From Lachnospiraceae bacterium (lineage in GTDB: Bacteria; Bacillota; Clostridia; Lachnospirales; Lachnospiraceae), in assembly GCA_017450485.1 (NCBI GenBank), contig JAFSTN010000048.1, forward strand, positions 1 to 59,969: a stretch of DNA of 59,969 bases. Reading direction: 5' to 3'. Position numbers and translations under genes: made by a program. The notes under the pieces are model-generated. The model was not told the origin of the DNA, did no database searches, and worked only from the letters and a program-made list of their open reading frames with translations. Positions within the stretch are counted from its first letter, which is position 1, and the number at the start of each line of letters is the position of its first letter. Below are positions 1 through 59,969 of the stretch, piece after piece.

Positions 1-60
1 CGAAAGCTTCAGCTAATGACTCCTGTTGAATACCATGAAAGCTACTACGCGGCTGCATAA
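1..60 (+). CDS. IS3-family transposase (OrfB), C-terminal end only
   Basis: Only the last 19 codons and the TAA stop lie in the window, so the gene enters from the left. The visible residues include MTPVEYHESYY, which resembles the conserved C-terminal tail of IS3-family (IS150-like) DDE transposases, where an S/TPxEYR motif closes the protein. A terminator-like hairpin and a sequence resembling an IS3 right end follow within 80 bases, which supports the call. It could also be a degenerate copy; the catalytic DDE residues are outside the window. Confidence 0.6.
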   Translation, partial: RKLQLMTPVEYHESYYAAA

Positions 61-65
61 GAATA

Positions 66-106
66 CCGCCAGCCGATTGCTCGACTGGCGGCACGAAACT
101 TTTTAA
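66..106 (+). terminator. Rho-independent terminator behind the transposase
   Basis: A CCGCCAG / CTGGCGG inverted repeat (66-72 with 85-91, 12-base loop) is followed by a short T-rich stretch (100-104). It begins six bases after the transposase stop and is the expected end of that transcript. Confidence 0.5.
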
Positions 107-111
107 TTATT

Positions 112-139
112 CACTGTCCTCTTGACGGGTAGCACACCA
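112..139. mobile_element. Probable right terminal inverted repeat of the IS3-family element
   Basis: The segment ends in GGGTAGCACACCA. Read from the other side it begins TGGTGTGCTACCC, the style of IS3-family ends (5'-TG...CA-3'). Its distance from the transposase stop (about 50-80 bases) is typical. The left end is outside the window, so neither the repeat nor a target duplication can be confirmed. Confidence 0.45.
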
Positions 140-189
140 AAGCCGGCAGCTCCTTATTTTTCTCTATATCTTCTCCAGAAAATAAGTTT

Positions 190-213
190 GGAGGAGTCAC
201 TCAAAACTCCTCC
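190..213 (-). terminator. Terminator of the tRNA-Ser transcript
   Basis: Perfect 8-bp stem GGAGGAGT / ACTCCTCC (190-197 with 206-213). On the minus strand it is followed by AAACTTATTTT. It is the last of three successive hairpins downstream of tRNA-Ser and the best candidate for the end of transcription. Confidence 0.5.
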
Positions 214-219
214 AAAGCT

Positions 220-275
220 GTGCATGGAAGTACATCCGTGTACTTCCGAACATGCACGCTAACATCCTGTTAGCG
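220..275 (-). repeat. Two further hairpins in the tRNA-Ser 3' trailer
   Basis: Hairpin A pairs 226-234 with 239-247 (9 bp, TCCG loop) and is extended by GTGCAT/ATGCAC (220-225 with 252-257) across a GAA bulge. Hairpin B pairs CGCTAAC (257-263) with GTTAGCG (269-275) and overlaps the discriminator base and the last acceptor-stem base of the tRNA. They probably form in the precursor and could affect 3' processing. Confidence 0.5.
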
Positions 276-359
276 CAGACGGAGGGATTCGAACCCTCGT
301 GCCCCGGAGGGCAAACGCATTTCGAGTGCGCCCCGTTATGACCACTTCGATACGTCTGC
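274..359 (-). tRNA. tRNA-Ser (anticodon CGA)
   Basis: An 86-nt class II tRNA. The acceptor stem pairs GCAGACG (359-353) with CGTCTGC (281-275), and the discriminator is G at 274. The anticodon stem GCGCA/TGCGT encloses the loop CTCGAAA, giving anticodon CGA, which reads UCG. A long GC-rich variable arm and a canonical T-arm (GGTTCGAATCC) follow. The 3' CCA is not encoded (CTA follows) and must be added after transcription. It is transcribed away from pfk. Confidence 0.93.
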
Positions 360-366
360 GGGCAGG

Positions 367-393
367 CATCATATATGCTATCGCATATTGATG
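367..393 (-). other. Hairpin in the tRNA-Ser 5' leader
   Basis: The bases between the predicted start of transcription (~397) and the mature tRNA 5' end (359) form an 11-bp hairpin (ATATGC/GCATAT and CATCA/TGATG with one bulged T at 372). It may position RNase P processing; this is an inference. Confidence 0.4.
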
Positions 394-403
394 ACACCAC
401 CCA

Positions 404-432
404 ATGATATAGTATTTTGCAGGTTTAGTCAA
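404..432 (-). promoter_or_regulatory. Sigma-A promoter of tRNA-Ser
   Basis: On the minus strand, TTGACT (432-427), a 17-base spacer and TATCAT (409-404). The predicted start is near 397, about 38 bases upstream of the mature tRNA. The rest of the 255-bp gap to pfk holds this element, a CCGGCT/AGCCGG hairpin at 444-460 and the pfk promoter; no gene is seen in it. Confidence 0.65.
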
Positions 433-501
433 ATATCACATGCCCGGCTGCCGCAGCCGGTTATGCCGATGATCATAGTCGGATCGTGGCGGTATTTGTC
501 A

Positions 502-530
502 TTGTAGAAGTCGCGTGTTTTAGATATAAT
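502..530 (+). promoter_or_regulatory. Sigma-A promoter of the pfk-dnaX operon
   Basis: TTGTAG (502-507), 17-base spacer, TATAAT (525-530). This predicts a leader of roughly 77 bases before the ATG at 615. A strong AAGGAGG Shine-Dalgarno sits at 602-608. Confidence 0.7.
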
Positions 531-614
531 TAGGATTGTGGGCAAATATGTTTACATGCGGGTTTTCGTGGGGCGACCGGGTGATCCGTTTGATCTTTTA
601 TAAGGAGGTTAGCT

Positions 615-1688
615 ATGAAGAGAATAGGTATTTTGACCAGCGGCGGTGACTGTCAGGCACTCAATGCAGCGATGAGAGGACTTGTTAAGTGTCTCGATGT
701 CAGTGGTGAGAACATAGAGATCTATGGATTCATAGACGGATACAAGGGCCTCATCTACGGCGATTTCAAGATGCTGACGGGCCATGATTTCTCGGGTATC
801 CTGACCAAGGGAGGTACGATCCTGGGTACATCACGTACACCTTTTAAGACGATACGCGAGCCCGATGAGGACGGCCTGGATAAAGTAGAAGCCATGAAGC
901 AGAACTACTACAAGCTCAAACTTGATGTGATCGTGATCCTGGGCGGTAACGGTACTCATAAGACCGCCAATCTCCTGCGTGAAGAGGGACTGAATGTAGT
1001 TACTCTGCCGAAGACCATAGATAATGACCTCTGGGGCACCGATATGACATTCGGCTTCCAGAGTGCCGTAGACATAGCTACGGAAGCGATTGACTGCATC
1101 CACACTACCGCAGCCAGCCACGGACGTATATTCATCGTGGAGATCATGGGACATAAGGTTGGATGGCTTCCGCTCAATGCCGGCATGGCGGGCGGTGCCG
1201 ATATCATCCTGATCCCGGAGATCCCCTATGATATCGATAAGGTCGTAGAGGCTATCCAGGGCCGTGATAAGAGAGGCAGCAAGTTCACCATCATGGCTGT
1301 GGCTGAAGGTGCCATCTCCAAAGAAGATGCTGCTCTGTCCAAGAAGGATCTGCGCAAGAAACAGGAGAATTCTCCTTATCCGTCCGTATCCTACGAGATC
1401 GCGGCACGTATCCAGGAGAAAACAGGCAAGGAGGTCCGCGTGACCGTACCCGGGCACACACAGCGCGGCGGAAGCCCATGTCCTTATGACCGTGTATTTG
1501 CAACCCGTCTCGGTGCGGAAGCCGGCAAGCTGATCTTAAACGGCGAGTACGGATTCATGGTCGGCTATAAGAACCGCGAGATCGTGAAGGTTCCGCTCGA
1601 TGACGTGGCAGGCAAGCTGAAGACCCTGTCACCCGACGCGACCATCATCAAAGAAGCGAAGATGATCGGTATCAGTTTCGGTGACTGA
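615..1688 (+). CDS. pfkA: 6-phosphofructokinase
   Basis: Phosphorylates fructose 6-phosphate to fructose 1,6-bisphosphate in glycolysis, in the cytoplasm. At 357 residues it is slightly longer than E. coli PfkA. Family motifs are the N-terminal LTSGGDCQALNAA, the substrate loop GGTILGTSRTPF (about 66-78), the catalytic PKTIDND (132-138, Asp136 as the base) and PGHTQRGGSP near the C-terminus. The donor loop reads GGNGT (110-114) where E. coli has GGDGS. Gly113 favours ATP, while Lys133 in PKTIDND is the residue usually found in pyrophosphate-using enzymes. Donor specificity is therefore uncertain. The start follows an excellent ribosome binding site. It is the first gene of a run with dnaX 18 bp downstream. 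Confidence 0.93.
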   Translation: MKRIGILTSGGDCQALNAAMRGLVKCLDVSGENIEIYGFIDGYKGLIYGDFKMLTGHDFSGILTKGGTILGTSRTPFKTIREPDEDGLDKVEAMKQNYYKLKLDVIVILGGNGTHKTANLLREEGLNVVTLPKTIDNDLWGTDMTFGFQSAVDIATEAIDCIHTTAASHGRIFIVEIMGHKVGWLPLNAGMAGGADIILIPEIPYDIDKVVEAIQGRDKRGSKFTIMAVAEGAISKEDAALSKKDLRKKQENSPYPSVSYEIAARIQEKTGKEVRVTVPGHTQRGGSPCPYDRVFATRLGAEAGKLILNGEYGFMVGYKNREIVKVPLDDVAGKLKTLSPDATIIKEAKMIGISFGD

Positions 1689-1706
1689 GACTTCTGACGA
1701 AATATT

Positions 1707-3389
1707 ATGTCATACACAGCACTATATCGTAAATTCCGTCCTGTCTCTTTTGACGATGTCAAGGGGCAGGACCATATTGTAACGACACTTCGCAACCAAA
1801 TCAAAGCAGATCGCATAGGTCACGCATATCTGTTCTGCGGAACACGCGGTACGGGTAAGACTACTGTGGCCAAGATATTCGCGAGGTCCGTTAACTGTGA
1901 GTCTCCCGTAAACGGCAGCCCCTGCGGACAGTGTCCGACCTGTCAGGCTATCGCCGGCGGCGGGGCGCTCAATGTCATCGAGATCGATGCGGCCTCCAAT
2001 ACGGGCGTGGATAACGTCCGCGAGATCATAGATGAAGTGTCGTACTCTCCGACCATGGGGAGATTCAAGGTCTATATCATCGACGAGGTTCATATGATGA
2101 GCCCCGGTGCTTTCAATGCTTTGCTCAAGACTCTCGAGGAGCCCCCGTCGTATGTGGTGTTCATACTGGCCACGACAGATCCCCAGAAGCTTCCCGCGAC
2201 AGTGCTGTCGAGGGTACAGCGCTATGATTTCCACAGGATCACCATTGATACCATACAGGCCAGATTACGTGATATATGCGACACCGAACAGCTGGATGTC
2301 GAGGACAAAGCGCTTAGATACATAGCGAAGATGGGCGATGGCTCGATGCGTGATGCTCTGTCCCTGCTCGATCAGTGCACCGCTTTTCACATAGGAGAGC
2401 GCCTGACCTATGATAATGCGCTCGACGTACTCGGCGCGGTTGATACGGGTGTATTCGATAAAATGACCAACGCTCTCTACGATCGAGATGTGGTCGCTGC
2501 ACTCAATCTCCTGCAGGACGTAGTCGATCAGGGGCGCGATCTGTCGCAGTTCAATAATGATCTGATCTGGTATATTCGCAGCGTGATGCTCTCGAAGACA
2601 GATACCGGACTGGATGATGTCATAGATATCAACTCAGAGGATATGGAAGCTCTGCGCACTACGGCGGCCCGCATGGATATGGATACCGTCATGCGTTATA
2701 TCCGTGACCTGAGCGAGCTCACCTCGCAGCTGAGATATTCCTCGCAGAAAAGGATCCTCATAGAGGTGGCACTTATCCGTTTGTGCCATCCCGAGATGTC
2801 GGCGGTGTCGACAGACGCTGTCGCTCCGCGTGTAACACAGATGAGTGAAGACGTTTCCGGGGAACCGGGCCCGGCCTCGTATGCATCAGCCCCCGGTGTT
2901 GCAAGCACGGACATCTACGCCATTGACGATCTGAAGCGCAGGATTGAATCTCTCGAAGACAGGCTGGCATCAGGCAGATTCAGCGCAGCTGACGCTGACC
3001 GGCCTGCAAAACCCGCAGAGAAGCCGGCAGCCCTGCCTGAGGACGTGGAAACGGTCATGAGGGAGTGGAATGCGGTGACGGAAAGCGTGGGATATCCGAT
3101 CCGCGTGTATATCAACTCTGCGCGCAGATCCCTGACGGGTGACGGAAGATTGGAGCTGGTATGGGCAGGCGATTCCGAAGATGCGGTCAACCATTCCAGG
3201 ATGTCTTCGGCGGGTAACAAAGAAGCTCTTGAGAGTGCCATCGAGTCTGTCATAGGTAAGCATGTTGATGTGGTCTTTACACTGGCGACCACCAGGCGTG
3301 AGATGGAGGAGAAACACTACGATATCTCACAGATGCTTCCCGATATAGAGATAGCCACAGAGGAAGATACGGCGGACGGATATTTCTGA
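1707..3389 (+). CDS. dnaX: DNA polymerase III subunit gamma/tau
   Basis: Clamp-loader ATPase subunit of the replicative polymerase. The 560 residues show Walker A GTRGTGKTT (45-53), four zinc-ligand cysteines (64, 73, 76, 79), Walker B VYIIDEVHM (122-130), sensor 1 ATTDP (about 155-159) and the arginine finger in LSR (167-169). Conserved clamp-loader domains extend to about residue 360, followed by a poorly conserved linker and a tau-like C-terminal domain. No obvious slippery heptamer for a shorter gamma form was noticed. The dnaX-ybaB-recR order is the classic bacterial arrangement. Confidence 0.97.
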   Translation: MSYTALYRKFRPVSFDDVKGQDHIVTTLRNQIKADRIGHAYLFCGTRGTGKTTVAKIFARSVNCESPVNGSPCGQCPTCQAIAGGGALNVIEIDAASNTGVDNVREIIDEVSYSPTMGRFKVYIIDEVHMMSPGAFNALLKTLEEPPSYVVFILATTDPQKLPATVLSRVQRYDFHRITIDTIQARLRDICDTEQLDVEDKALRYIAKMGDGSMRDALSLLDQCTAFHIGERLTYDNALDVLGAVDTGVFDKMTNALYDRDVVAALNLLQDVVDQGRDLSQFNNDLIWYIRSVMLSKTDTGLDDVIDINSEDMEALRTTAARMDMDTVMRYIRDLSELTSQLRYSSQKRILIEVALIRLCHPEMSAVSTDAVAPRVTQMSEDVSGEPGPASYASAPGVASTDIYAIDDLKRRIESLEDRLASGRFSAADADRPAKPAEKPAALPEDVETVMREWNAVTESVGYPIRVYINSARRSLTGDGRLELVWAGDSEDAVNHSRMSSAGNKEALESAIESVIGKHVDVVFTLATTRREMEEKHYDISQMLPDIEIATEEDTADGYF

Positions 3390-3409
3390 CCGCAGTTACA
3401 TACACAACG

Positions 3410-3452
3410 ACCGCGCTGACAAGTGCGTCCGACGCATGTACTCCGGCGCGGT
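3410..3452 (+). other. Structured intergenic RNA element between dnaX and ybaB
   Basis: A perfect 7-bp outer stem ACCGCGC/GCGCGGT (3410-3416 with 3446-3452) encloses an inner hairpin TGCGT-ccg-ACGCA (3424-3428 with 3432-3436). A 10-bp direct repeat GTTACATACA flanks it (3395-3404, 3451-3460). It ends just before the ybaB ribosome binding site. There is no T-run, so it is not a simple terminator; processing or translational control is possible. Confidence 0.4.
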
Positions 3453-3473
3453 TACATACAGAGAGGAGATAAG

Positions 3474-3827
3474 ATGGCAAAGAGAGGCGGATATCCCGGC
3501 GGCGGTATGCCGGGTAACATGAGTAATCTGATGAAGCAGGCTCAGCGTATGCAGCGTCAGATGGAGGAGAGTCAGAAAGAACTCGAGACAGCTGAGTACA
3601 CATCGGCAGCAGGCGGCGGAGCTGTGACGGCTACCGTGAGCGGCAAGAAGGTGTTGACTGCGATCAAGATCGATCCCGATGCAGTGGATCCCGAAGATGT
3701 GGAGATGCTCGAGGACATGATCATGGCGGCAGTCAATGAAGCGCTTAAGCAGGCCGAGGAGGCGAGTTCGCAGGCGATGAGTAAGCTGACAGGCGGACTG
3801 GGAGGCTTGGGAGGTATGCCCTTCTGA
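3474..3827 (+). CDS. ybaB: YbaB/EbfC-family nucleoid-associated protein
   Basis: Small DNA-binding protein of the recombination/replication operon, 117 residues. It starts with a Gly/Met-rich tail (MAKRGGYPGGGMPG), then a long alpha-helix (MKQAQRMQRQMEESQKEL), the beta-sheet core typical of YbaB dimers, a second helix and a GGLGGLGGMPF tail. The ATG at 3474 is chosen because GAGAGGAGAT lies directly upstream; an in-frame upstream start at 3423 lacks a ribosome binding site and lies inside the hairpin. The stop overlaps the recR start (TGATG), indicating translational coupling. Confidence 0.93.
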   Translation: MAKRGGYPGGGMPGNMSNLMKQAQRMQRQMEESQKELETAEYTSAAGGGAVTATVSGKKVLTAIKIDPDAVDPEDVEMLEDMIMAAVNEALKQAEEASSQAMSKLTGGLGGLGGMPF

Positions 3828-4423
3828 TGGAGACATACAACGGTCTCATCAATAATCTGATAGATGAGCTGGCTTCACTTCCGGGTATAGGATCGAAGTC
3901 GGCACAGCGTCTGGCATTCCACATGATAGCGCTTCCGCAGAGCAAGGTAGAGCATCTGGCCAATACCATGATCAAGGCCAGATCCGAAGTGAGATACTGC
4001 GAGCAGTGCTGTAACCTGACGGATGCCGATGTATGTCCGGTATGTGCTAATCCCAAGCGTGATCACAGGACCATCATGGTAGTGGAGAATCCCCGTGATC
4101 TCGCGGCTTATGAGAAGACCGGGCGATATGAGGGGGTGTATCATGTGCTCCACGGAGCCATATCACCGATGCTTGGTATAGGCCCGGGCGATATCCGCCT
4201 GAAGGAACTCATGACGAGGCTTGAAGGTGATGTGGATGAAGTGATCATCGCTACGAACTCCAGCCTCGAGGGTGAGACCACAGCGATGTATATCAGCAAG
4301 CTGGTGAAACCTACAGGTATCAAGGTCACACGTATAGCGAGCGGTGTGCCCGTAGGCGGAGACCTGGAATACATAGATGAAGTAACTCTGCTCAGAGCTC
4401 TTGAAGGCAGGACGGAGCTGTAA
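3827..4423 (+). CDS. recR: Recombination mediator protein RecR
   Basis: Works with RecF and RecO to load RecA at gapped DNA. Its 198 residues match the usual family length. It has an N-terminal helix-hairpin-helix (LPGIGSKSAQRLAFH), a four-cysteine zinc motif (CEQCCNLTDADVCPVC), a Toprim domain starting at IMVVENPRDL and the C-terminal GVPVGGDLEYIDEVTL signature. It overlaps the ybaB stop by one base. Confidence 0.97.
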   Translation: METYNGLINNLIDELASLPGIGSKSAQRLAFHMIALPQSKVEHLANTMIKARSEVRYCEQCCNLTDADVCPVCANPKRDHRTIMVVENPRDLAAYEKTGRYEGVYHVLHGAISPMLGIGPGDIRLKELMTRLEGDVDEVIIATNSSLEGETTAMYISKLVKPTGIKVTRIASGVPVGGDLEYIDEVTLLRALEGRTEL

Positions 4424-4473
4424 CTGCGGATGTACAGTCTGCGCGTATGATCGCGCTTATAAGGAGGATAAAT

Positions 4474-5520
4474 ATGTCAACAATCACCAAATCATCATTC
4501 GGTAAGCTGAAGGACGGCCGTGAGGCTGCTCTGTACACGATCGAAAACGCGGGACTGAAAGTCTGTATCAGCGACTACGGTGCGCATATCGTGAAGATTT
4601 TCGCACCCGATGCTTCCGGCAGGGCTGCGGATGTGATACTGGGATATGACTCCGTCTCCGGCTATGAGCAAAATCCCTGTTTCTTCGGTTCCGTGATCGG
4701 TCCAAATGCGAATCGTATATGCAATGCAACATTTAAGATTGGAGATAATACCTATAATCTCGCAGTAAACGACGGTCCCAATAACCTGCATTCCGACGGT
4801 GACATCGGATTCCATAAGAGACTGTGGGACGCCGAGGTGTGCGGTGACGAACTGAAGCTGAGCCTCTCTATGAAGGACGGCGAGATGGGCTTCCCCGGCA
4901 ATCTGAAGGTGGCGCTTACCTACAGCATCACTGATGATGCCGGACTTAAGCTGCATTATCATGTGACGACAGACCGTCCGTCACTTATCAATATGACCAA
5001 CCATGCATACTTCAACCTGAGCGGGCAGAATGCAGGCTTGATCCTGGATCATGAGCTGAAGCTCAATGCATCCAAGTTCACACCCGTTGTGGAGGGAGCC
5101 ATACCTACCGGCGAGCTGGCTGACGTGGCAGGCACCGTATTTGATTTTACGAATTTCAGACGTATCGGAGACAATATCGAGGACAGGATCGAACAGCTCG
5201 AGCTGGTCAAGGGATACGATCACAACTGGGTCATCGATGACGCAAACGGTGAGCTGAAGACGGTCGCTACCGTCAGAGATCCGAAGAGCGGCAGATATAT
5301 GGACGTGCTTACCGATCAGCCCGGTATTCAGTTCTATGCCGGTAACTGCATCGAGCCTCACAAAGGTAAAGGCGACTTCCTCTATGAGCCCAGATTCGGT
5401 CTGTGCCTGGAGACACAGGTTTATCCCGACAGTATCAATCAGCCCGGGTTCCCTGATTGTGTATATGATGCAGGTAAGCCCTATGATACGGTTACGATAT
5501 ACAAGTTCTATGCTAAGTGA
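4474..5520 (+). CDS. galM: Aldose 1-epimerase (mutarotase)
   Basis: Interconverts alpha and beta anomers of aldoses such as galactose, in the cytoplasm. The 348 residues include the family histidines in NLHSDGDIGFHKRLW and TNHAYFNLSG, and a C-terminal ETQVYPDSINQP segment with the conserved Glu. The ATG at 4474 follows AAGGAGG at ideal spacing; an upstream in-frame ATG at 4447 has no such site. No other galactose gene is adjacent, so the link to recR may be positional only. Confidence 0.92.
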   Translation: MSTITKSSFGKLKDGREAALYTIENAGLKVCISDYGAHIVKIFAPDASGRAADVILGYDSVSGYEQNPCFFGSVIGPNANRICNATFKIGDNTYNLAVNDGPNNLHSDGDIGFHKRLWDAEVCGDELKLSLSMKDGEMGFPGNLKVALTYSITDDAGLKLHYHVTTDRPSLINMTNHAYFNLSGQNAGLILDHELKLNASKFTPVVEGAIPTGELADVAGTVFDFTNFRRIGDNIEDRIEQLELVKGYDHNWVIDDANGELKTVATVRDPKSGRYMDVLTDQPGIQFYAGNCIEPHKGKGDFLYEPRFGLCLETQVYPDSINQPGFPDCVYDAGKPYDTVTIYKFYAK

Positions 5521-5533
5521 TCGACGCTAACTC

Positions 5534-6748
5534 ATGGCCAGGATATTTGCTTTTCCCAAAAAGAATAACGGAGAATATATCGAAGAAGGCAATGAGTCTG
5601 TAAGCTGGACTTATAAGGACAGGATACGCAGCCACAGGATGGTCATATTCTACCGTATAATGCTCGGTATCATACTGACTGCGGCGGTAGTGGCGGCCCT
5701 CATCCTGCAGTCCGCTAATCGTGTATATACGGAGGCGGAGGTCACTGCTTCCGCGGATAACCATTCCATCCGTACAGAGAATCTGATCAATTTCGCGGGT
5801 ACCATACTGAGCTACGGCATGGACGGAGCTGCCTGTGTCGACGTGGACGGTAAGGCACTGTGGAACATCACATACCAGATGCAGGAACCCATGATATCGG
5901 TTCAGGGCAGCATGGCAGCTATAGGTGACTATGGTTCCAGAACTATCTATCTGCTGGGGCCGACCGGCAGTATCGGGGAGATAGCGACCACCATGCCCAT
6001 ATATAAGTTCTGCGTATCGCAGTCCGGTGAAACAGCGGTTATACTCAATGATACCGATACCACGTGGATATATCTGTATAACGTTACGGGAGACATCCTT
6101 GCCTACTTCAAGACTACGATGAGACAGTCGGGCTTTCCGGTGGATGTGACCATATCTCCTAATGGCAAGCTGGTAGGTGTCAGCTACGTATACGTGGACA
6201 GCGGGGAGATGAGGTCCAGAGTCGCGTATTATAATTTCGGTGACGTAGGACAGAATGAGACTGATAACTATGTCAGCGGATACGAGTACGTCGGCACGGT
6301 GATCCCCACGATCCATTTCATGGATAACGAGTATTCCTTCGCTGTTGCGGATGATCGAGTGATGTTCTATAAGGGTGCGGAAAAGCCCGTATCGCATGCC
6401 GAGCATCTCGTGTCGGATGAGATACAGAGGGTTTTCTATGATGACAAATATGTGGCATTGGTCTTTTACTCGGATCAGGCGGAATACAGATACCACATAG
6501 AAGTATTTAATAAAAACGGTAATCTCGTAAACGAGAGAGAGTACAATTCCGAGTTCAAGGATATCGTGATGACGGGCGACCGTATCTTTATCTACTCCGA
6601 ATCGCATGCCTGCATATACAGGGTAAACGGCAATACCGCATACGAGGGAACGCTGCCGAAGACTGCATATCTGCTGATCCCCGGTGAGAGGAACGGAAGT
6701 TTCACTACAGCTAATTCGGATAGCGTGGACAGGGTGCGTCTCAGATGA
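5534..6748 (+). CDS. DUF5711-like membrane-anchored beta-propeller protein
   Basis: A 404-residue protein with a charged cytoplasmic N-terminus (~35 residues), one membrane segment (about 37-59) and a large extracellular region made of repeated beta-strand blades, propeller-like in pattern. It resembles the DUF5711 proteins of Clostridia, whose function is not known. It starts 13 bp after galM and its stop overlaps the next ATG by four bases, so it is probably co-translated with the CvpA-like gene. A role in the cell envelope is inferred from topology and from the glycan locus that follows. Confidence 0.72.
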   Translation: MARIFAFPKKNNGEYIEEGNESVSWTYKDRIRSHRMVIFYRIMLGIILTAAVVAALILQSANRVYTEAEVTASADNHSIRTENLINFAGTILSYGMDGAACVDVDGKALWNITYQMQEPMISVQGSMAAIGDYGSRTIYLLGPTGSIGEIATTMPIYKFCVSQSGETAVILNDTDTTWIYLYNVTGDILAYFKTTMRQSGFPVDVTISPNGKLVGVSYVYVDSGEMRSRVAYYNFGDVGQNETDNYVSGYEYVGTVIPTIHFMDNEYSFAVADDRVMFYKGAEKPVSHAEHLVSDEIQRVFYDDKYVALVFYSDQAEYRYHIEVFNKNGNLVNEREYNSEFKDIVMTGDRIFIYSESHACIYRVNGNTAYEGTLPKTAYLLIPGERNGSFTTANSDSVDRVRLR

Positions 6749-7146
6749 CGGATCAGGTCAGAAATATCATATTGCTCGGACTGGCGCTGCTGATGTTGAT
6801 AGTATGTGTCAAACGAGGCTACTCCAACGGGTTCGCGCTCGAGCTCCGCAAGCTGATCAGTATAGCGGTGGCGGTCATATGTCTGATATTGATCGTTGCG
6901 CTGCATGGAGCTTTCAAGGATCAGAAATACAGTTCCGCTATAGTTATAGCCGGTGCGATAGTGATATTAAGCCTGGGCTGGAAGTTCATACGTATGGTCT
7001 TGGGTCTGCTTTCGGGCCTGACGGAACTTCCCGTACTCGGGATGCTCGACTCCCTGATGGGAGCGCTGGCCGGTGCCGTGGAGTGCCTGGCAGTCATATG
7101 GATCATATATAAGATATACTTGACACTCTCGGTGGTTGGGTCGTGA
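6745..7146 (+). CDS. CvpA-like integral membrane protein
   Basis: 133 residues with four hydrophobic segments (about 6-20, 34-54, 62-84 and 96-128) and short charged loops. Size and layout match the CvpA family (named for colicin V production), which is linked to envelope homeostasis in other bacteria. It overlaps the preceding gene by ATGA. A 57-bp gap follows, containing three GGGGAT motifs, the last serving as ribosome binding site for the next gene. Confidence 0.6.
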   Translation: MTDQVRNIILLGLALLMLIVCVKRGYSNGFALELRKLISIAVAVICLILIVALHGAFKDQKYSSAIVIAGAIVILSLGWKFIRMVLGLLSGLTELPVLGMLDSLMGALAGAVECLAVIWIIYKIYLTLSVVGS

Positions 7147-7203
7147 GACTCTGCCGGGGATGTAACAGGGGATTGCCCGGAGAACAGATCAGGGGATAGA
7201 TCG

Positions 7204-8499
7204 GTGAATATAGCAGTTATAGGGGCGGATGCCGAATCAGTACATGCCATTGAGATGGCGCATAAGCTCGGTCACCGGGTAATAGCGGTAGACAATGATC
7301 CGCGTGCCGCGGGAGCGGCAGTGGCAGATGTACATCACCGCATAGATATTTCGCATGAGGATGAGGTTATAGAAGCCCTCAGGGGAGAGCATATTGACTT
7401 CGTGATGACCACCCCCATAGGACGTCATCTGACTACCATCGGAGCAGTCAATGATGCACTCGGACTTCCGGGTATCAGCAGGGCGTGTGCTTCGGTCTGC
7501 TCTGATAAATACGAATTTCATAATAAGCTTCGTAACCGCAAACTCAGGGACGGACACTGCTATCTGGTCAACGCCTCCGCAGCGGTCGATCCTTCGGTTG
7601 TGGAATACCCTGCGGTATTTAAGCCCAGATTCGGATCTCATGGCAGATCCGTGCATTATCTGAGCGATGCCGACGGTTTCGGAGCGTTGCAGGCGGATAT
7701 ATGGGGGACGCATGCGGCAGCGGAACATAAGGGCACTTCGGCAGCGAATGCCGCTGAGTTTGCCAGAAATGTCAAGCTGGCTATGGAGGAACACCAGAGA
7801 AAGGCTTCTCTTGAGGACGATCCATCGGATGATTATATTCTCGAAGAGGCACTGCCCGGTACGGAGTATGCCGTGGATGGATTCGTGGAGGGCTGTAATT
7901 ATGAGGTCATATTGATCAGGCGTAAGACTCTGACGCCTCCGCCCGCCAGACAGGCCGTATCGTACATGGTGGTCATGCCCGGTGAGGATGACCGTGTGGA
8001 ATCGCTCATACGCAGCTATATGGGGCGCCTGTGCGAGGTTCTCGGCTTCAAGGACTGTATGCTTCATGCGGATGTGTGCATACTCGGCAGGACCGTAAAT
8101 GCCATAGAAGTATCCGCATCTCCGGCAGGCAGGCATGTATATGACGAACTGATCCCCATGGCCACGGGAGTGGATATGTCGGAGCAGTTTCTGAGATATA
8201 TGAGCGGTGGGGCGCATTGTTTCCAACCGCTGAACATGAAACGGATGATGCTCAGATACTTTGACATGGAGCACTGCTTCGTGCACGGAATTCCCGACAG
8301 GTCGACCATTGAGAGCAGACTGCCCGACGGAGTGAGGCTTCGCGACTGGGAGTGCAATATGAGACTGCTGGATTATCTGGGCAGCATCAACGATGAAGAA
8401 TCGCTTCTGAAGAGAGGATATTATATAATGGACGGGCCGTCCGAGAATAAACTTGAGGAGGCCGCCGCAATAGTCAGAGACAGTTTCGAGCTGAAATGA
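7204..8499 (+). CDS. ATP-grasp family ligase
   Basis: 431 residues, read from a GTG start preceded by AGGGGA. An N-terminal Rossmann-like preATP-grasp domain (MNIAVIGADAES; then DNDPRAAGAAVADVHH) is followed by the ATP-grasp fold (VFKPRFGSHGRSVH; EEALPGTEYAVDGFVEG). The family joins a carboxylate to an amine through an acylphosphate. The C-terminal metal motif reads IEVSASPAGRH where ExNxR is expected, so the usual Asn is Ser. Being the first gene of the glycan locus, it could attach an amino acid to a uronic acid or make a cytosolic precursor; the substrate is unknown. Confidence 0.75.
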   Translation: MNIAVIGADAESVHAIEMAHKLGHRVIAVDNDPRAAGAAVADVHHRIDISHEDEVIEALRGEHIDFVMTTPIGRHLTTIGAVNDALGLPGISRACASVCSDKYEFHNKLRNRKLRDGHCYLVNASAAVDPSVVEYPAVFKPRFGSHGRSVHYLSDADGFGALQADIWGTHAAAEHKGTSAANAAEFARNVKLAMEEHQRKASLEDDPSDDYILEEALPGTEYAVDGFVEGCNYEVILIRRKTLTPPPARQAVSYMVVMPGEDDRVESLIRSYMGRLCEVLGFKDCMLHADVCILGRTVNAIEVSASPAGRHVYDELIPMATGVDMSEQFLRYMSGGAHCFQPLNMKRMMLRYFDMEHCFVHGIPDRSTIESRLPDGVRLRDWECNMRLLDYLGSINDEESLLKRGYYIMDGPSENKLEEAAAIVRDSFELK

Positions 8500-8524
8500 C
8501 GAACTGCGCAGAGATGGGAAATAC

Positions 8525-10276
8525 ATGATCAAGATCCTGAAAAAGATGAACCTGCTTCTCGACGGGAAGCAGAAGGCCCAGATGGGTGGAATAATGATAA
8601 TGATGCTGATCGGAGGTGTGCTCGAGAGTGTGGGAGTGGCCATGGCCATACCCGTGTTGCAGGTCATCATCGACCCGACGACCACACAGACCAATAAGTA
8701 CATGCATGCCATATACGAAGGCTTCCATATGACGAGCACGTTTCAGTTCGCAATCACTGCGATGATAGGTCTGATATTTGCGTTCGTGATCAAGAATGTC
8801 TTTCTCTTTTTCCTGACCAAGGTCGAGCTCAGATTCGTATACACCAATCAGTTCGCCACGTCGAGGCGCATGATGATCAACTTCATGCAGAGACCGTATG
8901 AGTACTATCTGGGTGCCGATACCGCAGTCATTCAGCGCAGTATCACATCGGATGTGAATAATATGTACGGACTGATCTTAAGCGTCCTGCAGTTGTTCAG
9001 TGAGTATATTGTTTTTGCGTGTCTCGTTATCGTGCTGCTGTACATGGATGCCGGCATGGTCGTATCTATCACGGCATTGCTGGTACTGGTGCTCGTGGCG
9101 GTCAAGTATATCCTCAAGCCGATCATGCGCAAGGCGGGCGAGGATAATCAGGACTACTACAGCGGGCTGTTCAAATGGATCGACCAGTCGGTGACCGGTA
9201 TCAAAGAGATCAAGATCGCGAACCGTGAGCCCTACTTTATCAACGAGTACGCCAAGTGCGGAGAGGGATATGTGAATGCGGTACAGAAATACAACCTCTA
9301 TAATGCGACTCCGCGTCTGCTGATAGAGACCGTGTGTGTGGCCGGTCTTGTATCATATATGATGATACAGCTGATATCCGGAGCACCGGTTACCACGATG
9401 CTGAGCCAGATCGCCGCATTCGGTGTGGCTGCGATGAGACTTCTGCCCAGTGCGAACCGTATCAACAACTACCAGACCGCGATATCGTATTTTGAACCTT
9501 TCTTCATGGGAGTGACCGACGATCTGCAGACCGAGATCCATGATGAAAATGTGGATTATGATGCCGAGACCTATGTCCGTGTGGAAAATGTCGAGAAACT
9601 GCCGGTCCGTACATCCATAGAGCTGAAGGATATCGTATATCATTATCCGGACAGCGATATGTATGTATTTGATCATGCCGATTTGACGATCCCCGTGGGC
9701 AAGTCGGTGGGCATAGTCGGAACCTCCGGGGCCGGCAAGACCACTATCGTGAATATCATGCTCGGCCTGCTTGATACGGAGTCGGGGCAGATCCTGGCCG
9801 ATGGAGTGAATGTACGCGAACATTATCGTGAGTGGCTCAAGAACATCGGGTATATTCCGCAGACTATTTTCATGCTGGATACGAGCATCCGCAAAAATGT
9901 GGCGTTCGGAATCCCCGATGATGAGATAGATGATGAGAAAGTATGGGCAGCCCTGAAGGAGGCACAGCTGGATGAATATGTACGCAGTCTTCCGGAGGGC
10001 CTCGATACGGGCATAGGCGAACGCGGCATACGACTGTCGGGCGGTCAGCGCCAGCGTATAGGTATCGCGAGAGCGCTGTTTGAGGATCCCGAGGTACTGG
10101 TGCTCGATGAAGCGACTTCCGCTCTCGACAACGAGACAGAGACAGCGATCATGGAATCCATCAACAGACTGCACGGGCGTAAGACGCTCATTATCATAGC
10201 CCACCGTCTGCAGACCATAGAGAAGTGTGATATGGTATACAGAGTTGAGGATGGGCACGTAAGCATCGAAAGGTAA
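8525..10276 (+). CDS. ABC transporter, fused permease and ATPase, PglK-like lipid-glycan flippase
   Basis: 583 residues in half-transporter layout: six membrane segments within about 20-330, then an ATPase domain with Walker A GTSGAGKTT (399-407), signature LSGGQ (504-508) and Walker B VLVLDEA (525-531). The N-terminal GGVLESVGVAMAIPVL resembles PglK/WlaB flippases, which translocate undecaprenyl-linked oligosaccharides. It sits beside GtrA in the glycan locus, and no MOP-family (Wzx) flippase is seen in the window, so it probably exports the lipid-linked glycan. A general MsbA-like lipid exporter is the alternative. Confidence 0.82.
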   Translation: MIKILKKMNLLLDGKQKAQMGGIMIMMLIGGVLESVGVAMAIPVLQVIIDPTTTQTNKYMHAIYEGFHMTSTFQFAITAMIGLIFAFVIKNVFLFFLTKVELRFVYTNQFATSRRMMINFMQRPYEYYLGADTAVIQRSITSDVNNMYGLILSVLQLFSEYIVFACLVIVLLYMDAGMVVSITALLVLVLVAVKYILKPIMRKAGEDNQDYYSGLFKWIDQSVTGIKEIKIANREPYFINEYAKCGEGYVNAVQKYNLYNATPRLLIETVCVAGLVSYMMIQLISGAPVTTMLSQIAAFGVAAMRLLPSANRINNYQTAISYFEPFFMGVTDDLQTEIHDENVDYDAETYVRVENVEKLPVRTSIELKDIVYHYPDSDMYVFDHADLTIPVGKSVGIVGTSGAGKTTIVNIMLGLLDTESGQILADGVNVREHYREWLKNIGYIPQTIFMLDTSIRKNVAFGIPDDEIDDEKVWAALKEAQLDEYVRSLPEGLDTGIGERGIRLSGGQRQRIGIARALFEDPEVLVLDEATSALDNETETAIMESINRLHGRKTLIIIAHRLQTIEKCDMVYRVEDGHVSIER

Positions 10277-10281
10277 AAGGC

Positions 10282-10785
10282 ATGAAGAAGATATGGGAAC
10301 TGTATAAGAAACACCGCGAGGTCATAAGCTATCTGTTCTGGGGCGGCGTGGCTTTCGTACTGAGTGTGCTGCTGTTCTGGGTATTTACCAGCAGGCTCGG
10401 CATGAGCGAGGTCCCGGCGAATACCGTAGACTGGATCATCCTCGTCATATTCACGTTTTTCACGAATAAGCTTTTTGTTTTCAGGAGCAAGGCCGGCTCG
10501 GCGAAGGCATTCGGCAAGGAATTCGTATCGTTCATACTGGCCAGGCTCTTCACACTGCTGCTTGAGGACGTGATCATATGGGTCGGCTGTGACAAACTCG
10601 GATTTGATTCGGAGATCGGCAGTCTAGTCGTTAAGCTGATCGCGCAGTTCGTAGTGATCGTGAGCAACTATGTTCTGAGCAAGCTGATTGTTTTCAGACA
10701 CAGGAAACCCGATGTCCCGGCCGACACGCCGGAGATATCCGGGGACACGGAAAATACTGAGACTTCGGATGAGCATGAATCATAA
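10282..10785 (+). CDS. GtrA-family membrane protein
   Basis: 167 residues with four membrane helices (about 15-35, 43-65, 78-98, 112-135) and a hydrophilic acidic tail of ~30 residues. GtrA proteins are thought to move undecaprenyl-phosphate-linked monosaccharides across the membrane. The motif pair FWGGVAFVLS and TFFTNKLFVFRSK is characteristic. The matching GtrB-type synthase is at 17604. Starts six bases after the ABC gene. Confidence 0.88.
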   Translation: MKKIWELYKKHREVISYLFWGGVAFVLSVLLFWVFTSRLGMSEVPANTVDWIILVIFTFFTNKLFVFRSKAGSAKAFGKEFVSFILARLFTLLLEDVIIWVGCDKLGFDSEIGSLVVKLIAQFVVIVSNYVLSKLIVFRHRKPDVPADTPEISGDTENTETSDEHES

Positions 10786-12637
10786 GGGAGATACCCTGAC
10801 AAAAGGTTTTCGGCTTTTTCCCGAGATCCTCTACATCATCATTCTCATAATCTATCCGCTCATTGGCGCGGATCAGGGAGTCAGTCCCGTCGATCCGACG
10901 TATTCGCTCGCTAATTTCAGATTCTTCAATGACATGTCCGGGACGTGGATCATTGCCACATTTCTAGCCAATGCTGTGGGGCACCTGCTGATGTGCCTGC
11001 CCGGTGCATCGTGCTTTCTCGGGATGAACATATATACATCCCTGATAGTCGGTCTGATCGCCGTATCTGCTTATCTCTCTCTGCGTTCATACATCAATGT
11101 ACATATCCTGTTTGTATCGGAGCTGCTGGCGCTGGGACTCTGCTCATGCCCGTCGGTTCTGCTCTACAATTATCTGACTTATCTGCTTTTCACACTCGCG
11201 GCGCTGCTCGTATATACGGGACTGATGAGAGAGGATGACAGATGTCTGCTGGCGGCCGGTGTCATCCTGGGTGTAAATGTGTTCGTCAGACTGCCGAACG
11301 TGACAGAGTGTGCTCTGATACTCGCCGTGTGGTATGACGGTGTACGTAACCGGAGAAAACTCGCTGTGGTCGCCCTGTCTACGGTCAGGTGCATAGCCGG
11401 ATTCCTCGCAGGTGCGCTGTGCATGTGGATATGGGTGGCGGTCAGGTACTCGCCGGCAGCTTATACCGACATGATACGAAACATGTTCGCCATGACCGAT
11501 ACAGCGGTGGATTATAAGCCCGTATCAATGATAGGCGGTATGTTTGAGGATTACCTCTATGCCGGTAAGTGGATACTGATGTGGCTGGCCGGATTCGTGA
11601 TATGCGCTGTCGTATATTATCTGACCGGGCGTCTGATACGGCGTGGAGACTCGTCCGGCAAAAAGATCCGGTGGGCGATACGGACAGCCTCGATGGTTTT
11701 CGTATTCGGTGCGATCCTCCGCATCTGTTACGGGCAGGGGATGTTTTTCTTCAGATACTATGAATACGGCAGTGTATACTTCCTGACGGTCGTACTGCTG
11801 TGCATGGTGACGATCGCCGCGCTCGTGATGGCATTCACGACGGTTGATGTGCTTTCGGTCATAGTGCTTATAGTCATCTATGTGACCTGTATCGGATCCA
11901 ACAACGGGCTCTATCCGGTCATGAACAATATGTTTGTTGTCGCACCATATACCGGCTGGCTGATATACAGGGGAGTCGGGTATCTGCGCACCGCTGAAGC
12001 CGGCGTGACCCCGGATACAGGAGCCGGCACCGGAACCGGCACAGGCGATGCCGTCGGAACCGTCGTGCGGGCCCTCGAAGCCGCCGCGACTGCACTTCTT
12101 GCAGTCCTCATGGTCTGCACTTTGATCCAGAGCGTGGGCTTCCATTCTGAGTTCGCATTTGGTGACGGAGTATGGGGAGAACCCAGAGATGCAGTCATAA
12201 CCGGCCACAGGATAGTCGATCATATGCATACGACTTCGGCAAATGCCGCAGCTCTTCAGGGACTTATGGACTATATGGACGGTGCACGCTCGGAAGGTGA
12301 TACGCTGCTTGCATATGATGAGCTTCCGGGGCTCGGATATCTGCTTGATATGCCTCCCGCCCTGTCTACTTTCTGGCCCGATCTGCGCAGCTACAACTAT
12401 TATGAATGGGAGCGCGATCTGAAATATGTGCACCACCCGGTCATCATAGTATCACTTGAGGTAGCGGCGTGGATGGACGGGGACGATGAGGTGATAGATT
12501 ACTACGGGATCGACCGCGAGAAGTTCGCATCCGACCGTAAACTGGCCGATCTGACTGCCTATATCCGTGACGAGGGATACGTTCAGACGTATACAAACGA
12601 CCTCTGCTCGGTATATATTTATAGTTATGAAGAGTAA
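10775..12637 (+). CDS. Multi-pass membrane protein, candidate GT-C glycosyltransferase
   Basis: About 620 residues with roughly a dozen hydrophobic segments and a soluble C-terminal domain of ~150 residues. After the first helix comes a short outer loop with acidic residues (GADQGVSPVDPTYS), the position where GT-C transferases keep catalytic acids. Membership is inferred from topology and location, not from a firm motif. The start is uncertain: ATG at 10769 or 10775 overlaps GtrA, and no good ribosome binding site precedes either. A Gly/Thr-rich stretch (GAGTGTGTGDAVG) lies in a central cytoplasmic loop. Confidence 0.55.
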   Translation: MNHKGDTLTKGFRLFPEILYIIILIIYPLIGADQGVSPVDPTYSLANFRFFNDMSGTWIIATFLANAVGHLLMCLPGASCFLGMNIYTSLIVGLIAVSAYLSLRSYINVHILFVSELLALGLCSCPSVLLYNYLTYLLFTLAALLVYTGLMREDDRCLLAAGVILGVNVFVRLPNVTECALILAVWYDGVRNRRKLAVVALSTVRCIAGFLAGALCMWIWVAVRYSPAAYTDMIRNMFAMTDTAVDYKPVSMIGGMFEDYLYAGKWILMWLAGFVICAVVYYLTGRLIRRGDSSGKKIRWAIRTASMVFVFGAILRICYGQGMFFFRYYEYGSVYFLTVVLLCMVTIAALVMAFTTVDVLSVIVLIVIYVTCIGSNNGLYPVMNNMFVVAPYTGWLIYRGVGYLRTAEAGVTPDTGAGTGTGTGDAVGTVVRALEAAATALLAVLMVCTLIQSVGFHSEFAFGDGVWGEPRDAVITGHRIVDHMHTTSANAAALQGLMDYMDGARSEGDTLLAYDELPGLGYLLDMPPALSTFWPDLRSYNYYEWERDLKYVHHPVIIVSLEVAAWMDGDDEVIDYYGIDREKFASDRKLADLTAYIRDEGYVQTYTNDLCSVYIYSYEE

Positions 12638-13706
12638 AAGGGAAACTAATTACGAATTGCTGCGTATCGTGTCGATGGTGATGATCACGGTACTGCATTA
12701 TATGAGCCACGGCGGGATGCTTACACCCTGGCATGAGGGTGCTGCGGCCATGACCGTGCCCAATGCAGCGGCATGGGGGCTCGAAGCCATCTGCCTCCCG
12801 GGAATGAGCTGCTTTATCATGCTGTCCGGCTATTTCCTGAAGCCTGAGAAATGGAGGGCATCCAGGATCGTGGAGCTGATACTCCAGTGTCTGTTTTACT
12901 CGCTGACGATCCCGCTTATCGCGGTTCTGACCGGGGCAGTGAGTGTGGCCGGTATCGACAGATATGACATCCTGAACTGGTGCTTCCCTATAGGTTCGGA
13001 GTGCTGGTGGTTCATGAGTTCGTACATCATCCTCTATGCGCTTTCGCCGCTTCTGTCTGCGGGAGCTGAGAAAATGAGCAAAACGAACCTCAGGTGGCTG
13101 ATCCTGTGCATGGTTTTCTTTGAATCCGCGGAAAAGACCATACTTCCGGTGGTTCTTCCGACCGACAGATTCGGATATGATCCGCTGTGGATGGTCACCA
13201 TGTTCCTGGTAGCCAGATATATCAAGCTCTACGGAGCGGAATTTCTGGATAAGAAGGTCGTTCCAGTCATCACATATATACTCAGCTGTGCAGGCATGTT
13301 TGCGATGAGCTTTATCACGGGCAGGATAGCTGCGGGGGGCGTGGAAGGTCTGGTCAGGTATTCGGAGATGCCCTATACCTGCAATTATTTCCTGACGATG
13401 TTTGCCAGCATCTCTCTGTTCTGTATATTCAGGCATATCAGAATCGAAGACGGACTGTTTTCGCGTATAGTGCTGTTTATATCGCCACTCCTGCTCGGAG
13501 CTTACCTGGTACATGAGCATCCGCTCATCAGAGGACTGTGGCCCGGCTGGTTTTTTGCCGATCGGGTGAGGGGAAGTATGATTTTTGCGCCTGTGACGAT
13601 TGCAGGTGCGCTGACAGTACTGATCGTGGGATGCGCATATGAGTGGATCCGGTCCGGTGTGGCCGGAATTATAAAGAAAAGGAGCGTAAATAAGCACACC
13701 GGCTGA
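12627..13706 (+). CDS. Acyltransferase 3 family membrane protein
   Basis: O-acyl (often O-acetyl) transferase of the OafA type, which modifies surface sugars using donors from the cytoplasm. The 359 residues have about ten helices. Family landmarks are NYELLRIVSMVMITVLHY with its conserved His, CFIMLSGYFL, WWFMSSYIILYALSP and a C-terminal AYLVHEHP. The ATG at 12627 overlaps the preceding stop by 11 bases. Confidence 0.87.
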   Translation: MKSKRETNYELLRIVSMVMITVLHYMSHGGMLTPWHEGAAAMTVPNAAAWGLEAICLPGMSCFIMLSGYFLKPEKWRASRIVELILQCLFYSLTIPLIAVLTGAVSVAGIDRYDILNWCFPIGSECWWFMSSYIILYALSPLLSAGAEKMSKTNLRWLILCMVFFESAEKTILPVVLPTDRFGYDPLWMVTMFLVARYIKLYGAEFLDKKVVPVITYILSCAGMFAMSFITGRIAAGGVEGLVRYSEMPYTCNYFLTMFASISLFCIFRHIRIEDGLFSRIVLFISPLLLGAYLVHEHPLIRGLWPGWFFADRVRGSMIFAPVTIAGALTVLIVGCAYEWIRSGVAGIIKKRSVNKHTG

Positions 13707-13711
13707 CGGGG

Positions 13712-13720
13712 TGTTATAAT
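13712..13720 (+). promoter_or_regulatory. Extended -10 promoter placing the rffA start at +1
   Basis: TGT-TATAAT (TATAAT at 13715-13720) followed by six bases and the ATG at 13727. A start seven bases past the -10 element would coincide with the ATG, and no Shine-Dalgarno is present between. This suggests an internal promoter and a leaderless transcript. Confidence 0.55.
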
Positions 13721-13726
13721 CTGCTT

Positions 13727-14860
13727 ATGATCAATTTTAATGTACCGCCTTTTACGGGCAAAGAAATCGAATATATCAGGGAAGCCGTGGACAATCAGAA
13801 GATCTGCGGCGACGGACCTTTTACACATAAGTGCTCGGAGTGGATAGAGCAGCGTACAGGTACGGCCAAAGCACTGCTTACCACTTCATGTACGCATGCG
13901 ACCGAGCTGGCCGCGCTTCTGCTGGATATAAAGGAGGGTGATGAAGTCATCCTGCCTTCATATACGTTCGTATCGACGGCAGATGCATTTGTGCTGCGCG
14001 GAGCGACCGCTGTGTTCGTGGATATCCGCCCCGATACGATGAATATCGATGAGAATCTGATAGAGGATGCGATCACCGACAGGACGAGGGCTATCCTGCC
14101 CGTGCATTATGCGGGTGTGGGCTGTGAGATGGATACCATCATGGATATAGCCCGCCGTCACGGTCTGGCGGTCGTGGAGGATGCGGCTCAGGGTATCATG
14201 TCTACTTACAAGGGACGTGCTCTCGGCGCGATAGGAGATTTCGGCTGCTACAGCTTCCATGAGACCAAGAATTACAGCATGGGTGAGGGCGGTGCCCTGC
14301 TCATACAGGATGAGAGATATATAGAGCGCGCGGAGATATTCAGGGAAAAGGGCACTGACCGCAGCAAGTACTACAGAGGGCAGATAGATAAGTACAGATG
14401 GCAGGATTACGGGTCATCCTATCTGCCGAGCGATATGAATGCAGCTTATCTGTATGCGCAGCTCGAGATGGCTGATGAGATCAATGACATCCGGCGTGCC
14501 AGATGGGATCAGTACAGGGAGCTCCTGACTCCGCTTGCGGAGGCCGGACGTATCAGTCTGCCTTTCGTGCCCGAAGACTGCGTTCATAATGCTCATATGT
14601 TTTATATCAAGACGAAAGATATCACCGAGAGATGCGCTCTCATAGATTATCTCAAGGAGCGTGATATCCTGTCGGTATTCCACTATATACCGCTGCATAC
14701 CGCTCCGGCCGGAATTAAATACGGCCGTTTCCACGGAGAGGACAGATACACGACCGCAGAGAGCGAGAGACTTCTGCGGCTCCCGATGTACTACAGACTG
14801 ACTGCAGATGAGGTGACCTATATCTGTGATCAGGTATCATCATTCTATGAATCCCACTGA
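13727..14860 (+). CDS. rffA: dTDP-4-amino-4,6-dideoxygalactose transaminase (RffA/WecE type)
   Basis: PLP-dependent DegT/DnrJ/EryC1/StrS aminotransferase that aminates dTDP-4-keto-6-deoxyglucose to dTDP-Fuc4N. The 377 residues align closely along their length with E. coli RffA: LCGDG-like CGDGPFT, DEVILPSYTFVSTADAFVLRG, VVEDAAQG, the PLP lysine in SFHETKNY, REKGTDRSKYYRGQIDKY, SSYLPSDMNAAYLYAQ and ESERLLRLPMYY. The rmlA/rmlB genes that make its substrate are not in the window. The GNAT gene at 17101 and the formyltransferase at 28983 are candidates for modifying its product. Confidence 0.9.
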   Translation: MINFNVPPFTGKEIEYIREAVDNQKICGDGPFTHKCSEWIEQRTGTAKALLTTSCTHATELAALLLDIKEGDEVILPSYTFVSTADAFVLRGATAVFVDIRPDTMNIDENLIEDAITDRTRAILPVHYAGVGCEMDTIMDIARRHGLAVVEDAAQGIMSTYKGRALGAIGDFGCYSFHETKNYSMGEGGALLIQDERYIERAEIFREKGTDRSKYYRGQIDKYRWQDYGSSYLPSDMNAAYLYAQLEMADEINDIRRARWDQYRELLTPLAEAGRISLPFVPEDCVHNAHMFYIKTKDITERCALIDYLKERDILSVFHYIPLHTAPAGIKYGRFHGEDRYTTAESERLLRLPMYYRLTADEVTYICDQVSSFYESH

Positions 14861-16610
14861 CAGACGCAGCCGCATCGGCGACATATCCATCGCAGTCATC
14901 GTCACCGTGATACTTATCGCGGTGATCAGTATTGCTTTTGATCATTATTACGAGTTCAATGATGATGTCCTGATGAAGGACATACTGTCAGGTGCATACA
15001 CCGGTACCCCGAACGGACTCAATATACAGATGCTCAGCCCTATCGGCTGTCTTTTGGCATTTTTCTATCGTGTTGCACCGCATCTGCCCTGGTATGGCCT
15101 GTTTCTCTGCGGATGCCATTATATGTGCATCCTGCTCCTTGCTTATCGTACGGTGCGTATTTCCCCGGGAAGCTCCGCGAAGATACGTGTGGCTATCGTG
15201 GTTTTTCTGTTTGCCATGGGAGTACTGCTGCCGCATATCGTGATGGCACAGTACACCATCACCGTAGCTATCCTGTCCGCAACGGCGGCTTTGTATTTCT
15301 ACACGATACCGACAGGCCGGTCCGGCGGGGAATTTATATTAAGCGCTATACTGCCTGCTTTACTGGTGATCCTCGCATTTCAGATCAGGACGGAGATGCT
15401 TCTGCTCATGCTGCCTTACATTGCTGTCACGGGTATAGCCAGATGGAGCCGTGAGAAACATCCTTTTGACAGAGATGTCGCTGCAGGATATGTGGGTACC
15501 GTTCTGATCATTGCTGTCGGGATGATCGTATCATTTGCGATCAACGCTTTCTCATACTCATCGGGGGAGTGGAAGGTCTTCCTGATGGAGTTCGACAACA
15601 GGACCGAACTCTATGATTATCAGTATATTCCGAATTATGAAGAACATATGGAGTTCTATGATTCGATAGACTTAACCGCTGCTGATGTGGCATTGCTTCA
15701 AAACTATGACTATGCGCTGGACGAACGGATAGACGGTGCCGTGCTGGGACAGGTGGCTGCTTATGCCGCATCTCTCAGGGGCGAAACCTTCATATCGAGA
15801 CTGCCGGGCGGTATAAGGGAGTATGTGTACCGGCTCACGCATTTCAAGGACGGCATCTATGAGCTGCTCACGCTGTTCCTGTATACGATGCTGATCATAG
15901 CGGTGAGCTCCGATAAGGACAGGACGCCCAGGCATAAAGCGATGATATTGATCGTCAGAGTGGGCGGACTGATCGTTATGCGCAGCGTATCGTGGATATA
16001 TATCGTATGCGGTCGGAGGGAGCCCGACAGGATAGTGCATTCGTTATATATCATAGAGATTATCATACTTTTTGCGATGATCATCACGGAGTTTAACGGC
16101 CGGCTTAAAGAAGGCAGGTATCTGCGCATGATCACCATCATAGTCCTCATGGCAGGCGGGCTTGTCATGCTGCCTGTAAGCGTACGACGTGTCAGGGCGC
16201 ATGTAGAGGCGCAGGAGCAGATAAACAGATTCGACCGGGCTATAGCGGAGTATTGTTCGGCCCATCCCGATTCGTTCTATTTCGAGGATGTATACAGTAC
16301 GATAATCGACGGTGATTCTTTTAATGAGAAAATGTTCGAGGATGTGGATAATTCCATAAAGAACAGGGATCTGATGGGCGGATGGATTGCAAACAGTCCT
16401 CTTTACAGGGAAAAACTCACCCATTACGGTGTGAGCGGAGTGGCGGATGCGATACTTAATAACGACAATGTGTTTATCATTTGTTCGGATGAATATGATA
16501 TGGATTGGGTCAGCGACTATTATGCCGACAGAGAGATCGCGGTGAGCATTGACCGGATCAATGATATCGAGAGTGTATATGGAGTGTATGAGGTGAACCC
16601 GGTAAAGTAA
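14847..16610 (+). CDS. Multi-pass membrane protein, candidate GT-C glycosyltransferase
   Basis: About 587 residues with around ten to twelve hydrophobic helices and a C-terminal soluble domain of ~120 residues. Directly after the first helix is YYEFNDDVLMKDILSG; paired acidic residues at this spot are typical of GT-C membrane transferases and related polysaccharide proteins. The ATG at 14847 is preferred (overlap of 14 bases with rffA) over an in-frame ATG at 14826, but neither has a good ribosome binding site. A terminator follows at once, so this ends the first transcription block of the locus. Confidence 0.55.
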   Translation: MNPTDRRSRIGDISIAVIVTVILIAVISIAFDHYYEFNDDVLMKDILSGAYTGTPNGLNIQMLSPIGCLLAFFYRVAPHLPWYGLFLCGCHYMCILLLAYRTVRISPGSSAKIRVAIVVFLFAMGVLLPHIVMAQYTITVAILSATAALYFYTIPTGRSGGEFILSAILPALLVILAFQIRTEMLLLMLPYIAVTGIARWSREKHPFDRDVAAGYVGTVLIIAVGMIVSFAINAFSYSSGEWKVFLMEFDNRTELYDYQYIPNYEEHMEFYDSIDLTAADVALLQNYDYALDERIDGAVLGQVAAYAASLRGETFISRLPGGIREYVYRLTHFKDGIYELLTLFLYTMLIIAVSSDKDRTPRHKAMILIVRVGGLIVMRSVSWIYIVCGRREPDRIVHSLYIIEIIILFAMIITEFNGRLKEGRYLRMITIIVLMAGGLVMLPVSVRRVRAHVEAQEQINRFDRAIAEYCSAHPDSFYFEDVYSTIIDGDSFNEKMFEDVDNSIKNRDLMGGWIANSPLYREKLTHYGVSGVADAILNNDNVFIICSDEYDMDWVSDYYADREIAVSIDRINDIESVYGVYEVNPVK

Positions 16611-16641
16611 AAACGACGGAGCATCCGCTTCCGCCGTTTTT
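16610..16641. terminator. Bidirectional terminator between convergent genes
   Basis: AAAACGACGGA pairs with TCCGCCGTTTT (16610-16620 with 16630-16640, one A-C mismatch) and is flanked by T-runs on both strands. It ends the membrane-protein gene on the plus strand and the small minus-strand gene at 16640. Confidence 0.75.
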
Positions 16642-16903
16642 AGCTTTGATAAGTATAGTCTTTCATTCTGATGCATATCGACTGAGGCATGCCGTTTGCT
16701 CCGTAACCGGTGCTTTTTATGGCTATGTCTCTGGGCTCTTCGTTTTTCCTTCGCTCATTTTCGAAGACCCCTGCGAAACCGTCTCCTTTCTTTTTTCTGT
16801 TCTGCTGGTATGCTGCTCCTCCGCCTCCGGAATCGCGCCCCATTCTGTCGGTTTCGACTACTCCCGTTACTTTTCTGAGCGTGTCATTCCCGTATACTGC
16901 AAT
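16640..16903 (-). CDS. Small hypothetical protein, possible ATT start
   Basis: An 87-residue reading frame ending exactly at a bidirectional terminator. From the first ATG (16843) it would be 67 residues. A good ribosome binding site (GGGAGGT) lies instead before an in-frame ATT at 16903, giving an N-terminus AVYGNDTLRKVTGVVETDR that looks protein-like. The protein is hydrophilic, with a Gly tract and a Lys/Arg/Glu-rich centre (QQNRKKKGDG, NERRKNEEP). No signal peptide and no known family is recognised. It is the only minus-strand gene inside the glycan locus and has a leader with a GACCGA/TCGGTC hairpin (16963-16978). Confidence 0.5.
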   Translation of the reverse strand: MAVYGNDTLRKVTGVVETDRMGRDSGGGGAAYQQNRKKKGDGFAGVFENERRKNEEPRDIAIKSTGYGANGMPQSICIRMKDYTYQS

Positions 16904-17084
16904 GCTACCTCCCGGCCGTCCATGGCTCTTTACTTATTAACAGTGTTGATAAGTTTGGTTGACCGATCCTTCGGTCTGTGTCATCGCTTCTGTAATATAT
17001 ATCGGCAGAAGACAGAAATAGTTAACATAAATTACTCCGTTCTGCGGTCCAAATGCGTAAAAAGATGTCAATAAAGCGTAATAA

Positions 17085-17093
17085 TGGTATAAT
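17085..17093 (+). promoter_or_regulatory. Extended -10 promoter of the GNAT gene (leaderless)
   Basis: TGG-TATAAT (TATAAT at 17088-17093), then seven bases and the ATG at 17101. The expected start coincides with the ATG, as at rffA. It restarts transcription of the second half of the locus after the terminator at 16610. Confidence 0.6.
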
Positions 17094-17100
17094 TCAATCT

Positions 17101-17607
17101 ATGGAATACACAGTAGATGACAAGCTTTCAGTCAGACCGATCACTATGGATGATACGGATCTGATCGTTAAGTGGCGCAATAAACCCAGGATCATGAATA
17201 ATTTTCTCGTGCGTGAGCCTATCACTCATGAGGATCATGTGCACTGGATGCATGAAAAGGTCGAAAACGGTCTGGTCAGGCAGTTCATCATAATGGAACA
17301 TGCCGGCGGAGGTGAGCGGCCTATAGGTAGTGTATATATCCGCGATATCGATATGGATGAGCGCACGGCGGAGTATGGCATCTTCATAGGAGAAGACGAT
17401 GCTCTGGGAAAAGGATACGGTAACAGAATCGTGAACTGGGCTGTTGCATATGCGCGAGATATGGGGATCAGGATGTTTTATTTGCGAGTACTGACAGATA
17501 ATATACCTGCCCTCAGGAGCTATGAGCAGGCCGGATTTAAGCCTGCCCGGATCGAGAAGGATTTTATTGAACATCGGGACCTGATGTATATGGAGATAGA
17601 GTTATGA
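17101..17607 (+). CDS. GNAT-family N-acetyltransferase, probable sugar amine acetyltransferase
   Basis: 168 residues with the GNAT acetyl-CoA loop (GEDDALGKGYGNRIVNW) and C-terminal VLTDNIPALRSYEQAGF. The early LSVRPITMDDTDLIVKWRN resembles acetyltransferases of surface-sugar pathways such as PseH and WecD, which acetylate a 4-amino group of a nucleotide-linked deoxysugar. With RffA in the same locus, a dTDP-Fuc4N substrate is plausible. The start at 17101 follows the TATAAT by seven bases; longer in-frame starts (17053, 17065) lie upstream of that promoter. The stop overlaps the next ATG (ATGA). Confidence 0.8.
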   Translation: MEYTVDDKLSVRPITMDDTDLIVKWRNKPRIMNNFLVREPITHEDHVHWMHEKVENGLVRQFIIMEHAGGGERPIGSVYIRDIDMDERTAEYGIFIGEDDALGKGYGNRIVNWAVAYARDMGIRMFYLRVLTDNIPALRSYEQAGFKPARIEKDFIEHRDLMYMEIEL

Positions 17608-18560
17608 AGCTGATCAGTTTCGTTATACCGTGTTACAGATCCGCATATACGATCACCGGAGTGGTAGATGAGATACGTACCACCATGTCGGGAATGAGTG
17701 ATTATGACTATGAGATAGTACTTGTGAATGATTCATCACCCGATGATACCTTCGAGGTGATCCGACGGCTTGCAGAGGGCGATAAGAGGATCACGGGTAT
17801 CAATCTGGCCAGGAACTTCGGACAGCATGCCGCACTCATGGCCGGCTACGAGCTGACCCGTGGAGATATAGTTGTCAGTCTGGACGATGACGGACAGACA
17901 CCGGCTGACCAGGTAGGCCGTTTGCTGGATGCTATAGAGGCAGGGTCCGATGTTGTGTATGCAAGATATGATCATAAGCAACATTCGGGCTTCAGAAATC
18001 TCGGCAGCAGGCTTAATGATTTCATGACTCGCGTGATGCTGGGCAAGCCGAAGGAACTGTATCTGTCCAGCTACTATGCCGCTCGTCGTTTCGTGATCGA
18101 TGAGATGCTCCGTTACAGGAATTCATATCCCTACGTAATGGGTCTGGTACTCAGATCCACGAACAGGATCACGAATGTGGATGTTGACCACAGGCAGCGT
18201 ACTTCCGGCAGTTCGGGATATACTTTTTCCAAGCTCATAGGGCTGTGGATGAACGGCTTTACCGCATTCTCGGTCAAGCCTCTGCGCATTTCCACCATGG
18301 TCGGACTGTTCAGCGCTTTTCTGGGCGTGATATATATGATCTATACCATAGTCCGCAAATTTCAGAATTCGGGAGCTCCGATGGGCTACCCGACCCTGAT
18401 CTGTGTAGTTCTGTTCATAGGCGGCATGCTCATGGTCATGCTCGGGCTGGTGGGCGAATATGTGGGACGTACCTATATGTCCGTGAATGAGACTCCCCAG
18501 TATGTAGTCAGGGAGGTCGTGGGGCGTGAAGCCGGTAGCATCAGTGATCAAGCCGAATAA
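17604..18560 (+). CDS. GtrB/DPM1-like polyprenyl-phosphate glycosyltransferase (GT2)
   Basis: Makes an undecaprenyl-phosphate monosaccharide from a nucleotide sugar on the inner membrane face. The 318 residues have an N-terminal GT2 domain (FVIPCYRSAY; LVNDSSPDDT; LARNFGQHAAL; SLDDDGQTP with DDD at 94-96), the QRTSGSSGYTFSKLIGLW segment and two C-terminal helices (about 230-252 and 265-290). It is the partner expected for the GtrA protein at 10282 and for the candidate GT-C proteins. Confidence 0.9.
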   Translation: MKLISFVIPCYRSAYTITGVVDEIRTTMSGMSDYDYEIVLVNDSSPDDTFEVIRRLAEGDKRITGINLARNFGQHAALMAGYELTRGDIVVSLDDDGQTPADQVGRLLDAIEAGSDVVYARYDHKQHSGFRNLGSRLNDFMTRVMLGKPKELYLSSYYAARRFVIDEMLRYRNSYPYVMGLVLRSTNRITNVDVDHRQRTSGSSGYTFSKLIGLWMNGFTAFSVKPLRISTMVGLFSAFLGVIYMIYTIVRKFQNSGAPMGYPTLICVVLFIGGMLMVMLGLVGEYVGRTYMSVNETPQYVVREVVGREAGSISDQAE

Positions 18561-20154
18561 ACGCGCAGCCGTAATATCGGTCATTTATGCCGGGGCGTTT
18601 GCATTTGCCATGTTTATCGGGGCAGGGGCTGCCCGTTATGGTGCGCTTACCGTGAACGATCCGGTTTTATGGGTGACCGGGATCATATCTTTTGCGATCG
18701 CCCTGATCGTCGTGTATGCTTTTCTCACACACACCTCCGGTACGATTATTGATGAGAAGCCACAGTCCGAGAGTATATCGTTGTCCCGACCGGGATTGAT
18801 ACGTGATTGGCTGATCATATTTGCATGCTGGCTGCCGGTGTTCCTCGCTGAGTATCCCGGCTTTTTCGTATATGATGCGGTAGATGAGTATACCTCTGTA
18901 GCTACCAGACAGTTCACAACGCATCATCCGCTTATGCATACCCTCCTGCTGGGGGGGAGTGTCCGGGCCGGAGAAGTGTTTTTCGGTGATGCTAATGTGG
19001 GGATAGCGGCGTTTATCCTGGTGCAGATGATCCTGCTGTCCTTTGTTTTTGCGTGGGTGATCTCTCAGATCGGACGCCGGGGATACAGGGTTTTCGCTAT
19101 GGTGTGGTACGGGCTTTTCCCTACGGTGGTCATGTTCGCGCTGTGCTCGGTCAAGGACACTCTCTGCGCGGCAGCGATACTTCTGTCGGTAGTTCTGACG
19201 GTGCGTGTACTGTCTTCGCGGCACATACCGATCGCCGATCTGATATGCCTGGCCATATCGCTTCTCGTTATGATGCTGATGCGTCATAATGCGGTATATG
19301 CATATATCATTTATGCCTGTGCGGCAGGCTCATATCTCGCTGCGGTCACTGCCGGACCTGTGCTTCGTCGTATCACTCCCGCAGTATGCATGGCGGGACT
19401 TCTGTGTGTATATCTGATCATCAGCTCGGCGCTTGCTTATGCATTCGGAGCGGATGACTCGGAGCATCAGGAGATACTGACAGTGCCTATCCAGCAGCTT
19501 GCCAGGACCTGGAGCGTATATTCGGATGAGATGAGCCCGGAGGAGCTTGAGACATTGTATGAGATACTTCCGGAGACGACGCTTACGCACTATACACCGG
19601 AGCTCTCGGATCCCGTGAAGATCGGTTTCAATAATGCCGTATATGAGCAGGATCCGGACAGATACAGGAGACTGTGGATCGAGCTGTTTATTAGACATCC
19701 GCTCAGCTATATAAATGCTTGGCTGGATACCAGTTACGGATATTATTATCCTTATGCCATAGTTAACGTATATGAAGGCCATCAGACATTTACATATACA
19801 TACACGGAGAGCTCATACTTCGGATATGAGGTGGAGTATCCCGGAGTCAGACACAGCCTGATCCCCTTCATAGACAGATTCTACAGGTGGCTGTCCCTGG
19901 ATGATGATATCCAGAGGATACCCGTCATCGCACGCCTCTTTTCCATGGGTGCATTATTTTGGGTTTATGCTTTCGGGATGGCGGTATTTGTTTACAGGCG
20001 TGATCATATGTGCCTGATCGCATATCTGCTGCCGTTGAGCATTTGGGCTACGCTTTTGCTGGGGCCCACTTTTCTGCCGAGATATACGGTATTCTGGTGG
20101 TTTATTCTGCCGTATCTGATATACGGAATTACGACACATAGCACAGAAAGGTAA
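18526..20154 (+). CDS. DUF6020-like multi-pass membrane protein, candidate GT-C glycosyltransferase
   Basis: 542 residues with about a dozen helices and an outer domain near 300-430. The loop after the third helix reads AEYPGFFVYDAVDEYTS followed by TTHHPLMHTLL, an acidic and His-rich motif typical of this group. It starts at a GTG behind GGAGG and overlaps the GtrB gene by 35 bases. Tight coupling to GtrB suggests it uses the Und-P-sugar that GtrB makes. Confidence 0.6.
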   Translation: MKPVASVIKPNKRAAVISVIYAGAFAFAMFIGAGAARYGALTVNDPVLWVTGIISFAIALIVVYAFLTHTSGTIIDEKPQSESISLSRPGLIRDWLIIFACWLPVFLAEYPGFFVYDAVDEYTSVATRQFTTHHPLMHTLLLGGSVRAGEVFFGDANVGIAAFILVQMILLSFVFAWVISQIGRRGYRVFAMVWYGLFPTVVMFALCSVKDTLCAAAILLSVVLTVRVLSSRHIPIADLICLAISLLVMMLMRHNAVYAYIIYACAAGSYLAAVTAGPVLRRITPAVCMAGLLCVYLIISSALAYAFGADDSEHQEILTVPIQQLARTWSVYSDEMSPEELETLYEILPETTLTHYTPELSDPVKIGFNNAVYEQDPDRYRRLWIELFIRHPLSYINAWLDTSYGYYYPYAIVNVYEGHQTFTYTYTESSYFGYEVEYPGVRHSLIPFIDRFYRWLSLDDDIQRIPVIARLFSMGALFWVYAFGMAVFVYRRDHMCLIAYLLPLSIWATLLLGPTFLPRYTVFWWFILPYLIYGITTHSTER

Positions 20155-20163
20155 TTTTCTATC

Positions 20164-22935
20164 ATGAGAAAGATCATAACCCGGGCTCAGGCGATCAAAT
20201 ATGCCATATACTTCATAGCGGCTCTGCTTATCATCAGCATATTCCCGCTCCGATTATTCCATGAAGACATAACGACCGCAGGCAAAGAACATGCGGCCGG
20301 CGCGGTCACCGTAGGAGGAGAGATGAGCGCTCTGCAGCAGTTTACTGCAGAGTATGATCATATCTCATCGATAGGTGTCTATATACAGGGAGACTATTAT
20401 GACGATCAGCTGACCATGAGAGTGTTTAAGCAGGCTAATGCCCAGCTGCTCAGAGAGGTCACGGTCTCCACCGGTAATCTGAAGCGCGTGGATGACAGGA
20501 CATATACTGCCGGCAGCGGGGGAGGATACGCTGATGTCTACATCAACCTGGATACAGAAGTGGGCGAGGGATATTTCTATACGCTGGAAGGGATCACGAC
20601 AGATTTTGAGGTTCTGTTTGAGATGACCGGTAACTCCGGTGCAGCCAATAACGGTCTGATGCAGTACGGCGCCGAGAATAAGGAAGCCTATAATGTGATG
20701 ACACGTTATACCTATACCCAGCCTCTAAGGAAGATACATTCGCTCATTTGGATAGCTGTTGTGGCGGCTTTTGCCGTACTTATGACGTTTGTGCTTAACA
20801 AACTCGAGGAGAAATGCGCACCTCTGAATACCCTGTGCACGATCCAGTGGATCCTCAGGATCATCTGTAATCCGCTGATCGTAGCCGCTGCCGCAGTAGC
20901 GATCATATACATAGGACCGCTGCATATTTTCAGCATATATATATCGGATATAGTGGTCATGATACTCGGCGTGCTGATCATCGCCGGACTGCTTCTGTAT
21001 GCGGTCAATCGCGAGTATGGGACGGATGCGGAAGCTGCAGTACCGGGCAGTCAGGCCGGACGGATGCAGAGTACCTCCCCGACAGCCGCGGCAGTCCGGG
21101 TGAGAGATATACTCCAGTCTCTGTGCATAGCACTGGCATTGTGGGCCTGTGTTGAGTATATGAATTCCCTGTATGAGGTATTCCATGATATAGCATGGAG
21201 AAAGATGGCATTCTTTCTGGGCCTGGGTGTGATAGTGACATTTACATTCACCGAGCTGATCAACTGGTACAATGCGGTGATGCTGGTTGGCGGAATAGTC
21301 GCTGCGAGACTGTATTATGTGCATAACCTGCCGGATATGGTAGATGAATATCATGTCGAGGCTATGATGTGGACATGCAGGCTCATGCCCGTTTTGCTCA
21401 TTCTGGCGGCTCATTTCATCAGGTGTCTGGTGACAACCGTCAGGGATAAGCATAACCCGTTGAAGATCATCAGCTGGCCTTATACGGTCATATCCATAGC
21501 CCTGGCGACAGGCATGATAATCAGGAGACATCTCGAGTACTGGCCCATCCTGATGACAGTCATTGCCGGAGTATACGCTTTCAGATTCCTGTTCTGGGAG
21601 AACCGTGACCGGATGTTGACCAATATACTGAACGGTATCCTGTTCCATTTCGCGGGATGCGTGATCTTCTGTCTGATGCACAGACCCTATACCTCCGCCG
21701 TGTATGTCAGATATCCTCTTGTTTTCCATACCGTGACTGTGACGGCCGAATACATGGCGCTGGTGATGTGTGCGGCGCTGGTCAAGCTGTTTGCGAAGTA
21801 TAACCGCGTGCGTACCTGGAGCAAATGCACGGGCGAAATGTGCATACTCGGAGTCGTAACGGTATACATGCTGTTTACGATGTCCAGAACGGCTATGATA
21901 GGAGTGGTAGCCATGGGGATTGTTTTGTGGGTTGCATATTCGTTCAAAGCAGGCCGCTTCGGTCGTATCGGATCCATGCTTGCACTGGCCGGACTTGTGA
22001 TTGCTTCAACTGCGGTATTTCTCCCTCCGGTATTTACCGCACAGAGAATACTTCCCGCAGTCATCGGTGAGCCGAGGATCATGGAGATAGAAGTGTATCC
22101 GCAGAATGTATTGGTGAGTGCGGACTGGGGCAGTGAGGATTATATTACTTTCAGCAGACTGACCAAGGCTTTCTGCAGCAAGATGTTCGGAATGAACGAA
22201 GACCGGATCCGTTTGGACAGATATACGATATACGGCAGGAGGACCGATGTATATATTGATTGGACAGAGCTGTATGACTTAAGCAGCGAAGAGAAGCCCG
22301 GCCCGGCAGCTATGCCCGGTGACGAATCTGTTGGGATAGCGGCACCCGGAATCATGCTCACAGGAGAACAGGCGTCTGCCTTGCTTAAAAAGGGTGACGG
22401 TTTCGTACCTCCGCGTGAATGGTCTCTGGACGAGGAAACTCCCGAAGAATGGTGGGATGAGGATTATTGGTTCTATGATACCGAGACACAGGACTGGGTA
22501 TTTGAGATATGGAGAGTAGAAGAGGAGCATAACCGTGACATATCAAACGGCAGAATGGAGATCTTCAGGTCGTATTTCGAGCAGCTCACACCCGAAGGAC
22601 ATGATGAAATGGGGGCTGTACTTCCCAATGGTGAGATAGCCATGCATGCCCATAACAATTATTTGCAGGTGGCCTTTGACGGTGGTATCATTATAGGGAT
22701 AATGTTTACAATCTGGTGCGTTTGCACCTGTGTTCAGGCACTTATGGTATTCCTGCGTCTGAGAAGGAGAGATCCTTCCGCCGGAATAGTACTGGCAGTG
22801 TCTGTTGCTTATGCAGTTTGCGGGCTTACGGAGTGGATATCGCATCCATGCAATCCCTTCGGATTGATCATGCTGATACTGGTAGTTCCGATGGCTCTGT
22901 ACAGATACGGACAAAAGGCTGATGAAACCCTTTAA
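20164..22935 (+). CDS. Very large Wzy/WaaL-like O-antigen polymerase or ligase
   Basis: 923 residues, about twice the usual family size. After the first helix there is an extracellular beta-rich domain (about 35-190), then a block of some ten helices, a second outer region (about 625-830) rich in Asp/Glu/Trp, and two or three final helices. The second outer loop ends with HAHNNYLQVAFDGG, the HNxYLQ signature of the Wzy_C/O-antigen ligase family, where it forms part of the active site. It would polymerise or ligate glycan delivered by the flippase. Located between a GT-C candidate and the CapD gene. Confidence 0.75.
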   Translation: MRKIITRAQAIKYAIYFIAALLIISIFPLRLFHEDITTAGKEHAAGAVTVGGEMSALQQFTAEYDHISSIGVYIQGDYYDDQLTMRVFKQANAQLLREVTVSTGNLKRVDDRTYTAGSGGGYADVYINLDTEVGEGYFYTLEGITTDFEVLFEMTGNSGAANNGLMQYGAENKEAYNVMTRYTYTQPLRKIHSLIWIAVVAAFAVLMTFVLNKLEEKCAPLNTLCTIQWILRIICNPLIVAAAAVAIIYIGPLHIFSIYISDIVVMILGVLIIAGLLLYAVNREYGTDAEAAVPGSQAGRMQSTSPTAAAVRVRDILQSLCIALALWACVEYMNSLYEVFHDIAWRKMAFFLGLGVIVTFTFTELINWYNAVMLVGGIVAARLYYVHNLPDMVDEYHVEAMMWTCRLMPVLLILAAHFIRCLVTTVRDKHNPLKIISWPYTVISIALATGMIIRRHLEYWPILMTVIAGVYAFRFLFWENRDRMLTNILNGILFHFAGCVIFCLMHRPYTSAVYVRYPLVFHTVTVTAEYMALVMCAALVKLFAKYNRVRTWSKCTGEMCILGVVTVYMLFTMSRTAMIGVVAMGIVLWVAYSFKAGRFGRIGSMLALAGLVIASTAVFLPPVFTAQRILPAVIGEPRIMEIEVYPQNVLVSADWGSEDYITFSRLTKAFCSKMFGMNEDRIRLDRYTIYGRRTDVYIDWTELYDLSSEEKPGPAAMPGDESVGIAAPGIMLTGEQASALLKKGDGFVPPREWSLDEETPEEWWDEDYWFYDTETQDWVFEIWRVEEEHNRDISNGRMEIFRSYFEQLTPEGHDEMGAVLPNGEIAMHAHNNYLQVAFDGGIIIGIMFTIWCVCTCVQALMVFLRLRRRDPSAGIVLAVSVAYAVCGLTEWISHPCNPFGLIMLILVVPMALYRYGQKADETL

Positions 22936-24778
22936 TTTCAAGATATTATACAGACGGACAGCGCTGGTGATATATGATATCATCAGCATTGTTGCGTCTT
23001 CGGTTCTGGCCATTCTGATCAGATTCGAGTTCAGCTACGGCGTGATCCCGGATCAGTTCAGAACCCCCATAGAGCGTTTTCTTCCGCTCAATGTTCTGAT
23101 CACGCTTCTCCTGTTCTACATATTCAGGCTCTACAGTTCGCTGTGGGCTTATGCCGGAGAGGCTGAGCTGCAGTCCATAGTGATATCCTGTTTCCTTTCG
23201 GGTGTTGTGAATCTGATAGGTCTCCAGTTCTTCAGGGTAGGCAGTCAGGCAGTTCCGAAGAGCTATTATTTCCTGTATGTTTTCGTGCTGATAGCGTTCA
23301 TGTTCGTCAGCCGTTTCTCATATCGTTTCCTGCGTAATCTGAAGCACAGGAAGAATAACAGCAAGAATGACATAGCCGTTATGGTGGTCGGTGCAGGTGA
23401 GGCCGCAAATGTGATCATCAAGGAGATCATCAATTCCAATTTCTCCACGATGAAGATCAAGTGCATCATAGATGATGACAAAGGAAAATGGGGCAAGTAT
23501 ATCCAGGGTATCCGTGTTGTAGGCGGTCGCGACAAGATACTTGAATGCGCCGACACATACGATATCGACGAGATCATCGTAGCGGTTCCTTCCATTTCCA
23601 GAAGCCAGCTGAGAGAGATACTCGAGATATGCAAGGAGACGGAGTGTAAGATCCAGTCCCTGCCCGGCATGTACCAGATAGTGAACGGAGATGTATCGGT
23701 CTCCAAGCTGCGCGATATAGAGATCGAGGATCTGCTCGGACGCGATCCCGTGGAGATAGATCTGGATTCGATACTCGGATATGTTCAGAATCAGGTGGTA
23801 CTCGTCACCGGAGCCGGCGGATCCATAGGATCGGAGCTGTGCAGACAGATAGCCACTCACAAGCCGGCTCGTCTGGTCATGGTGGATATATACGAGAACA
23901 GTGTATACGAGATCCAGCAGGAGCTGATGCTCAATCATCCGGAGCTTGATATGGTCGTGCTCATAGCCAGCATACGAAATGCGAACCGTATGAACTGGAT
24001 ATTCGATAAGTATCATCCTTCGATCGTATATCATGCCGCAGCACATAAGCATGTACCGTTGATGGAGGACAGCCCGGGAGAAGCGATCAAGAATAACGTA
24101 TTCGGCACGTTCAATGTGGCTCAGGCAGCCGCTATGAGCGGAGCGCGAAGATTCGTAATGATCAGCACGGACAAAGCGGTGAATCCGACCAATATAATGG
24201 GGGCCTCCAAGCGTATCTGTGAGATGATCATACAGACTTTCAATACCAAATATGACACGGAGTTTGTGGCTGTGCGTTTCGGCAACGTGCTGGGCTCCAA
24301 CGGTTCGGTCATCCCGCTTTTCCGTAAGCAGATAGCCGAGGGCGGACCGGTTACCGTGACCCATCCGGATATCATCAGATACTTCATGACCATCCCTGAG
24401 GCCGTATCGCTTGTGCTTCAGGCAGGTGCATATGCGCGAGGGGGAGAGATATTCGTGCTCGATATGGGGGAGCCGGTCAAGATACTGGAACTGGCCGAGA
24501 ATCTGATCAGGCTCTCGGGATATAAACCTTATGATGAGATACAGATCAAGTTCACCGGATTGCGGCCGGGTGAAAAGCTCTATGAGGAGATGCTGATGGA
24601 TGAAGAGGGCATGCAGGAGACTGCGAATTCGATGATCCATATCGGCAGACCTCTGGAGATCAACGACGAGACCTTCTTCGAGGAACTCAGGCAACTGCGG
24701 GAATCGAGTGAGGTCGAGGATCAGGATATCAGACCTCTGGTCAAGGCTATAGTACCTACCTATACGTACAGGAGTTAA
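22922..24778 (+). CDS. CapD/PglF-type UDP-GlcNAc 4,6-dehydratase, membrane-bound
   Basis: 618 residues with four N-terminal helices (about 10-125), a first nucleotide-binding domain (VVGAGEAANV, ~155) and the catalytic domain (VTGAGGSIGSELCRQ, ~293). The site carries STDKAVNPTNIMGASKR, where Met replaces the Tyr of ordinary SDR enzymes, as in PglF, WbpM and CapD. It converts UDP-GlcNAc to a 4-keto-6-deoxy intermediate for bacillosamine- or QuiNAc/FucNAc-type sugars. It overlaps the preceding gene by 14 bases. Confidence 0.92.
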   Translation: MKPFNFKILYRRTALVIYDIISIVASSVLAILIRFEFSYGVIPDQFRTPIERFLPLNVLITLLLFYIFRLYSSLWAYAGEAELQSIVISCFLSGVVNLIGLQFFRVGSQAVPKSYYFLYVFVLIAFMFVSRFSYRFLRNLKHRKNNSKNDIAVMVVGAGEAANVIIKEIINSNFSTMKIKCIIDDDKGKWGKYIQGIRVVGGRDKILECADTYDIDEIIVAVPSISRSQLREILEICKETECKIQSLPGMYQIVNGDVSVSKLRDIEIEDLLGRDPVEIDLDSILGYVQNQVVLVTGAGGSIGSELCRQIATHKPARLVMVDIYENSVYEIQQELMLNHPELDMVVLIASIRNANRMNWIFDKYHPSIVYHAAAHKHVPLMEDSPGEAIKNNVFGTFNVAQAAAMSGARRFVMISTDKAVNPTNIMGASKRICEMIIQTFNTKYDTEFVAVRFGNVLGSNGSVIPLFRKQIAEGGPVTVTHPDIIRYFMTIPEAVSLVLQAGAYARGGEIFVLDMGEPVKILELAENLIRLSGYKPYDEIQIKFTGLRPGEKLYEEMLMDEEGMQETANSMIHIGRPLEINDETFFEELRQLRESSEVEDQDIRPLVKAIVPTYTYRS

Positions 24779-24781
24779 TAT

Positions 24782-25507
24782 ATGAATCCCTGCGATAATC
24801 CCATGACAGGTAAAAGGGTAGTGTTCGTAGAGAACAGCTCGGATCCGGTAAATGCCGACGGGCTGTGCGGACATCTGGAAGCTGTAGGCGATTCAGACTA
24901 TACCCCGGGGTTCTATGAGAAATGTATCAAGCGTTTGATCGATATTATCCTGTCCGGGCTGGGTTTGATCATTTTGTCCCCGGTGTTCCTGGGATTTGTG
25001 ATCGCTATCAAGATCGATGATCCCGGTCCCGTTATTTTCTCGCAAAAGAGGATAGGCAGGGACAAGACATATTTTAAGCTCCACAAATTCAGATCAATGA
25101 AAATGTGTACGCCGCATGAAGTGCCTACGCATATGCTGGATAATCCCGAGCAGTACATCACACGTGTGGGCAGATTTATGAGACTCCACAGCATTGATGA
25201 GCTGCCTCAGATATGGGATATCTTTATCGGCAAAATGTCCGTGATAGGTCCCAGACCCGCGTTGTGGAATCAGGATGTGCTGGTCGCTGAGAGAGATAAA
25301 TACGGAGCAAATGACGTGAAGCCCGGACTTACCGGATGGGCTCAGATCAATGGAAGGGATGAACTTGAGATCCCCGATAAGGCACGACTGGACGGAGAAT
25401 ATGTAAGTAAACTGAGCTTCCGCTTTGACGTCAGATGTTTCATCGGTACGATATTCTCGGTAGCGAGAAGCGAAGGAGTAGTTGAGGGTGGAACCGGTAA
25501 CCGATAA
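24782..25507 (+). CDS. Small phosphoglycosyl transferase (PglC-like sugar transferase)
   Basis: Transfers a sugar-1-phosphate to undecaprenyl phosphate, starting glycan assembly. The 241 residues have a ~40-residue cytoplasmic lead, one membrane/re-entrant helix (about 58-82) and the catalytic core: IFSQKRIGRDKTYFKLHKFRS, the Asp-Glu pair in SIDELPQIWD, GPRPAL and KPGLTGWAQINGR. It is only the monotopic core, without the four extra helices of WbaP-type enzymes. The pairing with the PglF-type gene upstream mirrors general glycosylation (pgl) systems. The stop lies inside the next gene. Confidence 0.9.
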   Translation: MNPCDNPMTGKRVVFVENSSDPVNADGLCGHLEAVGDSDYTPGFYEKCIKRLIDIILSGLGLIILSPVFLGFVIAIKIDDPGPVIFSQKRIGRDKTYFKLHKFRSMKMCTPHEVPTHMLDNPEQYITRVGRFMRLHSIDELPQIWDIFIGKMSVIGPRPALWNQDVLVAERDKYGANDVKPGLTGWAQINGRDELEIPDKARLDGEYVSKLSFRFDVRCFIGTIFSVARSEGVVEGGTGNR

Positions 25508-26618
25508 TAAAACGATAGTGGTCATGTCGAGCCATACTCCGTCCCTGTTCTGGTTCAGGATGGATATGATGCTGGAGTTTATACGCAGGGGATACTCGGT
25601 ATATGCGTTCGGCAATGAAGAAGAATCCAAGTGGGCCGCTACATTTCGTGATAAGGGTATCACATATGAGCAGATCCCGGTTCGACGGAATGGCTTAAAT
25701 CCTTTGCAGGATAAGAAAACCATGGATTCGATCACGGAAAAACTTAAACGGATCAGGCCCGATAAGATATTTACCTATCAGGCCAAAACCGTTATCTATG
25801 GTTCCATGGCAGCGCGTAAAGCGGGAATCTCCGATTGCTATCCTTTGATAGCCGGTATGGGTGCCGTATTCATCAATAACGACATCAAGTCCCGGCTGAT
25901 ACGGGTGGTCATGACCGCTCTGTACCGGATCGGAATGAAAAAGTGCCCGTTGGTCTTTTTCCAGAACGACGATGATTTAAGGATATTCCGTGAAAACGGG
26001 ATAATCAGAAATCAGAAGATCGCAATGATCAACGGCTCCGGTGTGAACACAGAGAAGTTTACGATGATGCCGCTGCCCGGGACTCCTGCTTTCCTTTGCA
26101 TATGCAGGCTGATCGCCGTAAAGGGTATATATGAATATCTTGAGGCTTGCAGACGGATCAAAGCAGAGTATCCGAATGTCAGATGTCTGCTGGTAGGGCC
26201 GTATGATACCAACCCGTCGGCGCTTAAACCCGAAGATCTGGAGCCTTATATCAGCGACGGCGTGATCGAATACTTTGGAGAACAGGAAGATGTCAGACCT
26301 TATATCGGGCAGTCGAGCGTGTATATCCTTCCCGCATACAGAGAGGGTACACCGAAGACCAATCTGGAAGCGATGGCCTGCGGACGTGCCGTGATCACCA
26401 CAGATGCCCCCGGTTGCAGAGAGACCGTGGTCGACGGAGAAAATGGCTTCCTTGTTCCTGTTAAGGATGTGAACTCAATATATGAGAAGATGAAGTATTT
26501 CGTCGAAAATCCCGATGTGATCGAGACCATGGGACGTAAGGGACGTCAGATGGTTGAAGACAGATTTGATGTAAATAGGGTTAATGCGGAGATATGCAAA
26601 GCAATGCAGCTTAATTAA
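25488..26618 (+). CDS. GT4-family glycosyltransferase
   Basis: 376 residues with a GT-B fold. The N-terminal domain begins TIVVMSSHTPSLFWFRMDMM, which fits the PglA-like group that adds the second sugar to a lipid-linked acetamido sugar. The C-terminal GT4 landmarks are CRLIAVKGIYEYLEA and the E-x7-E motif in REGTPKTNLEAMACG. The GTG at 25488 is chosen because AAGGAG lies nine bases upstream; a TTG at 25482 is too close. It overlaps the sugar transferase by 20 bases. Confidence 0.88.
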   Translation: MEPVTDNKTIVVMSSHTPSLFWFRMDMMLEFIRRGYSVYAFGNEEESKWAATFRDKGITYEQIPVRRNGLNPLQDKKTMDSITEKLKRIRPDKIFTYQAKTVIYGSMAARKAGISDCYPLIAGMGAVFINNDIKSRLIRVVMTALYRIGMKKCPLVFFQNDDDLRIFRENGIIRNQKIAMINGSGVNTEKFTMMPLPGTPAFLCICRLIAVKGIYEYLEACRRIKAEYPNVRCLLVGPYDTNPSALKPEDLEPYISDGVIEYFGEQEDVRPYIGQSSVYILPAYREGTPKTNLEAMACGRAVITTDAPGCRETVVDGENGFLVPVKDVNSIYEKMKYFVENPDVIETMGRKGRQMVEDRFDVNRVNAEICKAMQLN

Positions 26619-26643
26619 TTCAATATAGAAACGGAGAGATATT

Positions 26644-27960
26644 ATGGGACTTTATGAGCAGTTAATCGAAAAGAAAGAGAAGCTTGCCCTGGTGGGCCTG
26701 GGATATGTGGGCATGCCCATTGCGGTAGCTTTTGCCAAAAAGATCGATGTCATAGGTTTCGACCTGAATGCGGCAAAGATCGATCTGTATAAGAAGGGCA
26801 TCGATCCCACCGGTGAAGTCGGTAATGATGCCATCAGGGAGACAAAGGTGGACTTTACGGCGGATCCGGCCAGACTCAAGGAAGCAAAGTTCCTGATCGT
26901 GGCTGTGCCCACCCCCGTAAATGACGATCATACTCCCGATCTGACACCTGTAGAGGGCGCAAGCCGCATACTCGGACAGAATCTTACTCCGGGCTCGGTC
27001 GTGGTATTTGAGTCAACCGTGTATCCCGGTGTTACCGAGGAGGTATGCGTTCCGATCATAGAGAAAGAATCCGGTCTTAAGTGCGGAGTGGATTTCAAGA
27101 TAGGATATTCGCCCGAGCGTATCAACCCCGGTGATAAGGTTCACAGACTTGAGACCATTACCAAGATCGTATCCGGCATGGATGCTGATACACTTGACAC
27201 CATTGCGAAGGTATATGAGCTGGTGGTTGAGGCCGGAGTATACCGGGCACAGTCGATCAAGGTCGCCGAGGCTGCGAAGGTCATCGAGAACAGCCAGCGC
27301 GATATCAATATCGCCTTTATGAACGAGCTCTCGATCATTTTCCACAAGATGGGTATAGACACCAAGGAGGTGCTTGAGGCAGCGGGCACGAAATGGAACT
27401 TCTTAAAGTTCATGCCCGGTCTGGTAGGCGGACACTGTATCGGTGTGGATCCATACTATCTGACATACAAGGCAGAGCAACTGGGATATCACAGCCAGAT
27501 CATCCTGTCGGGGCGACGTATCAACGATGATATGGGCAAATATGTGGCAGAGAGCCTGGTCAAGAATCTGATCAAGTCGGGACTTGCCGTCAAGGATGCT
27601 CGCGTGGTGATCATGGGCTTCACATTTAAGGAGAACTGCCCCGACACACGTAATACAAAGGTTATAGATATATATAATGAGCTGAAGGAGTACGGCATTG
27701 ACCCTATCGTGGTGGATCCCGAGGCTGATGCCGATGAAGCAAAGAGGCTGTATGGTATAGAGTTTGCCGACATCTCTTCGATCCATGACATGGATGCCGT
27801 TATATTTGCCGTATCTCATGAAGTATTCAAAGCATATGACCGCGCGAAGATATCGGAGCTGTTCAATAAGAACAATAAGGTCAAGGTTCTGGCGGACTTA
27901 AAGGGTATGTTTGACAGGACCGAATATGCTGATGACGAATACTTATATTGGAGGCTGTAA
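26644..27960 (+). CDS. UDP-N-acetylhexosamine 6-dehydrogenase (WbpO/TviB type)
   Basis: Oxidises UDP-GlcNAc or UDP-GalNAc at C6 to the uronic acid, using two NAD+. The 438 residues show the NAD motif [13 protein letters not shown] (17-29), the central [15 protein letters not shown] helix and the active-site cysteine in [14 protein letters not shown]. The [12 protein letters not shown] form separates it from Ugd (UDP-Glc) enzymes. It has a clear ribosome binding site and is followed at once by a WbpP-type epimerase, the classic pair that yields UDP-GalNAcA. Confidence 0.92.
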
Positions 27961-27962
27961 AA

Positions 27963-28937
27963 GTGGGTTTTAAGGAGCTTAAATTTGATCCCGATTCGGT
28001 CTTTCTCGTAACGGGAGGCGCCGGTTTTATCGGCTCAAACATTTGTGAAGCCCTGGTCGATATGGGATACAGGGTCAGATGTCTGGATAATCTCTCCACG
28101 GGACGGATCGAGAATCTGTCGGGGATCATGGGGCGAGAGAATTTCTCGTTTACCGAGGGAGATATCAGAGATTTGGATACATGCCTTAAGATGACTGAAG
28201 GAGCTGATTATGTCCTCAATCAGGCGGCATGGGGGTCGGTACCCAGATCCATAGAGATGCCTCTTCTGTACGAAGAGATCAACATACGCGGTACGATCAA
28301 CATGATGGAAGCATCCAGACAGAATGATGTGAGCAAGTTCGTGTATGCGTCAAGTTCTTCGGTATACGGAGATTCTACCGAGCTGCCCAAACGGGAGGGC
28401 CACGAAGGACGTGTGCTCAGCCCTTATGCACTGACCAAGAAAACCGATGAGGAATACGGCAGACTGTATCATGAACTGTACGGTCTGGATACGTACGGAC
28501 TGCGGTATTTCAATGTGTTCGGACGCAGACAGAATCCCGACGGTATGTATGCGGCTGTGATCCCGAAGTTTTTACGGCAGCTGATGTCCGGCGAGACACC
28601 GACCATCAATGGAGACGGCAGACAGTCCAGAGACTTCACTTATATTGACAATGTCATCGAAGGAAATCTGCGTGCATGTCTGGCCGGACCGGATGCAGCC
28701 GGTGAAGCGTACAATATAGGAGCCGGAGGCAGAGAGTATCTGCTGGATATATATTACGATCTCTGCAAAGCGCTTGAGATAGAGCGCGAGCCCGTATTCG
28801 GCCCTCCGAGAAAGGGAGATATACGTGATTCGAATGCCGATATCAGTAAGGCGCGAGAAAAACTCGGATATGATCCCGAATATGATTTTGCGGCCGGTAT
28901 AGCTCTGGCCATAGACTGGTATAAGGAGAATCTGTAA
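27963..28937 (+). CDS. UDP-GlcNAc(A) 4-epimerase (WbpP/TviC type)
   Basis: SDR epimerase of 324 residues. It has the NAD motif TGGAGFIGSN, the catalytic Ser region YASSSSVYGD, the YxxxK pair in YALTKK and a WbpP-like NQAAWGSVPRSIEMP loop. It interconverts the gluco and galacto forms of UDP-HexNAc or its uronic acid. The GTG at 27963 is preferred because TTGGAGG is eight bases upstream. The Shine-Dalgarno lies within the last codons of the dehydrogenase, whose stop is at 27960. Confidence 0.9.
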   Translation: MGFKELKFDPDSVFLVTGGAGFIGSNICEALVDMGYRVRCLDNLSTGRIENLSGIMGRENFSFTEGDIRDLDTCLKMTEGADYVLNQAAWGSVPRSIEMPLLYEEINIRGTINMMEASRQNDVSKFVYASSSSVYGDSTELPKREGHEGRVLSPYALTKKTDEEYGRLYHELYGLDTYGLRYFNVFGRRQNPDGMYAAVIPKFLRQLMSGETPTINGDGRQSRDFTYIDNVIEGNLRACLAGPDAAGEAYNIGAGGREYLLDIYYDLCKALEIEREPVFGPPRKGDIRDSNADISKAREKLGYDPEYDFAAGIALAIDWYKENL

Positions 28938-28982
28938 ACCGCGCTTCGGCCGCCTGTACCGGAGCATGATAAGAGGTAACGA

Positions 28983-29915
28983 ATGCACTATAGAGTTGTC
29001 GTTTTCGGTGTCAAAGACACATCCGAGAACATAATCGATTTTATACAGAATGAGATATGTCCGGTTGATCTGGTCATAACCATATCACCTGAGGTCACGA
29101 AGAAAAATCAGGTATCGGGTTATAAGGGACTAAGCTTCCTGACCGATAAATACGGAATCCCGGTGCATGAGGCCGACAGCTACGGCCTCGCCGATGAGAA
29201 GACACAGAGTTTCATGGAAGCAAATACTTTTGATATAGGTATATCCATGGGATGGCAACGTCTGGTGCCTGCCTCGGTTTTGGACAGATTCAAGTTCGGA
29301 GTATACGGATTCCACGGTAATGCGGGTTATCTTCCCTTCGGCAGAGGACGATCGCCCCTGAACTGGTCCATCATTCTCGGTGATACGAGATTCAACCTGA
29401 ATCTTTTCCGATATGATGAGAAAGCGGATTCCCCCAATATATTTGCCACCGAGAGTTTCCAGATCGGTCCCTGTGACGATATCCGTACCGCGCAGTACAA
29501 GAATATGATCGTCTCCAAGAGATTGATCAGGAGGCTGCTGGAAGCGTATAAATCCGGGCAGGTCAATATCAATACCGAATCCAAGGATTTTGATTCATGG
29601 TATACAAAACGTACGGCGGCGGACGGACTCGTGGATTTCCACGGACGTACTCGTGATATATACAATCTGATCAGAGGTGTGGCGGCTCCTTTCCCCGGGG
29701 CTTACGCATATATAGACGGTGCGAAGATAACGATATGGAATGCCCAGCCTTTTGATGAGATGATCGATTTTTCGGGATATGCTCCCGGTGAGGTCGCAGA
29801 TATATTTGACGGCAGACTCGTGGTAAGGACTGTGGACGGATCGCTGCTCATCAACAGATATGATTATGACGGAGAGGTAAAAGTCGGTGATATACTGAGC
29901 TCCGCGGAGAATTAA
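28983..29915 (+). CDS. Sugar N-formyltransferase (ArnA/WbkC-like)
   Basis: 310 residues in the methionyl-tRNA formyltransferase superfamily. The N-terminal catalytic domain contains FHGNAGYLPFGRGRSPLNW (catalytic His) and RYDEKADSPNIF (catalytic Asp); the C-terminal domain matches ArnA (RTRDIYNLIRGVAAPFPGAY). It would formylate the amine of a nucleotide sugar with 10-formyl-THF. The Asn normally two residues before the His is Gly here, and the loop after the His is two residues longer. Candidate substrates are dTDP-Fuc4N (from RffA) or an amino sugar of the UDP-HexNAcA branch. Confidence 0.85.
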   Translation: MHYRVVVFGVKDTSENIIDFIQNEICPVDLVITISPEVTKKNQVSGYKGLSFLTDKYGIPVHEADSYGLADEKTQSFMEANTFDIGISMGWQRLVPASVLDRFKFGVYGFHGNAGYLPFGRGRSPLNWSIILGDTRFNLNLFRYDEKADSPNIFATESFQIGPCDDIRTAQYKNMIVSKRLIRRLLEAYKSGQVNINTESKDFDSWYTKRTAADGLVDFHGRTRDIYNLIRGVAAPFPGAYAYIDGAKITIWNAQPFDEMIDFSGYAPGEVADIFDGRLVVRTVDGSLLINRYDYDGEVKVGDILSSAEN

Positions 29916-29918
29916 ACT

Positions 29919-31187
29919 ATGGTGCGTGTATTGCATGTTTTAGGCGGATTGGGATTGGGTGGCGCTGAGAGCCGCATCATGGATCTGTACCGGAATATGG
30001 ACAGGTCACAGGTTCAGTTTGATTTTCTGGTCCATATGGATCCGCGTGAATACGCCCGTGCTGTTTCGGATGGTGTGGATCCTGCTTCTTATCGCAAGCC
30101 GCAGTTCTTTGATGATGAGATCAGGTCCCTGGGCGGACAGATATATGCCGTGCCCAGATTCAGGGCATATAACTATTTCGCATACCGACGGGCGATGCAC
30201 TCTTTCTTCAAAGAACATCATGCATTCAGTGTGGTACAGGCGCATATGACCAGTACCGCAAGTATATACCTGCCTATAGCTGCACACTTCCGTGAAGCTT
30301 CCGCCAAACCGGAGCTTTCCATGGTCACGGTGGCCCATACGCGAAATGCGGGAGTGGACAGAGGTCTGAAGGGCATTCTTGTCAGGATCCTACGCAGATC
30401 ACTTCCCGCCAGGGCGGATTTCCTTTTTGCATGCTCCCATCTTGCAGGCGATAAGACATTCGGCGGAGCTCCCTACACCTATATCCCCAATACAATCGAT
30501 ACGGCAAGATTTACATATGACCCGAGTGCACGTGAGATAATACGCGATCGTCATAATATAGCTCCCGATGATATAGTGATCGGAAATGTGGCCAGATTCA
30601 GTCCGCAGAAAAATCAGGGCTTCCTGATCAGGGCTTTCGCCGGAATGCGCAGAAAAGATCGCAATATCAAACTTCTGCTGTGCGGTGAGGGTGCTCTGAG
30701 AGATGAATGCGAGCATCTGGCAGGTGAGCTGGGCGTGTATGACCGTGTTATTTTTGCCGGCAGTCAGTCGGAGATCGAGAAATACTACTCGGCGATGGAT
30801 ATTTTTGCTTTTCCTTCCATATATGAGGGATTGCCCGGTGTGGTTGTGGAAGCGCAGGCATCCGGATGTAAATGTCTGATCTCCGATACCATCACACCGG
30901 ATGTAATGATCCTGGATAATGCCGAGATGTATCCCATCAGCGAGGGACCGGAGAGCTGGAGCAGGAAGCTGAATAAAATGGTCGGAGAAATGATCTTCGC
31001 GGATGAAGACAGCAAAGACGCTGCGGGACAGAGGGCGGATGAAAGCAGACGCGATGCTGACAGAATGCGCTATGCCCGTGAGATGGAGGAAGCCGGTTTC
31101 GACGTGCATGAACAGGCAGCCCGTGTAATGGCATTTTATCTTGATCCGTGCGCGGATACAGCTCCCGGTTCATCTACCGGAGAATGA
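29919..31187 (+). CDS. GT4-family glycosyltransferase
   Basis: 422 residues. The N-terminal HVLGGLGLGGAESRIMDLYR is a classic EpsF-like GT4 start. The donor domain has IGNVARFSPQKNQGFLIRA and the E-x7-E region YEGLPGVVVEAQASG. A charged C-terminal tail of ~70 residues, with repeated Asp/Glu/Arg, extends beyond the fold. Starts three bases after the formyltransferase stop. Confidence 0.9.
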   Translation: MVRVLHVLGGLGLGGAESRIMDLYRNMDRSQVQFDFLVHMDPREYARAVSDGVDPASYRKPQFFDDEIRSLGGQIYAVPRFRAYNYFAYRRAMHSFFKEHHAFSVVQAHMTSTASIYLPIAAHFREASAKPELSMVTVAHTRNAGVDRGLKGILVRILRRSLPARADFLFACSHLAGDKTFGGAPYTYIPNTIDTARFTYDPSAREIIRDRHNIAPDDIVIGNVARFSPQKNQGFLIRAFAGMRRKDRNIKLLLCGEGALRDECEHLAGELGVYDRVIFAGSQSEIEKYYSAMDIFAFPSIYEGLPGVVVEAQASGCKCLISDTITPDVMILDNAEMYPISEGPESWSRKLNKMVGEMIFADEDSKDAAGQRADESRRDADRMRYAREMEEAGFDVHEQAARVMAFYLDPCADTAPGSSTGE

Positions 31188-31188
31188 T

Positions 31189-32271
31189 ATGGCTGGTGTT
31201 TCAGGGAAAAAGCCTAAGATACTGATGGTTGGTCCTGACCGGAGTGTTCATGGTGGAATATCTGCAGTCGTAAACTCATATTACGAAGCGGGGTTGGACG
31301 ATCTGACAGAACTTCGTTACATCGGGACTATGAAGGAGGGCTCCAAGGTTTACAAGCTCCTGGTTGCTGTCAGCGCTTATATTCGGTTTGTGAGAGAGCT
31401 TTCATGGGCTGATATAGTTCATGTTCACGTAGCATCCGATAGCAGTTTTCTCCGAAAGTCTTTTTTTATCCGACAGGCATACAAGCATCGAAAAAAAATC
31501 ATTGTCCACCAGCATGGAGGTGACCTGGAGAGATGGTTTGCATCTTCTGGTGTGGCCAGACAGGCGTATATTATCAGTGTATTTAATATGGCTGACGAGA
31601 TCATAGCGGTTTCCGATGCTTACAGGGATATCATATGTGGCTTATCCTATAAAGGAGAGAGTGTGCAGCCGGATATACATGTTATGCCCAATGCGATAGA
31701 TATGGATCGATATGAGTATTCATGTCATACCGAAAGCAACCACAGAATACTTTTTCTGGGACGGATTTGCAGAGCCAAAGGAGTATCGGAAATAATAAGT
31801 GCCGTATCTGCTCTTTCGGTTATATATCCGGATATCAGGCTGGTATTGGGTGGTATATGGGAAGATGGTGATCTGAAGGAAGAAGCGGAAAAGGCCGGAG
31901 AATACGTGGAATATGCCGGATGGCTGGACGGAGCGGATAAGATCAGAGCTCTATCTGACTGTAGCGTTTTTGCTCTCCCATCATATTTTGAAGGATTGCC
32001 TGTTTCCATATTGGAGGCTATGGCATCCGGCTGTTTGGTGGTTGCCAGTGATACAGGTGGCATATCAATGCTGGTAAAAAATGGTGAGACCGGCATTTTG
32101 GTTAAGCCCGGAGATGTGGGCGAACTGAAGGCAGCACTGGAAACAGCATTATCCGACGAGCATCGAGATGATCGTGTACGAATGACTGATGCGGCGCGTG
32201 ATATGTTGTCTCGGAAGTATAATTTGGATGGTTATATGAAGCAGCTCATGCAGCTATATGCGGAGCAATAA
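31189..32271 (+). CDS. GT4-family glycosyltransferase, compositionally distinct
   Basis: 360 residues: N-terminal ILMVGPDRSVHGGISAVVNSYY, and C-terminal FLGRICRAKGVSEIISA and YFEGLPVSILEAMASG (E-x7-E motif). The ATG at 31189 follows GGAG; an upstream in-frame ATG (31141) lies deep in the previous gene. Unlike its neighbours it contains long T and A runs (for example around 31464 and 31492) and more A/T-ending codons, which suggests separate acquisition. Confidence 0.88.
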   Translation: MAGVSGKKPKILMVGPDRSVHGGISAVVNSYYEAGLDDLTELRYIGTMKEGSKVYKLLVAVSAYIRFVRELSWADIVHVHVASDSSFLRKSFFIRQAYKHRKKIIVHQHGGDLERWFASSGVARQAYIISVFNMADEIIAVSDAYRDIICGLSYKGESVQPDIHVMPNAIDMDRYEYSCHTESNHRILFLGRICRAKGVSEIISAVSALSVIYPDIRLVLGGIWEDGDLKEEAEKAGEYVEYAGWLDGADKIRALSDCSVFALPSYFEGLPVSILEAMASGCLVVASDTGGISMLVKNGETGILVKPGDVGELKAALETALSDEHRDDRVRMTDAARDMLSRKYNLDGYMKQLMQLYAEQ

Positions 32272-32276
32272 ATAAT

Positions 32277-34160
32277 ATGTGTGGAATATGCGGATTCATA
32301 AGTAAAAAGAATATAACCTTGGATGATCTGACCGGGATGAACGATACGATGTATCATCGCGGTCCCGATGACAGCGGTCAGGAAATCTACGTGATGAAAG
32401 GCGGATATAACATCGGCCTGGCACAGCGCAGACTTTCGATCCTGGATCTGTCCGTTGCGGGGCATCAGCCCATGCATTCTCCTGACAGACGCATCAGCGT
32501 TGTATTCAACGGTGAGATATATAATTATCGCGAGCTGAAGAAGGAACTGAGCGATTATTCTTTTGTATCCAACTGTGATACCGAGGTGATCATAGCTGCG
32601 TATCTCAAATGGGGAACGCATTGTGTTGATCATTTCAATGGAATGTTTGCCATAGCCATATATGACCGGGAGACTGAGAGTCTGATTCTGTTTCGTGACC
32701 GTATCGGCAAGAAACCCCTGTATTATGCGACGACCGATGATGGATTCATCTTCGGTTCCGAGCTCAAACCCATTATGGCATTTCCGGGATTCAGTGAACG
32801 TGTTAGATCGGATATACTCCCCAGATTCCTGGTTCAGCAGTATATCAATGCTCCGGACACGATATTTGAGAATGTATATAAACTCGAGCCCGGTTCATGG
32901 CTCAGATACAGAGACGGTCAGATCGAAAAAGAAGATTACTGGGATATCATAGAGCGATACCACAATATGAATGCCGAACCTGTAAAAGGTTATGATGAGG
33001 CTAAAGCCGGACTTAAAGACCTGCTTCGCAAGTCAGTGGAGATGAGAATGATCTCCGATGTACCGCTTGGTAGTTTTTTGAGCGGCGGTTATGATTCATC
33101 ATTGATCACGGCCATAGCTCAGGAATTGTCACCTGAGCCCGTTAAGACCTTTTCCATAGGGTTTTATGAGGATAAATGGAATGAAGCTCCTTATGCAAAG
33201 GCTGTTGCCGAGCATCTGGGGACAAATCACACGGAATACTATATAGATGAAGCCGAGATGCTTAAGCAGGTTCGCAGTATACCGAAATACTATGATGAGC
33301 CTTTTGCGGATTCATCCGAGATCCCGACCATGCTGGTGAGTGCTCTGGCTAAGACCAAGGTGACCGTAGCGTTGTCCGGTGACGGTGGAGATGAGTTTTT
33401 CTGCGGATATAACGTATATGAGCTTGTCCGGATGGCTCAGCGTCTGGACCCGATGGGGGCGCTCGTACATGGCCTGACCGGTAAAGGGCTCGGCAGAATG
33501 CTCGGATTGGAGGGCAGATTGCCTGTAAAAGTACGCGCGATCACCCAAAATCGTCATACAGAGTCAAAAACGCAGTTTGTGAATGGTACATATAAGCAGT
33601 GTGCGCTTAAAATGATGTCAAATAAAGAACTGCTTCCCTGTGATTATGAGTTCGAGTCCGATTATGGCGTGCCCAACTGGCAGATACGACGTATGCTTCT
33701 GGATATGGATACGTATCTACCCGGTGATATCCTGTGCAAGGTAGACAGGGCGTCGATGAAGTATTCGCTGGAGGCGAGATGCCCGATCCTGGATAAGGAT
33801 GTGATGGAGTATTCGTTCAGGATACCGCATTCCTATAAGTATCACAGAGGGGATAAGAAGCATATTCTCAAGGATATCACTTATGATTACATCCCCAGAG
33901 AACTTCTGGACAGGCCAAAACAAGGCTTCGGTGTACCGCTGGACAAATGGCTTCGGGGACCTCTCAAATCACAGCTTATGGACTACAGTAACAAGGATTT
34001 CCTGGCTAAGCAGGGACTGTTTGATCCTGAATATACGCATAAGGTGATACGGGATTACCTTGCAAACGGTGACGGAGGCCCGGCTACAGGAGCCAATTAT
34101 TCCAAAATATGCTGGTCATTCTTCCAATTTCAGGAGTGGTATCATACTTATATGGAATAA
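32277..34160 (+). CDS. asnB: AsnB-type glutamine amidotransferase (first copy)
   Basis: 627 residues with an N-terminal class II glutaminase domain (Cys2 in MCGICGF) and a synthetase domain with the pyrophosphatase loop SGGYDSS (about 263-269). It transfers ammonia from glutamine to a carboxyl group. In glycan loci such paralogs (for example WbpS) are thought to amidate uronic acids, which fits the UDP-HexNAcA genes upstream. True asparagine synthesis is the alternative. It starts five bases after the GT4 gene. Confidence 0.88.
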   Translation: MCGICGFISKKNITLDDLTGMNDTMYHRGPDDSGQEIYVMKGGYNIGLAQRRLSILDLSVAGHQPMHSPDRRISVVFNGEIYNYRELKKELSDYSFVSNCDTEVIIAAYLKWGTHCVDHFNGMFAIAIYDRETESLILFRDRIGKKPLYYATTDDGFIFGSELKPIMAFPGFSERVRSDILPRFLVQQYINAPDTIFENVYKLEPGSWLRYRDGQIEKEDYWDIIERYHNMNAEPVKGYDEAKAGLKDLLRKSVEMRMISDVPLGSFLSGGYDSSLITAIAQELSPEPVKTFSIGFYEDKWNEAPYAKAVAEHLGTNHTEYYIDEAEMLKQVRSIPKYYDEPFADSSEIPTMLVSALAKTKVTVALSGDGGDEFFCGYNVYELVRMAQRLDPMGALVHGLTGKGLGRMLGLEGRLPVKVRAITQNRHTESKTQFVNGTYKQCALKMMSNKELLPCDYEFESDYGVPNWQIRRMLLDMDTYLPGDILCKVDRASMKYSLEARCPILDKDVMEYSFRIPHSYKYHRGDKKHILKDITYDYIPRELLDRPKQGFGVPLDKWLRGPLKSQLMDYSNKDFLAKQGLFDPEYTHKVIRDYLANGDGGPATGANYSKICWSFFQFQEWYHTYME

Positions 34161-34352
34161 ATGACGAAAAAGGCAGAAGAGTAAAACCACGATATACTTT
34201 TTGAGGGAAAACAGGCATTTTTCAGCTAAAAACAGCACAATGACGGCGTTGAAAGAATCTGATAACAAAATGCAAGCCAGCTTGCAAAATATCCATAACG
34301 CTAGAAATAATATACAAAAACGACCGTATTATTAGAGGAAATACACAAAAAT
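34161..34352. other. A/T-rich intergenic spacer between the two asnB genes
   Basis: 192 bases without a convincing gene. It contains a TGCAAG-ccag-CTTGCA hairpin (34271-34286) and poorly matching promoter-like elements (TTGCAA at 34282, TAATAT at 34308). It is the longest gap in the second half of the locus and much richer in A/T than its surroundings, like a junction left by an insertion. Confidence 0.5.
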
Positions 34353-36287
34353 ATGTGTGGTATTGTCGGATTTTTTTCTTCGAATTCTGATTTTGAGGAA
34401 AAAATACAGTCTAATATAGATAGAATGATGGACAGGATAGTCCATCGGGGTCCGGATGCTTCCGGTGTCTGGATCGAACCGAATAACAGGCGTTTGGTCT
34501 TGGGGCATCGGAGACTGTCGATCATCGATCTGACCGAGACCGGATCTCAGCCGATGATAAGCCGTTCGGGCAGACACGTGATCAGCTATAACGGCGAGAT
34601 ATATAATGCAGATTATATTTTTGAGGCCATGAAGAAGGCCGGATATACCGGGAAAATGCGCGGAACTTCAGACACAGAGGTGCTTCTGGAGGCTATTGAG
34701 TTCTTTGGATTGAGGGCTGCGATCCCGATGTGCAAAGGTATGTTTGCTTTTGCATTATACGACAGAGAGGAAGAGAGCCTGACACTTGTTCGTGATCGTA
34801 TAGGAGAGAAGCCTCTTTATTACGGAGAAGTATCCGGAAGCTTTGTATTCGCTTCGGAGTTACCTGCAATAAGAGCTTTTGATGGATTTGAAGGTCAGAT
34901 CAACTATGACTGCATAGCCGATTATCTCAAACACGGATACATACCGGCACCGCATACTATATACCGGAATATATATAAACTTGAGCCGGGATGTATGCTT
35001 AAAATCAAATGCAAAGCAAATAAAACACCGGAATATGAGCACTCGATCTACTGGGATATCACCGATATTGCAAGGCGCGGAGCAGAGAAGCCTTTTACGG
35101 GCTCCATACAGGAAGCGGCTGACAGATTGGAAGAACTGCTGAAGGACTCCATAAAACAACAGATGATATCCGATGTGCCGCTCGGAGCGTTTCTCTCGGC
35201 AGGTATAGATTCATCTACGATAGTCTCTCTGATGCAGTCGATCTCATCGGAACCTGTCAGAACATTTACAATAGGTTTCGAAGAGGAGGAATATAACGAA
35301 GCTGATGCGGCGACGGAGATAGCTTCCGTACTCGGTACCGATCATACTGTCCTGTATGCCACGAAAAAGGATGCTCTGGATGTGATCCCGAAGCTGGCCG
35401 GCATGTTCGGAGAACCCTTTGCAGATTCATCACAGATACCTGCTTATCTGGTGAGCAGACTGACCAGACAGCATGTGACGGTTGCCCTTTCCGGTGACGG
35501 AGGAGACGAGCTTTTTGCCGGATACAGAGATTACAGCGGAGTATATCGTATTTATAATAGGATAAAAGGCATACCATATCCGGTAAGATGCGTAGGGGGT
35601 GCGCTAATGAGAGCCACACCCGGAGGATCTGTGCGTTCAGACAGGATCAGATCTCACGGCACATTGCTGGCTGCTTCTGATCCGACGGATTTGTACCGCC
35701 GCACCTATGAGACGTGGAATGGATTGAACAGCCTGCTCGGCGAGGCAACTCTTAAGGGGCGGGAGCCCGGAAATATCGGTCGTACTTGCATATATGACAA
35801 TATAGACTGCGGGTTCTATGGAGATGATGTGATACATACCGCCATGCTGATGAACATGAAGATGTATCATCCGGATGATATTCTGTGTAAGGTGGACAGA
35901 ACAGCCATGGCGGTGAGCCTTGAGACCAGAATACCGCTGCTTGATCGTGACGTGGTCGAGTTCGCTCTTACTCTTCCGCTGGATTATCTTAGAAATGACA
36001 AAGAAGGAAAACTGGTACTCAGATCCATACTTTATAAATATGTAGACAAGGATATCATGAACCGTCCGAAACATGGCTTCAGTGTACCTGTTTCGGAGTG
36101 GCTGAGGCAGAAAGAATTAAGAGATTGGGCTGACGAATTATTAAATCCGGATTCAATAAATAAAGCGGGAGTCCTTGATTCGAAAAACGTTCTGAAACTC
36201 TGGAACAGCTACATTTCACGGGGAATATGGAGACCTCAGATCTGGTATGCATTGATGCTGAGCAGCTGGTTTAAGGAGAATAAATGA
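34353..36287 (+). CDS. asnB: AsnB-type glutamine amidotransferase (second copy)
   Basis: 644 residues with the same plan as the first copy but clearly diverged: Cys2 in MCGIVGF, glutaminase motif HRGPDASG, and pyrophosphatase loop SAGIDSS instead of SGG-DSS. The ribosome binding site is weak (AGAGG about 14 bases upstream). Its stop overlaps the next ATG (ATGA). Two such enzymes suggest two carboxyl groups amidated separately; the exact acceptors are unknown. Confidence 0.88.
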   Translation: MCGIVGFFSSNSDFEEKIQSNIDRMMDRIVHRGPDASGVWIEPNNRRLVLGHRRLSIIDLTETGSQPMISRSGRHVISYNGEIYNADYIFEAMKKAGYTGKMRGTSDTEVLLEAIEFFGLRAAIPMCKGMFAFALYDREEESLTLVRDRIGEKPLYYGEVSGSFVFASELPAIRAFDGFEGQINYDCIADYLKHGYIPAPHTIYRNIYKLEPGCMLKIKCKANKTPEYEHSIYWDITDIARRGAEKPFTGSIQEAADRLEELLKDSIKQQMISDVPLGAFLSAGIDSSTIVSLMQSISSEPVRTFTIGFEEEEYNEADAATEIASVLGTDHTVLYATKKDALDVIPKLAGMFGEPFADSSQIPAYLVSRLTRQHVTVALSGDGGDELFAGYRDYSGVYRIYNRIKGIPYPVRCVGGALMRATPGGSVRSDRIRSHGTLLAASDPTDLYRRTYETWNGLNSLLGEATLKGREPGNIGRTCIYDNIDCGFYGDDVIHTAMLMNMKMYHPDDILCKVDRTAMAVSLETRIPLLDRDVVEFALTLPLDYLRNDKEGKLVLRSILYKYVDKDIMNRPKHGFSVPVSEWLRQKELRDWADELLNPDSINKAGVLDSKNVLKLWNSYISRGIWRPQIWYALMLSSWFKENK

Positions 36288-37171
36288 TAATACTGCAGAT
36301 GAGTGGCGGACTGGGGAATCAGATGTTCCAGTACGCTTTGTATTTAAAACTGAAAAAACTTGGCAGAGAAGTCAAGTTTGATGACGAGACCAGTTATGAG
36401 CTTGATAATGCCAGACCCATCCAGCTGGCCGTATTCGGGATAACGTATCCACGCGCTACCAGACAGGAAGTCACGGATATGAGAGATTCGTCTCCGCTCT
36501 GGCGTGACCGGATCAGACGCAAGCTTCACGGCCGTAATCTGAAACAATATACGGAAGAACATTATTCTTATGATGAGCATGTATTCGAACTGGATGATAC
36601 TTATCTGAGAGGATATTTTCAGACAGAGAAGTATTTCTTCGATATAAAAGACGAAATATATGATCTGTATAAGCTCAGACAGGATCTGATCACCGCGGAG
36701 ACACGCAGTCTGGAGGAGGAGATCGCATCGCACCCGCAGACTGTGAGTATACATATCCGCCGCGGTGATTATATGACCATAGAAGGCGGAGAGATATTTG
36801 CCGACATCTGTACCGATCAATACTATGATGCGGCTATGCAGTACATGTTGGAAAAGTACCCCGATGCCGTTTTTTACCTTTTTACCAATGATCCGTCATG
36901 GGCTGAGTTTTTTTGCAATACACATTCGGATCTCAATATCCGGGCGATCAAGGGCAATACCGAATATTTCGGCTACCTGGATATGCATCTGATGAGCTGT
37001 TGCAGACACCATATAATAGCAAACAGCTCGTTCTCATGGTGGGGAGCATGGCTGGGTAGAGACCGGGATGGCATTATCATAGCCCCTGAGCCCTGGTTTA
37101 ACAATGATCATTGCCGGGATATCCACACCGACAGGATGCTCCGGATGGATCCTGAAGGGAAACTGTTATGA
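36284..37171 (+). CDS. GT11-family (alpha-1,2-fucosyltransferase-like) glycosyltransferase
   Basis: 295 residues, the usual GT11 length. It starts with MSGGLGNQMFQYALYLKL, has the donor-binding HIRRGDYM motif and ends with SSFSWWGAWL. The family normally uses GDP-L-fucose; no gmd or fcl gene is in the window, so another donor is possible. Overlaps asnB by four bases. Confidence 0.9.
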   Translation: MIILQMSGGLGNQMFQYALYLKLKKLGREVKFDDETSYELDNARPIQLAVFGITYPRATRQEVTDMRDSSPLWRDRIRRKLHGRNLKQYTEEHYSYDEHVFELDDTYLRGYFQTEKYFFDIKDEIYDLYKLRQDLITAETRSLEEEIASHPQTVSIHIRRGDYMTIEGGEIFADICTDQYYDAAMQYMLEKYPDAVFYLFTNDPSWAEFFCNTHSDLNIRAIKGNTEYFGYLDMHLMSCCRHHIIANSSFSWWGAWLGRDRDGIIIAPEPWFNNDHCRDIHTDRMLRMDPEGKLL

Positions 37172-37187
37172 TAGAGGACGTGATCCG

Positions 37188-38600
37188 ATGAACCAGAAAA
37201 ACAGGATAATAGAAAGATACGGAATATGGCTTGCAGATATGGTCTGTATTCTGGTCATATTCATATCTTCCACATATATTAGGTTCGGTAATTTCAGGGA
37301 TATGGGTGATAAGTACTCCCACTTCGCTGTATGTATAGCTTTTGTGCTGTTCTGCACCATGTACAACTTCTTTGCCGACTGGAATTCCAACTTTATGCGC
37401 CGTGGCCTGTGGCAGGAGTTCGTGGCGGTTGCGAAGTACAACATAACCATGGTTCTCGTAGTTGGTATGTTCATGTATTTCATGCAGTGGTCAGGTTATT
37501 TCTCGCGAGCCGTCATGATCTACTTCATTTTCGGCAACCAGATGCTGACCTGGATCACACGTATCATTCTTAAACGAATGCTGTACATATACTACCGCTC
37601 GGATTCCAGCGCGATCAGACTGCTGGTAATAGCCGATTCCGAGAATATCGCGCGTACCATTGAAGCATTGCGTGAGAAACTGGGCATACATGTCAAAATA
37701 GTTGCCGCAGTATGCCTGGACGAGGATATGCAGGGGGAGGAGATACGCGGTATCCCGATCGTGGCCAACAGGGACAATCTGAATGATGTTGTCAGACAGA
37801 TGGCAGTAGACGAGATGTTCCTGACCATACCGCACAGCCCCATGTCGGATCTCGAGCAGATCATCAGGGATTTCGATGAAATGGGCATAGTGGTACATCG
37901 AAAACTCGAAGCTGATGTATATGCCAGAAATCGAAGTTATATTCAGCGTTTCGGCGGATATACCGTCATCACCTGCGGACATATGAATTACAGCTATAAG
38001 AGGCTGCTTCTCAAGCGGGCCACCGATATTGTCGGGGGCTTGGTAGGTACGCTTTTTACGGTGATATTGACCATTTTTATAGCTCCGGCCATCAAGATAG
38101 ATTCACGGGGGCCGGTATTCTTCAGTCAGACCAGAGTCGGCCGTAACGGGCGCAGATTCAAGATATATAAGTACCGTTCGATGTATCAGGATGCTGAGGC
38201 ACGTAAGAATGAACTGATGGATAAGAATGAGGTCGACGGACTGATGTTCAAGATGGAAGATGACCCCAGGATCACTCGCGTGGGCAAATTCCTACGCAAG
38301 ACAAGTCTGGATGAGTTCCCTCAATTTCTGAATGTTCTGAGGGGAGATATGTCTCTGGTCGGTACACGTCCCCCCACAGAGGATGAATTTGAGAAATACA
38401 ATACCTATTACCGTCGCCGTCTGTCGATGACACCCGGACTGACCGGCCTGTGGCAGGTGAGCGGGCGCAGCGATATTACGGATTTCGATGAAGTGGTCAA
38501 GCTGGATCTTGAATATATAGACAACTGGAGTATAGGTTTGGATCTCAGACTTCTGGCTAAGACCGTGGTTGTAGTGCTTTTCAGACGCGGGTCGAAATAG
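37188..38600 (+). CDS. Polyprenyl glycosylphosphotransferase (WbaP/CpsE-like sugar transferase)
   Basis: About 470 residues. Four N-terminal helices (about 10-130), a CoA-binding-like Rossmann domain, a fifth hydrophobic segment and the catalytic core: FFSQTRVGRNGRRFKIYKYRS, the SLDEFPQFLNVL pair, GTRPPT and TPGLTGLWQVSGRS. It transfers a hexose-1-phosphate to undecaprenyl phosphate. It is a second initiator besides the PglC-like enzyme at 24782. The ATG at 37188 is chosen because GAGGA lies upstream and the alternative at 37104 is within the GT11 gene. Confidence 0.9.
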   Translation: MNQKNRIIERYGIWLADMVCILVIFISSTYIRFGNFRDMGDKYSHFAVCIAFVLFCTMYNFFADWNSNFMRRGLWQEFVAVAKYNITMVLVVGMFMYFMQWSGYFSRAVMIYFIFGNQMLTWITRIILKRMLYIYYRSDSSAIRLLVIADSENIARTIEALREKLGIHVKIVAAVCLDEDMQGEEIRGIPIVANRDNLNDVVRQMAVDEMFLTIPHSPMSDLEQIIRDFDEMGIVVHRKLEADVYARNRSYIQRFGGYTVITCGHMNYSYKRLLLKRATDIVGGLVGTLFTVILTIFIAPAIKIDSRGPVFFSQTRVGRNGRRFKIYKYRSMYQDAEARKNELMDKNEVDGLMFKMEDDPRITRVGKFLRKTSLDEFPQFLNVLRGDMSLVGTRPPTEDEFEKYNTYYRRRLSMTPGLTGLWQVSGRSDITDFDEVVKLDLEYIDNWSIGLDLRLLAKTVVVVLFRRGSK

Positions 38601-38610
38601 GGGGCATGCG

Positions 38611-39669
38611 GTGAAGGTTTCTGTCATAGTTCCTGTATACAATCTCAGGGAGCATCTGTCCAAATGTCTGGAATCTCTTGCGGCGCAGACTTACTCCGAT
38701 CTGGAAATCATTCTGGTTGATGACGGTTCTGTGGACGGCAGCGGTGATATCTGTGACGAATATGCGCATGATCATGAGGATGCACGGGTAGTGCATAAAA
38801 CAAACGGCGGACTTGTATCCGCCTGGAAGGCCGGGGTTGAAGCCGCGACAGGCACTTATGTCATGTTTGTCGACGGTGATGACTGGATCGATCCCGGGAT
38901 GGTCGAGGCAATGGCTGCTCATGTGACCGGTTCCGAGGGAGAAGTGATATGCAGCGATTATGTGATCGAACGCAGGTTGAAGTCCGGGAACGGATCATCA
39001 TACATAAAAACGAGCGAGTGCGTATATCAGACATTAGCTCCCGGAGAATATGACAGAGCATTTATTGAAGAAAAGATAGTGCCGGATCTTCTCGGTAATG
39101 AAAAGCGCCCTATCCATTTTTCCAGATGCATGAAACTGATCGACATAAAGCTTGTTAAAGATAACATGCGCTATGCCGATGAAGCGGTGAAAATGGGCGA
39201 GGATTCACTTATCATGATCCCGGTATTGTTGGATGCTCAGCGTATATGTGTGCTTGATCATAAAGCATTTTATCATTATGAGCTCGTAGGCAGTTCGATG
39301 ATCCATCGTTATGATCCGGCGTGCTTTGATAATCTTAAGCGGCTTATAAGCGGATTCAAGAAGATCCTGAACGATAAATTCGGGGATTCCGGGGAAAAAT
39401 ACGCGTTGATGCTTCGCAAACTGGATGCGGAGATCGTGGTTATGATGCTGTATGTCCTGAAGAACGAACTCAGGAATCCCGCCGCAGATTATAAGGATCG
39501 CGTGAAGGCTGTCAGTACGAACAAGGATATCGCAGATACGGTCCGAAGAACGGAAGTGACATTTTCCGCTAAACAGAATCGTCTGCTGTATGCATTGCTG
39601 AAGAAGCCGACGCGGTTCCGTATATTTCTGCTCAGGACCCTGATGAATATGAATGATGCCAGGTATTGA
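38611..39669 (+). CDS. GT2-family glycosyltransferase
   Basis: 352 residues with GT-A landmarks: VSVIVPVYNLREHLSKCLESL, VDDGSVDGSGDICDEYA and MFVDGDDWIDPGM (metal-binding DGD). Read from a GTG behind AGGGGG. The C-terminal ~150 residues are helical and probably define acceptor choice. Similar in plan to the next gene. Confidence 0.9.
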   Translation: MKVSVIVPVYNLREHLSKCLESLAAQTYSDLEIILVDDGSVDGSGDICDEYAHDHEDARVVHKTNGGLVSAWKAGVEAATGTYVMFVDGDDWIDPGMVEAMAAHVTGSEGEVICSDYVIERRLKSGNGSSYIKTSECVYQTLAPGEYDRAFIEEKIVPDLLGNEKRPIHFSRCMKLIDIKLVKDNMRYADEAVKMGEDSLIMIPVLLDAQRICVLDHKAFYHYELVGSSMIHRYDPACFDNLKRLISGFKKILNDKFGDSGEKYALMLRKLDAEIVVMMLYVLKNELRNPAADYKDRVKAVSTNKDIADTVRRTEVTFSAKQNRLLYALLKKPTRFRIFLLRTLMNMNDARY

Positions 39670-39670
39670 T

Positions 39671-40753
39671 ATGAACATACCCATAATAACAGTTATAGTA
39701 CCGGTTTATAACGAAGAAAACTTTATAGACAGATGTATGGATTCTCTTCAGTCCCAGACACATAAGAGATTGCAGATCATATTGATCGACGGAGGCTCCA
39801 CGGATGGCAGCGGAGCGCTTTGCGACAAATGGGGATCGAGATGGAATATGGGTCCCGATTCCAATATGGGTATCGTTGAGGTGATCCATACATCGAATAA
39901 GGGAGTTTCCGCTTCAAGAAATCTGGGGCTTTCGCATGCATCAGGTGATTATATATTCTTTCTGGACGGGGATGACTGGATTGAGCCGGATGCTCTATCC
40001 CGATTACTTGATCTGATGAAGCAGACCGGAACAGATCTGGCATGCTGCGGATATGTGAGCAGATACCCGGACGGAACGGCTGTATCCGATACGGAAGCTG
40101 ACGGGGGCTCTCTCTCCGGCGGTGAGTCCGTCGCCGCCGTTGTATCCGGTGATACGCCTGCCGTTACTGAAGAGCATGTGTCCATGTCTTCTCGTGAGTT
40201 CATGGAAAAACGGCTCCTGCACGGTGATGCCCATGTTTGGGGTAAGCTGTTTAAACGTGAGCTGATCGGAGATCAGAAATTCAGACGGGAGCTGACCATC
40301 GGCGAAGATATGGTCTTTTTGCTGGAGTATGTTCGTAAGTGCAATACGGTAGTCCATACACCCTATCGGGGCTACGATTATTACCGCAATCCGCACGGAG
40401 CGATGGAGAGAGCTTTTACGGATTCCGCCATGGATCAGGTTAAGTGCTGGGATGAGGTCCGACTGCTACTGGCACATACGGATGAATCTCTTGCCGACGG
40501 TGCGGATCTGAGGGCAAATATGCTTATAGCCGTCATGCTCACGGCCTCCCGTATGGCTCTGCTTGATAAGGATGTTCTGAAGGAAGAGAAATACACCGAA
40601 TTCATTCGGGTGCTGCGCGGCAAGATCAAAGAATATAAGAACAGACAGGCGATGAAGAAACTGGATCGAGGCTATCGTCTGAAAGTACGCCTGTTCAGAA
40701 CGGCTCCGGGATTGTATATGTCCCTCTATCATAAACATAAGAATCGTAAATGA
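39671..40753 (+). CDS. GT2-family glycosyltransferase
   Basis: 360 residues: TVIVPVYNEENFIDRCMDSL, DGGSTDGSGALCD, FFLDGDDWIEPDAL. A Gly/Ser/Val-rich insertion (about 135-175; GGSLSGGESVAAVVSGDTP) interrupts the region after the DxD motif and is absent from the neighbouring GT2. The ATG at 39671 begins one base after the upstream stop; an in-frame ATG at 39653 lies within that gene. Confidence 0.88.
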   Translation: MNIPIITVIVPVYNEENFIDRCMDSLQSQTHKRLQIILIDGGSTDGSGALCDKWGSRWNMGPDSNMGIVEVIHTSNKGVSASRNLGLSHASGDYIFFLDGDDWIEPDALSRLLDLMKQTGTDLACCGYVSRYPDGTAVSDTEADGGSLSGGESVAAVVSGDTPAVTEEHVSMSSREFMEKRLLHGDAHVWGKLFKRELIGDQKFRRELTIGEDMVFLLEYVRKCNTVVHTPYRGYDYYRNPHGAMERAFTDSAMDQVKCWDEVRLLLAHTDESLADGADLRANMLIAVMLTASRMALLDKDVLKEEKYTEFIRVLRGKIKEYKNRQAMKKLDRGYRLKVRLFRTAPGLYMSLYHKHKNRK

Positions 40754-41946
40754 CGGATTCATCAAGCGTATCAAAAGAATATCTGATGTATATGCATGCA
40801 GGCAGCGCAAATCACGGCTGTGAGGCTATAGTGCGCAGTCTGACCGGCATTCTGGGCGGCAGACCGACTGTCATCAGCAATAATCCGGATGAAGATGAGA
40901 GCGTTGATCTGGGCAGAATATGCGATGTGATCCCCGTCAGGCGTTATGAGGACAGCATGATGCTCAAGGCCCGGTTCTATGCCCACCGCAGGCTGACGGG
41001 GCGTGCCGATGCACAAATGGGATATGCATACAGACATGCCGCTCCGTTTGACAGATACCGAATGGCCCTGTCCATAGGCGGAGATAATTATTGCTATGAT
41101 GATGCGCTGGTAAATCTGCGCGGAGCAAATCAGCTTTTTGCAAAGTACGGTATCCCGACGTCTCTGGTGGGATGCTCTGTGGAGCCGGCATTGATGAAAC
41201 GTCCGGATGTGGTTGAAGATCTGTCGTTATACAGCTGTATCATAGCCCGTGAAACTGATTCATACCGTGCCCTCAGGGAGGGGCTTCCTGCGAAATGCTC
41301 CGATCATGTATATCTGCTTCCCGATCCTGCTTTTGCACTGAATAAACGTGAATGTAAGCTGCCGGATGGCTTCAGGGAGGGGCATACTGTTGGTATCAAT
41401 ATCTCTCCCATGATACTGAACTATGAGTCACCCGACGCTCCGGGCATCATCATCGACAATTATAAACACCTGATAGAAACCATACTGAGTGAAACCTGCG
41501 ATGTGATCATGCTGATCCCTCATGTGGTAACGAGATATTCGGATGATCGCGTGCCGGTACGTGCACTTTATGATATGTATGCGGATACGGGACGCGTGAT
41601 CATTGCGCCGGATTCGACCGCCGAGGAACTCAAATATATGATAAGCAGATGCAGGCTGCTGATAGCAGCCCGTACACATGCGTCGATAGCCGCATATTCC
41701 ACGTATGTACCGACGCTCGTGGTCGGCTATTCGGTAAAGGCGATGGGGATCGCAAATGATCTATTCGGTTCATATGAAGGCTATGTATGTCCGGTACAGG
41801 ATCTGCACGTAAAGTCGGATCTGACGGATGCATATATGGATCTGGAAGCCCATGCGGATGAGCAGAGGGACATCCTGAAGGAACGTATACCGGAATGGAT
41901 AAAACGTACATCCGGGATCGCGGATATTTTGAAAAATGAATTATAA
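40750..41946 (+). CDS. Polysaccharide pyruvyl transferase family protein
   Basis: 398 residues. The N-terminal HAGSANHGCEAIVRSL and the C-terminal RLLIAARTHASIAAYSTYVPTL with its catalytic-region RTH motif are typical of the family, which transfers pyruvate ketal groups from phosphoenolpyruvate to sugars, adding negative charge. Overlaps the preceding gene by ATGA. Some members act in other glycosyl reactions, so the donor is not certain. Confidence 0.85.
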   Translation: MTDSSSVSKEYLMYMHAGSANHGCEAIVRSLTGILGGRPTVISNNPDEDESVDLGRICDVIPVRRYEDSMMLKARFYAHRRLTGRADAQMGYAYRHAAPFDRYRMALSIGGDNYCYDDALVNLRGANQLFAKYGIPTSLVGCSVEPALMKRPDVVEDLSLYSCIIARETDSYRALREGLPAKCSDHVYLLPDPAFALNKRECKLPDGFREGHTVGINISPMILNYESPDAPGIIIDNYKHLIETILSETCDVIMLIPHVVTRYSDDRVPVRALYDMYADTGRVIIAPDSTAEELKYMISRCRLLIAARTHASIAAYSTYVPTLVVGYSVKAMGIANDLFGSYEGYVCPVQDLHVKSDLTDAYMDLEAHADEQRDILKERIPEWIKRTSGIADILKNEL

Positions 41947-43048
41947 AAGAGCACTTACTGAAGAAGCCGTCAGGCTTCTGGATATATCGGACAGGCCGGA
42001 CCTGTATCACAGCCTGAGGCGTTGGGCCAGAGAGCATATCAGGCACGAGACCGTTGCACCTATCGACACCGTCAACTGGCCGAAGGGCAGTCTGATGTGC
42101 GGACTTATGCATATGGCAGGCCGGCTTCAGAGTGCGGATACCTCTGCGGACAGAGCGGTGGCCATACTGGCGATGGCATCGGTTCAGAATTATCTGGACA
42201 GGTGGATTGGGCAGGAAGCTCCGTTGTATACCGTGGATGATGTGCTTGCGGCACAGGCTTTGCTCGGTCTGGCGGAAACATACAAAACCGAAGGCCCCGA
42301 TCTGTACATGCATTATATGAAGGTCGCCGGAGGTGTGATGAGATTTCTGTATGAGCACGATACCGATGCCGAGGGCGTTCTTCCTTACAGGCCTGCGCAC
42401 AAGACGGGAGAGGTTTTTGCAGACAGCTGCGGAATGGTTCTGCCTTTTGCCGTCAGATACGGGCTAATGAAGCAGGATGACGATGCGATCGAGCTTGGGT
42501 TGAGACAGATATCAGGCGTTATGCAACATATGATCGATCCCGGAACCGGTCTTCCATGGCACGTATATACCCTGGATGAGACAGGTGAGGTCCATCATAG
42601 AGGGACTCCGGGCTGGGGGCGTGCACTGGGGTGGATCATGTATGGCCTGGGTGGCGCCGTGGAAGCATTTGATCTGTATCCGCCGGAAACTCCGGCAGCC
42701 ATTATGGCGAAGAAAGCTGTCACCGCTCATCTGGAGAAAATGTCGGAGACAGCTGTCAGGTACAGGCGCAGGGACGGACTGTTTGGTTCAGTGACAGGCG
42801 ATGAATCTTCACCGGCTGATACTTCGGCATCTGCCATGATCATATACGGTCTCAAACAGAGAGACTTCAATGCTGACAGGGGAGTACGCAGACCTGACGG
42901 TGAGGGTTATATAGAACCCATTTTGCCCTATATATCTTCCTCAGGTGAAGTAAGACAGGCTCAGGGCGAGTGCATGGATGTAGGAGTATATTCGGATGTA
43001 TATGCTTCATATCCCTGGTCGGTTGGTATGACGATGATGCTGATATGA
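41936..43048 (+). CDS. GH88/GH105-like unsaturated glucuronyl hydrolase
   Basis: 370 residues in an (alpha/alpha)6 barrel pattern with the family motifs FADSCGMVLPFAVRYG (candidate catalytic Asp), RGTPGWGRALGWIMYGL and ADTSASAMIIYGL. Members remove unsaturated uronic acids from lyase products. No signal peptide is seen, so it acts in the cytoplasm. It overlaps the pyruvyl transferase gene by 11 bases. A catabolic enzyme in the middle of a biosynthetic run is unusual; recycling of the locus's own glycan is one explanation. Confidence 0.82.
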   Translation: MNYKRALTEEAVRLLDISDRPDLYHSLRRWAREHIRHETVAPIDTVNWPKGSLMCGLMHMAGRLQSADTSADRAVAILAMASVQNYLDRWIGQEAPLYTVDDVLAAQALLGLAETYKTEGPDLYMHYMKVAGGVMRFLYEHDTDAEGVLPYRPAHKTGEVFADSCGMVLPFAVRYGLMKQDDDAIELGLRQISGVMQHMIDPGTGLPWHVYTLDETGEVHHRGTPGWGRALGWIMYGLGGAVEAFDLYPPETPAAIMAKKAVTAHLEKMSETAVRYRRRDGLFGSVTGDESSPADTSASAMIIYGLKQRDFNADRGVRRPDGEGYIEPILPYISSSGEVRQAQGECMDVGVYSDVYASYPWSVGMTMMLI

Positions 43049-43101
43049 TGTGAATCGAGCTGATGAAAAGCTGATCTGATGAAAGAGTTGATCTGTCGAA
43101 A

Positions 43102-44064
43102 ATGGTAATTATCAGGATTGTGGGCGGTCTGGGAAATCAGATGCAGCAATACGCCCTTTCTCGAAAGTTAATATCGCTGGGCCGTGAGGTCTGCCTGGAT
43201 ATATCCACATACTCAGACGCAGACTACCGCGGGACGGTCAGGTCACTTGAAATCGATCGCTTTCCCGGTGTCCGTTATGATACAGCCACTGAGGAACAGA
43301 TAGCCGCGATCCGCGGTGACGGCAGCCTGATAGGACGCATACGCAACCGTATACTGCCGGCTTGCTCGGGATATGTCCATGAAAAAGGGATGTATATGCC
43401 CGGGATATTTAAGCGGGATAACGTATATCTGGACGGCTACTGGAGTGCCGAGAAATACTATGCTGATATCATGCCGGAGCTTAGGGATATCTATGATTTC
43501 GCCGAAATGCTCGGAAGAGACCCGGTTGACGGAAGTGACACGGAGATGGCCGGCACCGGCTCGGTCGGGGATGCTCACAGCGGACTCAGGGAGATGGCTC
43601 GTTGTATAACCGGAAACGGATATTCATGTTCGGTACATATACGCAGAGGCGATTACCTGACAGCAGAGAACAGTGCTTTTTTCGGTGGTATAGCCACGGA
43701 CGGGTATTATGAGGCTGCTTTCTCATATGTGAAAGAGAGACATCCTGAGGTGAGATTCTTTATTTTTTCCGATGATCCGGGATATGTGAAAGAGAAATAC
43801 GGAGATGATCCGTCGTGCGTGGTCGTTGATGTGAACCACGGCGATGATAACATGTACGACATATATTTGATGAGCCTGTGCACCGCTCATATATGTGCGA
43901 ACTCTTCGTTCAGCTTCTGGGGAGCCAGACTGGATCCGAAGAGGGAGAGTGCATTGTGCATCAGGCCTACCATACATGCCGCATCACAGGTGTTTGATCC
44001 GGAGATCATGCGTGATCTGTGGAAAAACTGGGTATTTATCGATCCGCAGGGGAACCTGCGCTAA
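43102..44064 (+). CDS. Second GT11-family glycosyltransferase
   Basis: 320 residues with the same motifs as the gene at 36284: RIVGGLGNQMQQYALSRKL, HIRRGDYL and SSFSFWGARL, but about 25 residues longer, with an Asp/Gly/Ser-rich insertion near 140-160. It is the last gene of the glycan locus; its 3' end overlaps the convergent gntR gene by 29 bases. Confidence 0.88.
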   Translation: MVIIRIVGGLGNQMQQYALSRKLISLGREVCLDISTYSDADYRGTVRSLEIDRFPGVRYDTATEEQIAAIRGDGSLIGRIRNRILPACSGYVHEKGMYMPGIFKRDNVYLDGYWSAEKYYADIMPELRDIYDFAEMLGRDPVDGSDTEMAGTGSVGDAHSGLREMARCITGNGYSCSVHIRRGDYLTAENSAFFGGIATDGYYEAAFSYVKERHPEVRFFIFSDDPGYVKEKYGDDPSCVVVDVNHGDDNMYDIYLMSLCTAHICANSSFSFWGARLDPKRESALCIRPTIHAASQVFDPEIMRDLWKNWVFIDPQGNLR

Positions 44065-44734
44065 GCGCTATCTGCTTCATGATAGCATCTTCCTGATTAT
44101 CTATATGTATGCCGCAGGCTTCGGCAGCGGCGTCTTCGTCACGGGCCGCTATGGCTTCGTATATGGCGCTGTGCTCGGCGATCAGCTGGCCGTAGATATC
44201 AGAGTCTTTCAGATATTCGAAACGATATCTGTACATCTGTTCCGAGAGATTATTTACCATCTGTTTCAGGCGTCTGTTCCCCGTGGCTTCCAGAATGATA
44301 TCGTGCAGAGCCACATCACAGGCCGCTATGGTTGTAATAGCCTTGTCGGGCGCTTCCGCGGCCTTCTTAAACTCATCACAGGCGGCTCTCAACGCATCGA
44401 GAGCTTCGGGAGTAATGCGTTTGCATGCCAGCTGTGCACAGAGTACATCCATGGCACGCCGGACTTCGAGCACATCTTTGACACTCTCGGCCGATATGCT
44501 GGATACCACTGCGCCTCTGGCGGGACGCAGGGTTACCAGGCCTTCCTGCTCGAGCATGCGTATGGCTTCGCGGACGGGAGTTCGGCTTACACCGAACTGG
44601 TTGGCCAGGTGTATCTCCATAAGTCTTTCGCCGGGGTCGAGCTCACCGGTCAGGATGGCTCTGCGGAGCGTGTTGAACACCACCTCATGAAGTGGGAGAT
44701 ATATGTTCGGATCGAGTTTGAAGTCGTGTTTCAT
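44036..44734 (-). CDS. GntR-family transcriptional regulator (FadR/FCD subgroup)
   Basis: 232 residues. N-terminal winged helix (LGELDPGERL-type wing; FGVSRTPVREAIRMLEQEGL) and a C-terminal FCD effector domain with putative metal ligands (ACDVALHDII, AEHSAIYEAI, GIHIDNQED). The FCD domain usually senses a small organic acid or sugar acid. Start at 44734 behind GGAGG. It is 23 bp downstream of ispE and probably in its operon. The palindrome at 45707 is a likely binding site. Confidence 0.9.
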   Translation of the reverse strand: MKHDFKLDPNIYLPLHEVVFNTLRRAILTGELDPGERLMEIHLANQFGVSRTPVREAIRMLEQEGLVTLRPARGAVVSSISAESVKDVLEVRRAMDVLCAQLACKRITPEALDALRAACDEFKKAAEAPDKAITTIAACDVALHDIILEATGNRRLKQMVNNLSEQMYRYRFEYLKDSDIYGQLIAEHSAIYEAIAARDEDAAAEACGIHIDNQEDAIMKQIALSAGSPADR

Positions 44735-44757
44735 GCGAATCCTCCATAAAATATCTG

Positions 44758-45681
44758 TCACGGAATAATAAATGTTGCATCTGAAGCGTATATATCGGGA
44801 TAGGCGGCATGTACTTTCTCAAGGGCCTGCCTGCAGGACTGTTCATCATCGAATATCCCGTATACTGTGGGACCGGATCCGCTCATCAGGGCGCCCAGAG
44901 CCCCGTTATCCCGCATGAACTGCTCCAGTTCGGGGACTATGGCGTGTTCTTCGCAGGTCACGTCCCTGAGAACGTTACCGAGGCGGGAGGACAGACCTTT
45001 CAGGTCGCCCCTGTCCAGAGCTGCGATCATGCCGTCGATGTCGGGATGTCTGATATCATCGGATGAGTCTATGCGTTTATATACATAGGCGGTGGATACG
45101 TCTATATCGGGTTTGGCGATCAGCAGATGGGCTTTCGGGGGAGCGGTCAGGATCGACAGCTGTTCACCTATACCTTCGGCCAGACGGCTTCCGCCCTGTA
45201 TACAGTACGGTACGTCGGCTCCTATGGTCACGCCGATCTCACACAGCTCCTCGACTGAGCATCCCAGGTCCAGCAGCCTGTTGATCCCGCGAAGCGCGGC
45301 TGCAGCATCGGCGCTTCCTCCGGCCAGACCGGCGGCCATGGGGATACGCTTGGTCAGGTGCATATCCAGACCGGCGCTGTCGGGGGCACCGGGGACCTTG
45401 CCCCTTGCATTGGCATACTCCAGAAGTTTATGTGCGGCTTTGACGATCAGATTGTCATCTCCGCAGCTGAGCTCGGAGACAGCGAGCGTATCGCTGACCA
45501 TATCGCAACTGAGCCCGATGCCGGGTCCGGATGACAGAGCGATCGTCAGATCATCATGAATGCTGATGGTCTCCATGATCATCCTGACGGTATGGTATCC
45601 GTTGGGCAGTCTGCCTGTGATATCCAGCGCCAGATTGATCTTCGCATATGCTGTTTCGGTCAGAATTCTGCTTGCAGTCAT
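44758..45681 (-). CDS. ispE: 4-diphosphocytidyl-2-C-methyl-D-erythritol kinase
   Basis: GHMP kinase of the MEP isoprenoid pathway; it supplies precursors for undecaprenyl phosphate, the lipid carrier of the glycan locus. The 307 residues have an N-terminal AYAKINLALDITGRLPNGYH, the ATP loop PMAAGLAGGSADAAAAL and a C-terminal MSGSGPTVYGIF. The ATG at 45681 is chosen because family members begin just before AYAKINL; longer in-frame starts extend through the promoter. Confidence 0.95.
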   Translation of the reverse strand: MTASRILTETAYAKINLALDITGRLPNGYHTVRMIMETISIHDDLTIALSSGPGIGLSCDMVSDTLAVSELSCGDDNLIVKAAHKLLEYANARGKVPGAPDSAGLDMHLTKRIPMAAGLAGGSADAAAALRGINRLLDLGCSVEELCEIGVTIGADVPYCIQGGSRLAEGIGEQLSILTAPPKAHLLIAKPDIDVSTAYVYKRIDSSDDIRHPDIDGMIAALDRGDLKGLSSRLGNVLRDVTCEEHAIVPELEQFMRDNGALGALMSGSGPTVYGIFDDEQSCRQALEKVHAAYPDIYASDATFIIP

Positions 45682-45706
45682 ATTTGATCTTGTACATGAT
45701 TGTATT

Positions 45707-45727
45707 TTGTATACAATTTTGATTATA
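45707..45727 (-). promoter_or_regulatory. ispE-gntR promoter (-10) with overlapping GntR-type operator
   Basis: On the minus strand TATAAT occupies 45727-45722, and a perfect palindrome TTGTATACAA (45716-45707) lies over the expected start of transcription. The NGTnnACN core matches GntR-family operators. A second related half, TTGTACA, lies nearby at 45690-45696. Binding there would block transcription, so autoregulation by the downstream GntR gene is likely. Confidence 0.6.
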
Positions 45728-45756
45728 TCATATTTTACGGCATATTCTATATCATC

Positions 45757-45785
45757 TTCCATACGTTCAGCTCGTGTGGTATGAT
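45757..45785 (+). promoter_or_regulatory. Promoter of the DUF1934 gene
   Basis: Weak -35 TTCCAT (45757-45762), 17-base spacer, extended -10 TGG-TATGAT (TATGAT at 45780-45785). The predicted leader is short (~25 bases) and carries GAGGGG before the ATG at 45817. Confidence 0.55.
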
Positions 45786-45816
45786 TTATTGAACAAATCA
45801 CTGACAGAGGGGACAT

Positions 45817-46266
45817 ATGACACGCGAAGTGCTTCTGGCGATGAAAGGCATGCAGTTTGCACTTAATGAGGCCACCGGAGAGGGCGAGCCCATTGAGATC
45901 ATAACCAGCGCCAGCTATTTTGAGAAAAATAATAAACGTTATCTAATGTACGACGAGATGCTTGAGGGGGTCGATGAGCCGATATCGAATCTGGTGAAGT
46001 TCGGTCCCGACAGCATAGAAGTGACCAAAAAGGGTATGATCAACGTGCATATGGTGTTTGAAGAGGGGAAGCAGAACCTGACGAACTACCGTACACCGTA
46101 TGGGGAACTGATGATCGGGATCAACACCACGAAGGTCGAGATCACAGAGCAGGATGACTGCATACACCTAGAAGCCCGCTACGGACTCGATATCAACTAT
46201 GAGTATCTGACGGACTGCATGATCAGCATGGACATCTCTCCGAAGGATCATCTGGATCTGTCATAG
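45817..46266 (+). CDS. DUF1934 (YwiB-like) small beta-barrel protein
   Basis: 149 residues of mostly beta-strand, with the family pattern YLMYDEMLEGVDEPISNLVKF, FEEGKQNLTNYRTPYGELMIGI and a C-terminal LDINYEYLTDCMISMDI. The fold is lipocalin-like and the function unknown. Divergent from ispE with its own promoter and ribosome binding site (GAGGGGAC). It ends before a bidirectional terminator. Confidence 0.88.
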   Translation: MTREVLLAMKGMQFALNEATGEGEPIEIITSASYFEKNNKRYLMYDEMLEGVDEPISNLVKFGPDSIEVTKKGMINVHMVFEEGKQNLTNYRTPYGELMIGINTTKVEITEQDDCIHLEARYGLDINYEYLTDCMISMDISPKDHLDLS

Positions 46267-46276
46267 AATTAGAGAT

Positions 46277-46322
46277 AAAAAAGGCGCCAAGCCTTATTTG
46301 ATAGGTTTGGCGCCTGCTTTTT
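46277..46322. terminator. Bidirectional terminator embedded in the end of the 46294 gene
   Basis: GGCGCCAAGCC (46283-46293) pairs with GGTTTGGCGCC (46304-46314) over 11 bp including one G-T pair. T-runs follow on both strands (46318-46322 plus; 46282-46276 minus). The right arm and loop also encode the last residues of the minus-strand protein. Confidence 0.85.
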
Positions 46323-46779
46323 CCTGAAGTTTGTCGACCTTCTCCTGGAACTTCGCTCTCCAGGATTTCTTGACCGGCTCATTATTCTGGATATTGCCGT
46401 GCAGGCCTTTGACTGATGTGATGTAGAGACCGCTGATCGTTGCCTTTACTTCTTTCTTGACGGGAATATCGTCGAAGATCTTCTCATCGGAGATGAATGA
46501 CATTATCTGGGGTCCGACTTTCGCCTTGACTATCGGAAGCTTGGATCCGCGCAGGTATTTGGGAGTCTGGTCCAGTACCATCTGCGGAAGTCCCGCATCT
46601 TTTAATTTCATGCGTTTTTTATCTATGATGAGCATGCTCACGGTCTGCTTCATCGCATCGAGCTGAGCCTGCTGTTCGTCCTGCTTCTTCTGAGCTTTTT
46701 TGCCTAGGAAATATAATACTACGATAGCTGCTATCAGAACTACCGTTATTATTATCATTACTATCTGCCATGTCTGCAT
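46294..46779 (-). CDS. Membrane-anchored hypothetical protein
   Basis: 161 residues. One N-terminal helix (about 5-25), a Lys/Gln-rich coiled segment (27-45) and a soluble cytoplasmic-looking domain with LPQMVLDQTPKYLRGSKLPIVKAKVGP, ending in a basic helix. No known family is recognised. A GGAGGATATACC ribosome binding site precedes the ATG. Its last codons form one arm of the terminator. Confidence 0.75.
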   Translation of the reverse strand: MQTWQIVMIIITVVLIAAIVVLYFLGKKAQKKQDEQQAQLDAMKQTVSMLIIDKKRMKLKDAGLPQMVLDQTPKYLRGSKLPIVKAKVGPQIMSFISDEKIFDDIPVKKEVKATISGLYITSVKGLHGNIQNNEPVKKSWRAKFQEKVDKLQEKAGAKPIK

Positions 46780-46849
46780 GGTATATCCTCCGTTGTTTCA
46801 GTGTTTCGGTGTCAGGTACGGGTATTCCCTCCGACGCACCCTAACGATG

Positions 46850-46879
46850 ATTTTATCACGATTACGCATCCCTGTGCAA
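46850..46879 (-). promoter_or_regulatory. Promoter of the 46294-46779 gene
   Basis: On the minus strand TTGCAC (46879-46874), 18-base spacer, TGA-TAAAAT (-10 at 46855-46850). It gives a leader of about 65 bases. Confidence 0.5.
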
Positions 46880-46920
46880 ACGTCATATATATGTATAAGC
46901 AACACACGGACCACAAAATA

Positions 46921-46929
46921 TGGTAAAAT
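46921..46929 (+). promoter_or_regulatory. Extended -10 promoter of the NlpC/P60 gene
   Basis: TGG-TAAAAT (-10 at 46924-46929); no clear -35. It predicts a start near 46936, about 23 bases before the ATG, with only a weak GAAG ribosome binding site. Confidence 0.5.
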
Positions 46930-46958
46930 ATAAGAGTTAGTGAGCTGATTTCGAAGAT

Positions 46959-48347
46959 ATGATCAAAAAGTGCAAAAAAAACAATCTCATATCGGTGTCA
47001 TCACCGCTTTGTGCCGTTACTGTGGCCGGAGTGCTGGCATTGTCTGTACCCGTGGGCACACTTACGGCATATGCGACCACAGTGGATGACATTCAGGGGC
47101 AGATAGATTCCATCAATTCGGAAATATCCGATCTCGAGCAGCAGAAAAAGGATGCCGAGAAAGCAAAGAGCGAAGCTCAGTCCGGACTTTCCGGAGCCAA
47201 CAGCCAGATCAACTCGATATCCGGTGCAATGGGTGACCTGAATGCGGAGATCGAGGGGATCAACCTCGAGCTTGTCAGTCTGCTCACGGATATAGACCTG
47301 ATCGAGTCTGATATCAGGGATAAGGAAGCACAGATAGTACAGACCGAGCAGGAGTACGAGGAAGCTGTCGCTGTCAGGGATGAACAGTATGAGACGATGA
47401 AGATCCGCATCAAATACATGTACGAGCAGGGTGATGCGACCTACATATCCATTTTCCTCGAAGCGACCTCTTCACTGGCCGATGCACTGAATAAGGCTGA
47501 CTATGTAGAGCAGCTGTATGCATACGACAGACAGATGCTCGAGCAGTACAAACAGACAGTACAGTATACACAGGAGGTCTGGGACAGGCTGGAAGAAGAG
47601 AAGTCCGAGCTGGAGACATCCAAGGAGGAGCTCGAAGGCGAGCAGGCCTACCTCGAAGAGGTGGAAGCACAGCTCGAAGAGGAATACGAGAACTACGGCG
47701 TGATGCTGGCTCAGGCCAGGCAGCAGGCGGCGATATATACGGCCAAGATCAACCAGCAGACTAATGAGATACGCAGTCTGGAACGTGCCGAAGCCGAGAA
47801 GAAGCGTGAGGCCGAGGAAAAGAAGCGCGAGAAAGAAGCCGAAGAGGAACGTATCAGAGCAGAGCAGGAGGCTGCAGCCGCAGCTGACGCCGGAGAGGAT
47901 GCCGGTAATGATGATGACGATTCGACGAGTACGTCTTCCTCGTCGTCTTCATCCTCATCTTCTTCCTCCAAGTCATCCGGATCGTCGTATTCGGCATCGG
48001 GCTCGGGCAAAGGCAGCCAGATAGCGAATTATGCTCTTAAATTCGTGGGGAATCCTTATGTATCCGGCGGCACTTCTCTTACCGACGGTGCTGACTGCTC
48101 AGGGTTCGTACAGTCGGTATACAGTGCGTTCGGCATCAGCCTGCCGAGAACATCCTATTCACAGTCCACAGTAGGTACTTCGGTATCTTATGCCGATGCC
48201 CAGCCCGGAGATATCATCTATTACGGCGGACACGTCGGCATATATATAGGCAACGGGCAGATAGTCCATGCCTCGACCCAGCGCACCGGCATCAAAGTAT
48301 CCCCCGCTACATACCGCGGTATCGTCACGATCCGCCGCGTACTGTGA
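46959..48347 (+). CDS. Secreted NlpC/P60 peptidoglycan endopeptidase with coiled coil
   Basis: 462 residues. A signal peptide (basic KKCKKNN, hydrophobic core, cleavage near TAYA-TT, ~residue 40) is followed by a long coiled coil (~45-310) of the CwlO/PcsB type, a serine tract (about 323-345) and a C-terminal NlpC/P60 domain (from ~355). The catalytic triad candidates are Cys in ADCSGF, His in GGHVGIYIG and His in IVHASTQ. It cleaves stem peptides of the wall during growth; in CwlO relatives the coiled coil is controlled by FtsEX-type ABC proteins. No such partner is adjacent. Confidence 0.92.
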   Translation: MIKKCKKNNLISVSSPLCAVTVAGVLALSVPVGTLTAYATTVDDIQGQIDSINSEISDLEQQKKDAEKAKSEAQSGLSGANSQINSISGAMGDLNAEIEGINLELVSLLTDIDLIESDIRDKEAQIVQTEQEYEEAVAVRDEQYETMKIRIKYMYEQGDATYISIFLEATSSLADALNKADYVEQLYAYDRQMLEQYKQTVQYTQEVWDRLEEEKSELETSKEELEGEQAYLEEVEAQLEEEYENYGVMLAQARQQAAIYTAKINQQTNEIRSLERAEAEKKREAEEKKREKEAEEERIRAEQEAAAAADAGEDAGNDDDDSTSTSSSSSSSSSSSSKSSGSSYSASGSGKGSQIANYALKFVGNPYVSGGTSLTDGADCSGFVQSVYSAFGISLPRTSYSQSTVGTSVSYADAQPGDIIYYGGHVGIYIGNGQIVHASTQRTGIKVSPATYRGIVTIRRVL

Positions 48348-48405
48348 CATCATTCACGTGATTTTATGTGCTGTGACATCATTCATATGACACCGCGTGC
48401 TGTGA
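48342..48405. repeat. Imperfect 29-bp tandem repeat in the convergent gap
   Basis: CTGTGACATCATTCA occurs at 48342-48356 and 48371-48385, and its first six bases recur at 48400-48405, a constant 29-base period. The first copy contains the stop codon of the peptidase gene and the last abuts the trkH stop. Confidence 0.65.
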
Positions 48406-49878
48406 TTAGCTGTTTTTTTCGTGTCGGGATGTGGGATGAAGAAGCTCGTACCATACTCTGGGAGTGAGCAGGATGAGCAGCGGGAACAGCTCGAGACGTC
48501 CCGCGAGCATATCGAACATCAGGATATATTTTGAAAACGGATTAAAAAAAGCAAAGTTACATGTGGGTCCGACCATATTAAGGCCGGGCCCTATATTATT
48601 TATAGTGGCGGCCACAGCCGTGAAATTCGTAGTCAGATCGTGTCCCTCCAGGCTCACCATGAGCACTGAAGCGGTGAATATGAAGAGGAAGGTAAGGAAG
48701 TACACGTTCACGCTGCGAAGTACTTCATGTTCGACCGGTTTGCCGTCCATGGTGAGCTTCTTGATGCTCTTGCTGTGGATATAACCGCTGATCTCCTTGA
48801 AGAAAGTTTTGGCAGCGAGAATGAAGCGGCTCACCTTGATACCGCCGCCGGTCGATCCTGCGCAGGCGCCTATGAACATCAGTATGACCAGTACGGTCCG
48901 GCTGGTCTGGCTCCAGGTGTCAAAATCGGTTGATGCGAATCCCGTGGTGGTGATGATGGATGCAACCTGGAATGATGAGTGTGTAAGCGCCTCAAACGCA
49001 TCACCGTATATATGGATCGTGTCGCACATGATTATTGCGATGGCAACTATGATTATACCGATATATGCACGTACTTCCTCCATCTTGAAGGCTTTTCCGG
49101 CCTGATGGAAAAGTATCAGGTAGTATGCGTTGAAGTTGACCCCGAACAGGATCATGAATACGGTCACGATCCACTGGAGGACAGGGGAGTAGCTGGCGAA
49201 AGAATCGTTGAGCACACCGAAACCTCCCGTACCGGCTGTACCCATCGCGGTACAGACTGCTTCAAAAGGGCTCATGCCGAATATCAGGAGCAGAACGAAC
49301 TCTATGAGAGTCAATACGAAATAAATGATATACAGAATACGCGCCGTAGACTTGATCTTCGGAACCAGCTTGCCGACTGAGGGGCCGGGGCTCTCAGCGC
49401 GCATCAGGTTGATATTGGAGCCCCCACTCATGGGGATGATGGCGAGCAGGAAGACGAGTACTCCCATACCGCCGACCCAGTGAGTGAAGCTTCTCCAGAA
49501 AAGCATACATTTGGACAGAGGCTCTACCGCAGTGAGGATACTGGCTCCCGTAGTGGTAAATCCCGAAACGGTCTCAAAGAGTGCATCCGTAAAAGAGGGG
49601 ATCTCACCGGACAACCAAAAAGGAAGACATCCGACCAGAGAGATGAGTATCCAGCTCATGGCTGTACTCACACAGCCTTCTTTGAGATAAAAAACCTGGG
49701 AATCGGGCTTCCTTACAGTAAAAAGGATACCCAGAACTGTGGAACCGAAAGCCACCGGAAGAAACCATAATCCAGAACGTTCGTTATGAATAAGTGAAAT
49801 GATAAAAGGCAGAAGAAGCAGTATTCCTTCCACCTTCAGTACTCCGCCCATAACATAACGTATCATAGATCTGTTCAT
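48406..49878 (-). CDS. trkH: TrkH/KtrB-family potassium uptake membrane subunit
   Basis: Ion-conducting subunit of Trk-type K+ uptake, 490 residues with four M1-P-M2 repeats. Selectivity-filter loops are visible as TVSGFTTTGAS, GTAGTGGFG, ITTTGFAS and NNIGPGL, with the TTG-type glycine in each. It pairs with the regulatory trkA gene 17 bp upstream. Ends at a convergent gap with the NlpC/P60 gene. Confidence 0.93.
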   Translation of the reverse strand: MNRSMIRYVMGGVLKVEGILLLLPFIISLIHNERSGLWFLPVAFGSTVLGILFTVRKPDSQVFYLKEGCVSTAMSWILISLVGCLPFWLSGEIPSFTDALFETVSGFTTTGASILTAVEPLSKCMLFWRSFTHWVGGMGVLVFLLAIIPMSGGSNINLMRAESPGPSVGKLVPKIKSTARILYIIYFVLTLIEFVLLLIFGMSPFEAVCTAMGTAGTGGFGVLNDSFASYSPVLQWIVTVFMILFGVNFNAYYLILFHQAGKAFKMEEVRAYIGIIIVAIAIIMCDTIHIYGDAFEALTHSSFQVASIITTTGFASTDFDTWSQTSRTVLVILMFIGACAGSTGGGIKVSRFILAAKTFFKEISGYIHSKSIKKLTMDGKPVEHEVLRSVNVYFLTFLFIFTASVLMVSLEGHDLTTNFTAVAATINNIGPGLNMVGPTCNFAFFNPFSKYILMFDMLAGRLELFPLLILLTPRVWYELLHPTSRHEKNS

Positions 49879-49895
49879 ACGCTATCTTCGCCTCA

Positions 49896-51287
49896 CTACG
49901 CCAGTATATCGGTGATATCCTTGAAACCGGTATCGGTCGTTATCACTACCACGGAATCACCTTTTCGTATGACATCATGTCCGCGGGGAATGATGATCTG
50001 CCCGTTTCGTATGATACAGGTTACCAGCAGGTTTTTCTTTAGCTTCAGCTCCATAAGAGGCGTGTCCGTAGCGGCATTTGACTCTCCTACCAGGAATTCG
50101 AGAGCTTCCGCCTTATGATCGAACAGGTGGTACAGAGTCTCTATATTACTGAAGCCTTTGGAGTTTCTCATGGCTCTTACATAAGCTATGATCGCTTCGG
50201 CGGTAATCTTGTTGGGATAGATTACGCTGTCTAAATCCAGTCCCGCTATCACATCCGAGAAACCGATCCTCGTGATCTTGGTCACAATCTTGGCTTTGGA
50301 GACCTTCTTGGCGTACAGCGTCAGCATGATGTTCTGCTCATCGATGCCCGTGAGGGGAATGAATGCATCTGTGTTGAAGATACCTTCCTCCTTCAGGATC
50401 TCCTCGTCGGAGCCGTCCGCATGTATGATGATGGCTTTGGGAAGCAGGATAGAGAGTTCTTCGCAACGTGCCTGACTCCGCTCGATGATCTTGACCTCTA
50501 CACCCATATTGGTGAGCTGAAGTGCCAGATAATATGCCGCGCGTCCGCCGCCGACTATCATTGCATTTCTTACAGCATGAGATCTTATGCCTATATAATC
50601 CATGAACTTGCGGACACTACGGCGAGTACCCAGTACGGAAATGATATCGCCCGCCTGCATACGGAAGGTACCGGAAGGGATGATCACCTCACCGTCTCTC
50701 TGGACCGCGCTGATCAGGATGGATTCGGTGTGCTTATTATCGAGATCCATGATCGCTTTGCCGTGTAGTATGCTGGATTCGTCTATTTTGAATTTGATGA
50801 GCTGTGCCTGCCCTCTGGCAAAAGAGTCAACCTCCAGCGCCGAAGGCATGCTCAGGATATTGGCGGCCTCGACTGAGGTTTCGAGCTCGGGATTGATGAT
50901 CAGAGCGAGTCCGAGCTTCTCGCGCAGATAACCGACTTCCTGGCTGTAATCAGGTGTACGTACACGTGCTATGGCAGCACAGTCGCCTACACGCTTTGCT
51001 ACGGTACAGCAGAGCATATTCAGCTCGTCGGAGCCGGTGATGGCGATCAGCAGATCCGCTTCATCTATGCCCGCATCTCTCTGTACGGTGAAGCTGGCAC
51101 CGTTTCCTATGACGCCCATCACGTCGTACAGATTGGTTATCTCCTGGATCCTGGATGCGTCGGTATCGATGACAGAGATGTCATGGCCTTCGCTTATCAG
51201 CTGACCGACCAGAGTGACACCTACCTTGCCGCACCCGACAATGATTATCTTTAAGCCTGTATTTTTCTCGTTATTAAACAATGACAT
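49896..51287 (-). CDS. trkA: Trk system potassium transporter regulatory subunit TrkA
   Basis: 463 residues with two RCK_N nucleotide-binding domains (IIVGCGKVGVTLVGQL, ~15; MIVGGGRAAYYLALQL, ~240), each followed by a TrkA_C domain (ending in GDIISVLG and GDSVVVIT). The double layout is that of TrkA rather than KtrA. It gates TrkH in response to NAD(H)/ATP. It starts 15 bases after an ABC permease gene and has no Shine-Dalgarno; an extended -10 lies six bases upstream. Confidence 0.94.
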   Translation of the reverse strand: MSLFNNEKNTGLKIIIVGCGKVGVTLVGQLISEGHDISVIDTDASRIQEITNLYDVMGVIGNGASFTVQRDAGIDEADLLIAITGSDELNMLCCTVAKRVGDCAAIARVRTPDYSQEVGYLREKLGLALIINPELETSVEAANILSMPSALEVDSFARGQAQLIKFKIDESSILHGKAIMDLDNKHTESILISAVQRDGEVIIPSGTFRMQAGDIISVLGTRRSVRKFMDYIGIRSHAVRNAMIVGGGRAAYYLALQLTNMGVEVKIIERSQARCEELSILLPKAIIIHADGSDEEILKEEGIFNTDAFIPLTGIDEQNIMLTLYAKKVSKAKIVTKITRIGFSDVIAGLDLDSVIYPNKITAEAIIAYVRAMRNSKGFSNIETLYHLFDHKAEALEFLVGESNAATDTPLMELKLKKNLLVTCIIRNGQIIIPRGHDVIRKGDSVVVITTDTGFKDITDILA

Positions 51288-51293
51288 ACGACA

Positions 51294-51302
51294 AGTATAC
51301 CA
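51294..51302 (-). promoter_or_regulatory. Extended -10 promoter of trkA (leaderless)
   Basis: On the minus strand TGG-TATACT (-10 at 51299-51294), then six bases and the ATG at 51287. The arrangement equals that of rffA. It may uncouple Trk expression from the efflux genes upstream. Confidence 0.5.
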
Positions 51303-52517
51303 CTATTCAGCGCGAAGTGCATCGACCGGATTAAGAGTCGCCGCACGACGGGCAGGATAGATGCCGAAGAAGATTCCTACGAAGACGGAGATGGCCACTA
51401 CCATAGCCACATCTGAGGCGTGAACCACTGCCTGGATCTCCGCAAGCTTACCGAGTACGGAACTGAAGACGAAGCCCAGTATCATGCCTATGAATCCCGC
51501 GAAGAGCGATATCATGGAGGATTCTACGAGAAATTGAAATAATATACTGGATGTACGGGCTCCGAGAGATTTGCGGATACCGATCTCACGCGTTCTCTCC
51601 GTGACGGTCACGGTCATGATGTTCATGACACCTATACCGCCGACCAGCAGAGATATGGCAGCGACCAGAGCTATGACCATGGTAACGGAGTCCAGGACAT
51701 TCGCATACATTTCCATCAGAGATGCGTACGACTGGATCGCGACGGCACCCTGTCCTCTTAAGTCCAGTATATTCTCAGCGAGAGTTTTTGCCTTGGCGGC
51801 GGCTTCATCGGCCTGTCCCGGCATCGGATAGATCTGGAAAGATGTAAACTCATCTTTTCCCAGATTATATTTGTCGCTCAGCAGGGAGTAGGGGACATAT
51901 ATGTCGGCGTAAAAGTAGTCGATGGCTCCGCTCTTTACGATCTCACGGAACCGCTCAAGCTCAGCCTCATCGCTCCGGACCACACCGACTACGGTGAGGA
52001 TCCGGGTCGTTTCGTTGATCGTCAGTTCGAATTGGAGTCCCTGGACATCGGTTGAACCGAAAATCAGCAGAGCCGAGGTCTGTGACATCACGCATACGTC
52101 GTTGCCCGAGTCCACGTCGTCCTGGGTGTAATACTTCCCTGAGTAGAAGCCCTTATCAAACTCGCAGGCACTGCTTGTATTTCCGCCGAATATACGGGTG
52201 CCCATCTCTCTCCTGTAGTAGGATATACCATATTGTGTAACATCGGGAGTGACACCTCTGATTATTGGAATGGCATCCGCTATGACCATCAGATCATCGT
52301 TTTTCAGTGTCTTCGGAGTCTTCTTGGTATTTATATTGATAGTGACAGCACCGCCTACCATGTCGTCGAGCGAACCGGTAAGCTCACTTTTCAGGCCGTT
52401 TCCAATGGAGAGTATGGCTATGACCGAAGAAATGCCGATTATGATACCGAGCATCGTCAGAACGGTACGTGCCTTATTCATTGTTATATTTTTCCAGGAG
52501 CTTTTGATGTATTCCAT
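51303..52517 (-). CDS. MacB-like ABC transporter permease (second copy)
   Basis: 404 residues: N-terminal helix (ARTVLTMLGIIIGISSVIAILSIG), a large extracytoplasmic MacB_PCD domain (~45-270), then three C-terminal FtsX helices with LLVGGIGVMNIMTVTVTERTREIGIRKSLGA and a final PARRAATLNPVDALRAE. It would form a heterodimer with the permease encoded just upstream. Confidence 0.92.
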   Translation of the reverse strand: MEYIKSSWKNITMNKARTVLTMLGIIIGISSVIAILSIGNGLKSELTGSLDDMVGGAVTININTKKTPKTLKNDDLMVIADAIPIIRGVTPDVTQYGISYYRREMGTRIFGGNTSSACEFDKGFYSGKYYTQDDVDSGNDVCVMSQTSALLIFGSTDVQGLQFELTINETTRILTVVGVVRSDEAELERFREIVKSGAIDYFYADIYVPYSLLSDKYNLGKDEFTSFQIYPMPGQADEAAAKAKTLAENILDLRGQGAVAIQSYASLMEMYANVLDSVTMVIALVAAISLLVGGIGVMNIMTVTVTERTREIGIRKSLGARTSSILFQFLVESSMISLFAGFIGMILGFVFSSVLGKLAEIQAVVHASDVAMVVAISVFVGIFFGIYPARRAATLNPVDALRAE

Positions 52518-52550
52518 AACTTGTGTTTTTGAATGCTGATCCCCGGGGCA

Positions 52551-53768
52551 TCAGGCTCTTCTGCTCAATGCATCGACGGGTTTGAGTTTTGCTGCCTTTC
52601 TCGCGGGGTATATACCGAAGAATATACCGATCACACTGGAGAAAAGTGTCGATATTATTATTGATGAAGGCATGATGATATAACTGAAATTCGCTATCCG
52701 GCATACCACTGCCGCAATGATGAGTCCCAGCATGATACCGAATATGCCGCCTATCAGGGTTATTATCGAAGATTCGGCCAGGAACTGGAACATGATGGAT
52801 CCGGTCCTGGCTCCTATGGATTTGCGGATGCCGATCTCACGTGTACGCTCTGTCACCGAGACCAGCATGATGTTCATGACACCTATACCGCCTACCAGTA
52901 GTGATATCGCTGCAACCATTGACATGAAAGCGGTGATCAGATTCATTACCTGATCGATCTCCTGCGAATCGTCATTGGAGTTGTAGCTGTATATTGCATC
53001 CTGGCCTCGCAGTCCTTTATGCGCCTCGATGAACTTGATGATCTTATCGTGAGATACGTTTAAGTCTGAACGGTCTGTATATATTTCCAGATCGTATGCC
53101 CTGGATACATCCAGATTGAAGAGAGAGGAGGTTGTGGTGTAGGGGATATACACATTGATGTACTGCTCACCGAGCATTTCCAGCATTTTCATGATCATCT
53201 CGCCGTAGTCTTCCGTTACACCTATTACGGTGAATTCGCCGGTAGTTCCTTCCACATTCAGGTTCACGGTCATTCCGACGGCTTTTTCCGTGCCGAAGAG
53301 CCTCTTGGCGTCTGCAGCCATTATCACGCAGACACGCTGGGCATTGTATACTTCATCTTCGGCAATGAATCTGCCGTATTTGATGCCGTTGGTATTGCCG
53401 AGAGAATAGTATTGGTTAACGCTTATGACGGAGGCGTCATAGGTACCTTTTCTGCCGGATATCATTCCGTCGGAATAGAAATAGTAGGATGCGCCCTTGA
53501 CGGCCGGAAATTCATCCATGATCGCTTCGATGTCTTCGTTGGTAAACCCCTGTTCTGTAATGTCGGAGCGCAGGAATACATCGATCATGCGGCTTCCGGC
53601 TGAATCAAACTGTTTCTGGACATACTCCTTCACGCCTCCGCCTATTGTAATGATGGTGATGACGGAAGCAATACCGATGATGATACCAAGCATCGTGAGC
53701 AGAGTGCGCAGCCTGTTGGAACGGATATTCTTTATTGCACTTTCTATATATTCGCGGAATGTATCCAT
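52551..53768 (-). CDS. MacB-like ABC transporter permease (first copy)
   Basis: 405 residues with the same plan as the next gene (RLRTLLTMLGIIIGIASVITIITIGGG; LLVGGIGVMNIMLVSVTERTREIGIRK; PARKAAKLKPVDAL). The two copies differ mostly in the outer domain. The start lies one base after the adaptor gene's stop, with no separate ribosome binding site, which suggests translational coupling. Confidence 0.92.
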   Translation of the reverse strand: MDTFREYIESAIKNIRSNRLRTLLTMLGIIIGIASVITIITIGGGVKEYVQKQFDSAGSRMIDVFLRSDITEQGFTNEDIEAIMDEFPAVKGASYYFYSDGMISGRKGTYDASVISVNQYYSLGNTNGIKYGRFIAEDEVYNAQRVCVIMAADAKRLFGTEKAVGMTVNLNVEGTTGEFTVIGVTEDYGEMIMKMLEMLGEQYINVYIPYTTTSSLFNLDVSRAYDLEIYTDRSDLNVSHDKIIKFIEAHKGLRGQDAIYSYNSNDDSQEIDQVMNLITAFMSMVAAISLLVGGIGVMNIMLVSVTERTREIGIRKSIGARTGSIMFQFLAESSIITLIGGIFGIMLGLIIAAVVCRIANFSYIIMPSSIIISTLFSSVIGIFFGIYPARKAAKLKPVDALSRRA

Positions 53769-53769
53769 A

Positions 53770-55287
53770 TTATTCTACAGCTTCTGTTTCGACTAACAGC
53801 ATGCCTTCCGAAATCATCTCCGGATCCTCGGTGATAATGACATCACCCGTGGCCAGGCCTTCGGTGATCTGTGCCATGGTGCCCGTGGATAGTCCGATAG
53901 TTACATCCACTCTTACGGCTCTGGAGTCTTCTCCGATGGTGTATACGTAATCTCCGTCAGTGTCGGCGCCGATGAATTCGTAGGGAACAACCGGAACGTT
54001 CTCGGCTTTGTCGGTATGTATCTTGAGAGCTGCCTCGGTTCCTAGGATTATGGTGTCATCGGGATCGTCTATGGTTACGATGGCTGCGACCATGGGGACT
54101 CCATTGGCATTCTTCGTGGCGGTACCGGAGATATGGGATACCTTGCCGGTATATGAGTTTCCGGCTATGGTTATATCTACGGACTGTCCTTCTTTGATGC
54201 GACCGATATCGCCTTTGGATATCTGCATATCGATCTGGACTTCATCGGTACTGGCTATGGTGATGAGCTTGGCACCCTTGGCTACAGTCTCGCCGGGATG
54301 TACGTTCAGTTCCGTTACCACACCATTGCATTCAGCGCTGATACCTGATGAAGCTTCCTCCACGTCTGCGATGGTTGCCTGTGTGTCGAGTGCGGAGAGA
54401 GATCTCTGGGCTTCGAGAGCCTCTTTGTCTCCGGAGGTCATTCTGGCATTTTCGGCTGATGCGGCTTCCGTGAGTCGTGTCTTTTCTTCTGCCAGATCGT
54501 TTATCTGCTTTTTCCATGAGAGGATCTCGGGATCGTAGGAGAGGGCATATTGTACTTCGCTTATCGACTCCTGAAGTGCAAGTGTCATCTGCTTATGCTT
54601 CTCATCATCGGTCGTTCTGTCCACCGGGGCGGTGTTGCCCTGGGCGGCATCAGTACTGTCAGATATGTTGTTCTGATCTACGTCCATGGTGCTCTTTTGC
54701 AGGTCGGTCAGAGTGCGCTGCATGCGAGCGGTCTTTTCCTCGATCCTTGCGTTCAGGGCATCGGTCTGGGCCGTGATCTCATCGAGTCGGTTCTCGATCT
54801 CCGTGAGACTCATACCGGTGACTCTGACCGAAGCCTTGGCATTTTTCTCCAATGAGGAGGAATAGTTTCCCTCTGCCTGGGCGGAAGTCAGGTCGGCCTT
54901 TTCCTTCAGCAGGGCCAGTTCATCCGGATCGTAAGCGATGAGCAGATCGCCTGTTTTGACGCGGTCGCCCACCTTGAGATTCATCTCGGATACGGGGGCG
55001 CCGATGACCGAATAGTATGTGTTTACGTTTGAACTGCTGACGTTGCCGCTGTAGCTTAAGATAACTTCTATGTCGTCGTTGGTCACGGCGTCCGTGGTGA
55101 CCGGGGTCGGCACTTCACGATTGCCTGCGATAACTCGATATAATATGAAAAGGACTGCCAGCGCGGCTATTATGATGAGGGCGATCTTGCCCTTAGTGAG
55201 TTTTTTGCGCGGCTTTTTCTCTTTCTTTTCTTTTTTCGCTGTTGATTCAGTCTTGATCTCTGTTTCGGTTTTGATTTCCTTTTCCAT
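53770..55287 (-). CDS. HlyD/MacA-like membrane fusion (adaptor) protein
   Basis: 505 residues. A Lys/Glu-rich N-terminal tail, one membrane helix (about 33-50), then a lipoyl half (SYSGNVSSSNVNTYYSV), a long coiled-coil hairpin (about 125-320), the second lipoyl half (GVVTELNVHPGETVAKGAKL) and a beta-barrel domain. In Gram-positive bacteria such adaptors serve MacB-type exporters of peptides or lipids. GAGGAG lies before the ATG. Confidence 0.92.
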   Translation of the reverse strand: MEKEIKTETEIKTESTAKKEKKEKKPRKKLTKGKIALIIIAALAVLFILYRVIAGNREVPTPVTTDAVTNDDIEVILSYSGNVSSSNVNTYYSVIGAPVSEMNLKVGDRVKTGDLLIAYDPDELALLKEKADLTSAQAEGNYSSSLEKNAKASVRVTGMSLTEIENRLDEITAQTDALNARIEEKTARMQRTLTDLQKSTMDVDQNNISDSTDAAQGNTAPVDRTTDDEKHKQMTLALQESISEVQYALSYDPEILSWKKQINDLAEEKTRLTEAASAENARMTSGDKEALEAQRSLSALDTQATIADVEEASSGISAECNGVVTELNVHPGETVAKGAKLITIASTDEVQIDMQISKGDIGRIKEGQSVDITIAGNSYTGKVSHISGTATKNANGVPMVAAIVTIDDPDDTIILGTEAALKIHTDKAENVPVVPYEFIGADTDGDYVYTIGEDSRAVRVDVTIGLSTGTMAQITEGLATGDVIITEDPEMISEGMLLVETEAVE

Positions 55288-55327
55288 ATCGTCTCCTCAA
55301 TCGTGTGTCGCTTCAGGGTGTGGTTTA

Positions 55328-56047
55328 TTATTCTTCGATGCTCGGATTGATCTTATCGTCTATGATGTGGCCGTCGCTGATCGTGATTATGCGTTTGGCC
55401 TGAGCGGCGATGCCGGGATCATGCGTGATGATGATGACCGTCCTGCCTTCCTCATAGAGGGAGTGGATCACGTTCATGATATCCCTGCTGGAAGCGCTGT
55501 CCAGATTACCGGTAGGCTCGTCCGCCAGAAGTATCGGCGGGGCCTGGGCTATGGCGCGCGCTATGGCAACTCTCTGCTGCTGTCCGCCGGAGAGCTCTCC
55601 GGGTTTATGATCCATGCGCTTGCCGAGTCCGACTTTCTCCAGAGCTGCTTTTGCCAGCTGATGACGCTGCCTGCGCGGGACCTTTCTGTATATCAGAGGT
55701 AACTCTACATTTTCGAATGCGGTGAGCGACTGTATCAGATTGAATCCCTGGAAGATGAAGCCGATCTCGCGGTTGCGTACATCGGACTGTTCGTCATCTG
55801 TCATGTGCGAGACATCCACCCCATGCAGCATATACGTGCCGCTGGTAGGTGTGTCCAGGCAGCCCAGCATATTCATCAGTGTGGATTTACCGGATCCGGA
55901 CTGGCCGATGATCGCAACGAACTCGCCTTCGTTGATGGTCAGTGATACATGATCGAGGGCCCGTACTTCATTTTCACCGGGGTTGTAGATCTTGCTGATG
56001 TCTGTGACCTGAACCAGTGCGGTAGTGTTTTGTGTCTGTGTGTCCAT
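55328..56047 (-). CDS. MacB/LolD-like ABC transporter ATPase
   Basis: 239 residues with Walker [10 protein letters not shown], signature [14 protein letters not shown], Walker [13 protein letters not shown] and the H-loop IITHD. The [24 protein letters not shown] region is characteristic of the LolD/MacB group. It is the first gene of the efflux operon. No two-component system is adjacent. Confidence 0.94.
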
Positions 56048-56086
56048 AGTTATTATCTCTGTGCCGTTTTTTGCCTACAGTCATGA

Positions 56087-56130
56087 AGTATAGCACAATA
56101 CATCCGGTTAAACCTTAAGCAAATCTTAAA
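56087..56130 (-). promoter_or_regulatory. Efflux-operon promoter with a CiaR/OmpR-like direct repeat
   Basis: On the minus strand the -10 TATACT (56092-56087) is preceded by direct repeats TTTAAG (56130-56125), five bases, CTTAAG (56119-56114), and a GGTTTAACC palindrome (56114-56106) covering the -35 region. The -35 itself is a poor match. The layout suggests activation by an OmpR-family regulator; TTAAG-N5-TTAAG resembles the streptococcal CiaR box. Confidence 0.5.
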
Positions 56131-56176
56131 TCTTCGTTAATGTGAGCTTTTTATCGCGTTTAAGGGTGTTTATGGG

Positions 56177-56182
56177 TATAAT
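56177..56182 (+). promoter_or_regulatory. -10 element of the HD-GYP gene
   Basis: TATAAT at 56177-56182 with a weak -35. A single TTTAAG (56159-56164) lies between. The leader is about 38 bases and carries GGGAGG before the ATG at 56227. The 179-bp divergent gap 56048-56226 holds only these elements. Confidence 0.5.
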
Positions 56183-56226
56183 AGAGAAGACGAATTGGAG
56201 CATGTGGTGAGCTCCGGGAGGCCGGA

Positions 56227-57933
56227 ATGAATGTTGCTTATTATTTGGTGTTTTTCGTAATTTCCTGTATATTGACCGTCATCCTGACCGCCAGATGGCG
56301 TAAGAGGTTTGACGTGAATCTTCCTCTTATATTTCTGTGTGTTAATATCTGTAATCTGGGTTATGTACTGTATTACCTGTCCGGCGATCTTGAGGAGGCG
56401 GTCATCGCAAACAAGATCATATATCTGGGAGGCTGCTTTCTGCCGCTGCTGGTTCTTTTTCTGGTGATCAGACTGTGCCGGTTCAGGGTGAGCAGGTGGA
56501 TCAAGGCGGCGCTGCTGACTGTAACCATGATTATTTTTGCAGGAGCGATGACGACCGGTATATATCCGGTTTTCTATAAAAGCGTAGAGTACCGGCTTGT
56601 AGACGGGATAGTTTATCTGGATAAGAGATATACGATCTTTCATACCTTTTTCAATGTGATCCTGATCTCCTACTTCGTGGCGGGGCTGGTGCTGATGGTC
56701 TATACATCTGTCAAGCGCAAGGATGTATCCCATAAGGTGCTGGCGCTTCTGGTCCTTCCGGGCCTGATGTGCATAACGGGATTCTGGATCAGCAGGGTAA
56801 GCTCGACTTATGCCATCATGCCGGTGCTGTATGATGTTTCTCTGATCGTCTATCTGGTCATCATGCATAAGGTCAGTATGTATGACATCATAGATACCGG
56901 TATAGAGGCACTGGCCGAAGAGGGCGATACCGGCTTCGTATCACTGGATAGCAAACTCAATTATATGGGGTGCAATGAGACCGCTATGAAGATTCTGCCC
57001 GATCTGGCCAGGATCCAGGTGGATACACGTATCAAGGACTATCGCGGTTTCGAGGATACACTGCTGTACTGGCTCGCCGAATTCACAGATGAAGATAAAG
57101 ACGGTATCATCAAGGACCAGTTTACATATGAGACCGACGGCCGTTACTACTATGTGAATGTCAGCTATCTGATGGATAACGGACATCCCCGCGGATATCA
57201 GTTCTTCTTCATGGATAATACGAAGGAGCAGCGTTACATCCGGGAGATCAACGAGTATAACGAGACTCTGGAGGAAAAGGTAAAAGAGAAAACGGCTCAT
57301 ATCGTGGATATGCATAACCGGTTGGTGCTGGGGATGGCTACAATGGTCGAGAGTCGTGACAACTCCACCGGAGGCCATGTAAGGCGGACCAGTGACCTCG
57401 TCAGGATGCTGGTTGATAAGATCAGGCAGGATAATGTCCTGGATCTGGACGACGAATTCTGTGAGGATGTGATCAAAGCGGCGCCCATGCATGACCTGGG
57501 CAAGATCGCGGTCGATGATAAGATCCTCAGGAAGCCGGGCAGGTTCGAGCCGGAGGAGTTTGAGGAGATGAAGAAGCACGCCGCGGAGGGGGCACGCATC
57601 GTCCATGAGATACTCAAAGGTACAGAGGATAAGCTTTTCCGCAGGATCGCAGAGAATGTAGCGCATTTCCACCATGAGCGCTGGGACGGCTCGGGATATC
57701 CGCTGGGATTAAAGGGCGAAGATATCCCTCTGGAAGCCAGGATCATGGCCATAGCCGATGTATATGATGCGCTGGTCAGCAAGCGTGTATATAAGGAAAA
57801 GATGAGCTTCGAGAAAGCCGACAGCATCATTATGGAAGGAATGGGCAAACATTTCGATAAGAAACTTGAGAAGTATTATGTTGCGGCCAGACCGGAGTTT
57901 GAGGCATACTATATGCAGCTTGAGGATGAGTGA
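56227..57933 (+). CDS. Membrane HD-GYP phosphodiesterase-like signalling protein
   Basis: 568 residues. Seven N-terminal helices (1-~220) like the 7TM sensor of some histidine kinases, a PAS-like domain (~235-350), a short coiled coil and a C-terminal HD-GYP domain (from ~370). Motifs are GGHVRRTS (~383), HDLGK (~422) and HHERWDGSGYP (~481-491). HD-GYP proteins degrade cyclic di-GMP to GMP; activity here is likely but not proven. guaA lies directly downstream, which makes GMP. Confidence 0.9.
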   Translation: MNVAYYLVFFVISCILTVILTARWRKRFDVNLPLIFLCVNICNLGYVLYYLSGDLEEAVIANKIIYLGGCFLPLLVLFLVIRLCRFRVSRWIKAALLTVTMIIFAGAMTTGIYPVFYKSVEYRLVDGIVYLDKRYTIFHTFFNVILISYFVAGLVLMVYTSVKRKDVSHKVLALLVLPGLMCITGFWISRVSSTYAIMPVLYDVSLIVYLVIMHKVSMYDIIDTGIEALAEEGDTGFVSLDSKLNYMGCNETAMKILPDLARIQVDTRIKDYRGFEDTLLYWLAEFTDEDKDGIIKDQFTYETDGRYYYVNVSYLMDNGHPRGYQFFFMDNTKEQRYIREINEYNETLEEKVKEKTAHIVDMHNRLVLGMATMVESRDNSTGGHVRRTSDLVRMLVDKIRQDNVLDLDDEFCEDVIKAAPMHDLGKIAVDDKILRKPGRFEPEEFEEMKKHAAEGARIVHEILKGTEDKLFRRIAENVAHFHHERWDGSGYPLGLKGEDIPLEARIMAIADVYDALVSKRVYKEKMSFEKADSIIMEGMGKHFDKKLEKYYVAARPEFEAYYMQLEDE

Positions 57934-58015
57934 TACGTAGATACAGGACGAAGCGGGGCTTCGGGCCGGAAACTGCTTTGAGCCGGGTGTCGTATCGGAA
58001 AGGAATCGACAGATC

Positions 58016-59836
58016 ATGTCAGTAACCAAGGATCAGGAAAAGATCATAGTCATAGACTTCGGAGGTCAATATAATCAGCTGGTCGCAAGACGCGTCAGAG
58101 AGTGCAATGTCTATTGCGAGATATATTCATATAAGACACCGCTCGATCAGATCAGGGCGATGGGAGCAAAGGGGATAATCCTGACGGGTGGACCGAACAG
58201 CTGTTATGAAGACGGAGCTCCGACCGCTCCCCGCGAGCTGTTCGAACTCGGTATCCCGGTACTGGGACTATGCTACGGAGCCCAGCTTATGCAGCATGTG
58301 CTCGGCGGCCGTGTCGAGAGAGCTTCCGCCAGAGAGTATGGCAAGACCGAGGTTAAGGTAAATACAGCGAGTCCGCTGTTTGCGGGGATCGCGAGCAGGG
58401 GAGGATTGGATTCGGCTATGCGAACTGCTGCCGGAGCGACTGGCGGAGCTGATGTGGCTGCCGGTTCGACTGATGTTGCCGGAGCGACTGGCGGAACTGA
58501 TGTGGCTGCCGAGGTTTCCACGATCTGCTGGATGAGCCACTTCGACTATATAAGTAAGCTGGCGCCCGGATTCGAGACCGTGGCCTACACCGATAATTGC
58601 CCCGTAGCGGCTGCCCAGGATCGGTCGCGCGGACTTTATGCGATACAGTTCCACCCCGAAGTTCTGCATACCGTAGATGGTAAGCAGATGCTGTATAACT
58701 TCGTTCGTGGAGTCTGCGGATGCGCGGGAACATGGCGTATGGATTCCTTCGTGGAATCCTCCGTGAAGGAGATACGCGAGCGTGTTGGAGATGGCAAGGT
58801 GCTCCTTGCGCTTTCAGGCGGCGTGGATTCTTCCGTGCTTGCAGCGCTTCTGGCGCGTGCCATAGGCCCGCAGCTGACCTGTGTATTCGTTGACCATGGC
58901 CTGATGCGCAAGAATGAGGGCGATGAGGTTGAAGCCGTATTCGGTAAGGACGGAGACTTCGATATCAACTTCATACGCGTGAATGCAGCCGACCGATACT
59001 ATATCAAACTGGCCGGTGTGGATGAGCCTGAGCGCAAGCGCAAGATTATCGGCGAGGAGTTCATCCGTGTGTTTGAGGAAGAAGCGAAGAAGATAGGTAA
59101 AGTTGATTTTCTCGCGCAGGGTACGATATATCCGGATGTCGTTGAGTCCGGGCTGGGCGGTGAGAGCACCGTGATCAAGTCCCACCATAATGTAGGCGGT
59201 CTCCCCGATTATGTGGATTTCAAGGAGATAATCGAACCTCTGCGCGACCTGTTCAAGGATGAGGTTCGCAAGGTCGGTATTCAGCTCGGCATTCCGGATT
59301 ATCTGGTGAACCGCCAGCCATTCCCGGGCCCCGGTCTCGGTATCCGTATAGTAGGTGATGTGACTGCCGAGAAGATCCGCATGGTTCAGGATGCGGATGC
59401 GATCTACAGAGAAGAGATCGCTGCCGCCGCCGAGGAGTGGCGTGCATCGAACCTGCCGGCCGGATCGGATTCGGCTTCAAGGGCTTCAGTTACAGCAGCA
59501 GGTCATACAGAAGCAGCCAGAGGTGCAGCCGCACCTGTTGAGATCGGGCGCATGGATGCTACCGGCCGGATCAACCCGCCATGGATGCCCGATCAGTACT
59601 TTGCCGCCCTCACCAATATGCGCTCCGTCGGAGTGATGGGTGACGAGCGCACCTATGACTACGCGATCGCCCTCCGCGCTGTCAAGACCATCGACTTCAT
59701 GACCGCAGAAGCCGCCGATATCCCGTGGGAGATCCTTCAGAAGGTTATGAGTCGCATCATCAACGAGGTCCGCGGCGTCAACCGCGTCTTCTACGACCTC
59801 ACATCCAAGCCCCCCGGAACGATTGAGATGGAATAG
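58016..59836 (+). CDS. guaA: GMP synthase (glutamine-hydrolysing), with two insertions
   Basis: Converts XMP to GMP. The N-terminal glutaminase has the Cys in LGLCYGAQL and the FHPEV motif; the synthetase has the pyrophosphatase loop [18 protein letters not shown] and the C-terminal [10 protein letters not shown]. At 606 residues it is nearly 90 longer than the usual ~515. One insertion (~123-165) contains a 16-residue repeat ([16 protein letters not shown] and a variant). The second (~480-515) is Ala/Ser/Gly-rich. Both are in frame and lie outside the catalytic motifs. Confidence 0.96.
58429..58510 (+). repeat. 48-bp-period direct repeat inside guaA
   Basis: A 34-base unit (58429-58462) recurs at 58477-58510 with one difference, giving a 48-base period that preserves the reading frame. 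It encodes the Ala/Gly/Thr-rich insertion in the glutaminase domain. Confidence 0.85.
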
Positions 59837-59841
59837 AAACT

Positions 59842-59892
59842 AAATCCCCGAATAGCCTTTATTTACTAGGCTTTCGGGGATTTTCTTTTTTT
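59842..59892 (+). terminator. Terminator of guaA
   Basis: A stem of about 16 bp (59842-59858 with 59868-59883; CCCCGAA/TTCGGGG core) is followed by a T-rich run. It begins six bases after the stop. Beyond it (59893-59969) only two TGATACC copies 11 bases apart are visible. Confidence 0.85.
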
Positions 59893-59969
59893 GTGATACC
59901 TTTTTGATACCTGTTTATTCTTTTTATTGTCAGTAAGATTGCGATTTTAGGGCTGTACTCAGCGGGTAC

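What the first reader, a model, noticed from the sequence alone, without database searches (positions are those of the whole stretch)
7204..44064. A ~37 kb composite glycan locus that mixes four assembly logics
One contiguous plus-strand run contains a PglF/PglC/PglK-like set, a WbaP-like initiator, a GtrA/GtrB three-component set and a Wzy-like polymerase. It lacks a MOP-family Wzx and a Wzc/Wzz regulator. The combination does not match a standard Wzx/Wzy or ABC-2 capsule locus and may represent a distinct glycan pathway in this lineage.
Basis: partly seen in the sequence, partly recalled or inferred. Interest (0 to 1): 0.75.

Follow-up and report, generated by a model that had tools for sequence, protein, structure and literature searches.

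The report
ABC-flippase/Wzy-type surface-glycan locus
This is a large sugar-polymer gene cluster, shared by many Lachnospiraceae gut bacteria, in which an ABC-type flippase sits where a Wzx flippase is usually expected beside a Wzy-like enzyme, so it looks like a real variant of a known surface-glycan pathway rather than a random mixture.

Summary
The gene content is real: 28 plus-strand genes at 7204-44064, including a PglK-like ABC flippase, GtrA/GtrB, PglF, PglC, a WcaJ-type initiator and a 923-aa Wzy/WaaL-fold protein. No MOP match lies on the contig; no Wzz match in the 91%-complete genome. An 87-aa minus-strand gene (16640-16903) splits the run.

It is not a species-specific patchwork. 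The PglK1...WecE-M594-GNAT-GtrB-DUF6020-Wzy-PglF-PglC-TviB order recurs in Lachnospiraceae: PglK1 lies 7.7-19 kb upstream of Wzy, same strand, in 45 of 49 genomes searched. In G010, PglK and Wzy overlap by 4 bp.

In two relatives (G115, G096) most of the window's glycan genes lie in one cluster of about 80 kb with three PglK paralogues, and a MOP gene lies between the pyruvyl-transferase and GH88 genes. Here those two genes overlap; PglK2 and a MOP homologue sit on other contigs. So the missing Wzx is partly relocation, but no MOP match was listed in the PglK1-Wzy half of any genome checked.

Best reading: a PglK-flipped, Wzy-type pathway with GtrA/GtrB/GT-C decoration. The Wzy-like protein carries an N-terminal jelly-roll domain, a candidate for chain-length control without Wzz. 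Function is inferred, not shown.

The parts
7204..8499 (+). ATP-grasp ligase, role unknown
   Evidence: PF13535 1.4e-8; 56-96% in 6 of 6 same-genus relatives
8525..10276 (+). PglK1: PglK-like ABC flippase
   Evidence: NF050066 PglK 9.8e-103, below equivalog cut-off; best solved relatives C. jejuni PglK; own clade
10282..10785 (+). GtrA-like membrane protein
   Evidence: PF04138 7.3e-20
10775..12637 (+). M649: GT-C-fold membrane protein (ORF open from 10688; start at 10775 chosen by me)
   Evidence: no Pfam or NCBIfam; model pLDDT 84, fold matches STT3/PglB/ArnT and other GT-C entries
12627..13706 (+). Acyltransferase 3 (ORF open from 12567; start chosen by me)
   Evidence: PF01757 6.1e-20
13727..14860 (+). 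WecE-like dTDP-4-amino-4,6-dideoxy-sugar transaminase
   Evidence: TIGR02379 633.9 bits, over cut-off
14847..16610 (+). M594: polytopic membrane protein, putative glycosyltransferase (ORF open from 14826; start chosen by me)
   Evidence: NF047440 1.7e-4, below cut-off; 61 of 67 loci with 9 kb upstream of Wzy
16640..16903 (-). 87-aa protein of unknown function with inferred ATT start
   Evidence: coding-type substitutions and conserved GGGAGGT in 6 of 6 sequences; no Pfam
17053..17607 (+). GNAT acetyltransferase, PseH-like
   Evidence: PF13302 2.8e-16; TIGR03585 74.9 bits, cut-off 93.1
17604..18560 (+). GtrB/ArnC-like polyprenyl-phosphate glycosyltransferase
   Evidence: PF00535; NF007986 3.9e-53, below cut-off; no GtrB hit between GNAT and Wzy in G002 and G004
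18526..20154 (+). DUF6020 membrane protein, GT-C suspected
   Evidence: PF19484 2e-28; GT-C assignment not tested by fold
20164..22935 (+). Wzy/WaaL-fold protein with N-terminal jelly-roll domain (residues 33-187)
22922..24778 (+). PglF-like nucleotide-sugar 4,6-dehydratase
   Evidence: PF02719 6.6e-122
24782..25507 (+). PglC-like phosphoglycosyltransferase
   Evidence: PF02397 1.4e-55; missing in G001, G005, G006
25482..26618 (+). GT4 glycosyltransferase
   Evidence: PF13692 7.2e-29
26644..27960 (+). TviB-like nucleotide-sugar dehydrogenase
   Evidence: TIGR03026 over cut-off, best NF011729
27948..28937 (+). TviC-like epimerase
   Evidence: NF011728 9.1e-80, below cut-off
28983..29915 (+). 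Sugar formyltransferase
   Evidence: PF02911; NF005414 4.2e-37
29919..31187 (+). GT4 glycosyltransferase
   Evidence: PF00534
31141..32271 (+). GT4 glycosyltransferase
   Evidence: PF00534
32277..34160 (+). AsnB-type amidotransferase 1
   Evidence: PF00733 4.2e-97
34353..36287 (+). AsnB-type amidotransferase 2
   Evidence: PF00733 7.1e-98
36284..37171 (+). GT11 glycosyltransferase
   Evidence: PF01531 2e-26
37104..38600 (+). WcaJ/EPS_sugtrans-type initiating transferase
   Evidence: TIGR03025 394.7 bits, over cut-off
38611..39669 (+). GT2 glycosyltransferase
   Evidence: PF00535
39653..40753 (+). GT2 glycosyltransferase
   Evidence: PF00535
40750..41946 (+). Polysaccharide pyruvyl transferase
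   Evidence: PF04230 1.7e-18
41936..43048 (+). GH88-type glycoside hydrolase
   Evidence: PF07470 5.2e-24
43102..44064 (+). GT11 glycosyltransferase
   Evidence: PF01531 3.7e-18

Best explanation
The locus makes a lipid-linked surface heteropolysaccharide by a Wzy-type route in which a PglK-type ABC transporter takes the place of Wzx. Proposed steps: a PglC- and/or WcaJ-type enzyme starts a repeat unit on undecaprenyl phosphate; GT4, GT2 and GT11 enzymes extend it with modified sugars (a 6-deoxy-amino sugar via PglF, uronic acids via TviB/TviC, amides via the AsnB-type enzymes, a formyl group, pyruvate); PglK1 flips it using ATP; the large Wzy/WaaL-fold protein joins the units outside. In parallel WecE and GNAT make a dTDP-4-acetamido-sugar that GtrB loads on undecaprenyl phosphate, GtrA flips, and GT-C enzymes add outside as a branch. 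Shown by sequence or fold: gene families, linkage, conservation, the WaaL-type fold, the GT-C fold of M649, no MOP match here. Inferred: every substrate, the flipping role of PglK1, polymerase rather than ligase, the sugar identities. The WcaJ half is a second unit which in relatives lies beside PglK2 and a MOP gene; in this genome those homologues are on other contigs.
Against: PglK1 scores far below the PglK equivalog cut-off (344.5 of 1000 bits), and ABCB-type exporters score nearly as well as PglK in the solved-structure search. Wzy_C is marginal by Pfam, and the best fold match, WaaL, is a ligase. Other MOP proteins exist in the genome and could act in trans. PglC and its GT4 are missing in 3 of 6 same-genus relatives (G001, G005, G006), and no GtrB hit lies between GNAT and Wzy in 2 of 6 (G002, G004). 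No chemical or genetic data.
Confidence: 0.55

Rival explanations
1. The large Wzy/WaaL-fold protein is a ligase, not a polymerase: PglK1 flips a finished oligosaccharide or a chain made elsewhere, and this protein transfers it to the cell wall or another acceptor.
For: Best fold match is the WaaL ligase. In 26 loci a second 400-540 aa ORF follows TviB and the one scanned is a weak Wzy_C match, which could be the polymerase there.
Against: The window genus and other loci lack that second protein, and it has no HxHN motif in 26 of 26. LCP proteins, the usual wall-attachment enzymes of Gram-positives (recalled), are present in 6 of 6 genomes.
Confidence: 0.2
2. A MOP flippase acts in trans for the whole locus (for example the C27 protein) and PglK1 exports something else.
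For: 7 PF01943 matches elsewhere in the genome; the C27 MOP is related (27-31% identity) to the one in the G115 and G096 clusters.
Against: In those clusters the MOP gene sits in the pyruvyl-transferase/GH88 half, not by Wzy; PglK1 rather than MOP accompanies Wzy, including in G010.
Confidence: 0.12
3. It is a protein-glycosylation system of pgl type, with the Wzy/WaaL-fold protein or the GT-C protein M649 as oligosaccharyltransferase.
Against: STT3 family: 0 of 12 genomes above cut-off, one sub-threshold match in the own genome on C10, 21.6 of 24.5 bits (the control search rang only in archaea). ArnT and arabinosyltransferases match M649 almost as well.
Confidence: 0.1

Closest known systems
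Wzx/Wzy-dependent polysaccharide pathway
   Same: Und-PP-type initiators, cytoplasmic repeat-unit assembly genes, Wzy/WaaL-fold enzyme
   Different: No MOP match in the PglK1-Wzy stretch, ABC flippase instead, no Wzz match in the genome
H. pylori Wzk O-antigen route
   Same: PglK-type ABC flippase used for a surface polysaccharide
   Different: No Wzy found in H. pylori (PMC2841628, passages); here a Wzy/WaaL-fold gene is linked to PglK1
Campylobacter pgl N-glycosylation
   Same: PglK-, PglF- and PglC-like proteins
   Different: No STT3/PglB above cut-off in 12 genomes; no PglE- or PglD-like gene beside PglF in the window
Three-component GtrA/GtrB/GT-C decoration
   Same: GtrA, GtrB-like GT2 and a GT-C-fold protein in one locus
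   Different: Up to three candidate GT-C proteins (only M649 tested by fold); which one pairs with GtrB is unknown
ABC-2 (Wzm/Wzt) polysaccharide export
   Same: ABC transporter in a glycan locus
   Different: Single-chain PglK/MsbA architecture; no ABC-2 permease family in the run

Membership tests
Wzx/Wzy-dependent pathway | MOP-family Wzx in or linked to the locus | tested here: not met
   None on the window contig, none near PglK1 or Wzy in 10 relatives; a MOP gene does occur in the pyruvyl-transferase/GH88 half in relatives
Wzx/Wzy-dependent pathway | Wzy polymerase | tested here: inconclusive
Wzx/Wzy-dependent pathway | Wzz/Wzc chain-length regulator | tested here: not met
   0 PF02706 matches in the own genome (91% complete); 2 of 10 relatives (G004, G005), on contigs other than the locus
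PglK/Wzk ABC flippase | Full-length PglK-type half-transporter | tested here: met
   Best NCBIfam match and best solved-structure matches are PglK, full length
PglK/Wzk ABC flippase | NCBI equivalog cut-off of NF050066 (1000 bits) | tested here: not met
   344.5 bits; so PglK-like, not filed as PglK itself
PglK/Wzk ABC flippase | Flips Und-PP-linked glycan | not testable with these tools
   needs an assay
Campylobacter-type pgl N-glycosylation | STT3/PglB oligosaccharyltransferase | tested here: not met
   0 of 12 genomes above cut-off, one sub-threshold match
ABC-2 Wzm/Wzt pathway | ABC-2 permease | tested here: not met
   no ABC-2 permease family among Pfam matches of the 49 window ORFs scanned
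Three-component Gtr system | GtrA, GtrB and a GT-C enzyme in one locus | tested here: met
   PF04138, ArnC/GtrB-like GT2 below NCBIfam cut-off, M649 GT-C fold
Three-component Gtr system | The three act together on one glycan | not testable with these tools
   needs genetics

The most novel reading that the evidence does not exclude
Many Lachnospiraceae use a distinct Wzy-type route in which a dedicated PglK-clade ABC flippase hands repeat units to a polymerase that carries its own extracytoplasmic carbohydrate-binding-like domain, which sets chain length in the absence of Wzz. In several genomes this unit opens a supercluster of about 80 kb with three PglK-type flippases, each serving its own lipid-linked glycan.
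Probability: 0.3. Interest if true: 0.75.

Novelty: new variant of a known kind. Interest (0 to 1): 0.55.

Why it matters
If true, flippase class and polymerisation mechanism are not tied together: an ATP-driven PglK-type flippase would natively serve a Wzy-type enzyme, where in the passages I read this pairing arose only when H. pylori Wzk was put into an E. coli wzx mutant (PMC2841628). It would also offer a testable substitute for Wzz, a jelly-roll domain fused to the polymerase, and name a conserved surface-glycan locus of a major gut family for which my searches of the held open-licence literature listed no description.

Tried and rejected
Rejected: ORF 16646-17074 (+) as a gene (codon-position changes 11/7/8 against G003, where GNAT gives 8/11/35). 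An RNA element in the 442-bp gap (best Rfam E 0.46): the minus-strand codon pattern explains the conservation. ORF 43895-44749 (no Pfam) was left out as it overlaps 43102-44064. The own-genome C29 PglK-like gene as PglK3 orthologue: it is a long branch outside the PglK3-type rows. Profile comparison of the three membrane families M649, M594 and DUF6020 with each other gave nothing usable (probabilities 17.7, 3.5 and 0.3). Profile searches of solved structures with the Wzy-like, M649 and M594 alignments gave no match. Foldseek on the whole 923-aa model listed no WaaL/Wzy-type chain; its 50 rows are mostly jelly-roll or other beta-rich proteins, none at E below 0.001. A cyanobacterial HepA precedent: the listing showed nothing relevant.

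Misses and dropped rows. The 4 of 49 genomes outside the distance rule are L106 (23.7 kb), L143 (23.0 kb), L142 (87 kb) and L133 (places do not fit one strand). Those distances assume one contig from matching coordinates; contig length was seen to agree for 11 of the 49 (G083, G094, G095, G096, G104, G110, G113, G115, G119, G123, G127; against 32). In one search a distance rule missed a DegT gene in L080, L087, L118 and L139, where the gene strings show one; absences by both are L067 and L128. The MOP-like gene of G115 has no Pfam match and is called by similarity to the C27 and G096 proteins. The HMM was built from three proteins and would miss other MOP kinds. The Fisher values are not quoted because the genomes are related. 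Not used: viral and metagenome scans, phage, plasmid and E. coli collections.
Full report
What is there. The window is a whole contig (C33, 59,969 bases) of a 2.62-Mb, 91% complete assembly. Between PFK, dnaX, ybaB, recR, galM, DUF5711 and CvpA on one side and GHMP kinase, DUF1934 and NlpC/P60 on the other lie 28 plus-strand genes; with the starts I chose, only four gaps exceed 40 bp: 442, 45, 192 and 53 bp. Families are as in the parts list.

A missed gene. The 442-bp gap is not empty. Its plus-strand ORF is not under visible coding constraint, but an 87-88 aa minus-strand ORF is kept in the window and the five relatives aligned, with 83 (G003), 78 (G006), 72 (G005), 74 (G001) and 65 (G002) of 87 residues identical and changes mostly at third codon positions (2/2/4, 6/3/14, 8/8/25, 8/6/23 and 14/7/35). 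It begins with an inferred ATT start after GGGAGGT in 6 of 6; G004 gave no hit among the loci held. Terminator-like hairpins occur on both strands at 16616-16633. So the run is probably two transcription units, 7204-16610 and 17053-44064 (inference). In G004 about 45 kb of other genes lie at this boundary.

How conserved it is. In the six same-genus genomes the order is largely the same where the fetched stretches reach, with these differences: Acyl3 and M649 are swapped in five (not in G003); PglC and its GT4 are missing, with a DegT gene instead, in G001, G005 and G006; DegT, PglC and GT4 are all present in G002 and G004; no GtrB hit lies between GNAT and Wzy in G002 and G004; GT4c is not found in G004. 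A scan of genome contigs (one genome for each of 84,980 species) with the Wzy alignment gave 197 candidates, 80 kept; most titles read Lachnospiraceae or a genus of it, some carry other or vaguer MAG titles such as Bacillus sp., Ruminococcus sp. or Muribaculaceae bacterium. Of 67 loci with at least 9 kb upstream of Wzy, M594 is found in 61, WecE in 60, DUF6020 in 60, GtrB in 58, GNAT in 57 and M649 in 53; of 75 loci with at least 5 kb past PglF, a PglC-type gene follows within 6 kb in 71. A DegT gene follows PglF in nearly all, but not in the window, L067 (= G003) or L128. Many family members lack the locus: among 79 relatives searched only 12 have a Wzy match.

PglK with Wzy. I sent 50 of 62 longer loci for a search of their genomes; 49 were held, and all 49 have a close PglK1 (59-73% identity). 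In 45 of 49 it lies 7.7-19 kb upstream of Wzy on the same strand, median 10.0 kb. Among 79 relatives 11 have both, 1 only Wzy (G041, E 4.8e-5), 1 only PglK1 (G037), 66 neither. In G010 the two genes overlap by 4 bp and are followed by MBOAT and AlgX-like genes. A tree of 38 PglK proteins puts PglK1 (12 rows) and PglK2 (13 rows, with the own-genome C10 copy) in separate clades, 100/100 and 100/99; the PglK3-type rows fall in two groups.

Where the second half comes from. In G115 and G096 most of the window's glycan genes lie in one cluster of about 80 kb from PglK1 to PglK3: PglK1...Wzy...PglC...TviB...Fmt...AsnB1...AsnB2...GT11...PglK2...GT2/GT11/(WcaJ in G115 only)/pyruvyl transferase...MOP...GH88...PglK3 (best-hit identities from about 27 to 80%, so the low ones are family-level likenesses). 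The ATP-grasp gene is found 5.5 kb upstream in G096 (38%) and not in G115. The MOP gene of G096 is a PF01943 match. Listed PF01943 matches fall between the second and a further PglK-type gene in 8 of 20 genomes (G080, G083, G090, G095, G096, G104, G109, G110; listing truncated). In the window pyruvyl transferase and GH88 overlap by 11 bp, so there is no room for a MOP gene. The own genome keeps PglK2 with two of its neighbours on C10 (51-52%, 60-62% and 53% identity) and, on C27, a MOP homologue (27-31%) beside a relative (58-59%) of the GT52-type gene that precedes PglK1 in G115 and G096. I read this as break-up of an older supercluster in this genus; the direction of change was not tested.

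Mechanism and rivals are in their sections. The most likely account is a PglK-flipped Wzy-type pathway with Gtr-type side-branch addition; whether the Wzy-fold protein is polymerase or ligase is the main open point.

Literature. Searches (listings and abstract starts seen). Passages found by term: PMC13121745, PMC12413058, PMC2841628, PMC12004945. I saw no description of this locus or of a natural PglK-type flippase with Wzy in these. Only open-licence papers are held, so this is not proof of absence. What is said of Wzy_C, GT-C, LCP and Gtr mechanisms beyond these is recalled.

Noticed in passing
window 16640-16903 (-): Conserved 87-aa minus-strand gene with an inferred ATT start after GGGAGGT in 6 of 6 same-genus sequences; no Pfam match.
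   Followed up: partly
L147-L151 (G115) and L152-L156 (G096): Cluster of about 80 kb from PglK1 to PglK3 with a MOP-like gene; in G115 also MBOAT, YfhO and DUF6056 proteins and a radical SAM/SPASM protein 88% identical to an ORF on own-genome contig C29.
   Followed up: partly
L177 9153-12439 (G010): PglK-Wzy-MBOAT-AlgX-like gene group with a 4-bp PglK/Wzy overlap; its 514-aa Wzy lacks the N-terminal jelly-roll region.
   Followed up: partly
L044-L047 (G004): About 45 kb of other genes, one ORF of 2749 aa, between M594 and GNAT.
   Followed up: no
L148 12707-14053 (G115) and 26 of the 80 loci: A further 400-540 aa ORF right after TviB in some relatives; the G115 one is a weak Wzy_C match; no HxHN motif in 26 of 26.
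   Followed up: partly
window 24782-26618: PglC and GT4a here are only about 24-44% like those of most relatives while PglF beside them is 67-98% alike; L128 has the closest PglC outside G003 (65%) and also lacks DegT, which suggests replacement of this segment.
   Followed up: no
own genome, contig C27 141772-142263 and 152334-153164: One of the two LCP (wall-attachment type) genes lies about 10 kb from the C27 MOP homologue.
   Followed up: no
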